Shown: positions 1 through 52,782 of the stretch, one piece after another
Position numbering within the stretch: position 1 is the stretch's first letter
Layout: the number at the start of each line of letters is the position of its first letter
DNA from: Holophagales bacterium
GTDB lineage: Bacteria; Acidobacteriota; Thermoanaerobaculia; Multivoradales; Multivoraceae
Assembly (NCBI GenBank): GCA_009837085.1
Contig: VXUF01000055.1
Coordinates: forward strand, 1-52,782
Length of the DNA stretch: 52,782 bases
Direction: 5' to 3'
Notes under the pieces: model-generated
What the model was told of the DNA's origin: nothing
Database searches by the model: none
The model's input: only the letters and a program-made list of their open reading frames with translations
Program-made: the position numbers and the translations under genes

Positions 1-626
1 GCCCCGAGATCCCCCGCGTCCGGCGTCGAGATCCCGAACGACACGAGCTCCCCACCGACCGGCGTCGTCGCAGCCGGGTGCGGAGACTCCCTCCAATCGA
101 TGAAGAAGGGCATCCCGTAACCGCCCCCCTGCGGGAACAGCAGATCCCAAACCAACAACCCGCCGTCGGCGGTGCGTCGCCGCGTCTCCGCCGGGCCAAC
201 CGAAGAGATCCCGGCCTCCTCCAGCAACCCCTTCGTGACAACGAGATCACCCTGCGCCGCCCAGGTCACGAGCCCCCCGCCGCTCATCGCGGCCATGCCC
301 GTGACCATCTGGCTCTCGACCGCTTGCGCCGGATCCGGCGCGATGATCTCGAGGTACGTGTCGCCCAGGCTCAACAGCGCGTTACGGGTTCCAAGCCCCT
401 CGTGGGAGCCACCGAACACCGGTGGCACGCCAAAGGCGTCCTCAGCCCAGGCCATCCCGTCGTCAAGATCGGCAACCGCGTACATGAAGTGATCGATCTT
501 CATTGCTAGCTCTCCGGCCGGTTTCGGATTCGGTTCGTTTACGGACGCACCCGTGACCTCGTCACTGTCCCCGGCGCAACCCCAGCCGAGCAGGAACAAA
601 ACGGCGACGGCGGTCGTCCTTGTCAT
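1..626 (-). CDS. VOC/glyoxalase-like lipoprotein, 3' end cut by window edge
   Basis: Reading the minus strand from ATG 624-626 gives an open frame to the left edge. It begins MTRTTAVAVLFLLGWGCAG, a lipoprotein signal with the acceptor Cys at residue 17, followed by a low-complexity linker and then a VOC-type domain (MKIDHFMYAVADLDDGMAWA from about residue 42). The fold pattern (HFMYAV strand, GTRNALLSLGDTYLEIIAP strand) matches the glyoxalase-like family in which a small metal-site barrel binds diverse substrates. An internal ATG at 501-503 with a GGAGAG ribosome site could give a shorter cytoplasmic form. The upstream start is preferred because the signal peptide is in frame. The substrate is unknown. 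The gene is divergent from the small secreted protein, with 43 bp between start codons. Confidence 0.72.
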   Translation of the reverse strand, partial: MTRTTAVAVLFLLGWGCAGDSDEVTGASVNEPNPKPAGELAMKIDHFMYAVADLDDGMAWAEDAFGVPPVFGGSHEGLGTRNALLSLGDTYLEIIAPDPAQAVESQMVTGMAAMSGGGLVTWAAQGDLVVTKGLLEEAGISSVGPAETRRRTADGGLLVWDLLFPQGGGYGMPFFIDWRESPHPAATTPVGGELVSFGISTPDAGDLG

Positions 627-669
627 CAAAGCAGTGTACGAGCATTCTGAACTCAACTGAGGAGCCCCC

Positions 670-1044
670 ATGAGACAGTCCATCCTGATCGCCGTAGCCG
701 TCACCCTGGCGCTCACGCCCGCCGCGCTTGCCGCCGACAACGCCCCCGTTCTCGGCAAGTGGGAGTCGACGACCGAAACGCCCCAGCGCACCTTCCAGGT
801 CGTGTTCGAGTTCACCGAGGTCGACGGAGACCTCAAGGGAACCTGGCGCAACCCGCGAGGGCCGAACGGTGAGCTGATGAACCTCTCCTGGGACGGCGAG
901 ACTTTCAGTTTCGAACGGGATATCGAGGCCGGAGGCCAGGTCTTCCGGCTCTCCTACGAGGCGACGGTCGACGGCGACACGATGAGCGGCAAGGTGACCA
1001 CCCCCCGCGGCGAGCGCGCCTTCACGGCGACCCGCAGCTCGTAG
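670..1044 (+). CDS. small secreted beta-rich protein of unknown function
   Basis: The 124-residue product starts with a clean Sec signal (MRQSILIAVAVTLALTPAALAA, cleavage after AxA near residue 21). The mature part alternates short strands (GKWES, FQVVFEFTE, LKGTWRNP, GETFSFERD, FRLSYEATV, MSGKVTT), which suggests a small beta-barrel of lipocalin-like or similar type. Proteins of this kind often follow the pattern 'GKW...G...G.w' but I cannot assign a family. A GAGGAG ribosome site lies just before the ATG. No catalytic motif is visible. The gene stands alone between the divergent VOC lipoprotein and a convergent esterase, with a hairpin repeat after its stop. Confidence 0.7.
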   Translation: MRQSILIAVAVTLALTPAALAADNAPVLGKWESTTETPQRTFQVVFEFTEVDGDLKGTWRNPRGPNGELMNLSWDGETFSFERDIEAGGQVFRLSYEATVDGDTMSGKVTTPRGERAFTATRSS

Positions 1045-1050
1045 ACGTCA

Positions 1051-1080
1051 CACACTGGGTGCGCCGGCGTCCCCGCCGGC
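1051..1080 (+). repeat. dispersed hairpin repeat, copy 1 (module A only)
   Basis: CACACTGGGT followed by the GCCGGCG-tccc-CGCCGGC hairpin (7-bp stem, 4-nt loop). It lies in the 36 bp between two convergent genes and directly abuts the minus-strand TAA stop at 1081-1083. It is the shortest complete copy of the family found nine times in the window. It could double as a bidirectional terminator stem, but there is no U-tract. Confidence 0.85.
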
Positions 1081-2157
1081 TTACTCCAGGTGCTTCTTGA
1101 AGAACGCGCTGACCTCCTGGAACACGTCCTGCGACTCCGGCGACGCCGGGAAGATCAGATAGTCGGCGTGCGCGACACCCTCGTAGACGTGTAGGTCGGC
1201 GACCACGCCGGCCGCGCGCAACTTGCGGTGGGTCCGCGCCGTGTCGCTCAGGAACATGTCGCGCGTGCCGGTGATCAGGTACGTCGGCGGGAATCCATCG
1301 AAGTCGCCGTAGACGGGTGACATCAGCGGGTCCTTCAAGTCGTGGCCATCGGCGTACAGCCGCGCCGCCGCGCCCAGAAACCCGTCGTAGGTGACCAGGA
1401 TGCGGTCCAGCCCTTCGTTCGTGAACAGACTGTCGCTGGTCTTCGTCAGGTCGGCCCAGGGCGTTCCCGCGTAGATGGCTCCGGGCACATCGAGACCCAG
1501 GGCGATGAACCGGTGCACCGCGGCCAGGGACAGGCCGCCGCCCGCGGACGTACCGCCGATGGCGATCGACTTCGCGGACCGGCTCTCCAGCAGGTGCTTG
1601 TAGACCGAGACCACGTCCTCGACCGCGGCCGGGAACGGGTGCTCCGGCGGCATGCGGTAGTCGACGGATAGGGCCGGGATACCCGCGCTGGCCGCGACGA
1701 TGGCCGCCTCGGTGACGGAGGCGTCGCCGCCGTTCAGGACGTAGCCGCCGCCGTGGACGTGCAGGAACAGGTGGTCCTCGTGCCGGGGATGGACTTTTTC
1801 GGGCACCACCCGGTAGACCGTCACGCCTTCGACCTCGGCTTTCTCGATCGAGACGCCGAATCCGCTCGCGATCTGGTCGAGGTTGGCGTTGGCCGTCGCC
1901 TTCTGCATCACAAGCCACTGTTCGTTGCTCTGCGGCGTCTGCTGCTTCGACGCGGCGACGCTGGGAGCGGGCGTCGCGGCGAGGGCGGATCGGAGGACGT
2001 CGCTCGCACCGGCGGGCGCCGGCACGACCCGCTCGCCGATCGTCCAGGAGCCGGACTCCTGGGCTGTTGCGGCCGGCGTACCGGCAACGGTGAACACGAG
2101 GGCCAGGCTCGAAGCCAGTGCGACGGCCGGCAGGGCTTGGGGGATCGATCTCTTCAC
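1081..2157 (-). CDS. secreted alpha/beta hydrolase, HSL/GDXG esterase type
   Basis: The 358-residue product is probably a periplasmic or secreted short-chain carboxylesterase. The start GTG (2155-2157) follows an AAGGAGAG ribosome site and opens a Sec signal (MKRSIPQALPAVALASSLAL...ATAQ). The longer reading frame upstream only runs through a repeat element and is rejected. Family marks are the oxyanion motif HGGGYVLNGG near residue 135, the nucleophile elbow GGTSAGGGLSLA near 200, the acid in GTRDMFLSD near 297, and the His in GVAHADY near 329. These are typical of the hormone-sensitive-lipase-like family. It is divergent from the tannase-like gene, with a repeat copy between them. The substrate is unknown. 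Confidence 0.85.
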   Translation of the reverse strand: MKRSIPQALPAVALASSLALVFTVAGTPAATAQESGSWTIGERVVPAPAGASDVLRSALAATPAPSVAASKQQTPQSNEQWLVMQKATANANLDQIASGFGVSIEKAEVEGVTVYRVVPEKVHPRHEDHLFLHVHGGGYVLNGGDASVTEAAIVAASAGIPALSVDYRMPPEHPFPAAVEDVVSVYKHLLESRSAKSIAIGGTSAGGGLSLAAVHRFIALGLDVPGAIYAGTPWADLTKTSDSLFTNEGLDRILVTYDGFLGAAARLYADGHDLKDPLMSPVYGDFDGFPPTYLITGTRDMFLSDTARTHRKLRAAGVVADLHVYEGVAHADYLIFPASPESQDVFQEVSAFFKKHLE

Positions 2158-2220
2158 TGGGACTCTCCTTGAGTGCGACGGGAATGCAGTGTGTCGCGGA
2201 CGATACCCTCTGCGTCGATC

Positions 2221-2280
2221 CACACTGGGTGCGCCGGCGTCCCCGCCGGCTTCTGAGAAGGACGCGCCGCGAAGCGGCGG
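2221..2280 (+). repeat. dispersed hairpin repeat, copy 2 (modules A and C)
   Basis: Module A (CACACTGGGTGCGCCGGC plus its hairpin) is followed by a short linker and module C (CGCCGC-GAA-GCGGCG, 6-bp stem with GAA loop). The copy occupies most of the divergent gap between the esterase and the tannase-like gene. The promoters of both genes must therefore lie in, or next to, the repeat. Confidence 0.85.
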
Positions 2281-2312
2281 CCATACTGTGCCACCAGTTC
2301 TCCGACCGACCG

Positions 2313-3845
2313 GTGAAGTACTCCCTGACAACAGGCGCCTGTGTAGTAGCGCTCTCCGTCCCAGCCGCGGCGCAATGGCCGCCGCCGCCCCTCTACGACT
2401 CCGCCGAGCCCGCCCGCACCTGCGAGAGCCTCGCCGAGATCCAACTCGCCGACGCCACCGTCGACTCAGCCGTGCTCGAAACCGCCGGCCCCGGTCCCCC
2501 CTTCTGCCGCGTAACCGCCGTCGCCACTCACCCGCCAGCCAACGACCGCATCACGATCTGGGTGGCCCTACCTACCGAGACCTGGAACGGCCGTTTCCTC
2601 GGCACCGGCGGCGGCGGATTCTCCGGCGGCAGTCCGCGCACGCTCCCGGCCGCCGTCCGGGAAGGCTTCGCGGCGGCCGCCACCGACACCGGCCACGAAC
2701 AGAACAGCGGCAGCTTCGCGCTCGGCCCGGACGGCTTCCTCGAGTGGATGCTGATCCGCGACAACGCCTACCTCGGCATCCACGCGATGACCCGGGTCGG
2801 CAAGGAACTCGTCGCGGCCTTCTACGGCCGGCCGCCGAGGTACTCCTACTTCCGCGGCTGTTCGACCGGCGGTCGCCAGGGGCTGATGGAGGTCCAGCGA
2901 TACCCCGCTGACTACGACGGCGTGCTCTCCGGCGCGCCGGCCATCAACTGGGACCGGCTGCACCTCGCCCAGATGTGGGGTCAGCTCGTCATGCTGGAAG
3001 CCGGCCACTTCGTGCGCCCCTGCGCGTTCCGGCTCGTCCAGGCGAAGGCCATCGAAGCCTGTGACCTGCAGGACGGCCTGGCCGACGGCGTGATCCCGGA
3101 GCCCCGCCAGTGCCCGTTCGATCCAGGCGAACTCCTCGGCGCCGAGGCCGAAGGCTGCGGACCGATCACCGAGGCCGACATCGCCGTCATCCGGAAGATC
3201 CTCGAGGGCCCCAGGCGACGTGACGGCTCCTTCCTCTGGTACGGCCTTACGCCCGGGACCGACTTCCTGGCTCTAAACGGGACGACCGGCGATCCCCTCG
3301 GCGGAGCGCCGATGCGGATCACCCTCGACTGGTTCCGCTACTTCCTCGCCCGCGACCCGGACTTCGACTGGACCGAACTGAACCACGCTGCCTTCGAGCA
3401 CTACTGGGACCAGTCGGTCGAGGAGTTCGGGCGCGTGTTCGGCACCGACCGCACCGATCTGTCCGGTTTCCGCGACCGCGGCGGCAAGGCAATCGTCTGG
3501 CACGGCTGGTCGGATCCGTTGATCTACGCACAGGGCACGGTCGACTGGTTCGAAGGCGTCGAAGACCGCATGGGCGACACCGGCGACTTCCTGCGCCTGT
3601 TCATGGTGCCGGGCGCCAGGCACTGCCGCGACATGCCGGGCATCACCCCCGAGAATCCCTTTGCCGCGGTCGTCCGCTGGGTGGAGGAGGGCGTTCCACC
3701 CGACACGCTGGGTGCCGCGCGTCGGAACGGCGACGGCCAGCTTCTGGAATCGCGGCCCATCTGTCGCTATCCGAAAGCCGCGGTCTACTCCGGCAGCGGC
3801 GACCTGAAGGACGCGGCGAGCTTCGAGTGCAGGGAGTTACGCTGA
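2313..3845 (+). CDS. tannase/feruloyl esterase family protein, secreted
   Basis: The 510-residue enzyme is predicted to cleave ester-linked aromatic acids such as feruloyl or galloyl esters outside the cytoplasm. I place the start at GTG 2313, which opens a Sec signal (MKYSLTTGACVVALSVPAAAQ). The longer frame from 2118 passes through the repeat and lacks a signal. Family marks are the nucleophile motif GCSTGGRQG at about residue 183, the acid in WHGWSDPLI at about 400, and the His in ARHCRD at about 436; Cys pairs are scattered as in secreted tannases. It is followed 29 nt downstream by a CMD-family gene, suggesting a shared aromatic or lactone catabolic role. The exact ester substrate cannot be read from sequence. 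Confidence 0.88.
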   Translation: MKYSLTTGACVVALSVPAAAQWPPPPLYDSAEPARTCESLAEIQLADATVDSAVLETAGPGPPFCRVTAVATHPPANDRITIWVALPTETWNGRFLGTGGGGFSGGSPRTLPAAVREGFAAAATDTGHEQNSGSFALGPDGFLEWMLIRDNAYLGIHAMTRVGKELVAAFYGRPPRYSYFRGCSTGGRQGLMEVQRYPADYDGVLSGAPAINWDRLHLAQMWGQLVMLEAGHFVRPCAFRLVQAKAIEACDLQDGLADGVIPEPRQCPFDPGELLGAEAEGCGPITEADIAVIRKILEGPRRRDGSFLWYGLTPGTDFLALNGTTGDPLGGAPMRITLDWFRYFLARDPDFDWTELNHAAFEHYWDQSVEEFGRVFGTDRTDLSGFRDRGGKAIVWHGWSDPLIYAQGTVDWFEGVEDRMGDTGDFLRLFMVPGARHCRDMPGITPENPFAAVVRWVEEGVPPDTLGAARRNGDGQLLESRPICRYPKAAVYSGSGDLKDAASFECRELR

Positions 3846-3874
3846 CCGATCCCGACCGGCAAGAAAGGACCCCG

Positions 3875-4414
3875 ATGGCTCGACTCCCTTACCTCGACGT
3901 AGACGATCTCGCTCCCGAGGACCAGAGACTTCTCGATCCGCCGCTCAACATCTTCAGGGTCCTCGCTTACTGCCCTGAGGGCGCCCGTGCGTTCGGCCGT
4001 CTGGGCCTCTGGATTCGCTTCAAGACAAAGCTCGATCCGCGCCTGCGCCAGATGGCGATCCTCCGTGTCGGCGCCGTCACCCAGACCGACTACGAGTACA
4101 GCCACCACATCGAACTGGGCCGGCAGTTCGGCCTGTCCGACGGCGACATCCGGTCCGTCGTCGCGGGGCCGGAGGACGAATCGCTGACGGAAGTCGAACG
4201 GCTCGTCCTCACGGCGGCCGACGAGATGACGAACGGTGTCGGCATCGGCGCCGAGACCTTCAAGGCGTTGCAGGGTCACCTCGACGAGGGAATGATGGTC
4301 GAGTTGACGATGACCCTCTCGTACTACAACGGCGTCGTTCGGATACTGAACTCGTTGGACATCGATGTCGAGCCCGACTACCAGCGCTACCTGGAGGAGT
4401 TCCCGCTGCAGTAG
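3875..4414 (+). CDS. carboxymuconolactone decarboxylase (CMD)-family protein, copy 1
   Basis: The 179-residue cytoplasmic protein belongs to the CMD/AhpD-like helical family. The start ATG 3875 follows AAGAAAGGA; the longer frame from 3827 overlaps the tannase and is rejected. The core LRQMAILRVGAVTQTDYEYSHHIELG (residues about 65-90) has the family signature, but at the usual redox CxxC position it carries E-Y-S-H-H. It is therefore not an AhpD-type peroxidase, and is closer to decarboxylase or other CMD enzymes. A same-length paralog (5361-5900) lies beyond the SDR and shares most of its sequence, including an identical MARLPYLDVDDLAPED start. The reaction is unknown. Confidence 0.85.
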   Translation: MARLPYLDVDDLAPEDQRLLDPPLNIFRVLAYCPEGARAFGRLGLWIRFKTKLDPRLRQMAILRVGAVTQTDYEYSHHIELGRQFGLSDGDIRSVVAGPEDESLTEVERLVLTAADEMTNGVGIGAETFKALQGHLDEGMMVELTMTLSYYNGVVRILNSLDIDVEPDYQRYLEEFPLQ

Positions 4415-4420
4415 CGGCAG

Positions 4421-4477
4421 ACTGGGTCCGCCGGCGTCCTCGCCGGCTTCTGGGGAGGACGCGCCGCGAAGCGGCGA
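4421..4477 (+). repeat. dispersed hairpin repeat, copy 3 (modules A and C, diverged)
   Basis: ACTGGGTCCGCCGGC with the loop changed from tccc to tcct and the CGCCGGC stem kept, then module C (CGCCGC-GAA-GCGGCG). It starts a few bases after the TAG stop of the upstream CMD gene and ends about 20 bp before the SDR start. The base changes fall outside the paired stem. Confidence 0.82.
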
Positions 4478-4497
4478 CGATAGGAGGTACCGGATCG

Positions 4498-5313
4498 ATG
4501 AACAAACGTCTGGAGCAGAACCCCTCGGCCGGCGATCGAATCGACTTCAGCGGCCGGACCGCCGTCGTCACCGGAGGCGGAGCGAGAGGCGACGGGATCG
4601 GCAACGGCCGCGCCGCTGCGATCCTCCTCGCGCGCGCCGGTGCCGAGGTCATCGTCGGGGACCTCAACGAGGAGGCGGGTCGCGGCACCGTCTAATATCT
4701 CCACGGCGCGGGCGGCGCCGCCCGGCTCTTCGTCGGCGACGTGACGAGCGACGAGGACTGCGCAGCCCTGGCGGCCTTCGCGCGGGAAAGCTCCGCGCCG
4801 CCCACCGTGCTGATCAACAACGTCGGCATCGGTGCGCCCGGCACGGTCCTCGACACCGAGCCGGAGCTCTGGGACCGTGTGATGAAGGTCAACGTCCGGT
4901 CGATGGTCCAGGCTTCCCGCGCCCTGATCCCGTCGATGCAGGAGGCCGGCGGCGGCTCGATCGTCAACATCAGCTCGATCTCCGCGATCCGTCCCAAGGG
5001 CCTCACCCCCTACTCGGCGTCGAAGGGCGCGGTCATCTCGTTGACCCGGGCGATGGCCGTCGACCACGCCGGCGCCGGGATCCGGGTGAACGCCGTGTTA
5101 CCGGGACCGGTCTGGACCCCGATGGTCCAACGCCCGACGATGACGCCCGAGATCCGCGAACGGCGCAAGAACGCCTCGGCGCTGCGGATCGAGGGAACCG
5201 GCTGGGACGTCGGCCGCGCGGTCGTGTTCCTGGCTTCCGAACACGCGCGCTACATCACGGGTCAGGCGCTGGTCGTCGACGGCGGCGTGACGGTACTCTC
5301 TCCCGTCCGCTGA
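4498..5313 (+). pseudogene. SDR-family oxidoreductase interrupted by one in-frame TAA
   Basis: A short-chain dehydrogenase gene of 272 codons, preceded by a strong AGGAGG. Codon 66 (4693-4695) is TAA, with the same frame continuing to TGA at 5313. Before the stop is the Rossmann nucleotide loop TGGGARGDGIG and the acidic turn VIVGDLNEE. After it come NNVGIG, the catalytic Ser in VNISSIS, YSASKG (Tyr/Lys), and the C-terminal ITGQALVVDGG. Codon use and family motifs are intact on both sides, so a single substitution explains the break. It could be a young pseudogene, a strain polymorphism or a sequencing/assembly error. Stop-codon recoding is unlikely, since TAA ends the next gene. The intact enzyme would be an NAD(P)-dependent alcohol/ketone oxidoreductase. 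Confidence 0.82.
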
Positions 5314-5360
5314 CTGGCGCCGCCGGCGCTGACGATGCCGACCCGCAAGAGAGGATCGCG

Positions 5361-5900
5361 ATGGCTCGACTCCCCTACCTCGACGTGGACGATCTCGCAC
5401 CCGAAGACCGGGAGCTGCTCGACCGGCCGATCAACCTGGCGCGGATGCTCGCGCACAGTCCCGCGGGGACGCGTGCCTTCCGCCACACGGGCGCCTGGAT
5501 CCGCCACAAGTCACGCTTCGATACTCGGCTGCGCGAGATGGCCATCCTGCGCATCGGCGTCATCACGCGCACCGACTACGAGTACAGCCACCACATCGAA
5601 CTCGGCCGCCAGTTCGGCATGTCCGACGACGACATCCGCGCCGTCATCGCGGGGCCGGAAGCCGGGGAACTCCCGGAGCTCGAACGGCTCGTCCTCACCG
5701 CCGCCGACGAAGCGACCGAGGGCCTCAGCATCAGCACCGGGACCTTCGAGGCCCTAAGGCGGCACCTGGACGAGGAACTCCTCGTCGAACTAACGATCAT
5801 CGTCTCCTACTACAACGCCGTCGTGCGAATGCTCCGATCCCTGGGGATCGACGTCGAGCCCGGCTACGAGCGGTACCTGGAGGAGTTCCCGCTTCCGTAA
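5361..5900 (+). CDS. carboxymuconolactone decarboxylase (CMD)-family protein, copy 2
   Basis: A 179-residue paralog of 3875-4414, with the same length, the same MARLPYLDVDDLAPED opening and the same EFPLP/EFPLQ end. The start ATG 5361 follows GAGAGGATCGCG. The core REMAILRIGVITRTDYEYSHHIELG again lacks the AhpD CxxC. The pair appears to be a tandem duplication with the SDR gene between the copies. Both are probably cytoplasmic oligomeric enzymes acting on ring-derived intermediates; this is inferred from the family and from the esterase, tannase and dioxygenase neighbours. Confidence 0.85.
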   Translation: MARLPYLDVDDLAPEDRELLDRPINLARMLAHSPAGTRAFRHTGAWIRHKSRFDTRLREMAILRIGVITRTDYEYSHHIELGRQFGMSDDDIRAVIAGPEAGELPELERLVLTAADEATEGLSISTGTFEALRRHLDEELLVELTIIVSYYNAVVRMLRSLGIDVEPGYERYLEEFPLP

Positions 5901-5912
5901 CCGCTGCCCTTC

Positions 5913-5984
5913 CACACTGGGTGCGCCGGCGTCCCCGCCGGCTGCCGCCGAAGGCGGCCGGAAAGCCGCGCCGCGAAGCGGCGA
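5913..5984 (+). repeat. dispersed hairpin repeat, copy 4 (modules A, B and C)
   Basis: The fullest forward copy: CACACTGGGT, hairpin A (GCCGGCG-tccc-CGCCGGC), hairpin B (GCCGCC-GAA-GGCGGC), a GGAAAG linker, then hairpin C (CGCCGC-GAA-GCGGCG). It begins 12 nt after the TAA of the second CMD gene. It may act as a transcript end before the next operon, but has no poly-T run. Confidence 0.87.
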
Positions 5985-6009
5985 TGCTAAGTCCTCCCAT
6001 CTGAGAGGC

Positions 6010-6064
6010 TTGACAGCGAGTCAACCGCCCCGACATGCTTGATCACAGTTCCAAGGTAAGCATG
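6010..6064 (+). promoter_or_regulatory. candidate promoter/operator with two dyads before the ABC/TonB operon
   Basis: TTGAC (6010-6014) and GTCAA (6020-6024) form a perfect inverted repeat with a 5-nt spacer, and the first arm reads as a -35 hexamer TTGACA. CATGCTT (6034-6040) and AAGCATG (6058-6064) form a second perfect 7-bp inverted repeat that overlaps a weak -10 position (CATGCT, 18-nt spacing) and the GTG start at 6064. The arrangement suits a repressor or metal sensor site. This is pattern evidence only. Confidence 0.35.
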
Positions 6065-6369
6065 TGAACCGATCAACGACCATTCCGATCGAGGCTGGCC
6101 GGCGCCAGTGGACCTCCGTCCTTCTGGTGTGCCTCGTACTGCTCGGCTCGCTCCTGGCGGTCGGGCACGGACACGATGAGCTCGAGGTCAGTGAACACGA
6201 CTGCGTCGTCTGTCACCTCCAGCAGACGGAGTGCTTTCAGGAACTCGATGCTCCGACGCTCGTCCTTGACGACCTCGGGGCATCCTGCGGTGCCGCAGGG
6301 CCCGACAGTCCGGTCGTTGATCGGCCTTACCTGCCTGCGCCGCCACGCGGTCCGCCGGCACGCGCCTAG
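6064..6369 (+). CDS. small exported His/Cys protein, DUF2946-like
   Basis: The 101-residue product starts at GTG 6064 with AAGG upstream. It has one N-terminal hydrophobic segment (VLLVCLVLLGSLLAVG, residues about 18-33), followed by GHGHDELEVSEHDCVVCH. A His-rich run with a CxxC-His motif just after a membrane segment resembles small DUF2946-like proteins that occur near metal-transport genes. The tail is Pro/Gly-rich and looks unstructured. It leads a likely operon with an ABC exporter and a TonB receptor, so a metal-binding or metal-sensing role is possible, but this rests on inference. Confidence 0.6.
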   Translation: MNRSTTIPIEAGRRQWTSVLLVCLVLLGSLLAVGHGHDELEVSEHDCVVCHLQQTECFQELDAPTLVLDDLGASCGAAGPDSPVVDRPYLPAPPRGPPARA

Positions 6370-6547
6370 GCCGCCTCTCGATCCAGCGAGCCAGTCTCAC
6401 AACACGCTCGCGCGATTCGTCGCACGACTGCCGAGCGCCTGCCGTTCGTAGCGCTTTGCTGCGCGCCTGAGCCTCTTCGCTGGCACGCGGAGGTCGGGAG
6501 TGACCCGGTCTCCGAGCGAGGCCGCGAAGAAACTGAAGGGATTTTCC

Positions 6548-7267
6548 ATGCTCGAAGCAAGAGAACTGTCGAAGTCGTTCAACGGCGTCGTCGCACTCGA
6601 CGGCCTGAATGTCGAGGTCCAGGAGGGCGAGATCCTCTGTTTCCTCGGCGCAAACGGCGCTGGGAAGACAACCGCCATCAACCTCTTTCTGGGCTTCCTC
6701 GAGCCAACGAGGGGCGAGGCGCTGGTCAAGGGGAAGAGCGTCCGCTCCGATCCGGTCTCCGCTCGTGAACACGTTGCCTACATCCCGGAGAGAGTGGCGC
6801 TCTACCCCGACCTCTCCGGTTACGAGAACCTGAGGTTCTTCGCCGAGCTCGCCGGGAAGCGTCTGGGAGAGAGCGAACTCCTGGAGTGCCTGGACACCGC
6901 GGGGCTGCCGCGTGATGCCAACCACAAGCTTGCTTCAACCTACTCCAAGGGCATGCAGCAGAAGGTCGGGATTGCCTGTGCACTCGCGAAGAGCGCGGAG
7001 ATCCTGCTCCTCGACGAGCCCCTGGCCGGGCTGGACCCCAAGGCGGCCAACGAGTTCTGCTCTCTGCTCAGGGAGATGCGGCACCAGGGCGTTGCCGGCT
7101 TGATGGCTACGCATGACCTGTTCCGGGCTCGTGAAGTCGCGAGCCGGATCGGAATCCTGAGGGATGGGCAACTGGTCGACGTGATTGCCGCAGCGGACGT
7201 GACGGCGGCTCAACTCGAGACGCTCTATCTCGAACACATGCACGAAGGCAGGGAGGACGCGGCATGA
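6548..7267 (+). CDS. ABC transporter ATP-binding protein
   Basis: The 239-residue ATPase subunit powers the two membrane proteins encoded next. Start ATG 6548 (GAAGGGA upstream) fits the family; the 16-codon longer frame does not. Walker A is GANGAGKTT (residues 34-42), the signature is the variant YSKGMQQK in place of LSGGQ, Walker B is ILLLDEPLAGLDP, and the H-loop is MATHD. The domain order is that of CcmA/NatA-type ABC-2 exporters. Its last codon overlaps the permease start by ATGA, so translation is probably coupled. The 178 bp before it (6370-6547) show no gene. Confidence 0.92.
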   Translation: MLEARELSKSFNGVVALDGLNVEVQEGEILCFLGANGAGKTTAINLFLGFLEPTRGEALVKGKSVRSDPVSAREHVAYIPERVALYPDLSGYENLRFFAELAGKRLGESELLECLDTAGLPRDANHKLASTYSKGMQQKVGIACALAKSAEILLLDEPLAGLDPKAANEFCSLLREMRHQGVAGLMATHDLFRAREVASRIGILRDGQLVDVIAAADVTAAQLETLYLEHMHEGREDAA

Positions 7268-8712
7268 AAGCAAGAGTCATTGCAGCGAAGGAGGCACTCG
7301 TTGCCCGCAGGGGCAAGCGACTCTGGGCCCTGAGTTTTGGCGTGATTGCCGTCATGGTGGCCTCGATGGCGATCGGGCTCAACCGGACGGCAACCTTCGA
7401 AACGGAGCGTGCCGCTGCCGCGGAGAGCGACAAGGCGGTCTGGCTGGACCAGGGAGTCAGGAACCCGCACAAGGCAGCACACTTCTCAAGATACGTATTC
7501 AAGCCGATCCCCACCCTGGCGAGTTTCGATCCCGGTGCCATCGACTTCGGCGGCATCGCCGTCTGGATGGAAGCACACATCCAGAACCCGTCCCGGTTCA
7601 GGCGCGCGGAGAGCACAGGCGACCTGTCGAGGTTTGTCGGGCTCAGCCCGGCCTGGGTGCTGCAGGTCATCATGCCGCTGATCGTCATCCTCCTCCTGTT
7701 CGGGTCCTACGCAGGGGAGAGAGAAGACGGGACCCTGCGTCAGGTCATGAGCTACGGCGTCTCTCCGGGCTCGGTCTTCAAAGGCAAGTTGCGAGGAGCG
7801 TCGTCAGCGCTGCTGAAACTGCTCCTGCCGGTGTTCGCGTTGATCGCCATCGCGGTCTTCGTCTTCGACAGGGGCTATCCGCAGGAAGACCTGCCGGTAC
7901 GCCTTGCCGGAATCGTCGGCATCTACGGGATCTACCTCTTTGCATTCGCGATGCTCACCATCGGCGTCTCGGCGCTTAGCCCGAGTCGGCGTTCCGCGGC
8001 TGTCTCCCTTCTCGCCATCTGGTGTCTGGTCACCGTGCTCCTGCCGCGCTTCGCCAACGATGCCGCGGTCGCCGCGACGCCTCAACCCGACAGCTACCAG
8101 ACGTGGAAGGACCTCGAGGAGATCAAGGCCGAGTACTGGGGCGTCATTCCCGCCTTCGGCATTCCGCTTACCGACATCAGAAAACGGGAAATGGCCCGCT
8201 TTCTCGAGAAGTTCCAGGTTGCCAACGTGGAAGACGCGCCGGTGCCGTGGAGCGCCTGGGAGCTGCAGGCGAGCGAGGAGTACTCCGACCCGCTCTACGA
8301 CGCCTACTACGCCGGCCTGAACGACCTGTATGGCCGCCAGGAGGACACCCGGTTCTGGCTCACTGCGTTGTCGCCGACGATCTCGGTCATGGCGCTGTCC
8401 TCAGGTCTCTCCGGCTCCGACCGCCTCCACCACTACGACTTCGTGAAGAGCGCTGAAGAACACCGGCGGGTCGTGATCAGGCAGCTCAACGAAGACCTGC
8501 TCTACAACTCCGGGGCCGATCCGATGGTCTACGAGTCGCCGACCAGCTTCTGGGGCGAAGTTGCCGACTACCACGCCGGTCCGCCGCCGCTGACGAACTT
8601 CACGGGGAACTATCTCCCCTATCTGCTCGTCATGGTGCTCTGGGCCAGCGGGGCCTTCCTGTTCGCACGTTGGGCGGCGTTTCGGGCCGCGAACATGGAG
8701 ACCGCAGTATGA
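7264..8712 (+). CDS. ABC-2 type permease, DUF3526-like, subunit 1
   Basis: The 482-residue membrane protein has a first TM segment at about residues 21-39, a large extracytoplasmic loop of roughly 100 residues, a TM bundle at about 130-270 (MPLIVILLLFGSYAGEREDGTLRQ is the ABC-2 coupling-region pattern), a second large soluble region, and a last TM near 450-470. Two long external loops are typical of ABC permeases annotated with DUF3526. Its ATG overlaps the ATPase stop (ATGA), and its own stop overlaps the second permease start in the same way. It probably forms a heterodimeric exporter with subunit 2. The substrate is unknown. Confidence 0.87.
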   Translation: MKARVIAAKEALVARRGKRLWALSFGVIAVMVASMAIGLNRTATFETERAAAAESDKAVWLDQGVRNPHKAAHFSRYVFKPIPTLASFDPGAIDFGGIAVWMEAHIQNPSRFRRAESTGDLSRFVGLSPAWVLQVIMPLIVILLLFGSYAGEREDGTLRQVMSYGVSPGSVFKGKLRGASSALLKLLLPVFALIAIAVFVFDRGYPQEDLPVRLAGIVGIYGIYLFAFAMLTIGVSALSPSRRSAAVSLLAIWCLVTVLLPRFANDAAVAATPQPDSYQTWKDLEEIKAEYWGVIPAFGIPLTDIRKREMARFLEKFQVANVEDAPVPWSAWELQASEEYSDPLYDAYYAGLNDLYGRQEDTRFWLTALSPTISVMALSSGLSGSDRLHHYDFVKSAEEHRRVVIRQLNEDLLYNSGADPMVYESPTSFWGEVADYHAGPPPLTNFTGNYLPYLLVMVLWASGAFLFARWAAFRAANMETAV

Positions 8713-10106
8713 CCGGCGCCCTGGTCAAGCTCGAGCTCTTGCGGCTCCGTCGATCCAGGGCCGCGTGGGCCATCCTGGCCTTCGCACTCTTCGCGTCCTT
8801 CTACTCCGTGTGGTCGGGAGTCTCCTGGCGAGAGTCTCATTCCGCGTCCCTCGTCGCCTACGAGGCTGCGATCGAGGCGAAGATGGATGTCTGGCTCGAG
8901 ACGCTCGTGGCAATCGAGTCCGGGGAGCGCTTCGCCACGCCCTTCGACGCGCGCCCTTCCCAGGTGGAGTTCGCCGCGACCCACCCCGTGGGGCCCCTGG
9001 GACACTTGGCGGTGGGCAGCGCGGAGTTGCTGCCGGCGCGCGCGAACATCGGGCCTCTGAAGAACCAGAACCTGATGGTGGAGCGCTATGGGTTCGAGAA
9101 CCCGACGACGCTGACCCTCGGCAGGTTCGACCTGGCATTCCTCATCGTCGTCGTGCTCCCGCTCCTGATGATCGCGCTGTCATTCGACGTGATTGCCGCC
9201 GATCGGTCGCGCGGCACGATCAGCCTTCTTCTCGCCAGCCGGGCCAGCAAGCAGCGAGTCATCGCGACGAGATTGCTGGTTCGCAACGGAATCCTGGGCG
9301 GCATCGTCGCGCTCGCCGTCGTTTTCGGCATCGCGATGGCGCCCGAGGGCGCCGCGGCGTTCGGGCTGCTCTGGTCTCTCGTGTTCCTCGCCTACAGCCT
9401 CTTCTGGATTGGACTCATCTACCTGGTCGTGGGCAGAACGAGGCGTAGCGAAACCTCGGCCGCCGTTCTCGTCAGCCTGTGGGCCCTGTTCACCTTCGCC
9501 GCACCGGCTCTGGCCAACAGTGCGGGCGAAGCCCTGTATCCGCTTCCCTCGAATCTCGACTATCTGTCGGATGCGCGAGTGGCGCAGAACGATGCCTGGA
9601 AGCGTCGCCCTGAGCTGACTGCCAAGTATCTGAGCGACCATCCCGAGCTGATGGCGAACGAGCAGGAAGCGCCCGAGTTTGCTCACGCCTACTTCCTGGC
9701 GAACGTGATGGAGATCGAGAGCACGGCGCCGATTGTCGCGGCCTTCGAAGAGAGTCACGCCCGTCGATCCGCGTTCGTCGACAAGCTGCAGTTCACATCT
9801 CCGGCGATTGTCGCGCAGCGCGCCCTGTTCAGAATCGCTGGTTCCGACTTCGACCGGACGCTCTCGTTCCTGACACAGGCTCGTGCCGCGCTCATGAATC
9901 TAAACGACGAGCTGCGGCCGGTCATTCTCGCGAGCAACCGCATGTCGACCGAGGACTTCGCGGGTCTATCGGGGTTCGAGTTCAAGTCGAACAGTCCGGC
10001 CGCTGTCCTTGGGCAGATCTCCATACCGGTGGCCTTTCTGGTTTTGTGCCTCTGCCTGTTCGTAGCCCTGGGTCGTCCGGGGAACAGATACTCCCCGTTC
10101 GCCTAG
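8709..10106 (+). CDS. ABC-2 type permease, DUF3526-like, subunit 2
   Basis: The 465-residue partner of the preceding permease shares its layout: TM1 at about residues 18-37, an external domain, TM bundle beginning FLIVVVLPLLMIALSFDV with the downstream RGTISLLLASRAS loop, a soluble domain rich in charged residues, and a final TM (PVAFLVLCLCLFVALG). Start ATG 8709 gives the ATGA overlap; the longer frame from 8670 is rejected. The two permeases are diverged duplicates. Such pairs with an ATPase and a TonB receptor recur as a module in Gram-negative genomes, from my general knowledge. Confidence 0.86.
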   Translation: MTGALVKLELLRLRRSRAAWAILAFALFASFYSVWSGVSWRESHSASLVAYEAAIEAKMDVWLETLVAIESGERFATPFDARPSQVEFAATHPVGPLGHLAVGSAELLPARANIGPLKNQNLMVERYGFENPTTLTLGRFDLAFLIVVVLPLLMIALSFDVIAADRSRGTISLLLASRASKQRVIATRLLVRNGILGGIVALAVVFGIAMAPEGAAAFGLLWSLVFLAYSLFWIGLIYLVVGRTRRSETSAAVLVSLWALFTFAAPALANSAGEALYPLPSNLDYLSDARVAQNDAWKRRPELTAKYLSDHPELMANEQEAPEFAHAYFLANVMEIESTAPIVAAFEESHARRSAFVDKLQFTSPAIVAQRALFRIAGSDFDRTLSFLTQARAALMNLNDELRPVILASNRMSTEDFAGLSGFEFKSNSPAAVLGQISIPVAFLVLCLCLFVALGRPGNRYSPFA

Positions 10107-10135
10107 CGGACGAAAGAAAGGAAGTCTCGACAACC

Positions 10136-12355
10136 ATGGCCTTCAATCGTCGACGTGTCGCTCTCGCTTCTCTTGGACTTGCCCTCCTCTTCTCCTGGCT
10201 CCTGGCCGCTCAACTGTCCGCGAGCGATGGCGATGCCGCGGCTTCGCCTCAGGACGACGCCGCGACGGCCCGGGAAGACGATGCCGCGCCCGCGGAGGAC
10301 GTCGTCGTGTTCGACGACATCGTCGTGACAGCCCGGTTTGTCGAAGAGGACATCAGCGACGTCCCCTTCACGGTGAACGTCGTCGATGCGGAGGAGATCC
10401 GGCTCAACCGCCTCCTCTCTCTCGAGGACCTGTTCCTCAGTGTGCCGGGGGTGGAAATCACGAGCTTCAACGACACCTCGAATGCCAATGTCCGGATTCG
10501 GGGCGTGGGCGCGATCAACAAGACGAGTCGTGACGACAGTTCCGTCGTGATCTACATCGACGGGGTGCCGCAGCCGATCGGCGCTTCGACCCTCGGCACG
10601 CTGGACTTCGAATCCGCCGAGGTCCTCAAGGGTCCTCAGGGCACCCTGTTCGGTCGCAACAGTGAGGCCGGGGCGATCCAGATCGTGACGAATCCGGCGG
10701 TCTTCGAGAATGGAGGCTACGCCCGCGCGGAGTACGGGGAGGAGGCCCAGTACCGGCTGGAAGGCGCGTTCAACGCCGCGGTTTCGGACAGGGTGGCCCT
10801 GCGCTTCGCCGGAAACTACCGGAGTGAGGACAACCACATCATCAACCCCAACGACTCCGAGCCGATTACCACGCCGAGCAGTCTGAATGCCCGAGGGAAG
10901 CTTCGCTGGGAGGTGACCGACAGGGTTGCGCTCAATCTGACGAGCAGCCACGCCCGCCTGCGCGACTCCCCCTTCATCTACTCGCTCCATCCTCAGACCG
11001 ACCCGCCGCAGATGGATGCCCCTCCCGGCGCCGTCGATGGCGACAAGGACGTCGATCAGTGGACGATGCGGGTGACCGCCAACCTTGGCGGGTTCGACTT
11101 CACTTCGATCTCGGCGTACGACGAGACCGCGAATCGGTCGACCGGGATTCTCTACGAAGGCAGGATCTTCCTGCCCCAGTTGGGCTTCGTCCCCGCCAAC
11201 TACGGCGTCGTCAACAACAGCTTCGAACGCGAATTCTTCAACCAGGAGTTCCGTTTGAACTCAAGGGGAACGAGCGACCTGTTCTGGGTGGCAGGCGCGC
11301 ACTACTACGACGACACCAGCAAGTCAGCGTCGTTCGACTACGAGGACCCGTTCTTCTTCCCCTTTGTCGCCCTGAATGCGGACATCAACGAGCGTGACTT
11401 CAATACGACGACGAACGCCGTCTTCGGCGAGATGACGTATCCGTTGACGGATCGACTGGAGTTGACAGCCGGCGTTCGCCACACCTGGGAGAAGAAGGAC
11501 TTCCACATCGTCTGGGCACCCAACCGGTTCAATCCGAACCCGCTTCGCTTCGTCGAACTGGAGCAGGACCTGAGCGACGACTACCTCACCGGACGTACCG
11601 GCCTCAACCTGCACGTCAGTGAACGTGTGTCGTTGTACGGGATCTACAGCCGGGGTTACAAGGCCGGTGGCTTTGCCGACCGAGGCGCCAACGTCACGCG
11701 GGGCCGGCTGGACGCGCCGTATGCGCCATCCAGGGTGAACTCCTACGAGGTCGGATTCAAGAGCGGCGTGGGGAGCGGCGACGTCCTCCTGACCGGGGCC
11801 GTGTACTTCAACGACGTCAAGGACGACCACATCTTCACCTTCAACTTCTTCACCCAGGAGACGGCGCCTGAGAACTTCGACACCGAGACGAGCGGAGCCG
11901 AACTGGAGCTGGATTGGAGAATCACGAAGACGCTCACTTTGCGGTCCGGCCTCAACTACACGGAGGCGGAGATCACGGGCGTGCCGGCGAACAGCTTCGC
12001 GCGGGTGCCCGTCGGAAGCAGGGTGCCGAACAGCGCCCACTTCAGCGGTTCACTGGCACTCACGCACATCCAGCCGCTGGGTTCGACCCGCTCGGGTGGC
12101 CTGGAGCTTCGGAGCCACCTCAACTACAACCACCTGGGGGAACGGTTCGCGGACCCGGCCAACCGTCTCTTGTTCGACGCATACGACAGAGTGGGTCTGC
12201 GTGTGGGTCTCGGGATGGGCCCGCGCGAGATCTACTTCTGGGGCGACAATCTGCTGGACGAGGACATCTACATGTCCGGCATCGTGTTCAATGCTCCGGC
12301 AAGCACGATTGCCCGCGGGCGCAGGGTTGGCGTCGGCGTGAGCTACAACTTCTGA
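10136..12355 (+). CDS. TonB-dependent outer-membrane receptor
   Basis: The 739-residue receptor starts at ATG 10136 after AAAGGAAG. It has a signal peptide (residues 1 to about 29), an acidic spacer, a TonB box-like DDIVVTAR at residues 60-67, a plug domain (RIRGVGAINK, YIDGVPQP, EVLKGPQGTLFGRNSEAGAI) and a C-terminal 22-strand-type barrel ending in YNF with the expected terminal Phe. The plug motif LKGPQGTLFGRN is characteristic of siderophore/vitamin-type receptors. It lies 29 nt after the ABC permease, so the operon could import a ligand across the outer membrane while the ABC part exports a related one. No ligand can be named from sequence. Confidence 0.9.
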   Translation: MAFNRRRVALASLGLALLFSWLLAAQLSASDGDAAASPQDDAATAREDDAAPAEDVVVFDDIVVTARFVEEDISDVPFTVNVVDAEEIRLNRLLSLEDLFLSVPGVEITSFNDTSNANVRIRGVGAINKTSRDDSSVVIYIDGVPQPIGASTLGTLDFESAEVLKGPQGTLFGRNSEAGAIQIVTNPAVFENGGYARAEYGEEAQYRLEGAFNAAVSDRVALRFAGNYRSEDNHIINPNDSEPITTPSSLNARGKLRWEVTDRVALNLTSSHARLRDSPFIYSLHPQTDPPQMDAPPGAVDGDKDVDQWTMRVTANLGGFDFTSISAYDETANRSTGILYEGRIFLPQLGFVPANYGVVNNSFEREFFNQEFRLNSRGTSDLFWVAGAHYYDDTSKSASFDYEDPFFFPFVALNADINERDFNTTTNAVFGEMTYPLTDRLELTAGVRHTWEKKDFHIVWAPNRFNPNPLRFVELEQDLSDDYLTGRTGLNLHVSERVSLYGIYSRGYKAGGFADRGANVTRGRLDAPYAPSRVNSYEVGFKSGVGSGDVLLTGAVYFNDVKDDHIFTFNFFTQETAPENFDTETSGAELELDWRITKTLTLRSGLNYTEAEITGVPANSFARVPVGSRVPNSAHFSGSLALTHIQPLGSTRSGGLELRSHLNYNHLGERFADPANRLLFDAYDRVGLRVGLGMGPREIYFWGDNLLDEDIYMSGIVFNAPASTIARGRRVGVGVSYNF

Positions 12356-12368
12356 GAGTCGGCTTCCG

Positions 12369-14519
12369 TCAACTCTGGCCGCCCGGCGCCGTCAACCCCG
12401 TCTGCGTCAACAGGAACGTGGCCTCCGCCGCCACGAACTCGATCCGTTCCGACATCGGCAGGCCGCGGCTCGCGGCGTGCCCTGCGTACGGGTGATAGCG
12501 CATGATCACCGGCAGCCTCGACGAGGACGCCGCCTGCAACCGGGCAGCGACCTTGCGAGCTTGGAGCGGCGGCACTCGAGTGTCCAGATCGCCCTGGGTG
12601 AGCATCACCGCGGGGTAGGCGACGCCGTCGCGGATCGCCTGGTAGGGCGAGAAGCCGCGCAGCGACTCGAACTGGTCAGGGATCTCGCCGTCGCCGTATT
12701 CGAGCAGGGCGGGCATGTTGTTCGTTTCGGTGAAGGTGTAGAAGCGGATCAGGTCGAGTTCGGGGAAGCCGCAGAGGACGGCCCGGTAGAGGTCGGGGCG
12801 CTGGGTGAGGGAGGCGCCCACAAGCAGGCCGCCGTTGCTGGCGCCGTGGATCGCCAGGCGATCGGGGTCGCTGTAGCCCTCGGCGATCAGCCACTCGCCG
12901 GCGGAGATGAAGTCGTCGAAGACGGTCTGCTTGTTGTGGAGCATCCCGGCCTGGTGCCACTCCTCGCCGTACTCGCTGCCGCCGCGGAGCGTGGCGACGG
13001 CGTAGACGCCGCCGGCCTCGAGCCACAGAGCCGCCAGCGGGTTGAACCGCGGGGTCAGGGAGACGTTGAAGCCGCCGTAGCCGTTGAGCAGGGCCGGTGT
13101 CGCGCCGTCGGGCTCGAAGTCCTCCCGGTGGGCGATGTACATCGGCGCGGAGGTGCCGTCCTTCGAGGTGTAGCGCACCTGCTTCAGTACGTAGCCGTCG
13201 GCTGAGAAGGGTGCCTGAGCTTCCCGGAAGACCTCTCGCGTGCCCGCCTCGAGGTCGAGCAGCCAGGTCACGGGTGGCTGCAGGTAGGAGACGAGCGACA
13301 GCAGCGCCTTGCCTTCGCCGGCCCCCCGGATGCTGGCGTTGTGGTGCTCTGGCACCTCGATCTCGCCGGCCGGCGTGCCGTCGAGTTCGAAGACGCGGAT
13401 CCGGCTCGCCACGTGGTGCAGGTAGGTCAGGTAGAGCTTGCCGTCGATGACCGACACGCCCTGGAGAACGTCGTCGGCTTCCGGCACGACCTCGCGCCAG
13501 TTGGCGACCTCCGGCTGGTCGAGGTCGATCTCCATCAGCCGGTTGAGCGGTGCGCCCAGGTTGGTGCGCACGAACAGACGGCCGTCGTTGTGGTGGGTGT
13601 TGAAGCGGGCCTCCATGCCTTCGACGATCGGCGTCACGCGCCAGGTTCCGATCTCGACCAGGTACAGGTCGCTCCGGGTCCAACCGTGCTGGACCCCGAC
13701 GAGCAGCTTCTCCTCGTCGAGCTGCTCGGCGCGGACGAAGGCCCGCGGCCCGATTCCCTCGCCGAACACCAGGGCGTCCTCCGCTCGATCGGTGCCGAAC
13801 CGGTGGAAACGGACCCGCGGACCTGCGACACGGTCGCGGACGGTGTAGTAGATGCCGCTGCCGTCCTTGGCGAAGAACGCCTGGTCGTTCAGTGCCCGAG
13901 GCATCTCGAAGTCGAGGTCGACGTTCTGTTCGAGGTCCCGCAGGCGGACCGTCGTCTCGTCCGCGCCGCCGATGCGCACGCTGTAGAGCAGGAGCTTCCC
14001 GTCGGGAGAGACGGAGACGATCCCGAGGTGCGCGTACTCGCTGCCGACTTCCGCCGGGTCGATCACCACCTCGTAGTCACCGGCCGGGTCGATCTTCACT
14101 GGCCCGGCTTCGGCATCCTCGGGCGCCGGACGACGCACGATGGCCGCCAGCTCTTCGCCCGTCCGGCGCAGGGTGAAGAGCTCGTACTCGCCGGCCTTGT
14201 TCGGCGAGCCGACGGCCGGCGTATCGATCAGCTCACTCAACCGCTGCCGCGCCCAGTCCCGCGCCGGCGGCTCGCCGACGATCAGCTCGGCGTACTCGTT
14301 CTGGCGGTCGATGAAGGCTCGCGTTTCCGGGCTGTCCTGGTCCTCCAGCCACCGGTAGGGATCCTCGAACTCGACCCCGTGGAGCGTCTCGGTGAAGGAG
14401 ATCTGCTCGGTCTCGGGCGGCGGCGCGTAGCTCCCGCCGCAGGCCGCCAGGCCGAGGAGAAGCAGGCCTCCGCGGATCGAGGTAAGCAGCTTCGGGGAAC
14501 TTGGGAAGCTTGGCATCAT
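12369..14519 (-). CDS. prolyl oligopeptidase family (S9A) lipoprotein
   Basis: The 716-residue serine peptidase is likely tethered in the periplasm. The N-terminus LLLLGLAAC is a lipobox; two adjacent ATGs at 14514-14519 could serve as start. The N-terminal half (residues about 40-440) is the seven-bladed propeller, opening with the family stretch [14 protein letters not shown]. The C-terminal alpha/beta hydrolase domain has GASNGG (Ser near residue 560), the acid in [10 protein letters not shown] (near 643) and His in YAGHAASRG (near 678). Length and order match prolyl oligopeptidases, which cut short proline-containing peptides. The gene is divergent from the carboxylesterase and its 3' end lies 13 bp from the TonB receptor. 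Confidence 0.93.
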
Positions 14520-14580
14520 GGGCGGTACGACCTTTTGGGGTTACGGTGGGTGGCTCACCTTACCTGCGGGAGACTCGACC

Positions 14581-15513
14581 ATGAGACGCGCTCTGTTCCT
14601 CGTCCTGTTCCTTCTGGTGGCCGGTCTCGGCCCGGCGCAGGTGCCCGCGACCGATCAGGTGTTCGAGCGGGCCCGGCTCTGGGAGGAACTCCTGGCACGG
14701 ATGGAGGCGGCCGGCATCGACCGCTACGCCGACCTGCCATACGCCGCGATCGAGGGCGTGGACGCCGAGCGGCTTTCACTCGATGTCTACACCACTCCGG
14801 ATATGGACAACGCACCCGTCGTCCTGTTCGTCCACGGCGGAAGCTGGCAGCGCGGCTCCAAGATGGCGGTGCTGCGGAAGCCCCTGGCGCTGGTCCCGGC
14901 CGGTTACATCACCGTCTCGACGAACTACCGGTTCCGGCCTCACGTCTCCGTGGCCGAGCAGGCCGGGGACGTGGCCCGCGCCGTGGCCTGGATTCACGGC
15001 CACATCGGACGCTACGGCGGCGACCCGGAGCGCATTGTGCTGATGGGCCACTCAGCCGGCGCTCACCTGGTGGCCGTGGTCGGCACAAACGGCGGCTTCC
15101 TCGAAGCGGAGGGCGTGCCGATGAGCGTGCTGAAGGGAGTAGTTCCGCTCGACACCGGTCCCTACAACGTGCCGCTCCAGCTCGAACGCCTTCCCGGGGG
15201 CTCGACCTACGGCGACCTGATGCGGTTCGTCTTCGGCGACGATCCCGGGCAGTGGGAAGCGGTATCGCCGATCGACCACCTCCGCAAGAGCGCCGCGATC
15301 CCGGCGTTTCTCGTGTACCACGCCGACGGCCGGCGTGATGTGGACTACCAGGCCCGGCCGTTCGTCGAGACGCTTCGGGAGGCCGGCTTCGACGCCGAAC
15401 TGGTAAACGGGGTCGGCAAGACACACGGCACCCTGAACGCCGATCTTGGCGCTTCCGGCGAAGCGATCACGGAGAAGCTGCTGAGCTTTCTCGAGCGGGT
15501 GACTAGCCGCTAG
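14581..15513 (+). CDS. secreted carboxylesterase/lipase-like alpha/beta hydrolase
   Basis: The 310-residue exported esterase starts at ATG 14581 (GCGGGAGA upstream) and has a Sec signal MRRALFLVLFLLVAGLGPAQ. Motifs are HGGSWQRGS (oxyanion hole), GHSAGAHL (nucleophile elbow), HADGRRDVDY (acid region) and GKTHGTLNADLG (His). This is the BD-FAE/carboxylesterase-type pattern, as in small feruloyl or acetyl esterases. The longer frame from 14518 has no signal and is rejected. It is divergent from the prolyl oligopeptidase, with 61 bp between starts. Confidence 0.88.
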   Translation: MRRALFLVLFLLVAGLGPAQVPATDQVFERARLWEELLARMEAAGIDRYADLPYAAIEGVDAERLSLDVYTTPDMDNAPVVLFVHGGSWQRGSKMAVLRKPLALVPAGYITVSTNYRFRPHVSVAEQAGDVARAVAWIHGHIGRYGGDPERIVLMGHSAGAHLVAVVGTNGGFLEAEGVPMSVLKGVVPLDTGPYNVPLQLERLPGGSTYGDLMRFVFGDDPGQWEAVSPIDHLRKSAAIPAFLVYHADGRRDVDYQARPFVETLREAGFDAELVNGVGKTHGTLNADLGASGEAITEKLLSFLERVTSR

Positions 15514-15566
15514 CGCCGACCTCGTTTTCGTTGACCAACAGCCGCGCGTCTGGCACAGTGATCAGA

Positions 15567-15944
15567 GTGAGCACTCCGCTCAAGCGTGTCGTCGCCGTCG
15601 CCGTCCTGCTCGGATGCCAGACGCCGGGTGCCTTCGCGCTCACTGCCGGGCTGGACCTGGCGGCTCATCTCTTCGCCTCTGAGCACGAGCACGACACCGC
15701 TGCCCTCGCCAGGTCGGCGACGCACGGGCACCACCACGACGACGAAGTGGTGCCCGACCACGACCACGACGTCACGCTGGACGCCGACGCGGGCTTGCTG
15801 CGGCTCGGCCCCTCGTCGTGGGCCGTGCTTGCCGCACCGCTTTCGTCGTCAGTGACGGTCGCCGAGGGATCGCCCTACGAGGCGGCCTCCCGACGCGGAC
15901 CGCCGGCGCCGCTCTTCCGGTCTCACTGCGCACTGCTGCTCTGA
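15567..15944 (+). CDS. small His-rich exported protein ahead of efflux operon
   Basis: The 125-residue product probably starts at GTG 15567 (GTG 15558 is an alternative). An N-terminal hydrophobic stretch (VVAVAVLLGCQTPGAFALTAG) is followed by a His/Asp-rich stretch (SEHEHD ... THGHHHDD ... PDHDHD) at about residues 45-75, then a hydrophobic part and a short tail. The His clusters suggest binding of divalent or monovalent transition metals in the periplasm. It precedes an OMF-MFP-RND operon whose adaptor also has His-rich ends, supporting a metal-handling role. There is no assigned family. Confidence 0.65.
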   Translation: MSTPLKRVVAVAVLLGCQTPGAFALTAGLDLAAHLFASEHEHDTAALARSATHGHHHDDEVVPDHDHDVTLDADAGLLRLGPSSWAVLAAPLSSSVTVAEGSPYEAASRRGPPAPLFRSHCALLL

Positions 15945-16004
15945 TCCGCGGCCCTGGCCCGGGTGCGATTCGCGCCCGGAACCTGGACGTGGAAAGGAGT
16001 CAGC

Positions 16005-17204
16005 ATGCATCGTTCCATCCTGATCGGCCTCTTTGGAGGCTTCTTCGCCGTCGCCGGAGCGGCACAGGGCCGGCCTGTCGTCACCGAGGCTGAGTTCCTC
16101 TCGGTCCTCGACGAGACGCACCCCGCCGTTCGCGAGAGCGCCGGGGCCGTGGGGCTCGCGGAGGCCCGTCTGCTGGCGGCCCGGACACTCGACAATCCCG
16201 TCGTCGAGGCCGTGCGGGAGGATCCCGGCGGTCCGATCGGCCAGACGGACGTTCTCGTTTCCTGGCAGATTCCCGGCGCCGAGCGCGGCCCGGAGATTCG
16301 GGCCCGGGAAGGCGAGATCGGGGCTGCCCGTCGCGGGCTGGCGCACGAGCTGCTGGGCTACCGCCTGGCGATGAGGGAGGCCTATGCCGGCTGGGCGGTG
16401 GCCGACGCGCGGCGGCAACGACTAACGCTCCAGGCTGAGCGGGTCGGGTCGCTTGCGCAACGTGAGGCCGTTCGCGCGGAGAGGGGGGAAGCGTCCGGAC
16501 TCGAAGCTCGCCGGCTGGGTTTGGCCGCCGCCACGCTGCGGTCCCGCGTCGCGCTCGCCGCCGGGGCGAGCGAACGGGCTAGAGCCGAAGCGGCAGCCTG
16601 GCATCCCGGCCTGCCGGCGAACGCGCGGCCGGTTCTGCCCGAACTGCGGGCCGCGCCGTCGCTGGATGGTGCGGACGTCCGCGTGCGTGCCGCGGAGGCG
16701 GACCTGGCGGCGGCCGAACTGGTCCAGCTTGCGACCCGGCCGATCGTGGCCTCGCCGGAGGTCACAGTGGGCTGGCGCCGGCAGGATCTGACCCCCGGCG
16801 CCGTCGACGGGCCGATCTTCGGCGTCGCCTGGTCCGTTCCGCTCTTCGACCGGCGGCAGGCGGCGCGGCAGAGCGCCGGCGCCGGCCTGGAGGCCGCTCG
16901 GGCGCGGCTCGAACTCGCGGAGCGGGAGTCCGCGGCCGCGCGGAACGCGGCCAGCACGAACTTCGCACGACTCGCCGCCGCCCTCGCCGAGGCCCGCGAG
17001 GAACTCGGCGCCACCGAACGGATGCTGGACAGCGCGGAGGCGGCCTTTCGACAGGGCGAAGCCGGCTTGACCGATCTGCTGGAGACACACCGCTCGGTGA
17101 CCGAGGCGGAGCTGGCGGTGCTTGATCTGCATGAGGCGGCGCTGGCGGCGCACCGGGAACTCGAACGGCTGGCGGCGAGCCGGGAAGGAGGGTCAGGGTC
17201 ATGA
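16005..17204 (+). CDS. outer-membrane efflux protein, TolC/CzcC-type
   Basis: The 399-residue outer-membrane channel component of the tripartite efflux system encoded downstream. Start ATG 16005 follows GAAAGGAG and opens a Sec signal (HRSILIGLFGGFFAVAGAAQG). The product is mostly long Ala/Glu/Arg-rich helices arranged as an internal duplication, as in OMF proteins (about 60-230 and 260-395). The late AFRQGEAGLTDLLETHRSVTEAE is the conserved OMF helix pattern. Its last codon overlaps the adaptor ATG at 17201-17204 (ATGA), indicating a single transcript. Confidence 0.88.
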   Translation: MHRSILIGLFGGFFAVAGAAQGRPVVTEAEFLSVLDETHPAVRESAGAVGLAEARLLAARTLDNPVVEAVREDPGGPIGQTDVLVSWQIPGAERGPEIRAREGEIGAARRGLAHELLGYRLAMREAYAGWAVADARRQRLTLQAERVGSLAQREAVRAERGEASGLEARRLGLAAATLRSRVALAAGASERARAEAAAWHPGLPANARPVLPELRAAPSLDGADVRVRAAEADLAAAELVQLATRPIVASPEVTVGWRRQDLTPGAVDGPIFGVAWSVPLFDRRQAARQSAGAGLEAARARLELAERESAAARNAASTNFARLAAALAEAREELGATERMLDSAEAAFRQGEAGLTDLLETHRSVTEAELAVLDLHEAALAAHRELERLAASREGGSGS

Positions 17205-18835
17205 CTTGGGGTGACAAACAAAGCGGATGCCGGCCTTGCGGCCGGCGGGGTTTCCTGGCCGCCTTCGGCGGCAGCCGGCGGGGACGCCGGCGCACCCAGT
17301 GTGTGGCGGCGCTCGTCGTCGTGGCCTGCGTTGGCTCGCCGCCCGCCGAAGAGCACGATCATTCCCACGAAAGCTGGTCGGTCACGGCTCTCGGGGAGCG
17401 GTTCGAGGTCTTCCCCGAGATCGACGCGCTGGCGGCAGGTCACACGGCGATGGCCCACACGCACGTCACGCGCCTGGCCGATTTCGCACCGCTGTTACGG
17501 GGAACGGTCGAGATCGTCCTTGTCGACGGGTCCGGCGAGCAGATCTTCCGCGCGGACCAACCCGCCGCTCCTGGGGTCTTCGACGTCGAGGTGACGCCCC
17601 AACGTGCCGGCGAGGCGGACCTGCTCTTCCGGATCGACGACGGGAACGGAGTCGAGGAGATCCCGGGAGGCGGGCTCCGCGTCGGCACGGCGGACCACGC
17701 GGAAGGCCTCTTGAAGGTACGGTCGCTCCCCGCTGGGTCCGACGGCGGCGAGCCCGTTTCCTTCCTGAAGGAACAGCAGTGGCAGGGCGGCTTCGCGGCC
17801 GCCTGGGTGCGGGAGGGCCGCCTGGCCCGGAGCGTCGCCGGCGTGGCGTCCTTCCGCCCACCGGCGGGCGGCGAGAGCACGATCACCGCGCAGGTGGACG
17901 GGGTCGTCCAGCCTCCCGCGGGGGCCCGCTCCTGGCCGTTCGTCGGCCGCCGCGTCGACCGGAACGATGCCCTGTTCCGGGTGGTTCCGCTGGTCGCCTC
18001 CGAGCGGAGTCTGGCGACCCTGGAAGGCGAACTCGAGGCGCTGGCGACGGAGTTGGAAAGCGCGCGGTCGCGCAGCTCGCGGCTCCGGGAGCTCCTGGTC
18101 CTCGAAGCGGTCAGCGAGCGGGAGGTCGAGGAAGCAGGCGTCCGCGCCCGCATGCTCGAGGCGCGGCACCGGGCCTCGGAACGGGACCTCGAATCGGCAC
18201 GTGCCTCGCGCGAAGGTGGAGCGGACAGCGCCGGCATCTCGCCACGGGCCCCGTTCTCCGGCCGGATCGCCGCCGTCACCACGACACCCGGGGCGACGGT
18301 CGCCGCCGGGGACGCCCTCGCCCGGCTGGTGCGGACCGACGGGGTGTGGATCGAGGTCGCCCTGCCCCCGCAGGATGCACGGCGGCTCATGGACGCGGGC
18401 CTGCGCGGTCTGGTGCTCGACGACCCGGAGAGCGGGCCGGTACGGGTCGAAGGCGGCCTCTCCCTCGTCTCGATCTCGCCGGAGATCTCGCCACGCACCG
18501 GCACCGTCACCGTTCTGCTCGAGGCCCCGGGCATCGCAGGCACCGGCTTCGCCCTTGGATCAACGGTGGCGGCGCAGGTCCTGATGGCCGGCGACGAGAG
18601 CGGCATCGTCGTGCCCGCCTCGGCCCTGGTCGACGACGGCGGCGTGCCAGTCGTCTTCTTGCAACTGTCCGGCGAGGACTTCCAGCGGCAGACGGTGACC
18701 GTGCTCGGCCGGCAGGGGGACCGCGTGCTGGTGGGCGGCCTGACCCCCGGCCAGCGCCTGGTGACCCGCGGCGGGGACGCCATCCGTCGTTCGTCCCTCA
18801 TGGCGAGCGGCGAAGCCCACGGCCACGTCCACTGA
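17201..18835 (+). CDS. efflux RND periplasmic adaptor (HlyD/CzcB-like) with repeat-derived N-terminus
   Basis: The 544-residue membrane-fusion protein links the RND pump to the outer-membrane channel. Start ATG 17201 has GGAAGGAGGG upstream and overlaps the OMF stop. Codons of about residues 10-34 are a copy of the dispersed hairpin repeat read in frame, joined to a hydrophobic VAALVVVACVG, a lipobox with Cys at about residue 44. The mature part begins EEHDHSHE, has an N-terminal beta domain, a barrel/lipoyl domain (SPRAPFSGRIAAVTTTPGATVAAGD), a coiled coil (about 265-340) and ends GEAHGHVH. His-rich termini suggest metal binding. A GTG at 17302 would skip the repeat but leave a signal without a basic n-region. 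Confidence 0.85.
   Translation: MTWGDKQSGCRPCGRRGFLAAFGGSRRGRRRTQCVAALVVVACVGSPPAEEHDHSHESWSVTALGERFEVFPEIDALAAGHTAMAHTHVTRLADFAPLLRGTVEIVLVDGSGEQIFRADQPAAPGVFDVEVTPQRAGEADLLFRIDDGNGVEEIPGGGLRVGTADHAEGLLKVRSLPAGSDGGEPVSFLKEQQWQGGFAAAWVREGRLARSVAGVASFRPPAGGESTITAQVDGVVQPPAGARSWPFVGRRVDRNDALFRVVPLVASERSLATLEGELEALATELESARSRSSRLRELLVLEAVSEREVEEAGVRARMLEARHRASERDLESARASREGGADSAGISPRAPFSGRIAAVTTTPGATVAAGDALARLVRTDGVWIEVALPPQDARRLMDAGLRGLVLDDPESGPVRVEGGLSLVSISPEISPRTGTVTVLLEAPGIAGTGFALGSTVAAQVLMAGDESGIVVPASALVDDGGVPVVFLQLSGEDFQRQTVTVLGRQGDRVLVGGLTPGQRLVTRGGDAIRRSSLMASGEAHGHVH
17228..17303 (-). repeat. dispersed hairpin repeat, copy 5 (inside coding sequence)
   Basis: Reverse orientation: GCCGGCC-TTGC-GGCCGGC hairpin, then GCCGCC-TTC-GGCGGC, then GCCGGCG-ggga-CGCCGGC and CACCCAGTGTG. 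All three modules are present. It lies just after the adaptor ATG with its ribosome site, and is read as Arg/Gly-rich residues (GRRGFLAAFGG, RRGRRRTQC). This is the only copy in the window inside a gene. Confidence 0.87.
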
Positions 18836-18845
18836 AGGCAGCGGA

Positions 18846-21800
18846 GTGGGACCGCTGGAGCGACTTCTTCGATTCTCCCTGCGCCACCGCCTGCTGGTGG
18901 TGGCGGGGGCCGCGGTGCTCACCGTGGTCGGGGCGGCCTGGATCCTGACCCTGCCGGTCGACATCTTCCCGGACCTCTCGGCCCCCACGGTGACCGTGAT
19001 CACGGACGCCCCGGGGATGGCCGCGGAGGAGGTCGAGCTCCTGGTGACCTACGCGGTGGAGTCCGCGATCAACGGGTCGCCGGGCGTGCGGCGGCTGCGT
19101 TCGATCTCCGCCGACGGGATCTCGGTGGCCTGGGTCGAGTTCGACTGGGGCACGGACATCTACCGCGCCCGCCAGGTCGTCAGCGAGCGGCTGCAGCGCG
19201 TCGACCTCCCGGCGCAGGCCGAGAGGCCGGAGCTCGGGCCGATCTCCTCGATCATGGGCGAGATCACGTTCATCGCGATGACCTCCGGTCCGGTGGAGGA
19301 AGGCGGCGTCAGCGCGATGGAACTCCGCCGCGTCGCCGAGACGGTCGTTCGCCGCACCCTTCTGTCGATCCCCGGGGTGTCCCAGGTGGTCCCTATCGGC
19401 GGCGAACGGCGGCAGCTTCAGGTCACGGTGCGGCCGACCGCCCTGGCCCAGAACGGCTTGCCCCTCGCCGACGTCGTCGACGCCGTGGCGAAGTCCAGCC
19501 GCAGCCTGGCCGCCGGTTTTCACGTGGAGGCCGGCGAGGAGCACATCGTCCGCGTGCGCAGCCGAGCCCGCACTCCGGCCGAGGTGGCCGCGGCCGTCGT
19601 GCGGGTCGACGGCGGGATCCCGCTGCGGGTCGGCGACGTAGCAACCGTCGAGTGGGGACCGGCGCCGGTCCGCGGCACCGGCTCCTACCGGAACCGTCCG
19701 GCGGTCATCCTGTCCGTGCAGAAGCAGCCGGGCGCGAACACGCTGGACCTGACCCGCGCCATCGATGGCGCGCTCGGCCGGCTTCAGCCGGTTCTCCCTG
19801 AGGGCGTGGTGCTCGAAAGCGAGAACTTCCGCCAGGCCGACTTCATCGAGGTGGCGATCGGCAACGTCGCCGAGGCGCTGCGTGACGGGGCGATCCTCGT
19901 CATCGTCATCCTGGCGCTCTTCCTCGGGAGTGTCCGCACTACGTTCATTTCGGCCTTCGCGATCCCGCTCTCCCTGGTCACCGGGATCCTTGTGATCGCG
20001 GCCTTCGGTCTGCAGATCGACACGATGACGCTCGGCGGCCTGTCGATCGCCATCGGGCTGCTCGTGGACGACGCGATCATCGCGATCGAGAACATCTTCC
20101 GCCGGGTGGGGGACGAGCAACGCCTGCCGGAGGACGAGCGCCGCCCGGCCGAAGAGGTCGTCGCGGCGGCGACCCGGGAGGTGCTGAGCCCGATCCTCCT
20201 GGCCACGCTGATCGTCGTCCTGGTCTTCGTGCCGATCTTCTTCCTGCCGGGGTTGGAGGGTCGTCTGCTACGGCCGCTCGGCATGGCGTTCATCGCCGCG
20301 CTCGCCGCTTCCCTGGTGGTGGCGCTGACGGTGACGCCGGTGCTCGCCGTGCTGTTCCTGGGCCGGGCGCGGTCGCTCAGGTCGCGCCCGCCGTGGCTGC
20401 TGCGCGCCTTCCAGTGGGCCTACTCGCCGACTCTCGACTGGTGCTTCTCGCATCGCTGGGCGGTGCTGTCTTCGGCGGCCCTCCTGGTGGTCGTCGCGGC
20501 GGCGCTCCTGCCCGGGCTGGGCCGCAGCTTCCTGCCGGCCTTCAACGAGGGCTCGCTCACCGTGTCGGTGGTCAGCCCGCCCGGCATCCCGCTCGCCGAG
20601 AGCGATCGGCTGGGAAGCCGGGTCGAGGAGGTCTTGCTCACCTTCCCCGAGGTCGTCTCGACGAGTCGGCGGACGGGCCGCGCGGAGAAGGACGAACACG
20701 TCCAGGGGGTCAACGCCTCGGAGATGGAGGTCGTGCTGGCGCCGCTCGAAGACGGCCGGTCCAAGGACGAACTGGTCGCGGAGATGCGCCGCGTGGTGGC
20801 CGGGATTCCGGCGGTGACCGTCTCCTTCGGGCAGCCGATCAGTCACCGGATCGACCACATGATCTCGGGTTCCCGGACCAACCTGGCGGTGAAGGTCGAA
20901 GGACCCGATCTGGCGGTACTGCGGACGCTGGCCGCGCGGATCGAACAGGTCCTGGCGACCGTGCCCGGCATCGTCGACCTGTCGAACCAGGAGCAGTCGC
21001 CGGTGCCGCAGATGGTCGTCGACTTCGACCGCACGGCGATGGCCCGGTACGGCCTGAGCCTCGCGGACCTCGGCGAGGCCGTGGAGGCGCTGTTTCAGGG
21101 CGTCGTCGTCGGTGAGATCGTGGAGGAGGGCCTGGCGTCCGACGTCGCCGTCCGGCTGCCGCCGGATCTGCGGGCCGAACCGGACCGGGTCGCGGCTCTG
21201 CCCGTCTCGACGCCGGCCGGGGATCTGATCCGCCTGGGCGCGGTCGCCGAGGTGCGGCACGCTCTCGGCCCGTCCCTCATCCGGCGGGAGAACGCGCAGC
21301 GGGTGGCGATGGTGACCGCCAACGTGGAGGGCGCCGACCTCGTCGGCACGGTGGAGCGCGCCCAGGCGGCGGTCGAGGCCGAGGTCGACCTGCCGGCCGG
21401 CTACCTGGTGACCTTCGGCGGGCAGTTCGAGGAAGCGGGCCGGCGGGTCTACACGATGGGTCTGCTGGTCGTGCTCATCCTGGTCGGGATGTACGGCCTG
21501 CTCTACCTCGAGTTCGGCAGCCACCGCGACACCCTGGCGATGCTCGTCAACGTGCCGCTGGCCCTGGTCGGCGGCGTCGTCGCGGTGGCGCTGGGAGGCG
21601 GCGTCCTGTCGCTGGCGACCGTGGTCGGTTTCGTCACCCTGTTCGGGATCGCGACCCGCAACGGCGTGCTGCTGGTCAGCAACTATCGACGGCTGCTCGG
21701 CGAGGGGCTGCCGCTTCAGGAAGCCGTCCGGCAGGGCTCCGAAGAGCGGATGCCGCCCATTCTGATGACCGCGCTGACGGCCGGGCTGGCCCTCGTGCCG

Positions 21801-21932
21801 CTGGTGCTCGGCGCGGGCGAGCCGGGCAACGAGATCCTGAGTCCGATGGCCCAGGTGATCCTCGGCGGCCTGTTGACGTCGACGTTCCTGAACCTCGTCG
21901 TGCTGCCGGTGCTCTACGCTAGACGGTCATGA
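18846..21932 (+). CDS. efflux RND transporter permease (CusA/CzcA-like)
   Basis: The 1028-residue inner-membrane proton antiporter starts at GTG 18846, 10 nt after the adaptor stop. TM1 is VVAGAAVLTVVGAAWILTLP, followed by the usual VDIFPDLSAPTVTVIT. The two large periplasmic loops and 12 TM plan are intact, with a second-half repeat starting at about residue 535. The TM4 motif is GLLVDDAIIAIENIFRR, with paired Asp; heavy-metal pumps more often have a single Asp with Gly/Ala here, so the metal assignment leans on the His-rich neighbours. It forms a tripartite pump with 16005-17204 and 17201-18835. Confidence 0.9.
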   Translation: MGPLERLLRFSLRHRLLVVAGAAVLTVVGAAWILTLPVDIFPDLSAPTVTVITDAPGMAAEEVELLVTYAVESAINGSPGVRRLRSISADGISVAWVEFDWGTDIYRARQVVSERLQRVDLPAQAERPELGPISSIMGEITFIAMTSGPVEEGGVSAMELRRVAETVVRRTLLSIPGVSQVVPIGGERRQLQVTVRPTALAQNGLPLADVVDAVAKSSRSLAAGFHVEAGEEHIVRVRSRARTPAEVAAAVVRVDGGIPLRVGDVATVEWGPAPVRGTGSYRNRPAVILSVQKQPGANTLDLTRAIDGALGRLQPVLPEGVVLESENFRQADFIEVAIGNVAEALRDGAILVIVILALFLGSVRTTFISAFAIPLSLVTGILVIAAFGLQIDTMTLGGLSIAIGLLVDDAIIAIENIFRRVGDEQRLPEDERRPAEEVVAAATREVLSPILLATLIVVLVFVPIFFLPGLEGRLLRPLGMAFIAALAASLVVALTVTPVLAVLFLGRARSLRSRPPWLLRAFQWAYSPTLDWCFSHRWAVLSSAALLVVVAAALLPGLGRSFLPAFNEGSLTVSVVSPPGIPLAESDRLGSRVEEVLLTFPEVVSTSRRTGRAEKDEHVQGVNASEMEVVLAPLEDGRSKDELVAEMRRVVAGIPAVTVSFGQPISHRIDHMISGSRTNLAVKVEGPDLAVLRTLAARIEQVLATVPGIVDLSNQEQSPVPQMVVDFDRTAMARYGLSLADLGEAVEALFQGVVVGEIVEEGLASDVAVRLPPDLRAEPDRVAALPVSTPAGDLIRLGAVAEVRHALGPSLIRRENAQRVAMVTANVEGADLVGTVERAQAAVEAEVDLPAGYLVTFGGQFEEAGRRVYTMGLLVVLILVGMYGLLYLEFGSHRDTLAMLVNVPLALVGGVVAVALGGGVLSLATVVGFVTLFGIATRNGVLLVSNYRRLLGEGLPLQEAVRQGSEERMPPILMTALTAGLALVPLVLGAGEPGNEILSPMAQVILGGLLTSTFLNLVVLPVLYARRS

Positions 21933-21933
21933 G

Positions 21934-21979
21934 ACTGGGTGCGCCGGCGTCCCCGCCGGCATCCGGCGCGAAGCGCCGG
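21934..21979 (+). repeat. dispersed hairpin repeat, copy 6 (module A plus variant C)
   Basis: ACTGGGTGCGCCGGC with hairpin A, then CCGGCGC-GAA-GCGCCGG (7-bp stem, GAA loop). The second stem has a different sequence from other C modules but pairs perfectly, a compensatory pattern. It begins immediately after the RND stop codon. Confidence 0.85.
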
Positions 21980-22016
21980 TCTCCGGGTGGTGCTTCTCGC
22001 TAGGGTTGCCAGGATC

Positions 22017-23786
22017 ATGAAACAGCTTTCGTGCTTCGCCGCCGTCCTCGTCCTTCCCCTGCTCGCCGCCTGCAACGTCGATATCTCCGTCGACGGCGCC
22101 GCCGACGCGGACCTCATCGCCGCCGCCGGCGACGAGTACCTCGAGTTCGTCGCCGCCCGCGACCCGTACCTCAAGTTCCGGCGCGGCGAGAAGGTCGAGG
22201 ACTTCCCGGACTGGACGCTGGAGGCCGCCGAAGCGGACGCGGCCTTCGCCCGGAACCTGCTCGACCGGCTGGCCGGGGTCGACGAGGAGGCGGTCGACCA
22301 CGAGGACTGGATCTCGCTCCGGCTGCTGCGCTGGAACCTCAGCATGCTGGTCGAGGCGCCGACGCACTACTGGGCGGACTTCAACGTGACGCCCTACGCG
22401 GCCGGCGGCTTCAGCCTGAACATCCTCCACCAGGTGCTCGGCGCCGCTCCGGTCGGAACCGGGGAGGACCGCGCCCACTACCTCCATCTGCTCGACGAGT
22501 ACGCCCAGGGGATCGGGCAACTCGCCGACAAGGTCGCCGGGCAGAAGGAACGCGGCATCTACCTGCCGAAGGCCCAGGTCCCGGCCGTGGTCGGGATGTT
22601 CGAGGGCTACCGGGGTCGTCTCGAAGAGCTGTTCGTGCCTGCCGCCGACCGCGCCGGCGACGGGGCTGGCGACTTCCTGGACCAGGTCCGCGAGGCGGTC
22701 GAGACCGGAATCGACGCGCAGTTCGTCCGCCTGGTCGCCGAGCTCGGCGACGACTACCTGGAGGCGGCGCCGGAACAGGTCGGCCTCGGCACGGTGCCCG
22801 GCGGCCGCGATCTCTACGTCCACCGCGTGCGGATGCATACGACGACCGACCTCACGCCCGAGAAGATCCACGAACTCGGCCTGGAGCAGGTCGCGCAGAT
22901 CGAAGCGGAACTGGCGGCGCTGCGCGAGGAGATCGGCTTCGAGGCCACGTCCGAAGACACCGCGATGCAGGAGTTCCTGGACCAGGTCCGCGCCGACCCG
23001 CGCTTCATCGCGGCGTCGCCCGAGGAGGTCGAGGAGCGCTACATGGGCTACATCGAGAAGATCGAGCCCCACATCGCCGATTACTTCGACGTGCTGCCGG
23101 AGGCGCCCTACGGCGTCCGCCGCCTCGACCCGACGTCCGAGGCGACGATGACCTTCGGCGTCTACCAGCTTCCGACGTCCGTCAACCCGCGCGGCGAGTA
23201 CCGCTACAACGGCTCCGACCTCGAGAATCGCTCGCTGTTTTCGGCCCAGGGGCTGATCTACCACGAGCTGATCCCCGGCCATCACTTCCAGCTCGCGCTG
23301 GCGGCCGAACGCGAGGACCTGCCGCGGTTTCGCCGCGAGACGATCGGCTACGGCGCCTTCACCGAAGGCTGGGCCGAGTACGCCGCGAATCTTGGCAAGG
23401 AGATGGGCGTCTACGAGAACGCCTACGACCTGTACGGCCGCCTGGTCATGGAGATGTTCATCTCCTGCCGCCTGGTGCTCGACACCGGCATGAACCATTT
23501 CGGCTGGGACCTCGAGCGCGCCCGCGAGTACATGAGCGCCCGGGTCGTCTACTCCGACGTCGAGGTCGCCACGGAACTCCTGCGCTACTCCGCCGACATC
23601 CACGGCCAGGCGCTGGCCTACCGCATCGGCAACCTGGAGATCCTCCGCCTGCGCCGGAAGGCCGAGGAGGCACTCGGCGACCGCTTCGACATCAAGGCCT
23701 TCCACGCCGCCGTCATCGGCAGCGGCGCGATGCCGATGGTCGTGCTGGAGGAGCACATCGACTGGTGGATCGCGCAGCAGAGGTGA
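22017..23786 (+). CDS. DUF885-family lipoprotein, probable zinc metallopeptidase-like
   Basis: The 589-residue product starts at ATG 22017, giving MKQLSCFAAVLVLPLLAAC, a clear lipobox. The upstream frame crosses the repeat and is rejected. The family mark is YHELIPGHHFQ (His near residue 415) with FTEGWAEYAANLG about 35 residues later, an HExxH-like arrangement (HELIPGHH) with a downstream Glu typical of DUF885 proteins, thought to be metal-dependent peptidases. The rest is helical. The actual substrate is not established for the family. It is convergent with the ATPase gene, whose 3' end lies 9 bp away. Confidence 0.87.
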   Translation: MKQLSCFAAVLVLPLLAACNVDISVDGAADADLIAAAGDEYLEFVAARDPYLKFRRGEKVEDFPDWTLEAAEADAAFARNLLDRLAGVDEEAVDHEDWISLRLLRWNLSMLVEAPTHYWADFNVTPYAAGGFSLNILHQVLGAAPVGTGEDRAHYLHLLDEYAQGIGQLADKVAGQKERGIYLPKAQVPAVVGMFEGYRGRLEELFVPAADRAGDGAGDFLDQVREAVETGIDAQFVRLVAELGDDYLEAAPEQVGLGTVPGGRDLYVHRVRMHTTTDLTPEKIHELGLEQVAQIEAELAALREEIGFEATSEDTAMQEFLDQVRADPRFIAASPEEVEERYMGYIEKIEPHIADYFDVLPEAPYGVRRLDPTSEATMTFGVYQLPTSVNPRGEYRYNGSDLENRSLFSAQGLIYHELIPGHHFQLALAAEREDLPRFRRETIGYGAFTEGWAEYAANLGKEMGVYENAYDLYGRLVMEMFISCRLVLDTGMNHFGWDLERAREYMSARVVYSDVEVATELLRYSADIHGQALAYRIGNLEILRLRRKAEEALGDRFDIKAFHAAVIGSGAMPMVVLEEHIDWWIAQQR

Positions 23787-23795
23787 AGAGCCACT

Positions 23796-24956
23796 TCACT
23801 CGACCACGTCATCTCCCCAAAGCCGTTCCAGGAAGCGCTCCCACGGCACGATCCAGATCCCGTCAGCCGTTCGTTTGACTGCATCCTCGTTGCAGACCAC
23901 GATGGCGGTCCGCGGACGGTGCTCCTCGACGAACGCCCGCAGGCCCTTGAGGTCCGCTCGCCGCACTCGGCTGCCGCCCTTGACTTCGATCGCCGTGCTT
24001 CCATCGCGGCCCAGGACGAAGTCGCACTCGCGGCCGGACCTCGTGCGCCAGAACCGGATGGGGAAGTCGCGCTCGCGGTAGGAGCGGTAGGCCAGCAGCT
24101 CCATCAGGACGAAGTGCTCCAGGGCGCGCCCGAAATCGGGTCCAGAGGCCCTCTCGATTCGCCGGCCGGCGATGTGGTTCGCCACGCCCACATCGAACAG
24201 GTAGAACTTCGGCGCGGCGACGATCACCGAACGCGAAGGGCGGCGGCTGAAGGGCTCGACCAGCACGCCGAGCAGCGTGTCGACCAGGATCTGGAAGTAC
24301 TCCTTGACGGTCTTGGAACTGACGCCGCAGTCCCTGGCGACGTTGCTGTAGTTCAGCATCTCGCCGTTGCAGAACGCGAGTGCCTCGAAGAACCGCGAAA
24401 ACGCGGGGGCGTTGCGGGTCAGTCCTTCGTCGAAGACTTCCTCCTTGAGGTAGTCGTCCACGTACCCGGCCAGCGCCCGGCGATGGTGCGCCGAGTCGTA
24501 GTGCTCGGGAACGAGCCCGCGGTTCAGGGCCGCCAGCAGGTCGAAGCCGGGGATCTCGCACCAGGTCAACGGGTGAAGCGCGAAGCGCCAGGCGCGACCG
24601 CCGAGCAGGTTCGCGCTCCCGCGCTTCAGCTTGCGGGCGCTGGAGCCGCAGAGCACGAAGCTGAGGCGCTCCGCCTCGATGAGGCGGTGCACTTCGTCGA
24701 GGAGAGCGGGCGCCTTCTGGACCTCGTCGATCAGGATCGGCAGTTCGCGTCTCGCGCCCGCTGCCGCCGCGATGCGTTCACCGAGGGTCCAGGGCGCGCG
24801 GGTGAACTCGAGCATCAGGCGCGTGTCGAGCAGGTCGAAGCAAATCGACTCCGGGAACTGCCGCTGGATCAGCGTGGACTTCCCGGTCTTGCGGGCGCCC
24901 CAGAGGAACGCCGACTGGCCGCGCGGCAGTTGGATCCTGAGTTCGCGGGTGTACAC
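23796..24956 (-). CDS. AAA ATPase with DUF4143 domain
   Basis: The 386-residue cytoplasmic protein starts at GTG 24954-24956 with CGGAG upstream; an earlier GTG at 25013 lies inside a palindrome and is rejected. Walker A is GARKTGKS (residues 20-27), Walker B LPILIDEVQ (72-80), and a sensor-like CGSSARKLKR follows. A winged-helix-like segment (NYSNVARDCGVSSKTVKEYFQIL) precedes the C-terminal DUF4143 domain, whose ECDFVLGRDGSTAIEVKGG resembles the PD-(D/E)xK nuclease fold. These proteins are widespread accessory genes of unsettled function, often patchy between strains. It is flanked by a long inverted repeat that may be its operator. Confidence 0.9.
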   Translation of the reverse strand: MYTRELRIQLPRGQSAFLWGARKTGKSTLIQRQFPESICFDLLDTRLMLEFTRAPWTLGERIAAAAGARRELPILIDEVQKAPALLDEVHRLIEAERLSFVLCGSSARKLKRGSANLLGGRAWRFALHPLTWCEIPGFDLLAALNRGLVPEHYDSAHHRRALAGYVDDYLKEEVFDEGLTRNAPAFSRFFEALAFCNGEMLNYSNVARDCGVSSKTVKEYFQILVDTLLGVLVEPFSRRPSRSVIVAAPKFYLFDVGVANHIAGRRIERASGPDFGRALEHFVLMELLAYRSYRERDFPIRFWRTRSGRECDFVLGRDGSTAIEVKGGSRVRRADLKGLRAFVEEHRPRTAIVVCNEDAVKRTADGIWIVPWERFLERLWGDDVVE

Positions 24957-24972
24957 GGCCGGTCTCCGTTCT

Positions 24973-25017
24973 CGGAGTGTACTCCGAAATAGTTGAACTA
25001 TCTCGGAGTACACTCCG
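24973..25017. promoter_or_regulatory. 45-bp nested palindrome upstream of the AAA/DUF4143 gene
   Basis: Two 22-nt arms (24973-24994 and 24996-25017) are inverted copies with one mismatch and a 1-nt centre. Inside each arm is a smaller palindrome GGAGT-N2-ACTCC. The centre reads ATAGTT-G-AACTAT. The element ends 17 bp before the GTG start of the ATPase and is AT-richer than its surroundings. It looks like a double operator or a cruciform site. No regulator gene is adjacent, so autoregulation by the ATPase's own winged-helix segment is possible. Confidence 0.75.
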
Positions 25018-25111
25018 GGATCGCGTGGCGCCGGCGCAGTTCCTGAGCCTCGGAGTAGCCTTCATGTGCCAATGAAAGCCCTCCTCTTTGCGGTCTGATC
25101 GTGGCGGCCAC

Positions 25112-25933
25112 ATGACGCCGAAGCTCGATCCGCTCAACCAGGACTTTCGCTGGGAGCCCAGAGACGGTCCCTACCGTCGCATCTCCTCCGCGCAGGCCCG
25201 CCAGTGGAGCGAGCAGGGCTTCTTCGTGCTGGAGGACGCGGTCGAGCCCTCCACGCTCGAGCGCCTGGTCGCCGAGATCGACCCTTGGGAGGCCAGGGCC
25301 GAGGCGGCGCTGCGCGAGCTGCCGCAGGGCCGTCGCTTCATCGCCCGCGCCGACGAGATCACGTTCACCGTCCACCTGGTGCTTCGCTCGGCCTTCCTGC
25401 GCGACTTCTGTGCCGGGCCTCTCTTCCGCGATCTCGCCTGGGACCTCGTGGGCCCGGACGTCCGGCTCTACTGGGACCAGGCGGTCTACAAGAAGCCGAG
25501 CGTTCCGGCCCCCTTTCCCTGGCACCAGGACAACGGCTACGGCTTCCTCGACCCGCAGGCCTATCTCACCTGCTGGATCGCGCTGACCGACGCCAACACC
25601 AGCAACGGCTGCCCCCGGGTGCTGCCGGGGCTGCATCGCCACGGTACTCTGGAGCACTGGACCACCGACCTCGGCTACTGCTGCGCGGACGAAGATGCCG
25701 AAGGGCTCGCCGCGCCGGCAAGAGCGGGCAGCATCGTCGTCTTCTCGTCGCTCACTCCGCATGCGACCGGGCCGAATCTCACCTCCGAGGTCCGCAAGGC
25801 CTACATCGTTCAGCTCGCCCCTGACGGGGCACGTCGCATGGAGCCCGACGAGAGTGCCGGCGGCTACCGGCCCGTTCTCCAGAACGACCCGGACCGGCAG
25901 TTCTCCATCCTCAGAACCGGACGCCGACCTTGA
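25112..25933 (+). CDS. phytanoyl-CoA dioxygenase (PhyH) family protein
   Basis: The 273-residue Fe(II)/2-oxoglutarate-dependent oxygenase has the metal motif WHQDNGYGF (His138, Asp140) and distal His217 in TPHATG, followed by the 2-oxoglutarate-binding basic residue region VRKAYIVQ. ATG 25112 is chosen; ribosome site is weak. PhyH enzymes hydroxylate a carbon next to a carboxylate, amine or other group. The substrate is not readable. Its 3' end overlaps the TonB receptor on the other strand by 23 bp. Three PhyH genes occur in the window. Confidence 0.87.
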   Translation: MTPKLDPLNQDFRWEPRDGPYRRISSAQARQWSEQGFFVLEDAVEPSTLERLVAEIDPWEARAEAALRELPQGRRFIARADEITFTVHLVLRSAFLRDFCAGPLFRDLAWDLVGPDVRLYWDQAVYKKPSVPAPFPWHQDNGYGFLDPQAYLTCWIALTDANTSNGCPRVLPGLHRHGTLEHWTTDLGYCCADEDAEGLAAPARAGSIVVFSSLTPHATGPNLTSEVRKAYIVQLAPDGARRMEPDESAGGYRPVLQNDPDRQFSILRTGRRP

Positions 25934-28598
25934 GGCGGAACTCCCGCGTCAACTGGTAGGTGGAGAGGCTGGTGTGGGGCCGCCCGTTCCTCGTGTTGAT
26001 CAGAACGAGAGCCTGCTCGTTCGTGACGTTGGCAACCTCGCCGCCGATGATGCCTTGCACTCCACCCCGGATCGGGAACTGGTAGGTGGCGTTCACGTTG
26101 AGCGTGAAGAAGTCGTCGAGCCTGTTCGTGCCCCTCGTCTCGCGGAGGGTCGTCGTGGTGATCGTCTGGCCGGACACCGGGTGCCTGACCTGGGTGGCGG
26201 GCTGCAATCCCCACGGCTCGCCGTCGGCCAGGTGCGCGCTGAGACTGGTCATCAGGTCATGCCGGCCGAATCGCCAGACCTTCATGCCAATGACGTTGAC
26301 GAGATAGTCCCGCTGGTAGCTGATGGGTCCGAACCAGTTGGGGCCACTGGTGGGATTGAGAATCCCGGTTGAAACCTCAATGCCGCCAAAGCCTTCCAGG
26401 TGGTCGTCGTTGTCGTTGCGGGACTCGTTGTTACCTTCGTTCCAGTCCCTCGCGTAGTTCATCTGCAACGACCAGTCGTTGCGAAACGCGCGGTTGAGCT
26501 GGAGCAGGATGCCCTCGTACTGGCGTCTGTTCTGCGGCCAGTTTCTCAGGTCGCGAACGACCGCGCCCTGTTCGTCGAACTGCAGGGTGCTGTGGAACAT
26601 GTTCTCCATCTCCCACGAGGTCACGCGCGACTTGAAGACCCAGTTGTTCGAGAACTGCCAGTCGAAGCCCACCGAGATCTCGTCCTTGTAGTAGGGCTCG
26701 ACGGAGGAGGCCAGGGGGTCACGGGGCTCGACGCGGCGCTGGAAGACGTCGTAGAGCCCCGTCTCCGGATTCCACCCGTACTGCGTGTAGGCGTTCTCAC
26801 CATTGGCGCCGGCCGTGAACTCCGTGAAGACGACACCGAGGCCGATGTAGTCGTAGTAGCGGCCGGCGGATGCCTTGACCAGCATCCTGCCGTCGGCGTT
26901 GAGGTCGTAGACCGCCGACAGGCGGGGCGCCACCTTCTGGTAGTCCATGACTTCCTGGTCGAGGTTGTTGTTGATGTCCTGGGTGTCCTGGCGCAGGCCG
27001 AGGCTGACGGTGAGGTGGTCACCGACCGTGATCCGGTCCTGGATATAGGCAGCACCTATGCCGCTGGTGAAAGCGGTGTTGCAAGGAACGGGGCAGTCGA
27101 AGACTCGCTTGTTTACCGGGGTCGCGTAGCCGCCCGGCAACGAACGGCTGTAGCCGCGGCCGCGGTACTCCGTGCCGATACTCGTGATCGTCGCAAAGGT
27201 GACGTCCTGGACGTCGATGCCGGCCTTGAACTCGTGCTTGCCCCTGAAGAAGGTCAGCGAGGCATTCGCCTGATCGCGCGGGAAGTCGTTTCCTCCAGCG
27301 CCCAGACGCTGCACGGGAGCGTTGTAGCGCAGACCGTCGGCAAGGTCGCGGTAGCGAAAGTCGTTGCCGTCGGGATCGTCGGGAAGCGCGTCGGGAAGGA
27401 TCGGGGCCGGCGGGGAACCGATGCGCGCCGTCGTCAGCTCGCGGTTGGCGGCCTTGACCTCGAGGAATGCCGAGCCGGTCAGGGCGAAGCTCCAGGTCAG
27501 GGTCTGGATTCTGTTGTTCCAACTGTTCCTGGTGATCGAGTAGACGTCGGCCGCTGTCCCGGGCGGGTTGAGGCGGCCTGACGGGGAGTCGATCCAGGTC
27601 AACGCAAGCTGGTGGCGGTCGTTGGGCTGGGTGTTGACCTTGCCGACGAGCGGCTTCGCCTCGCGGTTGACGTCGACCAGATCTCCCTCGCGGGTCAGGT
27701 CGAGCGCGTTGTCGTTCATTTCGCTGAGGGACCCGTAGAACCAGGCCTTGTTCCGGAAGAGGGGCCCGCCGAGACCGCTCTCGTAGCTGTTGATCATGGA
27801 GTCCGGCCTGGGGACCCCGAGCCAGTTCTCGGCGCGCCACGCCGGGTTCTGGCCGATGTAGAGGAAGTCGCCGTGGAATTCATTCGTGCCGGTCTTGATC
27901 GTCGTGTTCATCACCCCGCTGACCCCCCGGCCGTACTCGGCGCTGAACCCGGCGGACTCCATGCGGTTCTCGGTGATCACGGTCGACGGCATGTAGAAGC
28001 TCATTTCGCCGCCGCGCCGATTGTGGGAGATGTCGACGCCGTCGATGAAGACGACGTTCTCCTGGGCGATGCCGCCGTTGACCCCGGGTCCCTGATCGAA
28101 TTCCTGCCTGTAAGACACGACACCGGCCATCAGCTTCATGTTCGACCAGTAGTTGCGCGTGGCCTGGGGGATGTGCTCGAGTGCCTCTTCCCCGAGGGCG
28201 GTGACGGCGCCGGTGTCGTACTTCGTGACCAGCGCCGCCTCCGAGGTGACGGTGATCTCCTCCGCCGTGGCGCCCAGAGTGAGGTCGACGTCCTCGCGCT
28301 TCCCCAGCTCGAGGACGACCGCCCGCTCGACCGAGCCCAGGCCTTCGAGGTCGGCGGTGACCGTGTAGTTACCCGACTGGAGAAGGGCGAAGCGATAGTC
28401 GCCGTTGGCATCGGTGATCTCGGTCCTCGTGTTCTGAGGGCCGGTCAGGGTCACGGTGACGCCCGGCAGAGCGTCACCCTGCGCGTCCGTTATCGTGCCG
28501 TCGATGGTCGATGTCTGTGGCCCGTCGGCCAGAAGCGGCAGCGCGCAGATGGCGATGGCGAAGGTCCAGATGGAGGACCTGATGGCGGTGGCTTTCAC
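25911..28598 (-). CDS. TonB-dependent receptor with N-terminal carboxypeptidase-regulatory-like domain (Oar-like)
   Basis: The 895-residue outer-membrane protein starts at GTG 28596-28598 (GGAGGGGAG upstream) with signal KATAIRSSIWTFAIAICALPLLA. The longer frame to 28688 is rejected. Residues about 30-110 form a carboxypeptidase-regulatory-like (CarboxypepD_reg) domain (TIDGTITDAQGDALPGVTV ... NGDYRFALLQSGNYTVTA). The plug follows (QENVVFIDGVDIS, EYGRGVSGVMNTTIKTGTN) and then a long barrel ending REFRLKVGVRF with terminal Phe. This layout is that of Oar-like receptors, common in Acidobacteriota and Myxococcota. The ligand is unknown, often glycan- or peptide-related in relatives. A 224-bp divergent gap separates it from the FAH-like gene. 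Confidence 0.9.
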   Translation of the reverse strand: MKATAIRSSIWTFAIAICALPLLADGPQTSTIDGTITDAQGDALPGVTVTLTGPQNTRTEITDANGDYRFALLQSGNYTVTADLEGLGSVERAVVLELGKREDVDLTLGATAEEITVTSEAALVTKYDTGAVTALGEEALEHIPQATRNYWSNMKLMAGVVSYRQEFDQGPGVNGGIAQENVVFIDGVDISHNRRGGEMSFYMPSTVITENRMESAGFSAEYGRGVSGVMNTTIKTGTNEFHGDFLYIGQNPAWRAENWLGVPRPDSMINSYESGLGGPLFRNKAWFYGSLSEMNDNALDLTREGDLVDVNREAKPLVGKVNTQPNDRHQLALTWIDSPSGRLNPPGTAADVYSITRNSWNNRIQTLTWSFALTGSAFLEVKAANRELTTARIGSPPAPILPDALPDDPDGNDFRYRDLADGLRYNAPVQRLGAGGNDFPRDQANASLTFFRGKHEFKAGIDVQDVTFATITSIGTEYRGRGYSRSLPGGYATPVNKRVFDCPVPCNTAFTSGIGAAYIQDRITVGDHLTVSLGLRQDTQDINNNLDQEVMDYQKVAPRLSAVYDLNADGRMLVKASAGRYYDYIGLGVVFTEFTAGANGENAYTQYGWNPETGLYDVFQRRVEPRDPLASSVEPYYKDEISVGFDWQFSNNWVFKSRVTSWEMENMFHSTLQFDEQGAVVRDLRNWPQNRRQYEGILLQLNRAFRNDWSLQMNYARDWNEGNNESRNDNDDHLEGFGGIEVSTGILNPTSGPNWFGPISYQRDYLVNVIGMKVWRFGRHDLMTSLSAHLADGEPWGLQPATQVRHPVSGQTITTTTLRETRGTNRLDDFFTLNVNATYQFPIRGGVQGIIGGEVANVTNEQALVLINTRNGRPHTSLSTYQLTREFRLKVGVRF

Positions 28599-28800
28599 GA
28601 TTCTCCCCTCCAGAGTCTGCGACCCGTCGAGTCGGCGTTTCCTGTTGAGGGCCGCCACCGGGCCGCGAGATGGAAACTGCTGAGCCAACGTGCGCTCTCG
28701 CCTTGACCGGGAGCGGAGGCACGAAAAACCCTGTTGGAAGTCTCGAACACTGTACCACGAAGCAACGGCGTCGGATAATGTGCTTTGGACCCGCCTTCTA

Positions 28801-28812
28801 TAAATCGATTTA
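28801..28812. promoter_or_regulatory. 12-bp perfect AT-rich palindrome before the FAH-family gene
   Basis: TAAATCGATTTA is fully self-complementary and is followed by the AGGAAGAA ribosome site of the 28823 gene. An overlapping TATAAA (28799-28804) resembles a -10 box, but no -35 lies at proper spacing. An AT-rich palindrome in this GC-rich sequence suggests a regulator site. The evidence is pattern only. Confidence 0.35.
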
Positions 28813-28822
28813 GGAAGAAACC

Positions 28823-29971
28823 ATGCGTCAACTTCGTTGGTGTCCGCTCGCCGGTATCCTGGTCGCCCTGATCAGCGCGCCCGCCACCTTCGGCCAGGCG
28901 ACGGAGTCGGCCGAGCCGTTCAAGGTCGGGACCTTCGACATCGACGGCGTGCCGCGCGTCGGCCTCGTCCTGCGGGACAGCCTGGTGGTCGACATCGCCG
29001 AGGCGAACCGGGGGCTCGAGGCGGATCCCGCCTATCCGAAGATGCCGATGCCGGGCGACATGCTCGAACTGATCGGCCGCTACGAGTACGGTCTCAAGTA
29101 CCGGCTGTACGAGATCGTGAACCATCTCGTCGGGAACGAGCTCCTCGGGAGCGAGGCGCCCGGATACGTCCACCCCGTCGGCGAACTCCGGATCCGGCCG
29201 CCGATCATGTATCCGGGAAAGATCCTGAACGCTGCGGTCAACTTCTACAGTCACGTCAACGAGTCGGGAACCGAGGAGGAGCGGGCCGCGGCCCGGCGTC
29301 AGCGCCGCGAGAACCGGGGTGTCCCGTATCTCTTTCTCAAGCCGTCCCGAGGCGCGGTCATAGGCAGTGGCGACGAGATCGTGATCCCCTACGGTCGCGA
29401 TCGCACGGATTGGGAAGTCGAGCTGGGCGCGGTCATCGGGCGCACGGCGAGGTACGTCTCGGCAGCCGAGGCCCAGGACCACGTCTTCGGCTACATGGTC
29501 TCCATTGACGTCTCCGACCGCGGCGGGCGGCCTCCGGGAGGCAACCCCATTCGCAGTGACTGGTTCGTCGGCAAGGGGCACGACACCTTCGCCCCGCAGG
29601 GCCCGTGGATCGTGCCGCGCGAGTTCTACGGCGATCCGATGGAGAACCTCCGGCAGACCCTGAGCGTCGACGGCACCCTGCTCCAGGAGGCGCGCGCCGG
29701 CGACATGATCCACTCCCTGTGGGAGCTCATCGAGTACGGATCGTCGATCATCACGCTCTACCCGGGCGACGTGATCAACAACGGCACCTCAGGCGGCACG
29801 GCGGCCGGCGCGGCCGCGACCCGCGGGCCGGAGGATCGCTTCCTCAAGCCGGGCGAGTTGGTCGAAGCTTCGATCGACGGCATCGGCACGCTGCGGCTCC
29901 CGGTCGTCGCCGGCGAGAAGCCGCCGGGCGAGACGGGGGCCCGGCTGCCTCCGGTCCGCTCGTATCGCTGA
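28823..29971 (+). CDS. exported fumarylacetoacetate hydrolase (FAH)-family protein
   Basis: The 382-residue product starts at ATG 28823 (AGGAAGAA upstream) with a Sec signal (RQLRWCPLAGILVALISAPATFG). The FAH core contains KILNAAVNFYSHVNE, FLKPSRGAVIGSGDEI, DWEVELGAVIGRTA (metal-site Glu residues), FGYMVSIDVSDRG and a C-terminal PGDVINNGTSGGTAAG (the usual DVI.TGTP.GVG region). The family cleaves C-C bonds in diketo or related acids late in aromatic breakdown and is normally cytoplasmic. Export here is unusual. It is upstream of the copper monooxygenase-like gene, 131 bp away. Confidence 0.85.
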   Translation: MRQLRWCPLAGILVALISAPATFGQATESAEPFKVGTFDIDGVPRVGLVLRDSLVVDIAEANRGLEADPAYPKMPMPGDMLELIGRYEYGLKYRLYEIVNHLVGNELLGSEAPGYVHPVGELRIRPPIMYPGKILNAAVNFYSHVNESGTEEERAAARRQRRENRGVPYLFLKPSRGAVIGSGDEIVIPYGRDRTDWEVELGAVIGRTARYVSAAEAQDHVFGYMVSIDVSDRGGRPPGGNPIRSDWFVGKGHDTFAPQGPWIVPREFYGDPMENLRQTLSVDGTLLQEARAGDMIHSLWELIEYGSSIITLYPGDVINNGTSGGTAAGAAATRGPEDRFLKPGELVEASIDGIGTLRLPVVAGEKPPGETGARLPPVRSYR

Positions 29972-30102
29972 CCGTCCGTCCGCATCCTCGCCGTCGAGAC
30001 CGCGACGGGGTTGGTGGCGCCAGGAACAGGGTGGGCGCCCGGCTCGGCTAGAATCGCCTGAGCAACCTGAACGCTCTGCCGAAGATTTCGGCGTAGCGAC
30101 TG

Positions 30103-31302
30103 ATGATCAGGCGACCCAACGTGATCGGCCTCGCGGCCGCCACGGCAGGCATCCTCCATTTGGTGCCGGCCATGGCTGCGGGCCCCAACCTCGACCGCCC
30201 CACCTTCGTCGACGACGTGGCGCCGATCCTCCGCGCCAACTGCGTCTCCTGCCATCAGCCCGACGAGATCGGGCCGATGTCGCTGCGCACCTACCGCGAG
30301 GTTCGGCCGTGGGCGCGGTCCATCGCCCGCGCGGTCGAGAACCGGGACATGCCGCCCTGGGACGCCGACCCGGGCTACGGGCCGTGGTCGAACGACATCA
30401 GCCTGAACGACGACGAGATCGCTGCGATCACCCGCTGGGCGGCGAACGGCGCGCCCCGTGGCGAAGGCGACGAACCGGTCTATGGGCAGCCGGAGGCCGC
30501 GGGCGAGTGGACGTTCGGCGAACCGGACTGGGTGTTCGAGTTCGATCTCTACGAGGTGGCCGCTGAAGGACCGGACGAGTTTCGCGACGTGCTGATCACG
30601 ACCGGTTTCGAGGAGGATCGCTGGATCCGCGCGATCGAGGTGCAGCCGGGAAACCGCAGGGTGCTCCATCACTTCATTCTCTGGCGAGCCGCCGAGGGCG
30701 CGGCCTACCAGGAAGACTGGATGGCGGCCTGGACAGCGGGCGCCAAGCCCTACGAGTTCCCGGCGGGGTCCGCCCGCCTGCTGCAGAAGGGCCGCAAGAT
30801 GGTCGGCGACTTCCACTACCACCCGAGGGGCGAGGCGGCGACCGACAGCACTCGTATCGGTCTCTGGTTCGCCGAACCCGAGGAAGTCGAGAAGGAGTTG
30901 ATCACGCTGCCGATCTGGAACGCCGGCATTCACATCCCCGCGGGCGACCCGAACTACGAAGCGGAGGCAAGCCGTGTCCTCGAGGAAGACGTCCTGATTC
31001 ACGCGTTCACGCCGCACATGCACTACCGCGGAAAAGCCATGTTCTTCACCGCGGAGCTTCCTGACGGCAGCACCAGGGACCTTCTCGGGGTCAGTCGCTA
31101 CGACTTCAACTGGCAGACGACTTACCAGTTGTCCGAGCCGATCCGGCTGCCGGCCGGGACGCGAGTCCGTGTGAAGGCCTCCTTCGACAACTCGGTCGAC
31201 AACCCCGAGAACCCCGACCCGACGGTCGACGTCACCTGGGGCCTGGAATCCTCCGACGAGATGTTGAACGGCCTCGTCGACTACGTCGCCGCGGACGGCT
31301 AG
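30103..31302 (+). CDS. cytochrome c domain plus copper type II monooxygenase-like protein
   Basis: The 399-residue exported protein starts at ATG 30103 with signal (IGLAAATAGILHLVPAMAA). Residues about 35-120 form a cytochrome c-type domain with one haem motif CVSCH (Cys47, Cys50, His51). The rest resembles ascorbate-dependent copper type II monooxygenases: VLHHFILW, DFHYHPRG, FTPHMHYRGK and the Met-bearing GLESSDEMLNG give His and Met ligands in the family order. The enzyme may hydroxylate an organic substrate using electrons from the fused haem domain. Its last ten codons are part of a 45-bp repeat that recurs at 32523. Confidence 0.83.
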   Translation: MIRRPNVIGLAAATAGILHLVPAMAAGPNLDRPTFVDDVAPILRANCVSCHQPDEIGPMSLRTYREVRPWARSIARAVENRDMPPWDADPGYGPWSNDISLNDDEIAAITRWAANGAPRGEGDEPVYGQPEAAGEWTFGEPDWVFEFDLYEVAAEGPDEFRDVLITTGFEEDRWIRAIEVQPGNRRVLHHFILWRAAEGAAYQEDWMAAWTAGAKPYEFPAGSARLLQKGRKMVGDFHYHPRGEAATDSTRIGLWFAEPEEVEKELITLPIWNAGIHIPAGDPNYEAEASRVLEEDVLIHAFTPHMHYRGKAMFFTAELPDGSTRDLLGVSRYDFNWQTTYQLSEPIRLPAGTRVRVKASFDNSVDNPENPDPTVDVTWGLESSDEMLNGLVDYVAADG

Positions 31303-31315
31303 ATCGCCAGATCGT
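31271..31315 (+). repeat. 45-bp direct repeat, left copy
   Basis: Identical to 32523-32567 at 44 of 45 bases (mismatch at 31290). It holds the last ten codons and stop of the copper monooxygenase-like gene plus 13 bp of the 3' end of the minus-strand PhyH gene. With its partner it flanks a 1.2-kb segment, indicating that the segment arrived between two genes that once ended next to each other. Confidence 0.9.
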
Positions 31316-31636
31316 CGCAGCGGGGGAGGCGGTTCTAGCGGCCACACAGGCGACGGCCTGCCGGGCGGCGGTCCGCAGAGTGAATCCACATCCCGCGCTC
31401 GCGCGGCTCCTCTCAGCGAACCGGTCGTAGAGCTCCGGGCGTGGCGTTTCGCCGGTCGCCTCGGGTGCGGTGTCACGCGCGCTGCGGGCGGCCTCGAGGG
31501 CTTCGCGATTGGCGTCGCGGAATCTGTCCCGGACCCCGGCAGCGTCGGGCCTGCAGGCTAGACAGACCCCGGTGGGCAACCGTACAAGTCCGTGTGACCC
31601 AGTGTTCCTAGCGCTTACGCCGGAAAGGAGCGAACC
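31316..31636. other. gene-poor stretch inside the repeat-flanked island
   Basis: No convincing plus-strand gene. On the minus strand an open frame from ATG 31579 runs left into the neighbouring coding sequence; its first about 80 codons (CLACRPDAAGVRDRFRD..., RPELYDRFAERSRASAG) look protein-like but have no family I recognise and no clear ribosome site. It may be a remnant of a gene carried in with the island. AAAGGAG at its right end belongs to the next gene. Confidence 0.4.
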
Positions 31637-31909
31637 ATGCTCGACTACTGCCGTTCAAACGGCTTCCTTGTGATCGCAGCCCTCACCGTCCTAGTCGGGG
31701 TGGGCATTAGCGCCTCCGTCCCGGCCGACGAGGCCCACGAATCCCCGGAACTTCCGGTCTGCGCACCCCTGGCTGCCTACGCCGCCGACCTTCTCGCGAT
31801 CCGCAGCGAGGCGATTCTGGGCGGTGGTACCCGGCAGGAACTCCTTGCTACCCATCGCGCCCTCGCTGACTGCATCGAGGCCCAAGGTCTCCAGCGTTCC
31901 GGCCCGTAG
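31637..31909 (+). CDS. small exported hypothetical protein
   Basis: The 90-residue product starts at ATG 31637 after GGAAAGGAGCG. It has a hydrophobic segment (FLVIAALTVLVGVGISASVPA) that looks like a signal peptide, two Cys in the mature part (PVCAPLAAY, ADCIEAQG) and mostly helical sequence. I do not recognise a family. It is inside the island bounded by 45-bp repeats, upstream of the HicB-like gene. Confidence 0.6.
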   Translation: MLDYCRSNGFLVIAALTVLVGVGISASVPADEAHESPELPVCAPLAAYAADLLAIRSEAILGGGTRQELLATHRALADCIEAQGLQRSGP

Positions 31910-31962
31910 TCCGTCGGCTTCTCCCCGCGTGTGCTCCTCGCGACCGGTCGCACGACTCTCGA

Positions 31963-32037
31963 ATGACACAGAGCCCTTGGCAGGGCCTGCTCAGCAAGAT
32001 GCTGGCTGATCTGGGGATCGACAGGAACGACTTCTAG
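31963..32037 (+). pseudogene. possible HicA-toxin C-terminal remnant
   Basis: A 24-codon frame MTQSPWQGLLSKMLADLGID, ending RNDF, lies 9 nt before the HicB-like start. The GLLSKMLADLGIDRNDF portion resembles the last helix of HicA toxins (pattern G-L-hydrophobic-x-I-L-x-x-x-G-I-x-x-x-x-F). The preceding HicA core, including its catalytic His, is absent, and the frame upstream is not HicA-like. It may be a deletion relic or a short leader peptide. The match is short. Confidence 0.35.
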
Positions 32038-32046
32038 GAGAACGCG

Positions 32047-32484
32047 ATGCCAGACGTTTACAACTATCCCGCCGACATCCAACGCGACGAGGACGGCCGC
32101 CACGTCGTTGCGTTTCCGGACTTCGGCTGGGGCGCAACAGACGGCGCGACGAAGGAGGAGGCGCTAGCCGAAGCCAGGGATCTGTTGCGAGAGTTGATTG
32201 CCACCACGATACGCGAAGGCGGCGATCTGCCCGAACCTTCGCCCATCGGCGATCCGCGGCCCATGGTCGTTCCGCCGGTGCAGATCGCCCTGAAGGCGGC
32301 TCTGTACGACGCCTGGCGTCACGCTGGGATCTCCCGGCGTCAGTTCGCCCGTGATCTAGATGTCGCTGAAAGCGAAGTGCGGCGCATGTTGAACCCTGAT
32401 CACGCCACCAAGGCAGCCACGATCGACAGGGCGCTGCGCCGCCTGGGCAAGCGACTCAGCGTTACTGTCAGCGAGGCCGCCTGA
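32047..32484 (+). CDS. HicB-like antitoxin with C-terminal HTH
   Basis: The 145-residue product has an N-terminal HicB-like partial RNase-H fold (YPADIQRDEDGRHVVAFPDFGWGATDGATKEEALAEARDLL, residues about 6-55) and a C-terminal DNA-binding helix-turn-helix (SRRQFARDLDVAESEVRRMLNPDH, about 97-120). TCTAGGAGAACGCG gives its ribosome site. HicB neutralises HicA and represses its own operon. No intact HicA gene lies on either side, so this may be an orphan antitoxin. The island context supports horizontal transfer. Confidence 0.85.
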   Translation: MPDVYNYPADIQRDEDGRHVVAFPDFGWGATDGATKEEALAEARDLLRELIATTIREGGDLPEPSPIGDPRPMVVPPVQIALKAALYDAWRHAGISRRQFARDLDVAESEVRRMLNPDHATKAATIDRALRRLGKRLSVTVSEAA

Positions 32485-32522
32485 ATCGGGTTCAGGCGCT
32501 TGCCAGACGGCGGCTCGTGATC

Positions 32523-32567
32523 GCCTCGTCGACTACGTCGCGGCGGACGGCTAGATCGCCAGATCGT
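32523..32567 (+). repeat. 45-bp direct repeat, right copy
   Basis: Copy of 31271-31315 with one difference (32542). It contains the 3' end of the PhyH gene on the minus strand (stop CTA at 32551-32553) and a detached copy of the last codons of the copper monooxygenase-like gene. In both copies the two genes' stop codons overlap in a CTAG. Confidence 0.9.
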
Positions 32568-33723
32568 TCAGGTTGTAGTCGCGGATCACCCGCTCGAACG
32601 TCTCGTCGTTGAAGCGGAAGTCGTCCTCGAGACCGGCGAAGGGTTCGTAGACGAACGACGGCTCATCGGGCGGGTGCTGCCGGCGGGCGTCGATCGCCAC
32701 GGCGATCACCGACGAGCGATCGAAGATGCGGCGGGCGTCGTAGACCACCTGGTCGGCCTCGACGCCGAGCGCGCCCTTCTGCCCCTCCACCGACTTGCGG
32801 CGGTGGAAGCCGAAGGTGAGCGAGATGCGCAGGTCGGACGAGGTGTTGGCGAACGAGGCGTGGAGCATCTGGCGGTTGACGATCGTGACGTCGCCGGCCT
32901 CACAGACGAGCGGCACGGCCCCGGGGAGCTGCTCGCTTCCTCCGTTCGCCTCGACCCGCGCCTTGATGTCGATCTTCCCGAGCTTGTGGGTGCCGGGCAC
33001 GACCCAGAGACAGCTCGCCGGAGTCGTGGGATAGAGCTGCACCTGGAAGTTGAAGCCGTGGATGCCCTCGTCCCAGTTCGGAGAACCCCAGTGGGTGACG
33101 CCGTCCTGGTGCCACGACACCGAACCTCCGAGACCCGGCTGCTTGACGAAGATCGCGTCGTTGAAGGGCACGAAGTCGTCGCCGTTGATCGCCGCGGCGA
33201 TCTCGAGGAGGTGCGGGTGGCCGTAGAGCCGCAGCCCGGAGGGCATCGCCTGGCACATGGAACTCATGAGGAAGACGATGTCCGCGGGCGCGTCCTCTTC
33301 GGGCAACGGCTGCGTCATCTGCGTCGGGTGACGTCCGCTGAGAAGCCCGGTGCCGCCCCAGGGATCGGCCAGGGGCTTGGCGAAGAGATACGGCCGGCGG
33401 GCGTAGTCGAGCCCCAGCGCCGGGCGGCCTTGCGCGTCCACTTCCGCGTCCGGACCCACCGGCGCTCGCTCCAGCATCTCGTTGGCGTCGCGGCGCAGCT
33501 CGGCCACCTCGGCGCCGTCGATGAGGCCTTCGAACACGTAGAAGCCGTGCTGCCAGTACGCGGCCAGGATGTCTGGATGGAGTCGGCCGCCCTCGATCAG
33601 CCGAATCGGCCCCCGGTTGCCGATCTCGGCGGCGAGGCGCAGGCCCGCTTCCTGGTACGCCGCCATGCCGGCCGCGTGTTGCGCCCGAGTCGGTGTCGCT
33701 ACTGAGTCGCTCGAAAGGCCCAT
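32551..33723 (-). CDS. phytanoyl-CoA dioxygenase (PhyH) family protein
   Basis: The 390-residue Fe(II)/2-oxoglutarate-type oxygenase has SWHQDGVTHWG (His205, Asp207) and the distal His in NRQMLHASFAN, with the 2-oxoglutarate Arg region SSDLRISLTFGFHRR. The N-terminal helix LHPDILAAYWQHGFYVFEGLID is the family start. ATG 33723 is used; it overlaps the upstream propeller gene by 25 bp; ATG 33666 is a shorter alternative. It is the last gene of a minus-strand operon with a cyclase, an acyl-CoA dehydrogenase-like enzyme and a propeller protein, suggesting one catabolic pathway for a small organic acid or cyclic compound. Confidence 0.86.
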   Translation of the reverse strand: MGLSSDSVATPTRAQHAAGMAAYQEAGLRLAAEIGNRGPIRLIEGGRLHPDILAAYWQHGFYVFEGLIDGAEVAELRRDANEMLERAPVGPDAEVDAQGRPALGLDYARRPYLFAKPLADPWGGTGLLSGRHPTQMTQPLPEEDAPADIVFLMSSMCQAMPSGLRLYGHPHLLEIAAAINGDDFVPFNDAIFVKQPGLGGSVSWHQDGVTHWGSPNWDEGIHGFNFQVQLYPTTPASCLWVVPGTHKLGKIDIKARVEANGGSEQLPGAVPLVCEAGDVTIVNRQMLHASFANTSSDLRISLTFGFHRRKSVEGQKGALGVEADQVVYDARRIFDRSSVIAVAIDARRQHPPDEPSFVYEPFAGLEDDFRFNDETFERVIRDYNLNDLAI

Positions 33724-35120
33724 AGTGCGCTTCGGGTGCGGAGGTACATCGTCGTTCCGTCGATCGCCGGCGTCGCCGTGGCCAGGTCGTCGAGGTCGGA
33801 GACGGCCAGCGGCTTGAGAGAGCCATCGTTCGGCAGCACGACGAGCTTGCCAGATCTCGACAGCAGGTAGAACTTGTCGTCAGCCACGATCGGCGAGGCG
33901 TAGAAACTGTCGACCGCGCCCTTGAGGCGGCTCTGCTCGATCACCTCTCCCGTCGCCGCATGGAGCGTCGTCGTGATACCGCCGTCGTCGACCATGAGGA
34001 GCACTCCGTCGTCGACGATCGGCGACGGGAGCTGCGGGATCTTGCGGTGGTAGGTCCACCGTACGTGGCTTGCCGTCAGATCTCCCCGGAGGCCAGCCTT
34101 CGGCAGCTCGACAGCGAGGATTCCGTTGCGGCTGTCGAGCGCCGCCTGAAAGTAGGTCCAGTCGTCTTCGTCGAGGCGGCCGTCGCGCCCCAGATCGAAG
34201 AAGGAGAGGGAGCTGCGAACCAGGCCCTCCGGCGCCTCCTCCCTGGAGATCATCCCGTCCCCGTCGCCGTCGTGCGCGGCGACGACGTCCGGGAAGGGCT
34301 CGAGTTGGACGTGGCGCCCCTCTTCGTTCAGCGGCATGGCGTAACCGTTGATGAAGAGGACGCCATCCTCGATCGCCGGCGTCGACTTCATCTCGAACGA
34401 GAGACCGCTCACCCACCAGAGCCGCTCGCCCGTCCGAGCCGAGTAGCTTGTGAGAAAGAACGAGCCGGGCACGACGACCTGGAGCTCACCGCCCTCGGGA
34501 CGGTGGAGCACCGGCGTGGAGTGCCCGCTGGTGGCGGCCGGCCTCTCGGTGCGCCATGCCAGCTCGCCGGACCCGGCGTCGACTGCCAGGACATGGGAGT
34601 CCTGTTGCTGGTCGACCACGAGGATCACGTTGCCCGCGGCGAGGATCGGGGAGGCGCCCATGCCGTAGATGTTGTCGAAGGGACCGAGGGGATGGCGCCA
34701 GAGCTGTTCGCCGTCGACCGTGTAGCAGAGCAGGCCGAAGTCGCCGAAAAAGACCCAGACGCGCTCGCCGTCGGTGACGGGCGACGGCGAAGCCGGTCCA
34801 TTGCGGTTGTCGAGCGTCTCGGTCCGCGGCCTCGGAGCCTCGCGCCGCCAGAGCTCCGATCCGGTCTCGCGGTCGAGAGCGATCGTGTAGAGCGCTTCGC
34901 CTTCCGAGGCCGTCAGGAAGATCCGGTCCGCGCTCAGGACCGGCGAGGAGTCGCCGGACGGGAGCTCGGTCCGCCAGAGGAGGTTGCGGTCGAGGCCGAC
35001 CTCGACCGGCAGGGCGCCCGCCTCGATGGCGCCGCCGCCGTTCGGCCCCCGGAACCGCGACCACTCGGCGGTCTCGGCCGAGGCGAGCGACGCGAGAGCA
35101 AGCGCTGCCAGGAAGCTCAA
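33699..35120 (-). CDS. exported PQQ-like beta-propeller with EF-hand insertion
   Basis: The 473-residue protein, if started at TTG 35118-35120, overlaps the acyl-CoA dehydrogenase TGA as TTGA and gives signal SFLAALALASLASAETAEW; CTG 35138 would add a basic n-region (MRRRSPLSFL) and is an alternative. The body is repeated blades (GSELWRREAP, GEQLWRHPLG, GELAWRTERP, GERLWWVSG) as in PQQ-like propellers. Residues about 280-320 carry two EF-hand loops (DGDGDGMISREE and DLGRDGRLDEDD), inserted between blades. No PQQ-binding Trp-dock or catalytic Asp typical of quinoprotein dehydrogenases is evident, so it may be a binding or scaffold protein. An apparent 934-codon frame upstream is antisense to other genes. 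Confidence 0.8.
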   Translation of the reverse strand: MSFLAALALASLASAETAEWSRFRGPNGGGAIEAGALPVEVGLDRNLLWRTELPSGDSSPVLSADRIFLTASEGEALYTIALDRETGSELWRREAPRPRTETLDNRNGPASPSPVTDGERVWVFFGDFGLLCYTVDGEQLWRHPLGPFDNIYGMGASPILAAGNVILVVDQQQDSHVLAVDAGSGELAWRTERPAATSGHSTPVLHRPEGGELQVVVPGSFFLTSYSARTGERLWWVSGLSFEMKSTPAIEDGVLFINGYAMPLNEEGRHVQLEPFPDVVAAHDGDGDGMISREEAPEGLVRSSLSFFDLGRDGRLDEDDWTYFQAALDSRNGILAVELPKAGLRGDLTASHVRWTYHRKIPQLPSPIVDDGVLLMVDDGGITTTLHAATGEVIEQSRLKGAVDSFYASPIVADDKFYLLSRSGKLVVLPNDGSLKPLAVSDLDDLATATPAIDGTTMYLRTRSALWAFRATQ

Positions 35121-36343
35121 AGGAGATCGCCGCCGCAGGCCGACGCGCAGGTGCCGTGCGCCTCGAACGCCTGCACGACGTTCTTGCCGGTGCGCCAGCG
35201 ATGGACCTCGTCCGGCCCGTCGACCAGACGCTGCGCGCGGACGGCGCGATACCAGCCGGCCAGCGGCGTGTCCATGCTGTAGCCGAGGGCGCCGTGGAGC
35301 TGGAGCGCTGTGTCGACCACCTGGTGCACCATGTTGGCGAGGAAGACCTTGGCGATGCCGTTCTCGTTGCGCAGGTCCATGCCGTTCTCCGCCTTGTAGG
35401 CGATGTGGAGCAGCATGAGCCGGGCCTTGTAGAGCTCGGCGGCGCAGTCGGCGAGCATCCAGCGAACCCCCTGGCGGTCGGCGAGCCGCTTGCCGAAGGT
35501 CACCCGTTTCACGGCGTGCCCGACGGCGAGGTCGAGTGCGCGCTGCGCCCTCGCCACGTTGTGCATGCCGTGGCGCAGCCGCCCGTAGGCGAGGCGGTGC
35601 TGGCCCATCGCGAAGCCCTGGCCGCGGCCGCCGAGCAGGTTCTCCTTCGGGACGATCAGGTTCTCGATGCGGATCTCCGAGTGCGATCCTCCGAGCTTCA
35701 GGCCGAGTTCGGTGTGCGGCTGCATCGTCTCGATGTCGCGGACGATCCTGTAGCCGGGGTTTGGCAACTCGACGAGAAACGTCGAGAACTGCCGGTGGCG
35801 GGCGACGTCGGGATCGGTCTTCGCCATGACCAGGGCGACGTCGGCCACGCTCGCGGAGGAACTGAACCACTTCTCGCCGTTCAGCACGTAGTTGTCGCCG
35901 TCGAGTACGGCCGAGGTCTGCATGCCCGTGGCGTCGGCGCCGGCGGCCCTCTCGGTCATCGAGTAGCAGATGCGCTTCTCGCCCGCCAGCAGCGGCTTGA
36001 GGAAGCGCTCCTTCTGGTCCTCGGTGCCGTTCTCGAGCAGCGTCAGCATGGTCGCGTCGTCCGGACCCTGCGTGTTGAGGGAGAGCGCTCCGAGGAAGCT
36101 CTCGCCGAGTTCCATCTGGACCAGCGCGTTGGCCAGCGGCTTCAGACCCATGCCGCCGTGTTCCTCCGGAATGAAGGGGCACCACAGCCCCTGCGACCTC
36201 GCCTTCTTGCGCAGCCCGGCCAGCACTTCGTCGAAGTTCTCGGGAGTGCATCCCTCTTCGGCCGGGATGCACTCGTTCTGGACGAAGTCGCGCACCTTGG
36301 CGCGCACCGCCTTGGTCTCTGCTGGAATTTCGAAATCGATCAT
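35117..36343 (-). CDS. acyl-CoA dehydrogenase family protein (ACAD10/11-like)
   Basis: The 408-residue FAD enzyme, predicted to oxidise an acyl-CoA or similar substrate at alpha-beta, starts at ATG 36343 (CAAGGAGAAGC upstream). The N-terminal helical domain, FAD/substrate barrel (CYSMTERAAGADATGMQTSA, YVLNGEKWFSSSA) and C-terminal helix bundle are complete. The region LVDGPDEVHRWRTGKN has the DGPDEVH pattern of ACAD10/11-like enzymes, in which the classical catalytic Glu position is altered. It lies in an operon with the cyclase (17-bp gap) and the propeller (4-bp overlap). Confidence 0.9.
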   Translation of the reverse strand: MIDFEIPAETKAVRAKVRDFVQNECIPAEEGCTPENFDEVLAGLRKKARSQGLWCPFIPEEHGGMGLKPLANALVQMELGESFLGALSLNTQGPDDATMLTLLENGTEDQKERFLKPLLAGEKRICYSMTERAAGADATGMQTSAVLDGDNYVLNGEKWFSSSASVADVALVMAKTDPDVARHRQFSTFLVELPNPGYRIVRDIETMQPHTELGLKLGGSHSEIRIENLIVPKENLLGGRGQGFAMGQHRLAYGRLRHGMHNVARAQRALDLAVGHAVKRVTFGKRLADRQGVRWMLADCAAELYKARLMLLHIAYKAENGMDLRNENGIAKVFLANMVHQVVDTALQLHGALGYSMDTPLAGWYRAVRAQRLVDGPDEVHRWRTGKNVVQAFEAHGTCASACGGDLL

Positions 36344-36360
36344 TGCTTCTCCTTGTCCCT

Positions 36361-37428
36361 TTAGAAGATCGCCAGTGCGTTGAGCGGCGAGCCGGTTCCC
36401 GTTTCGACGGCCAGCGGCCCCGCCACGAGCAGAAACTCCCAGCGACCCAGCTCGGCCGCCGTCTCGGCGACGGCCTCCAGGTCCTGGTTGTCGAAGATGT
36501 CAATGCCCATGGCGACGATCGTCAGGGTGTGAACCGGAAGATCGACGCCCTCCACCTGCGACGGAACGACGTCGAGCGCCGCATCGGAGCCGATGAACGA
36601 GATGTCGCGGGAGCGAACCCAGGGCATCGTCGAGGCGTGGAGGCCGGCCGCGTTCTGCGACACCGCCCAGGGTCCGAGTTCGGCGCGCCGCGCCCAGCGG
36701 CCGGTGCGGATGAAGACGGCGTCGCCGGAACGGACGCGGAGTCCGGCCATCTCCTCGAAGGCCTCGAGGTCCTCGGTGTAGATCGGCGTCCCCGGCTCGA
36801 GATACGGCACGCCCTTCAGGCGGGGGATGTCGAACACGATGCCCCTCGTGACGATGCCGCCCCTGAGGTTGAAGATCGAAGACCGCGTGCAACCCTCCTC
36901 GGTGACCGTGTCCTGCGAGTAACCGTTGTACATCTTCCCCTTGTAGAGGATGTGACACAGGGCGTCGATGTGGCTGTGCGAGTAGCCGTGGTAGCTGATC
37001 TCGTAGCGATCGCTCACGCCGCCGCGAAACGCGGGCTCCTCGTCGGGATCGGGAAGAGCCAGGATCGCGCGCTCGAACGGCAGCGGCACGTCGACGGCCT
37101 CCTCGATGATCAGCGGATGGGCGAGTGAGACGGAGATGCCCTCCGTCGCCAGGGCCAGCGCTTCGAGGCGCTTCTCGCGGGTGATCAGGTTGGCCGCCCC
37201 GAGCTGGTCGTCGTCGCCCCAGCGGCCCCAGTTGGAGAGCTCCTCCATCATGCGCTCGATGTCCGCCTGGGCGAGATCGCGCGACTCGGGCGAGTAGCTT
37301 GGAACGGGTTCCGCTGCCGAAGCCGTTTCTGTTTCAGATCCAGGCTCAGTCCCGCTTTCCGGGGCGGTTGCGCAGGCGCCGATCAGCAGTGTGCATGCGA
37401 TGCCGAGCCTCAGGTGTGTAGCCTTCAT
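36361..37428 (-). CDS. cyclase-family lipoprotein (kynurenine-formamidase-like fold)
   Basis: The 355-residue protein starts at ATG 37426-37428 after GGGAGGGAG. The signal ends LLIGAC, a lipobox, followed by a Ser/Glu-rich linker. The cyclase fold (residues about 75-330) has SYHGYSHSHIDALCHILYKGKM, corresponding to the metal-binding HxGTHxDxxxH block of PF04199 proteins, and a later GIDIFDNQDLEAVAETAAEL helix. The family hydrolyses amides or lactones at a divalent metal. Lipoprotein export is unusual for it. It is first in a four-gene minus-strand operon and divergent from the ChpS/ChpB pair. Confidence 0.85.
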   Translation of the reverse strand: MKATHLRLGIACTLLIGACATAPESGTEPGSETETASAAEPVPSYSPESRDLAQADIERMMEELSNWGRWGDDDQLGAANLITREKRLEALALATEGISVSLAHPLIIEEAVDVPLPFERAILALPDPDEEPAFRGGVSDRYEISYHGYSHSHIDALCHILYKGKMYNGYSQDTVTEEGCTRSSIFNLRGGIVTRGIVFDIPRLKGVPYLEPGTPIYTEDLEAFEEMAGLRVRSGDAVFIRTGRWARRAELGPWAVSQNAAGLHASTMPWVRSRDISFIGSDAALDVVPSQVEGVDLPVHTLTIVAMGIDIFDNQDLEAVAETAAELGRWEFLLVAGPLAVETGTGSPLNALAIF

Positions 37429-37499
37429 ATGCTCCCTCCCCGTTGGAGATCCCGGCCGATTCTGCCGCATCGGGGCAACAGCGACGTGTTCCGCCCAAG

Positions 37500-37517
37500 G
37501 TTATATCGTGGTATAAC
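37500..37517. promoter_or_regulatory. palindromic operator candidate of the chpS-chpB operon
   Basis: GTTATA (37500-37505) and TATAAC (37512-37517) are perfect inverted arms around a 6-nt spacer, 8 bp before the ATG at 37526. It is AT-rich in an otherwise GC-rich setting. MazE/ChpS-type antitoxins bind such sites to repress their own operon, which makes this a good operator candidate. It may also carry the -10 region. Confidence 0.6.
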
Positions 37518-37525
37518 TCGCGGAT

Positions 37526-37783
37526 ATGCACACCACGAATCTCCGCAAGGTAGGCGGCTCGGTCATGCTCGCAGTACCGCCGGTGCTTCTCGATCTCCTG
37601 AACCTGGCTGTTGGGGCCAAGGTGGACATCGGTGTCGAGGGCGACCGCCTGATCGTTGCGCCCCGGAGCCGCCCAAGCTACTCGCTCGACGAGTTGCTGG
37701 CGATGTGCGACGAGACCGCTCCGGTCGACGATGGAGATCGCGCGTGGCTTGATGGCTCGCCTGTCGGCAATGAACTGTTGTAA
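37526..37783 (+). CDS. chpS: ChpS/MazE-type antitoxin
   Basis: The 85-residue antitoxin has an N-terminal AbrB-type swapped-hairpin DNA-binding domain (LRKVGGSVMLAVPPVLLDLLNLAVGAKVDIGVEGDRLIVAP) and a C-terminal toxin-binding tail with YSLDELLAMCDETAP, the element shared with E. coli ChpS (YSLDELLAQCD). Stop TAA 37781-37783 overlaps the toxin ATG (TAATG). It represses its own operon at the nearby palindrome in known relatives. Confidence 0.9.
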   Translation: MHTTNLRKVGGSVMLAVPPVLLDLLNLAVGAKVDIGVEGDRLIVAPRSRPSYSLDELLAMCDETAPVDDGDRAWLDGSPVGNELL

Positions 37784-38115
37784 TGCGCCGCGGTGAGATC
37801 TGGCTCGTCAGCCTGGATCCCACCGCGGGGCATGAACAGCGGGGGACGAGACCGGTTCTGATCGTGTCGCCTGCGCGCTTCAACGCGCTGACCAGGACGC
37901 CGGTCGTTCTTCCGATCATTACAGGTGGGAACTTCGCGCGCCAGCGCGGCTTTGCGGTCTCGCTCGACGACGCGGGTACACGAACGGTCGGAGTGATCCG
38001 TTGCGACCAGCCGCGCACCCTGGATCTCGCCGCCCGGAACGGGAAACGCCTCGAATCCGTCCCCGAGCAGACCATGGATGAGGTCCTGGCGCGTCTCGCT
38101 GCAATCCTGACCTAG
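37783..38115 (+). CDS. chpB: ChpB/MazF-type endoribonuclease toxin
   Basis: The 110-residue toxin has the PemK/MazF fold with RRGEIWLVSLDPTAGHEQRG, RPVLIVSPARFN, PIITGGNFARQRGFAVSL and VIRCDQPRTLDLAARNGKRLE. The ITGGNFAR and DPTAGHEQ blocks match E. coli ChpB rather than MazF. It cleaves mRNA at short sequence sites when free of the antitoxin. Start ATG 37783 overlaps the antitoxin stop, giving translational coupling. The gene appears intact, with catalytic-site Arg and Thr positions present by family comparison. Confidence 0.92.
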   Translation: MRRGEIWLVSLDPTAGHEQRGTRPVLIVSPARFNALTRTPVVLPIITGGNFARQRGFAVSLDDAGTRTVGVIRCDQPRTLDLAARNGKRLESVPEQTMDEVLARLAAILT

Positions 38116-38140
38116 GGCGCGCACGTTTCTGCGCTGGCTC

Positions 38141-39337
38141 CTAGTAGTGCACGCCCTCTTGGGGACGCGGCGGCGGGGTCGTGCGTGGTCCTTCGACGCG
38201 ATGGTGCATCTCTTCGTAGGACGCGCCGCCGCGTACCCTGTCGACCATCTCGTCGGGGTCGAAGTCGATGCCGACCGGGTTGCGGGCGAAGTCGGGGCCC
38301 CTGATGTAGGCCAGCCCCTCTGCCTTCGTGGGGAAGTTGTCCACCTGCGTCTCGACCCTGTTGCCGTCGGGGTCGGTGTAGTAGATCGAGGTGGTCATGC
38401 CGTGGTTGGTGCACCAGTAGGGTTTGACGCCACTCTCTTTGAGTCGGGCATAGGTACGCACGACGAGTTCGTCCATCGTCTTGTACTCGAAGGCGAAGTG
38501 GTCGTAGCCCTGGTTGCCGGCGCCGCGCTCCCGCTTCCTGTCTTCGACGAGCAGGATGCGCAGAAGGCGGTGGTCGAAACGGAGCAGGGCCAGCGTCTCG
38601 CTGCGTTCGGCGACCTCGCAGCCGAGCGCCCGCACGTACCAGTCGACCATCGGCTCCAGTTGCCTGGTGCGAATGACGGTGTGGACAAGTTCGGAGGGTG
38701 CGACGGTTTCGTTCTCCGCGGACGCCGCACCGCCCGGAGCCGGCAGACTGGCCGGATCGAAGTCGACTCCGGCGGCTTTCTCCAGACCTGCCGCCTCCCC
38801 CAGATAGGGCTCGAGGTCCTCGATTCGATCGAATCGGTCGAGGAGCATCTCGATGCGATTGCCGCTGGGGTCGGTGTAGAGGAGTGAAACGCTGCCGCCG
38901 TAGCGTCTGGCCGCGCGTGGCTCGATTCCCCCTGCCTTCAGCGCGTGGTAGTTCGCGCCGAGTTCGGTGAGGGAGTCGTAGCTGAACGTGAAGCGGTCCC
39001 AGCCGAGAAGACCGGTTTCGGGCACGGGCTTGCCGCCTCGCCCGAAGATCGAGACGCGATGGTGCTCGATGTCGTAGGAGCACCAGGCGCCGCCGCGCGA
39101 AGGCGCGTCCGGCCGGCTGGCGACGTGGTGGGGACGGCAACGAAGGACGGTGTCGTAGAAGGCCACTGCCTCCTTCAGGTCGCCGACTCTCACCGCCAGG
39201 TGGGCGAAGTCGGAGGGCGACACGATGTCGGCGCCTGTCGCCGCCCGCGCCGAACCCACTCCCAGGCAAGCCCCGGCCGTGACGACTGCTCCCTCCAGGA
39301 AGCGGCGTCGGTCCATCGAGCTGCCTGTGGACATCAT
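38141..39337 (-). CDS. Tat-exported double VOC-domain protein (extradiol-dioxygenase-like)
   Basis: The 398-residue protein has a twin-arginine signal (SMDRRRFLEGAVVTAGACLGVG). Two VOC domains follow: residues about 40-190 (FAHLAVRVGDLKEAVAFYDTVL ... TDPSGNRIEMLLDRF) and about 210-365 (ELVHTVIRTRQLEPMVDWYVRALG ... TDPDGNRVETQVDNF). The second holds a candidate metal triad (ELVHTVI, GYDHFAFEY, NRVETQV), the pattern of extradiol ring-cleaving dioxygenases. A Tat signal fits a folded, metal-loaded exported enzyme. Adjacent ATGs at 39332-39337 could be starts; AAGG lies upstream. It is divergent, with 36 bp, from the metallo-beta-lactamase gene. Confidence 0.82.
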   Translation of the reverse strand: MMSTGSSMDRRRFLEGAVVTAGACLGVGSARAATGADIVSPSDFAHLAVRVGDLKEAVAFYDTVLRCRPHHVASRPDAPSRGGAWCSYDIEHHRVSIFGRGGKPVPETGLLGWDRFTFSYDSLTELGANYHALKAGGIEPRAARRYGGSVSLLYTDPSGNRIEMLLDRFDRIEDLEPYLGEAAGLEKAAGVDFDPASLPAPGGAASAENETVAPSELVHTVIRTRQLEPMVDWYVRALGCEVAERSETLALLRFDHRLLRILLVEDRKRERGAGNQGYDHFAFEYKTMDELVVRTYARLKESGVKPYWCTNHGMTTSIYYTDPDGNRVETQVDNFPTKAEGLAYIRGPDFARNPVGIDFDPDEMVDRVRGGASYEEMHHRVEGPRTTPPPRPQEGVHY

Positions 39338-39373
39338 TTGCTACCTTGCCACATGTTGCCGGGGAGGAAGCTG

Positions 39374-40330
39374 ATGAAACGGTGGGTGAGGCTGGACGTG
39401 AGGCTCGTGGCCCTGTCACTGGTGTTGCTGGCGGCCGTTGGAGCGGCCGGCTACGCCCAGGAGCCGAAGACGGTCCGGATCGACACCCTGAGCGTGATGG
39501 ACACGCTCTACCATCTGTCGGGCGGCGGCGCCAACTCGCTGGCGCTCATCGACGAGATCAACGGCGGCGTGGTGTTGATCGACACGAAACCCCCGGGGTG
39601 GGGCCAGCCGGTGCGGGACGCTATCGACGGGGTGACCGATCTCCCGGTGACGACGATCATCAATACCCACGCGCATCCCGATCACGCCGGCAGCAACGGC
39701 GAGTTCGGGACCGCCGCCTTGATCGTGGCGCACGAGAACACCAGGGCGAACATGGCCCGGATGGACCTCAACTCGGGTGCGGACGGGGCGGGGTTGCCCA
39801 CGAAGACGTTCACCGACCGGTTCTCGCTGCTCGAGGACATCGACCGCATCGAGCTGTATCACTTCGGCCCCGCCCACACCGATGGCGACATTGTCGTCGT
39901 CTTCCCCGCCAAGGGCGTGGCGTACCTGGGAGGCCTCTTTCCCTCGAAAGCGACGCCGGTCATCGACACCCGGAACGGCGGGAGCGGCGTGGCGTTCCCC
40001 GACACGCTGGCGAAGGCGGTTGCCGGGATCCAGGGCGTCAGCCGTGTGATCACGGGCCACGGTCAGGCTCCCGTGACGTACGCCGGACGGGGTCGCCGGG
40101 AAACAGGGGCGAACCGTCCCTGGGCGGGGTTCATGACGTGGGACGATCTCAAGGAGTACGCCGACTTCAACCGTGACTTTCTGGCGGCCGCGGAGAGGGC
40201 CTTTCGAGCCGGCCTGAGCGCCGAGGAAGCGGCGTCGGCGCTCGAGTTGCCCGAGCGCTACAGGGACTACGGCATGGAACACGCGAGAGCGAACATCGAG
40301 GCGATCTATGACGAGCTGGCGAACAGGTAG
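39374..40330 (+). CDS. metallo-beta-lactamase-fold hydrolase, exported
   Basis: The 318-residue protein starts at ATG 39374 after GGGGAGGAAG, with a signal segment (LVALSLVLLAAVGAAGYAQ). The two-metal site is visible: NTHAHPDHAG (His99, His101, Asp103, His104), FGPAHTDGD, and ITGHGQ. It is of the SoxH/type B-like group of periplasmic MBL-fold enzymes rather than a confirmed beta-lactamase. It leads an operon with a propeller protein (10-nt gap) and a DUF3604 protein (2-nt gap). The longer frame to 38945 is antisense to the VOC gene and rejected. Confidence 0.87.
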   Translation: MKRWVRLDVRLVALSLVLLAAVGAAGYAQEPKTVRIDTLSVMDTLYHLSGGGANSLALIDEINGGVVLIDTKPPGWGQPVRDAIDGVTDLPVTTIINTHAHPDHAGSNGEFGTAALIVAHENTRANMARMDLNSGADGAGLPTKTFTDRFSLLEDIDRIELYHFGPAHTDGDIVVVFPAKGVAYLGGLFPSKATPVIDTRNGGSGVAFPDTLAKAVAGIQGVSRVITGHGQAPVTYAGRGRRETGANRPWAGFMTWDDLKEYADFNRDFLAAAERAFRAGLSAEEAASALELPERYRDYGMEHARANIEAIYDELANR

Positions 40331-40340
40331 GGAGCCGCGT

Positions 40341-41684
40341 ATGGCCGGAAGACTCACGGTCGCGCTTGCGTGCGTCGCCTCCATCCTGGTGGCTGCGACG
40401 GAGCTGCGTGCCGACGACTGGCCGGAGTTTCGAGGCAAGGGCCGCCTCGGCGTCTGGCACGAGACCGGAATCGTGGAGGAGTTCCCCGCCGAGGGCCTGA
40501 AGGCGCTCTGGCGGACCCCGATCAAGGCGGGGTTCGCGGGTCCCGCCGTGGCCGACGGCCGCGTCTTCATCACCGATTTCGAAGCCACGCACGGCATGCG
40601 CGGAACCGAGCGGGCGCTTGCGCTCGACGAGGCGACCGGTCGCATTCTGTGGACGCGAGAGTGGAAGGCGGACTACGCGGGGATCCAGTGGGAAACAGGC
40701 CCCGGCGCGACCCCGACGGTCGACGGAGACCGCGTCTACACGCTGGGACGCACGGGCGTCCTGTCGGCGTTCGATGTCGAAACCGGCGCGCTTCTCTGGC
40801 GAAAGGACTACGCCGAGGACTACGGCGTCGACCGCCTGCAGTGGGGCTTCGACTGGGGCTTCGCCAGCGCGCCGCTGGTCGACGGCCCGCGGCTCATCTG
40901 CTTCGTCGGCGGCCCGGAGAACGCACGTGTCGTGGCGTTCGACAAGATGACCGGCGAGGAGCTCTGGCGCGCGCTGGACAGCGAAGCGGACCTCGGCGTC
41001 GCGCAACCGATCATCGTCGAGGCCGGCGGAGCGCGTCAGCTCATCGTCTGGAACCCGGAAGAAGTCGTCTCCCTCGATCCGACCAACGGCGAGTTCTACT
41101 GGCGGCAGCCCTACACGGTCGGCGGCGCGATGACCGTCGCGACGCCGGTGCAGGTCGGATCGCAACTGTTCTTCACGACGTTCTACGACGGCCCCCTGAT
41201 GCTGACGCTCGACCAGGACCGGCCGGGCGCCACCGTCGCCTGGAAGGGCTCGAGCAACAGCGAGATTCAGACCGACGGACTGCACGCCGTTCTGGCGACG
41301 CCGATCATCGAGGGTGGAACCATCTACGGCATCTGCAGCTACGGCCAGTTACGCGGCCTGAACGCCGAAACGGGCGAGCGTCTCTGGGAAACGCAGGAAG
41401 CGACCGGAGAACGACGGCGCTGGGTCTCCGGGTTCCTGGTCCGGAACGGCGACCGGGTCTTCATCAACAACGATCGCGGTGACCTGATCATCGCCAGACT
41501 GAGCCCTGCCGGCTACGAGGAGATCAGCCGGACGCACCTCATCACCCCCACGTCGAGACCCGGCAACCGGCGGGAACTGCGCTACGTGAGTTGGGTTCAC
41601 CCGGCCTACGCCAACAAGCACGTCTACATCAGAAACGACGAAGAGATGATCTCCCTGTCGTTGGACCGGGCGGACTACGAGTGA
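40341..41684 (+). CDS. exported PQQ-like beta-propeller protein
   Basis: The 447-residue protein starts at ATG 40341 (GGTAGGGAG upstream) with signal AGRLTVALACVASILVAATELRA. Blade motifs recur (LKALWRTPIK, GRILWTREWK, GALLWRKDYA, GEELWRALDS, GERLWETQEA). Unlike the 33699 propeller it has no EF-hand insertion. No quinoprotein active-site residues are obvious, so it may be a scaffold or a binding protein like many PQQ-like repeats. It is in the middle of the MBL, propeller, DUF3604 operon. Confidence 0.83.
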   Translation: MAGRLTVALACVASILVAATELRADDWPEFRGKGRLGVWHETGIVEEFPAEGLKALWRTPIKAGFAGPAVADGRVFITDFEATHGMRGTERALALDEATGRILWTREWKADYAGIQWETGPGATPTVDGDRVYTLGRTGVLSAFDVETGALLWRKDYAEDYGVDRLQWGFDWGFASAPLVDGPRLICFVGGPENARVVAFDKMTGEELWRALDSEADLGVAQPIIVEAGGARQLIVWNPEEVVSLDPTNGEFYWRQPYTVGGAMTVATPVQVGSQLFFTTFYDGPLMLTLDQDRPGATVAWKGSSNSEIQTDGLHAVLATPIIEGGTIYGICSYGQLRGLNAETGERLWETQEATGERRRWVSGFLVRNGDRVFINNDRGDLIIARLSPAGYEEISRTHLITPTSRPGNRRELRYVSWVHPAYANKHVYIRNDEEMISLSLDRADYE

Positions 41685-41686
41685 CC

Positions 41687-43012
41687 ATGCGACCACCTCG
41701 ACTCCTCCTCCCGGCGATCCTGGGGACTCTCCCGGCGGTCGCGCCGCTCTCGCCTGCCGCAGGGGAGGAGCGCTCGGCGTTCTTCGGCGACCTGCACGTG
41801 CACACCGCATACTCGTTCGATGCCTTCTCGTTCGCCACGCGGACGACCCCCGACGACGCCTACCGTTTCGCCGCCGGCGAGGCGATCAGGCATCCGTCGG
41901 GAAACGAGATCCAGCTCGACCGGCCCCTCGACTTCTACGCCGTGACGGACCACGCGGCGTACCTGGGGGTCCTGCGCGCCCTCGCCGACCCCGGCCACCC
42001 GCTCGCGAACGACCCCGGGGTCAAGCGCTACGTCGACGCGACGACGGTCAAGGCGCGGGGAGGCTACCTGCCGGGCGCCTCGGAGTTCGTGGCCCGGCAC
42101 GATGATCCGGAACTGCTCCGGTCTGCGTGGCAGGAGATCGTCGCGGCGGCGGAACGCCACTACCGGCCGGGCACCCTGACGACCTTCATCGGCTACGAGT
42201 ACACCCCCTCGCGGGACGGCGGCAACCTGCACCGGAACGTGATCTTCAGGGGCGGCGCGCCGCAGGTACCGTTCAGCCGACTCGATTCTGCGAATCCCGA
42301 AGACCTCTGGAGCTGGATGGATCGCCTGCGTGACGAGGGCATCGAGGCGCTGGCGATCCCGCACAACTCGAACGGCTCCGACGGCTGGATGTTCCAGACC
42401 GAGACGTTCGCCGGGGGTCCGCTCGACGCCGACTACGCGACGAAGCGGATGCGCAACGAGCCGGTCGTCGAGATCACGCAGGTCAAGGGCACGTCCGAGA
42501 CCCATCCCTTTCTGTCGCCCAACGACGAGTGGGCCGACTTCGAGATCTTCCCTTTCCGCGTCGGCATGTGGGCCAAGAGCCGACCCAGGGGCAGCTACGT
42601 CCGCCAGGCGCTGCTGGACGGCATCGCGTTTCAGAGCGAGGAGGGCTTCAACCCGTATCGCTTGGGATTCGTCGGCGCCAGCGACACCCACAACTCGGGT
42701 TTTGTTTTCGACGAGGAGAAGCACACCGGCAAGGTCGGCGTGCACGACTTCGACCCGGTCAGCAGGGGCTCGGTTCCGGCCGATGTCGTCGACGGCGTAC
42801 CGACGTATCGCGAGGTCTTCCGCCGCTACTACAGCAACTCGGGCCTGACCGGGCTCTGGGCCGAGGAGAACACCCGCGTACTGGAGAACCCGACGTGCCG
42901 CTGGTCGACGTGGGATGCCGTGAAAGCCGGCGTCGCGCCGCGCGTCTCCCTGCCGGCGACGATCCAGGAGCGCGCCTGGTCGTCGCCGATCTGGATTGCT
43001 CCCGGCAGCTAG
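41687..43012 (+). CDS. DUF3604-family secreted protein, PHP-like metal site
   Basis: The 441-residue protein starts at ATG 41687, 2 nt after the propeller stop, and has a signal (RPPRLLLPAILGTLPAVAPLSPA). It contains FGDLHVHTAYSFDAF, DFYAVTDHAAY, LAIPHNSN and GASDTHNSGF, a run of His/Asp clusters matching the PHP-type phosphoesterase/metal-hydrolase signature seen in DUF3604. It probably hydrolyses a secreted or periplasmic substrate, unknown. Its TAG stop lies at the left end of the inverted repeat facing the convergent sulfatase. Confidence 0.85.
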   Translation: MRPPRLLLPAILGTLPAVAPLSPAAGEERSAFFGDLHVHTAYSFDAFSFATRTTPDDAYRFAAGEAIRHPSGNEIQLDRPLDFYAVTDHAAYLGVLRALADPGHPLANDPGVKRYVDATTVKARGGYLPGASEFVARHDDPELLRSAWQEIVAAAERHYRPGTLTTFIGYEYTPSRDGGNLHRNVIFRGGAPQVPFSRLDSANPEDLWSWMDRLRDEGIEALAIPHNSNGSDGWMFQTETFAGGPLDADYATKRMRNEPVVEITQVKGTSETHPFLSPNDEWADFEIFPFRVGMWAKSRPRGSYVRQALLDGIAFQSEEGFNPYRLGFVGASDTHNSGFVFDEEKHTGKVGVHDFDPVSRGSVPADVVDGVPTYREVFRRYYSNSGLTGLWAEENTRVLENPTCRWSTWDAVKAGVAPRVSLPATIQERAWSSPIWIAPGS

Positions 43013-43130
43013 CGTGGAACTGGCGGCCCGATATGGAGCCGGCCTTGCGGCCGGCGCGTCTCCCTGGCCGCCTTCGGCGGCAGCCGGCGGGGACGCCGGC
43101 GCACCCAGTGGGCCGCCAGTTACCCGCTAG
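43009..43130. repeat. long inverted repeat holding both stop codons of convergent genes
   Basis: The left arm 43009-43029 and right arm 43110-43130 are 21-nt inverted copies with 19 of 21 matches; the inner 12 bp (AACTGGCGGCCC and GGGCCGCCAGTT) are perfect. Each arm contains a stop codon: TAG 43010-43012 of DUF3604, and CTA 43127-43129 of the sulfatase. The 80 bp between are a hairpin-repeat copy. The whole can fold into a large cruciform and could act as a two-way terminator. Confidence 0.85.
43038..43110 (-). repeat. dispersed hairpin repeat, copy 7 (modules C, B and A, reversed)
   Basis: GCCGGCC-TTGC-GGCCGGC, then GCCGCC-TTC-GGCGGC, then GCCGGCG-ggga-CGCCGGC and GCACCCAGT. Orientation is the reverse of most other copies. 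It sits as the loop of the long inverted repeat between DUF3604 and the sulfatase, and is the only copy framed by such arms. Confidence 0.87.
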
Positions 43131-44614
43131 TAGGGCGCCGGATCGAGGCCGACGTCGTTCGCCGCGCCGGCCCGGTGGGAGCGGCCCGGCAGGAGCTCGG
43201 TGAGGCGACGCGCTTCCTCGGGCTGATCGGAGACCTGCAACACCTTCTTGCGCGAAGGGTTCCGCGGCAGCATGGCCCGCAGCCGCCGCTTCGTGTCGGC
43301 ATGCTCGGGGAGGCTCGCCAGGTTGCGCCACTCGTTCGGATCGCTGTCGTGGTCGTAGAGCTCTTCGCCCTCGGGATAGGTCGTGTAGCGCCAGCGCTCG
43401 GTGCGGATCGAGCTTCTGTCCGGTGCGTCGGAGGTGATCGCGGGGTGATCCCACTCGGCCTCGGGATTCTCGAGCAGTGGCCGCAGGCTCTCGCCGTCGA
43501 GTTCCTCGCGCCCGGGGAGCCCGGCGAGGTCCGCCAGGGTGGGGTAGATGTCGAGCAGCTCGGCGGTCCGGTCGCAGAACTCTCCCTCCGCCTCGATCCC
43601 GGGGCCGGCGAAGATGATCGGCACGCGGCAGGAGCGCTCCCAGAGCGTGTACTTGCGCCACTGGTTCTTCTCGCCTAGCTGCCAGCCGTGGTCGGTCCAC
43701 AGGACGATGACCGTGTTCCCGGCGTGCGGCCCTTCGTCGAGTGCTTTCAGCACCCGCCCCACGTTCGCGTCGGCGAAGTTGATGCACGCCAGGTAGGCCG
43801 CCACGGCGCGCCGCCACTGCCCCGTCGCCGTCACCAGCTCGTGGTCTTCCAGACCGCGCTCCGTGGGCGCGGACTCCGGCACGTCGTCGAGGTCGTTCGC
43901 GAGGTAGGGCGGCAGCTCGACCTCGGCCTCGGGGAACTTGTCGAAGTACTTCTTCGGGGCGTAGAACGGCAGGTGCGGGCGATAGAAGCCGCAGGCCAGG
44001 AAGAACGGCCCCGAGTGGTCTCTCGACAGGTACTCAGCCGCCCAGTTGGCGAGCTGGGTGTCCGTCGTGTCTTCGTCGTCGATGTCGAGGGAGCCCCAGT
44101 CGAAGCCGCCGCGGTCGAGCTGGTTCAAGGGGTAGTCGGGGGGCCACAGGAAGCCGCGGAAGCTGTGGTAGTAGTGCCACGAGGCGGCCTCGTTCTGACT
44201 CTGGTGAAACGTCTTGCCGCCGCCGAGCGCTTCGTAGCCGTGCTGCATGAAGTGCTGCGGGAGGGTGACGGCCCGCGGCATGGCGTCGCGCCAGACGTCG
44301 CCGTTGCCGTAGCAGCCGGAGGTGGTCGGGCGCTGGCCGGTCATCAGACTCGCCCGGGAGGGGTTGCAGGCGGGTGTCTGGCAGTAGGCCCGCCGGAACG
44401 TGACGCCGCGCCCAGCGAGCGCGTCGATGTTCGGCGTGAGCGTCTGCGGGTGACCGTCGAGGACGCCGATCCAGTCGTTCAGATCGTCGATCGAGATCAT
44501 CAGGACGTTCGGGCCGGCGGCGCGCGGCTCTCGACTGCCCGCGCAGCCCGCGGCCAGCGCGCCGAGTCCCAGGCCCCCGAGCAGTTCGCGTCGCGAGAGC
44601 CGCTCGCCGCTCAA
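43127..44614 (-). CDS. sulfatase, Tat-exported lipoprotein (iduronate-2-sulfatase-like)
   Basis: The 495-residue product begins at TTG 44612-44614, which overlaps the previous sulfatase stop as TTGA. The N-terminus LSRRELLGGLGLGALAAGC combines a twin-arginine motif with a lipobox (Cys24). The active Cys is Cys83 in CNPSRASLMTGQ, the CxPSR motif converted to formylglycine. Metal-binding residues include DD at 43-44 and TDHGWQLGEK. The sequence pattern is that of the S1 group including iduronate-2-sulfatases, but substrate cannot be fixed. It depends on the FGE encoded at 50022-50981. Confidence 0.88.
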   Translation of the reverse strand: MSGERLSRRELLGGLGLGALAAGCAGSREPRAAGPNVLMISIDDLNDWIGVLDGHPQTLTPNIDALAGRGVTFRRAYCQTPACNPSRASLMTGQRPTTSGCYGNGDVWRDAMPRAVTLPQHFMQHGYEALGGGKTFHQSQNEAASWHYYHSFRGFLWPPDYPLNQLDRGGFDWGSLDIDDEDTTDTQLANWAAEYLSRDHSGPFFLACGFYRPHLPFYAPKKYFDKFPEAEVELPPYLANDLDDVPESAPTERGLEDHELVTATGQWRRAVAAYLACINFADANVGRVLKALDEGPHAGNTVIVLWTDHGWQLGEKNQWRKYTLWERSCRVPIIFAGPGIEAEGEFCDRTAELLDIYPTLADLAGLPGREELDGESLRPLLENPEAEWDHPAITSDAPDRSSIRTERWRYTTYPEGEELYDHDSDPNEWRNLASLPEHADTKRRLRAMLPRNPSRKKVLQVSDQPEEARRLTELLPGRSHRAGAANDVGLDPAPY

Positions 44615-46056
44615 GGCGAGCCGTTCCCGCCAACCGAGATCAGTCCCGAGTCCCTGGCTGGATCGTACTCGGGATTCGGTGTTGGAAGCTCGAGATCCAC
44701 GCTGGCGAGATAGTCGTCGAGCATGCGTGAAAGCCGGCGAGCGACCTCGGGACGAAACCGGCTGAGGTCGGTGGTCTCCGCGAGATCCAGATCGAGGTCG
44801 TAGAGGACCTCGCGGCCGGACTCCAGCTCGCGGATGAGCTTGTGTTGGTCGAGACGGATCGCTGTCTGAGGCGTGACGTGCTTCATGTTGCGATAGGCGC
44901 CGTAGTACCAGATGAGAGGCTCCGTACGCCGATCAACCTCGCCGACTCCTTCGTTTGCGAGCACGCCGGCCAGACTGCCGCCATCGAGCTGGTCGGGAAG
45001 CCGATCTCCCGCACCCAACCAGTCGGCGATCGTCGGCAGGAAGTCGTAGCCGATGGCCGGTACATGACTCTGGCTGCCCGCGGCGATACCAGGACCCCGC
45101 ACGATGAGCGGTACTCGAATGCCGCCTTCCCACACATGCGTCTTGCCCATCGACAGCGGGACGTTGCTGGTCACGGGACGGTCGGATTCGCCGCCGTTGT
45201 CGGAGGTGAAGATGACGTAGGTGTCGCCGGCGATGCCGAGGGCGTCGATCCTGTCGAGGATCTTGCCGACGCTCTGGTCCAGCTCGTCGGTCATTGCGCC
45301 GTAGGTACTGTTCGAGTGAATGACGCTCGAATAGCCGTGATAGCGCGAAACGGTCTCCGGCTTTGCCAGGACCGGCGTATGGACCGCGTAGTAGGAGATC
45401 TGCAGCAGAAAGGGGTGCTCAGACGCCCCGTGTTTCTCCAGAAAGGCGAGAGATCGCTCGGTGATCTCACCGGTGCGCTTGGGATCGGGCATGCCCTGCC
45501 TGCCGGGCGCGTTCGTCGTGAGGCCGTCGTGCTCGTCGTAGCCATGACGAGCCGGCGAGCCGCCGCCCATGTGCCACTTGCCGATGTGGCCCGCGACGTA
45601 GCGCGGATCCTGCTGCTTGAGAAACTCCGCGATCGTCAGCTCCTCGTCGGCCAGATCGGAGATCGGGAGCGGCACGCGCATCGGCTTGTTGCGGTAGAAG
45701 TCGTCGTAGAAGAACTGGTACACCGCGCGGCCGGTCTCGTCGGGCACGACGTCGATGATGTCGGTGGCGCCCAGCCGTGCAGCGGTCTTCCCCGTTTGAA
45801 TCGACATGCGGGTCGGCGAGCAATTCGGCGCCGGAGAGTAGGCGTTGGAGAAACGCATGCCTTGCGACGCCAGGCGCTCGAGATTGGGTGTGCGGTAGAG
45901 ATCGCTCTTCGAGCCGGTGACGCGATCGTCCATCTGCACCGAAGTCCCGGTCCAGCCGAGGTCGTCGGCGAGCAGGATGACGATGTTGGGGGATTCCGAG
46001 ACTGCCGGGGAGGACACGACAGTGGCGAGCAGAAGGGCTACGAGCTTCTCTCTCAT
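44611..46056 (-). CDS. sulfatase, Sec-exported arylsulfatase-type
   Basis: The 481-residue protein starts at ATG 46054-46056 after GGAGGAGGAG and has a Sec signal (REKLVALLLATVVSSPAVS). The active-site Cys is Cys79 in CSPTRMSIQTGK (CxPxR, with Thr in place of the usual Ser at the fourth position). Metal-site residues DD at 31-32, and FTSDNGGESD and KTHVWEGGIRVP follow. The order is that of arylsulfatase-like S1 enzymes. It is divergent from a PhyH gene, with 44 bp between starts, and upstream of the second sulfatase in an apparent operon. Confidence 0.9.
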   Translation of the reverse strand: MREKLVALLLATVVSSPAVSESPNIVILLADDLGWTGTSVQMDDRVTGSKSDLYRTPNLERLASQGMRFSNAYSPAPNCSPTRMSIQTGKTAARLGATDIIDVVPDETGRAVYQFFYDDFYRNKPMRVPLPISDLADEELTIAEFLKQQDPRYVAGHIGKWHMGGGSPARHGYDEHDGLTTNAPGRQGMPDPKRTGEITERSLAFLEKHGASEHPFLLQISYYAVHTPVLAKPETVSRYHGYSSVIHSNSTYGAMTDELDQSVGKILDRIDALGIAGDTYVIFTSDNGGESDRPVTSNVPLSMGKTHVWEGGIRVPLIVRGPGIAAGSQSHVPAIGYDFLPTIADWLGAGDRLPDQLDGGSLAGVLANEGVGEVDRRTEPLIWYYGAYRNMKHVTPQTAIRLDQHKLIRELESGREVLYDLDLDLAETTDLSRFRPEVARRLSRMLDDYLASVDLELPTPNPEYDPARDSGLISVGGNGSP

Positions 46057-46100
46057 TGGCTCCTCCTCCTTCACACCGTAGCAGTTGTAGAGTCGCCCGG

Positions 46101-47030
46101 ATGACCGGCAAGGACGACAAAGCGCGCGAGCGTGTGCTGGCAAACATCGCGGAGCTCGGTCTCAACGAGAACCTGCTCGAGCTCGAGACGAACGGGTACA
46201 CGGTGCTCCCGGGCGTGCTGTCCGAAGACCGGATCGAGCGCGCCAAGGCGGCCATCCTGCGGCGCGTTGAAAGGACGACGGGCAAGAAGGTCGATCCCGA
46301 CACGGCCACGTCCGAGGACTTCAGCGGCATGGCGTATCAGCACTACCTGATCTTCGAGGATCCGGTCTTCCCCGAGATCCTGCTGGAGCCGAAACCGCTC
46401 GCGATGATCACGTATCTGCTTGGCGAGAGCTGTGTGTTGTCTTCCATGGGCAGTCACTTTCGGGGGCCCGGCGGCATGCCCCTGTCGGTGCACGCGGATG
46501 GGGTTCGGGTCGGCATGACCGAGACGTCCCTGGTCGCCAACTGCAACTACGCGCTGACGCCCTACAGCCGGGAAGCGGGGGCGCTGGTGCTCTTCCCGGG
46601 CAGCCATCGAAAGCAGCGCCAGCCCACGGCCCACGAGAACTGGATGGCGGGCCATGAAACCGTTCCGGCGATCATGGCGAAGAAGCTCGATCGGGAAGAG
46701 CTGGACGCCCTCGAGTGGACGGTGCCGCGAGGCGCCGTGACCATGGACCTCAATCCGGGAGATGCCGCGATCTGGCATGGCAACTCGTGGCACGGCGGTT
46801 GGCGACGGGAGTTGCCTGGCGCGCGGATCAATCTCGCAGCCTATTTCTGCCGGCCGCATCTCTCGACACAGGAGCGACGCGGCGATACGCGGTACCCCGA
46901 GGTGTTCGAGCGCTATGCCGACGAGCCCCGGTTCGCCCGTCTGATGGGAGAGAAGATCTTCAACGGCTGGCGTGAAGAAGGGCCGGACTTCACGGGCGCG
47001 AAGACTTCGCCCAGCGGCCTGTTCGACTGA
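46101..47030 (+). CDS. phytanoyl-CoA dioxygenase (PhyH) family protein
   Basis: The 309-residue oxygenase has SVHADGVRVG (His131, Asp133), distal His231 in NSWHGGWRRE, and 2-oxoglutarate Arg in ARINLAAYF. Start ATG 46101 lacks a ribosome site; TAGAGT (46088-46093) lies 7 nt upstream, which would suit a leaderless transcript. The gene is flanked on both sides by sulfatase genes; it ends 4 bp from the 47035 sulfatase end. Within this cluster it may act on a desulfated product or an alkyl sulfate. Some 2-oxoglutarate enzymes (AtsK/TauD type) desulfonate substrates, but PhyH is a different branch. Confidence 0.85.
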   Translation: MTGKDDKARERVLANIAELGLNENLLELETNGYTVLPGVLSEDRIERAKAAILRRVERTTGKKVDPDTATSEDFSGMAYQHYLIFEDPVFPEILLEPKPLAMITYLLGESCVLSSMGSHFRGPGGMPLSVHADGVRVGMTETSLVANCNYALTPYSREAGALVLFPGSHRKQRQPTAHENWMAGHETVPAIMAKKLDREELDALEWTVPRGAVTMDLNPGDAAIWHGNSWHGGWRRELPGARINLAAYFCRPHLSTQERRGDTRYPEVFERYADEPRFARLMGEKIFNGWREEGPDFTGAKTSPSGLFD

Positions 47031-47034
47031 GCTC

Positions 47035-48519
47035 CTACCTGCCCTCGGCCGCCCAGCGCTTCATCAGGGCGATGTTGCGGCTCAGGATGGCCGCGGATTC
47101 GGGGTTCGCGCTCACGCGCCTGGAGTACGCGGCCATTTCGCTGTCGTACATGGCTGCTGATTCCGCGCCATGGTCGTTCGTGCGCTCGATCCAATCGTCC
47201 ATGCGCTTCCTGAGTTTCTTCAGTTGCGCCTGGTGCTTCGGATCGCCGGCCAGGTTCCGGACTTCGAACGGGTCGTCCGACAGGTCATAGAGCTCCTCCG
47301 CGGGGCGGGTGGGAGCGAACAGAAGCTGCTGCGTCTCGTTCAACGTTCCGGCAGCATGAGCCTCCCGCAGCGCGATGACAATGCTCTTTCCGTCCTTGTA
47401 GAGGTTGGGTTGCAGATGGGGACGATTGGGCAGGAAGTTGCGGATGTACTTGAAGCGCGTCGTCCGCAGCGCCCTGATGTAGTCGACCGTCTCGTCGCAG
47501 CGGTCGCGCGCGGCGAAGATCGCCGTCCGCTCCTCGTAGTCCTCGCCGAGGATGTCGCGAGAGTGCATGTGCTCGGGAATCTCGATGCCGGCGAGTGCGA
47601 GCGAAAGGGCCGCGATGTCGATGTGCTCCACGAGGTCGTCGCGAACCTGCCCGGGCTCGATCGTCGGTCCGGCGATGACCAGGGGCACGTGCAGCCCTTC
47701 GTCGTAGAGGAACTGCTTCCCCCTGGCATGGCTGATTCCGTGGTCGGTCATGAAGAGAACGACCGTGTCCTCGAGGTCGCCCTCGTCTTCGAGCCGTTCG
47801 ATGACGTCGCCGACGAACTTGTCGGTTAGCCGAACCGCGTCGAGGTAGGCCGCCCAATCCGCCAGCAGGACCGGATCGTTCGGGTAGTAGGGAGGGAGCT
47901 TCACGCTGGATGGTTCTGTCCTGCTTCCCAACAGCTTCTCGACGCGATCGCTGATCTGCCGGAACGACTCGAGTGATCGGCCGCGGTGTTTTCCGCCGGG
48001 GAGGTGAACCTGGGCGAAGAAGGGCTGGCCGGGTCGACGCTGACTCCAGTCGGGGCCGTCGTAGATGGCCGGGTCCCATTCGAAGTTGTAGTGCGTCTTC
48101 CCGATGGTGGCTCGGTCCGTGTTGGGCCAGCCGGTGATCGCGGTGTAGTAGCCGGCTTCCTGGAACAGCTCGGGGATCGGCCGGATGCCGGGAGGCAGGT
48201 GGATCTTCAGCTCTCCCTGGCTGCTGTTGTGGTGATGAGCGCCGATGGAGGTCTGGTACATCCCGGTGATGAAGGCCGAGCGGTTGGGTGAGCAGACCGG
48301 CGCCGTGACGTACGCATTGGTGAAGCGCACTCCGCGGCTCGCCAGGCGATCGAGATGCGGCGTCTCGATCACGGTTTCTCCGTAGGAAGAGAGATTGGCC
48401 GACATGTCGTCGACGATGATCCAGAGGATGTTCGGCGGCTCCGCCGCCTGCAGGGGAAGCGAGGTCAGCGCTCCCAGCGCGACAGCGAGGGCGGCGGTCC
48501 CGAAGCGGTGCGTTGTCAT
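47035..48519 (-). CDS. sulfatase, Sec-exported (sulfoglucosamine-sulfohydrolase-like)
   Basis: The 494-residue protein starts at ATG 48517-48519 (GGAG at the right distance) or at 48534; signal TTHRFGTAALAVALGALTSLPLQA. Active-site Cys76 is in CSPNRSAFITG, with Asn at the fourth position (CxPxR kept). Metal-site residues: VDDMS near 37, TDHGISHARGK. The pattern is like N-sulfoglucosamine sulfohydrolases, but this is family-level inference. It is divergent from the fourth sulfatase, with only 37 bp between starts. Confidence 0.88.
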   Translation of the reverse strand: MTTHRFGTAALAVALGALTSLPLQAAEPPNILWIIVDDMSANLSSYGETVIETPHLDRLASRGVRFTNAYVTAPVCSPNRSAFITGMYQTSIGAHHHNSSQGELKIHLPPGIRPIPELFQEAGYYTAITGWPNTDRATIGKTHYNFEWDPAIYDGPDWSQRRPGQPFFAQVHLPGGKHRGRSLESFRQISDRVEKLLGSRTEPSSVKLPPYYPNDPVLLADWAAYLDAVRLTDKFVGDVIERLEDEGDLEDTVVLFMTDHGISHARGKQFLYDEGLHVPLVIAGPTIEPGQVRDDLVEHIDIAALSLALAGIEIPEHMHSRDILGEDYEERTAIFAARDRCDETVDYIRALRTTRFKYIRNFLPNRPHLQPNLYKDGKSIVIALREAHAAGTLNETQQLLFAPTRPAEELYDLSDDPFEVRNLAGDPKHQAQLKKLRKRMDDWIERTNDHGAESAAMYDSEMAAYSRRVSANPESAAILSRNIALMKRWAAEGR

Positions 48520-48556
48520 GGCCCGTTTCTCCATCTGCGTTAGGATTCCGACCATC

Positions 48557-49996
48557 ATGATCACACGACGACAGGCAGTCAAGAGCGTCGCTGCAGCGTC
48601 GGTGGGGTCCGCCGTGGGGGCCGCCTTCAGCTTCGCGAAGACGAACCGGGCGAATCTGCTTTTCCTGTGCTCCGATCAGCACCAGACGGCCGCGTCCGGC
48701 TGCTACGGCAGCAACGAGGCTCAGACGCCCCACATCGACGAGATCGCCGCCGACGGCGTCCGCTTCGACCGCGCCTACTGCAACGCGCCCGTCTGCGTCC
48801 CCTCCCGCGGGTCGATCATCACCGGCCTCCACCCCTGCAGACACGGGGCGAAGATCCTGCGGGACCCGTTGCCGAACGAGGCGCGCACGGTCGCCCACTA
48901 CTTCAAGGATCACGGCTACGTCACCGGCGCGATCGGCAAGATGCACTTCGTCGACGAGACCCGGCGGCACGGCTTCGACCACAGGCTCTATCGAGCCGAT
49001 CACGACAAGCGGCTCACCCAGGCGGAGCAGCAGGCGTTCCGGGACGATCAGTACGCGGCGTACCCCGCGGACGGCGGGTACGCGACGGGGCTGAGCGGTA
49101 ACGCCTCGACTCTGCCGGAGAGGTACTTCCAGGACACCTTCTACGCCGAGGAGTCGGTCGCCTTCCTGCGCGAGAACAAGGACCGCCCCTTCTGCCTCTG
49201 GTCGTCGTTCTACATGCCGCACACGCCGCTGGTGCCGGCGAAGCAGTACTGGGACATGTACGACGGAGTGACTCTCAGTCTGCCCGAGCGTTCCGATCGG
49301 GAGCTGCAGGACGGCTTCGAGGGGCACCTGATTCGCGCCAGGCAGCGCGGCTGGTACGACCAGAAGGACGACGACCTGCGCGACGCGATCCGCGGCTACT
49401 ACGGCAACACCTCCCAGATGGACGCCAACGTCGGACGGGTGTTCGACACGTTGCGCGAGCTGGGGCTCGACAAGAACACGGTGGTCGTCTACACCTCGGA
49501 CCACGGTGAGATGGCCGGCGCGCACCGCACGTGGACCAAGCACAACATGTACGAGCAGAGCGTCAGCGTGCCGCTGATCGTGCGCATGCCGGACCGGATG
49601 GAAGCCGGGACCGCCCGCACGCAGCTCATCGAGCACGCCGATCTGCTCCCGACCCTGACCGAGCTGTGCGGGTTGGGGAGTCCCTCCTCCGGGATCGACG
49701 GCCGGAGCTTCGCACCCCTGGTCCAGGGCGGGGCGTACACGCCGCGCGAGCACGCCTACTCGGAGTACTACTTCTGCCATCGCAGCTTCACGGTGGACGA
49801 CCGCTACGTCGGCAAGCCGCCCATCCTGATGGTGCGCACCGGCAAGTGGAAGCTCAACTACCTGAGCTGGGCGCGGTCGGAGCTTTACGACCTCGAGGCC
49901 GATCCGGGAGAGTTCAACAACGTGATCGACGACACCGGCAACTCCGGCATCGTCAGGGAGTTGACCGCCGTCGCCGAGCGCCTCTACGCTGGTTGA
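48557..49996 (+). CDS. sulfatase, Tat-like signal (choline-sulfatase-like pattern)
   Basis: The 479-residue protein starts at ATG 48557 (AGGA upstream). The N-terminus MITRRQAVKSVAAASVGSAV is a twin-arginine-like signal. Active Cys80 is in CVPSRGSIITG (classical CxPSR). The metal-site part is FLCSDQHQTAASGCYG, with Asp40 and Gln41, and YTSDHGEMAGAHRTWTK. The SDQHQ...GCYG pattern occurs in choline-sulfatase-like and related S1 enzymes. It lies 25 nt upstream of the FGE gene, the closest coupling in the cluster. Confidence 0.88.
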   Translation: MITRRQAVKSVAAASVGSAVGAAFSFAKTNRANLLFLCSDQHQTAASGCYGSNEAQTPHIDEIAADGVRFDRAYCNAPVCVPSRGSIITGLHPCRHGAKILRDPLPNEARTVAHYFKDHGYVTGAIGKMHFVDETRRHGFDHRLYRADHDKRLTQAEQQAFRDDQYAAYPADGGYATGLSGNASTLPERYFQDTFYAEESVAFLRENKDRPFCLWSSFYMPHTPLVPAKQYWDMYDGVTLSLPERSDRELQDGFEGHLIRARQRGWYDQKDDDLRDAIRGYYGNTSQMDANVGRVFDTLRELGLDKNTVVVYTSDHGEMAGAHRTWTKHNMYEQSVSVPLIVRMPDRMEAGTARTQLIEHADLLPTLTELCGLGSPSSGIDGRSFAPLVQGGAYTPREHAYSEYYFCHRSFTVDDRYVGKPPILMVRTGKWKLNYLSWARSELYDLEADPGEFNNVIDDTGNSGIVRELTAVAERLYAG

Positions 49997-50021
49997 GGGA
50001 GCTCCGAGTCGTGCGGGCGCC

Positions 50022-50981
50022 ATGACCTGCTGCGCTCCCTCGCGTGATGCCGATCGGCCGGCCCGCGGCGCGGAGCCGGCTCTGGTCGCGGAACCGAACG
50101 GTCGCGACATGGTCCGTCTCGACGGCGGCCGGTTCCTCATGGGCACCGACTCGGCCGATGCCATACCGGGCGACGGCGAGACCCCGGTCCGCGAGATCTT
50201 CGTCGACCCGTTCCGCATCGACGCCTGCGCCGTCTCCAACGCCGACTTCGCCGCCTTCGTGGACGCGACCGGCTACCGGACCGACAGCGAGCGGCTGGGC
50301 TGGTCCTTCGTCTTCGAGGGCCGCCTGTCGCGCAGGCTCCGGCGCACGGCGATCGAGGACCGTCTGCCGGAAGCCCGCTGGTGGTGCAAGGTCAGCGGCG
50401 CCGACTGGCGGCATCCCGAGGGGCCGGGATCGTCGATCGCCCGGCGCCAGGACCATCCCGTCGTCCAGGTTTCGCATCACGACGCCGTGGCCTACTGCGC
50501 GTGGGCGGGATGCCGGCTCCCGACCGAGGCGGAGTGGGAGTTCGCGGCTCGCGGAGGAGTTGAGCAGACGGCGCAGCCCTGGGGCGACGAGCTCGAGCCC
50601 GATGGCGAGCATCGCTGCAACGTCTGGCAGGGCAGCTTTCCGAAACGCGATCTCGGGCTCGACGGCTATCGCGGGACCTGCCCGGTCGACGCGTTCGAGG
50701 CCAACGGCTTCGGCCTCTACAACGTCTGCGGCAACGTCTGGGACTGGTGCGCCGACTGGTGGAGCCCCAGTCCTGCCGCGCCGGGCAGTCGCAATCCGCG
50801 CGGTCCCGCCAGCGGAACGGCACGCGTCACCCGCGGCGGGTCGTATCTCTGCCACGTCTCCTACTGCAGTCGCTACCGCCTGTCGGCCCGTACCCACAAC
50901 ACGCCCGACAGCGCGGCCGGGCACATGGGCTTTCGCTGCGCCGCCGACGTCGGCTCAGACCTTGACGCCGATCGTCAGTGA
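50022..50981 (+). CDS. formylglycine-generating enzyme (sulfatase activator)
   Basis: The 319-residue SUMF1/EgtB/PvdO-family protein has the FGE-sulfatase domain from about residue 30 (GGRFLMGTDSADA) with CRLPTEAEWEFAARGG, NVCGNVWDWCADWW and the end GGSYLCHVSYCSRYR. Cys277 and Cys282 have the same spacing as the two active-site Cys of human FGE (336 and 341), so it is a copper-type FGE able to convert the sulfatase Cys to formylglycine. It should act in the cytoplasm before export, as no signal is seen. Its 3' end overlaps the dioxygenase gene by 27 bp on the other strand. Confidence 0.93.
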   Translation: MTCCAPSRDADRPARGAEPALVAEPNGRDMVRLDGGRFLMGTDSADAIPGDGETPVREIFVDPFRIDACAVSNADFAAFVDATGYRTDSERLGWSFVFEGRLSRRLRRTAIEDRLPEARWWCKVSGADWRHPEGPGSSIARRQDHPVVQVSHHDAVAYCAWAGCRLPTEAEWEFAARGGVEQTAQPWGDELEPDGEHRCNVWQGSFPKRDLGLDGYRGTCPVDAFEANGFGLYNVCGNVWDWCADWWSPSPAAPGSRNPRGPASGTARVTRGGSYLCHVSYCSRYRLSARTHNTPDSAAGHMGFRCAADVGSDLDADRQ

Positions 50982-51740
50982 ACCGCGATAGCCGCCATCC
51001 GTCTCCGTCATCTTGAGCCAGCTTCCGTCGCCGCCCCTGGACTGGCTGATGACGAAGTCGTTCAGGTTGTTGTAGGGCGACGGCGGGCGCTGGTTGTAGG
51101 GCTTCCGCAGCGCGACCGCCCGGTTCAGCTTTTCCGGGAAGTAGAGCTGCACGGTGGCCGCGACCTTCCGCTCGAGGACGATTCGGGCGTGGATGTGCTG
51201 AACCCGGGGCGTGTACCAGCCGGGGTAGATCGTCTGGAACCGCACCATGCCGGCTTCGTCGGAGACCTGACGGCCGCGAAGGAAGGTCTCGTTGTCCGAG
51301 GGATTGGCGCGGCCGCTCGGCCAGACGTTGGGGTCATAGGCTGTTTAGTGGCTGTAGAAGCCCAGCGAGTCGCAGTGCCAGAGGTCGACGGCGGCGCCGG
51401 CGATCGGGGTGCAGCCGTCCACCTCGACGATGCGGAGGAGGACCTCCAGCGGCAGTCCCTCGCGGTCTTCGCGGATGTCGCTCCGCATCAGGACCGGGTC
51501 GTCGACGTAGAACGGCCCCTCCATGGCCCCCGCCGTCACGAGGCATTGGCCGGAGTCCTCGAAGCTGTGACTGACCGGGTCGAAGCCGGAGTTGTCCGTC
51601 TCGATGAACCGCCGTTTCAGGCCCGAGGTGAACCGTGACTCCTGCTGTTGCCGTCCTGGCTGCAGCGCGGTCAGCTTCCGGGCCGCGGCCCCGAGCAGGC
51701 CGAAGAGAAGAGTGCGTCGCTGCCACTCTGGAGTGTCCAT
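50955..51740 (-). pseudogene. intradiol ring-cleavage dioxygenase interrupted by one in-frame TAA
   Basis: A 262-codon gene with a Tat-like start (MDTPEWQRRTLLFGLLGAAA). Codon 132 (51345-51347) is TAA, and the same frame continues to TGA at 50955. Before the break: EGPFYVDDP (first Tyr ligand) and VDLWHCDSLGFYSH. After it: TAYDPNVWPSG, YPGWYTPR (second Tyr) and VQHIHARI (two His ligands). All four non-haem Fe(III) ligands are kept, so a single base change explains the stop. It could be a young pseudogene or a sequence error. The intact protein would cleave catechol-type rings between the hydroxyls, in the periplasm. Confidence 0.82.
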
Positions 51741-51816
51741 CGGGTCACCTCATGCGCCGGGTTGATGGGGTTGAACTGGCGAGTATCGTAGCCGGCGCAC
51801 TACGCTGGGCCTGCCG

Positions 51817-51898
51817 CACACTGGGTGCGCCGGCGTCCCCGCCGGCTGCCGCCGAAGGCGGCTGGAAAGACGCGCCGGCCGCAAGGCCGGCGTCCGCA
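51817..51898 (+). repeat. dispersed hairpin repeat, copy 8 (modules A, B and variant C)
   Basis: CACACTGGGTGCGCCGGC, hairpin A, hairpin B (GCCGCC-GAA-GGCGGC), linker GGAAAGACGC, then GCCGGCC-GCAA-GGCCGGC (7-bp stem, GCAA loop of GNRA type). It lies in the divergent gap between the dioxygenase and the phosphoesterase gene, ending about 24 bp before the latter's start. Confidence 0.86.
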
Positions 51899-51921
51899 TT
51901 CGACGCCTGCCCAACAACACA

Positions 51922-52671
51922 GTGAAGATCCTCGTCATCGCCGACATCCACGGAAACGCCGAGGCGCTCTCGGCGGTGCTGAAGAAGGAGCCCGACGTCG
52001 ACGCGACGATCTTCCTCGGTGACACGGTGCTCTCAGGCCCGCAGCCGAACGAGACGATGGCGCTGCTCGCGGGGGTTGACGGGGTGTTGATCGAGGGCAA
52101 CCACGACGTGGAGATGTTCGAGCCGGAGCGCTTCGAGGGCTGGCCGGCTCCATGGCGTGCCTACACGCGCTGGATCCTCGGCACCCTGGATGCGCCGGGC
52201 TGGAAGCTGCTCGGTGGTTTGCAGACGGAGGGCGAATACGAGGTCGGTGGCCTGCGCGTCTTCCTTCATCACGCCGAGCAGCCGGAGGAGCCGCGGCAGG
52301 CGCTGCCCGACACGCCCGACGAGCGGTTGGCCGCCCTGGCCGGGGGCACGGACTGCCCGATGGTGCTCTTCGGCCACTCTCACATCCAGTTCCGGCGGGC
52401 GATCGACGGCCAGGAGTTCATCAACCCCGGCAGCGTCGGTCAGCCGCGCTGCGGCCGGCGGGTGGCCTGCTACGGCCTGATCGAGGACGGTGTGTTCCGG
52501 CATCGCCAGGCGGAGTACGACCCGGGTCCGTGGCTCGAGGCGCTCGATGGTGTCGGGCCGCTCGACGGGTTCCCGGAGTTCCGGGAGTGGCTGAAGAAGG
52601 CGTTGCTCAGTGGGTACGGCATCGGCGAACGGGAGCCATGGACGCGGTTTGCACGAGAGGGGTACGTCTAA
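51922..52671 (+). CDS. metallophosphoesterase, YfcE/MJ0936-like
   Basis: The 249-residue cytoplasmic phosphodiesterase starts at GTG 51922. Motifs in order: VIADIHGN (DxH), FLGDTVLSG (GD), IEGNHD (GNHD), VFLHHAEQ, and LFGHSHIQF (GHxH), the two-metal calcineurin-like set. The later INPGSVGQPR is the pattern of the small YfcE-type branch. These enzymes cleave phosphodiesters, but the natural substrate is unknown. No ribosome site is evident before the GTG. Confidence 0.9.
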   Translation: MKILVIADIHGNAEALSAVLKKEPDVDATIFLGDTVLSGPQPNETMALLAGVDGVLIEGNHDVEMFEPERFEGWPAPWRAYTRWILGTLDAPGWKLLGGLQTEGEYEVGGLRVFLHHAEQPEEPRQALPDTPDERLAALAGGTDCPMVLFGHSHIQFRRAIDGQEFINPGSVGQPRCGRRVACYGLIEDGVFRHRQAEYDPGPWLEALDGVGPLDGFPEFREWLKKALLSGYGIGEREPWTRFAREGYV

Positions 52672-52679
52672 CGGAACAG

Positions 52680-52698
52680 ACTGGGTGCGCCCGGCGGG
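52680..52698 (+). repeat. dispersed hairpin repeat, copy 9 (truncated)
   Basis: ACTGGGTGCGCCCGGCGGG keeps the conserved left end but the hairpin A arm is shortened and shifted. It directly abuts the minus-strand TAA stop at 52699-52701, as copy 1 does at 1081. It may be a decayed or partly deleted copy. Confidence 0.7.
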
Positions 52699-52782
52699 TT
52701 ACAGCTCCTCGACGGCGATCGCCCGCACCAGGTCGCCTCCAGGCGTTCGACGTTGAGCGGCATGCCGATGTAGAAGGCGCGG
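52699..52782 (-). CDS. 3' end of a minus-strand gene, with a possible frameshift
   Basis: The last codons before TAA 52699-52701 read GDLVRAIAVEEL. Upstream, the protein-like stretch RAFYIGMPLNVERLEA lies in a different frame, so a one-base shift near 52733-52740 is suspected. The pattern (FYIGMPLNV..., VRAIAVEEL) resembles the C-terminus of cyclase-family proteins, but the piece is too short to assign. It is cut by the right edge. Confidence 0.4.
   Translation of the reverse strand, partial: PRLLHRHAAQRRTPGGDLVRAIAVEEL

Follow-up and report, generated by a model that had tools for sequence, protein, structure and literature searches.

The window, by which we mean the whole stretch of 52,782 nucleotides that was analysed, belongs to the genome of a Holophagales bacterium (referred to as G000) and carries nine places at which a preliminary description had listed copies of a dispersed repeat built from hairpin modules (A, B and several forms of C).

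1051..1080, plus strand: REP copy with head CACACTGGGTGC and A (1063-1080), without B and without C; abuts the stop of an abhydrolase gene on the minus strand (1081-2214)
2221..2279, plus strand: REP copy A-C2 with head, A (2233-2250) and C2, CGCCGC-GAA-GCGGCG (2265-2279)
4421..4476, plus strand: REP copy A-C2 with the head variant ACTGGGTCC (one change), A (4430-4447) and C2 (4462-4476)
5913..5983, plus strand: REP copy A-B-C2 with A (5925-5942), B, GCCGCC-GAA-GGCGGC (5944-5958), and C2 (5969-5983)
17228..17303, minus strand: REP copy A-B-C1 with head (17292-17303), A (17274-17291), B (17258-17272) and C1 (17229-17246)
21934..22021, plus strand: REP copy A-III with head, A (21943-21960), C-III, CCGGCGC-GAA-GCGCCGG (21963-21979), and a tail whose end is approximate
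43016..43124, minus strand: REP copy A-B-C1 with A (43083-43100), B (43067-43081) and C1 (43038-43055)
51817..51892, plus strand: REP copy A-B-C1 with A (51829-51846), B (51848-51862) and C1 (51873-51892)
52680..52691, plus strand: head ACTGGGTGCGCC alone, with no hairpin A after it

At eight of these nine places the head is directly followed by hairpin A, which in the window reads GCCGGCG-TCCY-CGCCGGC and has a perfect 7-bp stem, but the place at 52680 is a head only and represents either a remnant or a chance match. A single A, standing alone, is found in seven of the eight hairpin-bearing copies. All copies in the window are located between genes. Their reported position next to stop codons applies to most but not all of them: those at 4421, 5913, 17228, 21934, 43038 and 52680 start 2-26 bases past the end of a plus-strand ORF and, together with that at 1051, adjoin gene ends, whereas 2221 and 51817 are upstream of genes. 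Five of the six plus-strand ORFs, all except the one before 4421, have a Pfam match. The copy at 21934 begins two bases past the stop of an AcrB-type transporter gene, and that at 43038 is placed within an imperfect inverted repeat of about 15 bases flanked by two convergent genes. Scans of the window revealed no Rfam family at gathering scores and no tRNA.

The significant signal is the combination of head and hairpin and not the 12-base head at up to three mismatches, which alone gave 88 matches compared with 95.4 in shuffles, that is, no more than chance. When the head CTGGGTGC was the sole criterion in 443 kb of G000, a perfect 7-bp stem with a 4-base loop followed 60 of 89 matches, and none in shuffles of these matches (20 of each). 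With up to two mismatches the pattern ACTGGGTGCGCCGGCGTCC, which then also lets in class T2, occurs at 306 places in the whole of G000 as compared with one for the reversed pattern. The left end is likewise present in all 20 sister genomes (15-251 copies each; reversed controls 0-2 each), which together with G000 make up the 21 genomes of the genus considered here, and no copy was detected in three of three genomes from other genera of the same family. Per-class copy counts across the genus gave zero for all reversed controls. Copies are thus found genome-wide and far beyond the window. The repeat family is genuine and consists of small, mobile, REP-type hairpin elements; it can be classed as REP/REPIN and belongs to an Acidobacteriota genus, with copies also in sister species. 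Clustering is evident in genome G014, where 53 of 70 listed copies of class T4 (80 in total) are in clusters of less than 300 bp and the listed copies form 16 divergent inverted pairs at 132-136 and four convergent ones at 111-112. Among 100 listed copies of G010:C1 there was no replication-strand bias, 41 of 75 solitary copies being leading-oriented (p 0.49).

The modular build that had been described, with B and several C forms, is real. Loops of the GAA or GCAA type do occur; however, those of B and C mostly read GNA or GNNA, and those of A are pyrimidine (TCCC, TCCT, TTCT). The G..A rule holds for 33 of 34 B loops, 19 of 21 in C2, five of eight in III, 10 of 11 C1 tetraloops and 13 of 14 in C3, and for none of five C1 hairpins with 3-base loops. 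GNA was found in 43 of 64 triloop hairpins adjoining heads versus 29 of 495 elsewhere, and the closing pair was C-G in all 43. According to passages of PMC4686876, ultrastable DNA mini-hairpins obey the same GNA/GNNA rule as the loops of B, C2, C3 and most C1; there it belongs to oligonucleotide chemistry, whereas here it is a repeated genomic feature. No paper on bacterial repeats was recognizable by title among the matches listed in a literature search on such loops. Being strand-specific, the rule hints at possible selection on the DNA strand in its folded, single-stranded form.

That the stems always pair proved nearly correct. In the class table across the genus genomes they differ on both sides between classes with pairing kept; this was read from the table since a covariance model of pairing-selected copies would be circular. 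Yet two of 100 listed places in G010 (G010:C1:54514 and G010:C1:3363171) are mismatched hybrids, whose A hairpins have halves from two classes that do not pair. Outer inverted repeats are not a general part of the element and only a few copies have them, left and right flanks of 63 copies reaching a mean score of 7.33 versus 6.91 for shuffled partners.

Hairpins of this kind could also be transcription terminators or mRNA-stabilising stems at gene ends, their likeness being due to function and not to mobility. A gene end within 30 bases at seven of the nine window places and the strong folding of the DNA (z -1.6 to -3.5 for six copies) agree with such a role. However, TTTT does not occur within 12 bases after the C module in any of 74 C-bearing copies, the same gene ends are without a copy in sister genomes, the element is present in both orientations at one site, and the same hairpin adjoins RAYT genes. 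An intrinsic terminator was rejected because of the missing T-run, and the explanation as a whole is highly improbable; a secondary role in mRNA stability is possible.

The transposase presumed to be encoded elsewhere was indeed found. A RAYT gene is located beside the same repeat in G000 (C152:2708-2926), and its product scores 81.5 bits with the NCBIfam model REP_Tyr_transpos (cut-off 80). Four genus proteins gave 81.5 and 82.3 bits, over the cut-off of 80, and 79.6 and 79.1 bits, just under it, with NF047646, and Pfam Y1_Tnp (PF01797) was above its cut-off in six of six proteins. NHVH and NP are invariant in ten of ten RAYT sequences, the motif being Y---NP, and the closest solved structure is E. 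coli TnpAREP (4er8; E 2.9e-5). The W-Q pair of the latter (W94, Q95), conserved in the RAYT subclasses with GTAG contacts (2.2, 2.4, 2.5 and 2.7), is not kept; W-M is present in 19 of 19 genus-type RAYT rows in the correct frame, and 16 outgroup rows comprise 11 with W-M, two with W-A and one each with W-F, W-Q and W-H. RAYTs, which are HuH Y1 nucleases, were detected in 12 of the 21 genus genomes with one or two genes in each, and at E<=0.001 none was found in the other nine. Since four of the genomes without a detected RAYT (G006, G018, G016, G004) hold 147-188 copies of one class, one has to postulate that the gene was lost or falls into gaps of the assemblies. At all 20 RAYT loci examined, copies of A lie within 300 bases; at six of them (L053, L055, L066, L108, L110, L112) A is on one side only, four of these being cut by a contig end.

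Five head/stem classes are distributed over five RAYT clades with only four changes, which is the minimum, on a tree of 13 genus RAYTs that includes partly near-identical proteins, a T1 clade with support of 92/90 and T2a as a single row. None of 200 class shuffles was as low. Judged from the sequences, versions of the hairpin thus match versions of RAYT, the RAYT of G000 being of class T1 and that of G014 of class T4. In eight of the 12 RAYT-bearing genomes, the class beside the RAYT gene ranks first in copy number or shares that rank with a second class of similar abundance, and another class outnumbers it in the remaining four (G002, G008, G009, G013).

Comparison of copy positions across related genomes revealed empty sites as well as different hairpin classes at orthologous sites. 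At 17228, G017 and G018 have an empty site, and other A classes are present in G005, G014, G001, G008, G010 and others. That at 21934 is empty in ten sister genomes, and that at 43038 in G002, G003 and G004. One explanation for the class differences is independent insertion into a favoured target such as a small-palindrome dyad, with no exchange within a copy. The empty site of G003 at 43038, CTAGCGCGCTAG, is palindromic, and in other genomes two element types are inserted at its dyad: types I and III, each in both orientations, occupy its centre, with an inverted copy in G016, type III in G010, G008 and G007, and inverted type III in G009. In the same vein, element X sits in the loop of A in four of four distinct copies found. 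On the other hand, the copies of G000, G005 and G014 at 17228 agree in B, in C1 and in the right flank but differ in A, and a similar 3' tail is common to type III in G000 and G007 and to T3-B-C2 in G003 and G011 at 21934, although this tail also resembles the target. Independent insertion is a possible but not the expected origin of these differences.

Alternatively, the repeat may be a REP family whose modules are mixed by homologous recombination or gene conversion, RAYT having no role after insertion. The hybrid A hairpins of G010, with the left half from one class and the right half from another, could have arisen in this way, as could the shared element of G010 and G008 at 43038, in which the main difference is found at the apex of A (CTTCTG versus GTCCCC). 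Against this stand the common tracts, which are short for RecA, and the arrangement at 17228 in G014, where a newer A (GCGGACC) still has an older one (GCCGGCG, head ACTGGGTCC) upstream of it, and in G001, where a GCCGGCC-type A split by element X represents the older unit; both give the impression of an element inserted next to a pre-existing one. We regard recombination without RAYT as rather unlikely.

Very probably, the repeats form a REP/REPIN family, taken in the broad sense, whose short palindromes fold as single strands, RAYT being the enzyme that recognises and spreads them. The recognition unit would be hairpin A plus its head (ACTGGGTGC, CTCTGGGTGC or TGTCGGTGC, depending on class). 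A full REPIN would consist of an inverted pair of A with inner hairpins, and many dispersed copies would be single arms made of A, with or without B, plus one C. We propose that RAYT cleaves REP strands folded as single-stranded DNA and, by strand transfer, links their ends with small palindromes or with other REPs. Such joining would generate mosaics and allow the class fitting the current enzyme to enter old sites. Accessory hairpins may help the strand to fold, which could be why their stems vary while the GNA/GNNA loops are kept.

The proposed relationship to REP/BIME families is supported by the genome-wide copies, the RAYT gene beside the same hairpin and the stem changes on both sides. 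The outcomes that the preliminary description had named as refuting it, copies missing from the rest of the genome or stems that do not covary, did not occur. To find pairing retained through modular exchange is less exceptional than had been thought, given that BIMEs are mosaic by name and that, as stated in parts of PMC3686654, REP classes of Pseudomonas and Stenotrophomonas track their RAYT and in part supplant each other. Passages of PMC3686654 and PMC8266576 call the spread of REPs and the joint change of RAYT and REP specificity unsolved. The genus described here offers 21 genomes with syntenic blocks of about 81-97% identity and five matched RAYT/hairpin classes, and its empty and class-differing sites make the specificity switch a testable phylogenetic and biochemical question.

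Literature matches listed for five hairpin strings included no REP paper by title, and among those listed for RAYT, REP and Acidobacteria only PMC3733652 and PMC6006769 were relevant. The REP/REPINs of group 3 (subclass 2.5) RAYTs in Pseudomonas and Stenotrophomonas, as portrayed in portions of PMC3686654 and PMC8266576, resemble ours in the short and for the most part perfect palindrome, its conserved 5' head, the large number of copies, the presence of inverted pairs, a cognate RAYT flanked by the palindrome, and classes that track RAYT variants and in part supplant each other, which in our genus would be a putative orthoswitch. By contrast, the heads here are ACTGGGTGC, CTCTGGGTGC and TGTCGGTGC directly before the stem, with GT[AG]G absent at the foot of A, so that the element falls outside the canonical GTAG superfamily; W-M replaces W-Q, extra B and C hairpins are present, and the phylum is another one. 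E. coli BIMEs with TnpAREP (group 2, subclass 2.2), of which sections of PMC8266576 report that the enzyme cuts and recombines single-stranded REPs in vitro, are also composites of REPs in inverse orientation with linkers, but the present elements have no bulged stem and no GTAG, and their protein is distant (E 2.9e-5 to 4er8). TIRtrons/TIRYTs and class 3 Y1 elements of Acidobacteria likewise comprise Y1 proteins flanked by non-GTAG repeats, some of them genome-repeated (excerpts of PMC3733652 and PMC6006769); the class 3 elements have a Y----Q motif and a CnGA foot, in contrast to Y---NP in the RAYTs of the present genus and GGTGC directly before the stem. The CGTC superfamily (terminal CGTC, no transposase link) was rejected because the head is a different one and there is a link to RAYT. 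It is tempting to speculate, if only tentatively, that several phyla contain a REP superfamily distinct from both GTAG and CGTC, in which heads of the form TGGGTGC or TGGGANC go together with RAYTs that are mostly W-M, and that its copies are rewritten in place: upon a change in RAYT specificity, fixed REPs might acquire a new hairpin, with GNA/GNNA mini-hairpins helping folding and exchange at loops or dyads.

The preliminary description had counted nine copies of the repeat in the window; the head followed by the 7-bp hairpin A (GCCGGCG-TCCY-CGCCGGC) is present at eight of the nine places, while 52680 is a head without hairpin. The head is ACTGGGTGC (variant ACTGGGTCC at 4421), and two of the window copies lie on the minus strand. 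Modules following A, namely hairpin B and one C form, vary by copy, and 65 A hairpins with at most one mismatch, from 443 kb of the own genome (G000), were sorted by pattern.

Modules 3' of A, and patterns among the 65 A hairpins
Hairpin B: GCCGCC-GNA-GGCGGC
Hairpin C1: GCCGGCC...GGCCGGC
Hairpin C2: CGCCGC-GNA-GCGGCG
Hairpin C3: GCGAGGC...GCCTCGC (G000 outside the window)
Hairpin III: CCGGCGC-GAA-GCGCCGG
A-C2: 18/65
A-B-C1: 15/65
With C3: 8/65, 4 of these also with B
A-III: 7/65
A-B-C2: 3/65
A-C1: 2/65
A without recognised C: 12/65, at least one of which (L223:17610) is actually A-B-C1 at one mismatch

Other stems, in 5 of the 65, may reflect chance or decay. The abhydrolase gene at 1081-2213, flanked by two copies, is matched twice in succession in sister genomes G005 and G018, where it is tandemly duplicated. 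At many other places in genus genomes, ~115-140 bp match the DUF3604 gene's 3' end (42874-43013) at ~80-86% identity; this is probably a C-terminal segment common to members of a multi-copy gene family.

Dispersal extends well beyond the window: with up to two mismatches the left end ACTGGGTGCGCCGGCGTCC occurs at 306 places in G000 (reversed pattern, 1), and a perfect 7-bp stem with a 4-base loop comes next at 60 of 89 places picked by head alone in the 443 kb, and at none in shuffles. All 20 sister genomes of the genus (G001-G020) carry the repeat, with 15-251 matches each (reversed controls 0-2), and it is absent from three of three same-family genomes of other genera. Eight of 36 same-order genomes have 1-14 matches, close to control level except for G027, a member of another family with 14 left-end matches at two mismatches (control 0). 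Among 100 listed exact copies on the main contig of G010 (G010:C1), which has 62 more, 21 lie in the last 176 kb and 10 in the first 100 kb; around these end regions GC skew switches sign, as at an origin.

A transposase had been suspected elsewhere, and G000 indeed encodes one Y1 transposase domain, on contig C152. Such REP-associated transposases (RAYTs), proteins of ~200-220 residues, number one or two in 12 of the 21 genus genomes; none was seen in nine, several of them rich in copies. All 10 aligned rows keep NHVH and, in the Y motif, NP. Against the NCBIfam REP_Tyr_transpos cut-off of 80 bits, the G000 protein scores 81.5 and three further genus RAYTs 82.3, 79.6 and 79.1. The seven closest relatives (66-91% identity) are from MAGs titled Acidobacteria, Acidobacteriota, Thermoanaerobaculia or Holophagales, some of them presumably sponge symbionts, judging by isolate names; that on WTGQ01000003.1 (Acidobacteria bacterium isolate CO36388bin_9) is identical on the tree to the G010 RAYT. 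As anticipated, RAYT genes adjoin A hairpins, in both orientations, and their flanks carry five head/stem classes. Tandem A units 39 bases apart adjoin the class T2a RAYT (L109:3553-3631, L052:1179-1257).

Head and stem of hairpin A by class
T1: ACTGGGTGC, GCCGGCG
T2a: ACTGGGTGC, GCCGGCC
T2b: TGTCGGTGC (once GCCGGTGC), GCCGGCC
T3: CTGGGTGC, GCGGGTC
T4: CTGGGTGC, GCGGACC
Copies T1/T2/T3/T4, G000: 252/10/3/0
G014: 32/39/1/80
G007: 35/138/2/45
G003: 49/60/176/0

The claim that stems differ yet pair holds between classes, where 4/7 stem pairs differ on both sides. Mapped on a tree of 13 genus RAYTs, in which the T1 clade has support of 92/90 and T2a is a single row, the classes require four changes, the minimum, and 0/200 shuffles were as low. 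According to per-class counts in the 21 genomes (reversed controls all 0; T2 merges T2a and T2b), the class beside the RAYT leads, or roughly ties with one other for the lead, in 8/12 RAYT-bearing genomes (G000, G001, G003, G007, G010, G011, G014 and G017; T2a/T2b not separated), and does not in G002, G008, G009 and G013.

Comparison between the genus genomes revealed both empty sites and differing classes at three window positions.

Site occupancy
21934 (scoring leaves out G006, G013, G015, G019; G020 without match): empty in 10/21 genomes, transporter-gene stop overlapping the next start; T1 in G000, G009; T2 in G007, G008; T3 in G003, G011 (six occupied)
17228 (leaves out G016, G009, G020): empty in G017, G018; T1 in G000, G006, G002, G011; T2 in G008, G012, G007, G010, G004, G003; T3 in G005; T4 in G014, G001; interrupted A in G013; fragments in G015, G019
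43038 (12 of 21 genomes scored): just CTAGCGCGCTAG, formed by the two convergent stop codons, in G003; 1-5 bases in G002, G004; type I in G000, G001, G006, inverted in G016; type III in G010, G008, G007, inverted in G009; 55 unrelated bases in G012

At 17228 an older A remains upstream in G014 (stem GCCGGCG) and in G001 (GCCGGCC-type, broken by element X, a separate insert). From these comparisons, taken over the sites together, both insertion at a preferred spot and class change within an occupied spot seem to be needed. In G006, ~9.4 kb (G006:C41:40178-49580) separates 21934-site flanks that adjoin in other genomes.

Of the T4 copies of G014 (70 listed of 80 in all), 53 are clustered within <300 bp, with 16 divergent pairs at 132-136 and four convergent pairs at 111-112. 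Upstream of the RAYT in G013, the flank is made up, in order, of A, a C2-like hairpin, a spacer, a C1-type hairpin, B and an inverted A; the modules of solitary copies are the two arms of such an inverted pair (REPIN), and since B is combined with C2 or C3 in other solitary copies, arms are also recombined. Two hybrid A hairpins (G010:C1:54514 and G010:C1:3363171) have halves from two classes, with pairing broken and the join in the loop. Element X (two hairpins, ~72 bases, starting CCGACCGCCCGAAGACGGGCGCTCGG) lies within the loop of A in 4/4 distinct copies found in fetched DNA (L193:5623, L202:4035, L233:1827 and L271:1367, from G014, G008, G007 and G001).

Loops of accessory hairpins follow a G..A rule in 92 copies from G000 and seven relatives, whose shared ancestry makes the counts non-independent: 33/34 for B, 19/21 for C2, 5/8 for III, 10/11 for C1 tetraloops, 0/5 for C1 triloops, and 9/10 and 4/4 for C3. 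Among hairpins with a 6-bp stem and 3-base loop, GNA occurs in 43/64 within 110 bases 3' of the A head, all 43 with C-G closing, and in 29/495 elsewhere in the same DNA, 18 with a C-G closing pair. According to PMC4686876, DNA mini-hairpins with GNA or GNNA loops on G-C pairs are extraordinarily stable; GCGAAGC melts at 78 C. The loop of A is instead pyrimidine and class-specific. We propose that A may be the recognition unit of the RAYT protein, and that B and C could help this same strand to fold.

Heads related to those of the genus precede hairpins adjoining RAYTs in other phyla.

Related heads
TGGGTGC: L116, Armatimonadota
CGGGTGC: L148, Planctomycetota
CTGGGAGC: L125, L138, Verrucomicrobiota; L158, Acidobacteriota
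CTGGGAGT: L129, Pseudomonadota
CTGGGAAC: L123, L124, Verrucomicrobiota
CTTGGAAC: L137, L140, Acidobacteriota

Heads differ at L121, L172 and L134. Strings common to both flanks were sought at 44 of 80 RAYT-relative loci, 17 of which had none of at least 11 bases. These loci offer a lead towards a possible wider family across phyla.

Earlier work describes RAYT orthogroups with different REP classes, old REPs being partly replaced (PMC3686654), the division of RAYTs into subclasses along with the GT[AG]G rule (PMC6006769), TIRtrons (PMC3733652), and single-strand cleavage and joining of REPs (PMC8266576). Unlike GT[AG]G systems, the present family has a non-GTAG head. The closest solved relative of the G000 RAYT is E. 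coli TnpAREP (4er8); in the alignment with it, W-M in the genus RAYTs takes the position of E. coli W-Q, whose Q95 contacts the guide, according to PMC6006769. Distinguished from known REP systems also by accessory mini-hairpins and by its occurrence in another phylum, the family is a variant of REP/RAYT systems.

Follow-up and report, generated by a model that had tools for sequence, protein, structure and literature searches.

Palindromic repeats within coding sequences

In-frame palindromic insertions are known in Rickettsia, as the RPE or 'protein-coding palindromes' (reviewed in PMC10969869). Intragenic REPs have also been listed, e.g. in O. terrae, with the caution that N-terminal cases may be misannotated and actually extragenic (PMC3733652). 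In Y. pestis, the signal peptide of YPO1552 is partly formed by the repeat RU-2 (PMC2759123; PMC2229807), and YPO1552 is among the enterobacterial in-frame RU-1/RU-2 (ERIC/YPAL) fusions for which a new exported protein, its signal drawn in part from the repeat, has been proposed (PMC2759123). A literature search on MIRU stop/start insertions found nothing directly usable.

The window analysed here, a 52,782-nt stretch that forms one contig of a 4.32-Mb genome in 164 contigs, carries a GC-rich repeat at the start of an efflux adaptor gene. Its family is like the RPE in that dispersed palindromic repeats lie in frame in unrelated, apparently still functional protein genes. It differs from them in being a GC-rich, REP-like family of the Acidobacteriota with a REP-associated tyrosine transposase (RAYT), read in several frames rather than as one conserved peptide, and in its position, a lipoprotein n-region with repeated turnover. 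With the REP/BIME elements and their RAYT (TnpA-REP) it shares short hairpins, a fixed end tag, high copy number, a repeat-flanked RAYT and a mostly intergenic distribution, near gene ends or between convergent genes, with an intragenic minority. The tag, however, reads CACTGGGTGC, or GCACCCAGTG on the complementary strand, in place of GTAG or CGTC, and the element is a composite of variable GC-rich hairpin modules. Unlike the listed intragenic REPs, the N-terminal copy described here has its translation backed by frame conservation across species. Unlike RU-2 in YPO1552, its contribution is confined to the n-region of an ancestral signal, and alleles with and without it are known. What is new is a REP/RAYT-like family of the Acidobacteriota that occupies the n-region of a lipoprotein after an ATGA overlap, with natural alleles of both kinds in abundance.

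The favoured reading, to which a probability of roughly 85 % is given, is that translation starts at ATG 17201 and includes the REP-like copy, a tolerated extension of a pre-existing lipoprotein n-region, and that such copies are turned over in frame throughout the genus. The locus may serve as a natural experiment on an old doubt, whether N-terminal repeats are translated or reflect wrongly annotated starts, as the many alleles with and without the repeat retain the frame and leave the peptide free.

The efflux operon and the adaptor leader

The gene order (outer-membrane factor, adaptor, permease and a DUF885 lipoprotein) is that of a heavy-metal RND efflux operon:

16005 to 17204, + strand: OMF gene (outer-membrane efflux protein, TolC-like), an ORF matching Pfam OEP PF02321 (E=1.5e-14)
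17201 to 18835, + strand: RND efflux periplasmic adaptor, HlyD/CusB-like, 544 aa from ATG 17201 (TIGR01730, 101 bits, above cut-off; Pfam HlyD_3; start conserved in 17 sequences)
18846 to 21932, + strand: CusA/CzcA-family heavy-metal efflux RND permease (TIGR00914, 752 bits, above cut-off)
22017 to 23786, + strand: DUF885 lipoprotein (Pfam DUF885, E=2.4e-122), with a new ATG 3' of a repeat (MKQLSCFAAVLVLPLLAAC); relatives without the repeat start at ATGA

The named relatives of the adaptor come from MAGs of the Acidobacteriota (Thermoanaerobaculia), including Candidatus Multivorans thiocomprendens. These bacteria are sponge-associated.

The OMF stop codon, TGA at 17202-17204, overlaps the adaptor ATG as ATGA. 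The earlier note's description of this overlap and of a strong ribosome-binding site, both upstream of the repeat, was confirmed, as was its reading of the frame through the repeat into the lipobox: the ORF is open from ATG 17201 to the adaptor stop at 18835. The leader reads MTWGDKQSGCRPCGRRGFLAAFGGSRRGRRRTQCVAALVVVACVG, and Cys43 is encoded at 17327-17329. The relevant features of the leader are as follows:

17183 to 17192, + strand: Shine-Dalgarno sequence of the adaptor, GGAAGGAGGG, 8 nt 5' of ATG 17201
17220 to 17307, + strand: REP-like composite repeat of 88 nt, in frame as leader residues ~8-35 (genome self-comparison and family comparison)
17229 to 17246, + strand: hairpin 1, GCCGGCC-TTGC-GGCCGGC (DNA fold, z = -2.42)
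17258 to 17272, + strand: hairpin 2, GCCGCC-TTC-GGCGGC (DNA fold)
17274 to 17291, + strand: hairpin 3, GCCGGCG-GGGA-CGCCGGC, the core unit of the family (DNA fold and family comparison)
17292 to 17301, + strand: conserved 3' tail GCACCCAGTG of the family, the 5' tag CACTGGGTGC on the opposite strand; GCGCACCCAG occurs 97 times in an 817-kb sample of the genome, with T as the next base in 95
17303 to 17305, + strand: in-frame GTG at the end of the repeat, a candidate alternative start found by sequence, gene caller and leader comparison, disfavoured for lack of a Shine-Dalgarno sequence and of n-region charge
17303 to 17329, + strand: hydrophobic core and lipobox VAALVVVAC with the predicted lipidation site Cys43; a core and lipobox are common to repeat-free orthologues

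The repeat is read between adaptor codon 7 and the hydrophobic core; its 88 nt contain no stop codon in any of the six frames. It is 95 % identical to 43038-43110 over 73 nt and 90 % complementary to 51813-51900 over 88 nt. By pattern alone, a positive n-region, a hydrophobic core and a lipobox with its Cys can be recognized as RRGRRRTQ-CVAALVVVA-C. The core behind the repeat is short, at nine residues. The repeat extends the n-region from ~7 to ~33 residues and places positive charges beside the core. Compared with the longer leaders of orthologues L010, L017 and L023, 48 nt are absent behind the repeat in the window, and the repeat-encoded Arg residues therefore abut the core directly. These residues would now serve as its n-region.

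Probable translation of the repeat in the genus

Orthologous leaders were read in 18 other genomes of the genus. One (L012) was left out, as its contig ends inside the leader. The 17 usable sequences comprise the window and the full-length leaders among L009-L011 and L013-L027, less those without a measured length. All 17 retain the ATGA start and, from it, an open frame to the lipobox; a Shine-Dalgarno-like motif, by the motif list used, lies upstream in 15. The distance from ATG to Cys takes 12 values (51, 81, 90, 99, 117, 120, 126, 159, 174, 180, 213 and 300 nt), every one divisible by three. Twelve length states require at least 11 changes on any tree, a minimum that recombination leaves unchanged, and in an untranslated leader the chance of keeping frame over so many would be (1/3)^11, or ~6e-6. 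This is strong evidence that the predicted leader is translated from ATG 17201.

Initiation downstream of the repeat, at GTG 17303 or at a comparable internal codon, would instead make the repeat an untranslated spacer between the OMF and adaptor genes. The published caution on N-terminal REPs (PMC3733652) points in this direction, as does our in-house codon-usage gene caller, which prefers GTG 17303. An internal in-frame start is present in many orthologues, and in several an ATG or GTG would give a good signal by itself (e.g. L010, MRGSAAKSLPLPVAVLLLVGC). The earlier note had placed such a GTG near 17302; it exists in frame, but at position 17303. It has no Shine-Dalgarno sequence 5' of it, and its product, MAALVVVAC, would lack a positive n-region. 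Repeat-free orthologues have the ATGA start only, and the 12 leader lengths, all in multiples of three from ATGA, would be left unexplained. A start at GTG 17303 was rejected on the cross-orthologue conservation of frame, despite the choice of the codon-based caller, and downstream initiation in general is considered very unlikely.

Downstream restarting is nevertheless real elsewhere in this operon. Another ATGA junction, between the permease and DUF885 genes, offers a natural control:

21929 to 22003, + strand: further ATGA junction of the operon, directly followed by a repeat; the ATGA frame stops at a TAG, 24 codons on (junction comparison)

In the window, the DUF885 lipoprotein restarts at ATG 22017, 3' of the repeat. 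In three genomes, that of the window and two relatives (G003 and G011), a repeat follows the stop, the frame from ATGA is lost and a new ATG is present. In a further genome (G008) the leader is extended by an in-frame repeat, and a plain ATGA without a repeat is seen in most of the relatives whose junction could be read. Since loss of frame at this junction can evidently occur and be repaired by a new start, the unanimous frame at the adaptor is informative.

Substitutions in the adaptor leader are spread almost evenly across codon positions 1, 2 and 3 (14/15/15 between L010 and L023, for example). The mature adaptor has a dN/dS of 0.11-0.19 (0.14-0.19 against the window), which denotes purifying selection. 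Together these results indicate that the frame of the predicted leader is under selection and its peptide is not visibly so. The values against the window also rule out a pseudogene or broken adaptor. An assembly artefact was ruled out by the same structure in independent MAGs, e.g. L010, L017 and L023.

Leader alleles depart from the gene tree, and distant species share short near-identical tracts. In L010 and L027 the flanks are 89-100 % identical and the leaders wholly different; L011 and L020 have an identical leader within a tract of 97-100 % identity that adjoins a stretch of 76-79 %. This suggests homologous recombination at the leader site. The leader looks like a tolerant segment subject to repeated in-frame turnover and recombination.

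Origin of the export signal

The earlier note raised the repeat as a possible source of the export signal, and proposed comparison with orthologues that lack it. Two such orthologues within the genus, L014 (MRWGDARIALAVLLLVGC) and L027 (MRWGEARIALAALLLTAC), have the same ATGA start, a hydrophobic core of the same kind and a lipobox, and orthologues from outgroup genera have ordinary lipoprotein-like signals, again with no repeat present. The export signal is therefore not supplied by the repeat. In the window, the repeat replaces only the predicted n-region of an older signal, together with its Arg charges. That the repeat is now the Arg-rich n-region beside the core, in frame from 17201, agrees with the comparative evidence.

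True domestication, in which selection favoured an Arg-rich, repeat-encoded peptide as an improved export signal, possibly through a Tat-like RRGFLAA motif, would account for the repeat-encoded Arg directly before the core in the window, L013 and L015, and for the positive net charge of the n-region in repeat-bearing leaders. The peptide differs among species, however, as the repeat modules are read in different frames (GRRGFLAAFGG in L009, PEAGGDTAGRLRRQ in L013), and no codon-position constraint is apparent in the leader. The core and lipobox stand without the repeat, in outgroups too, and close relatives are still repeat-free. Domestication, as raised in the earlier note, is considered very improbable, and tolerance of the insertion in frame is what the leader comparisons appear to support. 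A Tat signal was ruled out separately: RRGFLAA has no hydrophobic core of its own behind it and is not conserved (RRVDLAAC in L023).

A role in RNA has also to be considered, in which hairpins after the ATGA would tune translational coupling of the OMF and adaptor genes, with the frame kept only because the leader must be translated. In other systems REPs are believed to function at the RNA level (PMC3733652), and RNA structure near the start region is strong (z about -2). The hairpins are variable or missing among orthologues, which argues against a conserved regulatory structure, and such a role is unlikely.

The favoured reading of tolerated lengthening can then be set out as a sequence of events. 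A genus-specific REP-like copy would enter a few codons after the ATGA overlap, probably by means of the RAYT, at a point within what was already the n-region of a lipoprotein signal peptide. Translation from ATG 17201 would carry the repeat into the leader, which signal peptidase II would remove by cutting before Cys43. The n-region may accept almost any stop-free sequence that preserves the frame and leaves some positive charge before the core; for this reason repeats could be gained, lost and exchanged repeatedly within the genus, each time by a length divisible by three. The effect of the repeat would be neutral.

The repeat family and its probable transposase

A search of the genome with the repeat gave at least 45 matches, with 40 of the 441 first-look candidates scored. 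Genome-wide figures rest on the 817-kb sample and the gene caller described above; the sampled contigs were partly chosen for carrying repeats, so that density may be somewhat overestimated. The sample contains 99 units of hairpin and tail (GCCGGCGGGGACGCCGGC-GCACCCAGTG, at most five mismatches), a number far beyond chance. Extrapolation gives ~500 copies per genome, a rough figure, as some of the sampled contigs were picked for their hits. The last hairpin and the tail are nearly constant, and the modules upstream vary, with several different GC-rich stems. Short hairpins (in REPs of 20-50 nt), a fixed terminal tag and copies in the hundreds, as in REPs, are accordingly all present.

The units are mostly intergenic (84/99 in the sample) and, as with REPs, biased towards the 3' ends of genes and convergent gaps. 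They occupy 24.5 % of convergent gaps compared with 7-10 % of others. Within 20 nt of a gene start there are four, against 12.3 expected, and within 20 nt of a stop 33 against 23, a modest excess. Every genome of the genus that was searched gave strong matches and more than 100 first-look candidates; searches of genera outside it returned no match or weak ones. On these searches the family is classed as genus-specific and REP-like.

The genome encodes one RAYT (NF047646, 81.2 bits against a cut-off of 80), with the HUH motif PNHVHVVV and a Tyr motif, and a match to TnpA-REP (PDB 4er8) at E=1.8e-5. A Y1_Tnp family match was found in 11 of the 16 members of the genus searched. The RAYT locus, on contig C152, has repeats on both sides. 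Within this region (L141:2300-3100) several repeats lie in both orientations, and the open frame of the RAYT extends through repeats at both ends. Neither a GTAG nor a CGTC tag was found beside the palindrome, where the consensus is CACTGGGTGC / GCACCCAGTG. The predicted family has the anatomy of a REP/RAYT system, though it is neither a GTAG nor a CGTC REP, and the RAYT probably mobilizes the repeats.

In-frame copies in other genes

Repeats of the family also occur in frame in other predicted genes of the genome sample, three of which were compared with relatives. A ring-cleavage-type dioxygenase (C23:63081-64079; L177-L185) has a 29-residue repeat-encoded insert within its first glyoxalase-type domain; the insert is present in three genomes (that of the window, G001 and G006) and absent from six relatives. 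An MFS transporter has repeat sequence in a loop, in the window's genome and G006. An in-frame piece of repeat lies in the leader of an amidohydrolase lipoprotein in one sequence (L222), and another (L221) has none. The leaders of a sulfatase (C152:13678) and of the proteins at C23:50450 and C93:32000 appear to be of this kind too, with starts that may be misplaced. As with RPE, in-frame insertions are thus found in unrelated genes (adaptor, dioxygenase and amidohydrolase) that have relatives without them. A single conserved peptide in one reading frame, as encoded by RPE, was not found, the same modules being read in different frames. The earlier description of the adaptor case as unusual was overstated, given these copies and the published precedents (PMC2759123; PMC3733652; PMC10969869).

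These copies extend in-frame palindromic insertion to a GC-rich genus of the Acidobacteriota with a REP/RAYT-like system, and suggest that signal-peptide n-regions and ATGA junctions may be tolerant sites for the entry of mobile repeats into proteins. REPs tend to settle 3' of stop codons, and at an ATGA overlap a repeat so placed would fall in codons 2 onward of the next gene, which probably accounts for the position of the adaptor copy. More tentatively, it is possible that ATGA overlaps are recurrent entry points for REPs and lipoprotein n-regions a tolerant niche throughout the genus, where repeats would bring about rapid in-frame diversification of leaders, with recombination, and perhaps tune export or coupling.

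Other repeated sequences in the window

Three further repeats were observed. At 24967-25023, between two divergent genes, a 28-nt inverted repeat with arms 89 % complementary, a TCGGAGTGTACTCCGA core and 1-nt spacing looks like a regulator binding site. A direct repeat of 45 nt, outside the REP family and 98 % identical, lies at 31271-31315 and 32523-32567, 1252 nt apart. The 300-nt stretches 3847-4146 and 5333-5632, which are 78 % identical, form the starts of two 179-aa ORFs and represent a local gene duplication.
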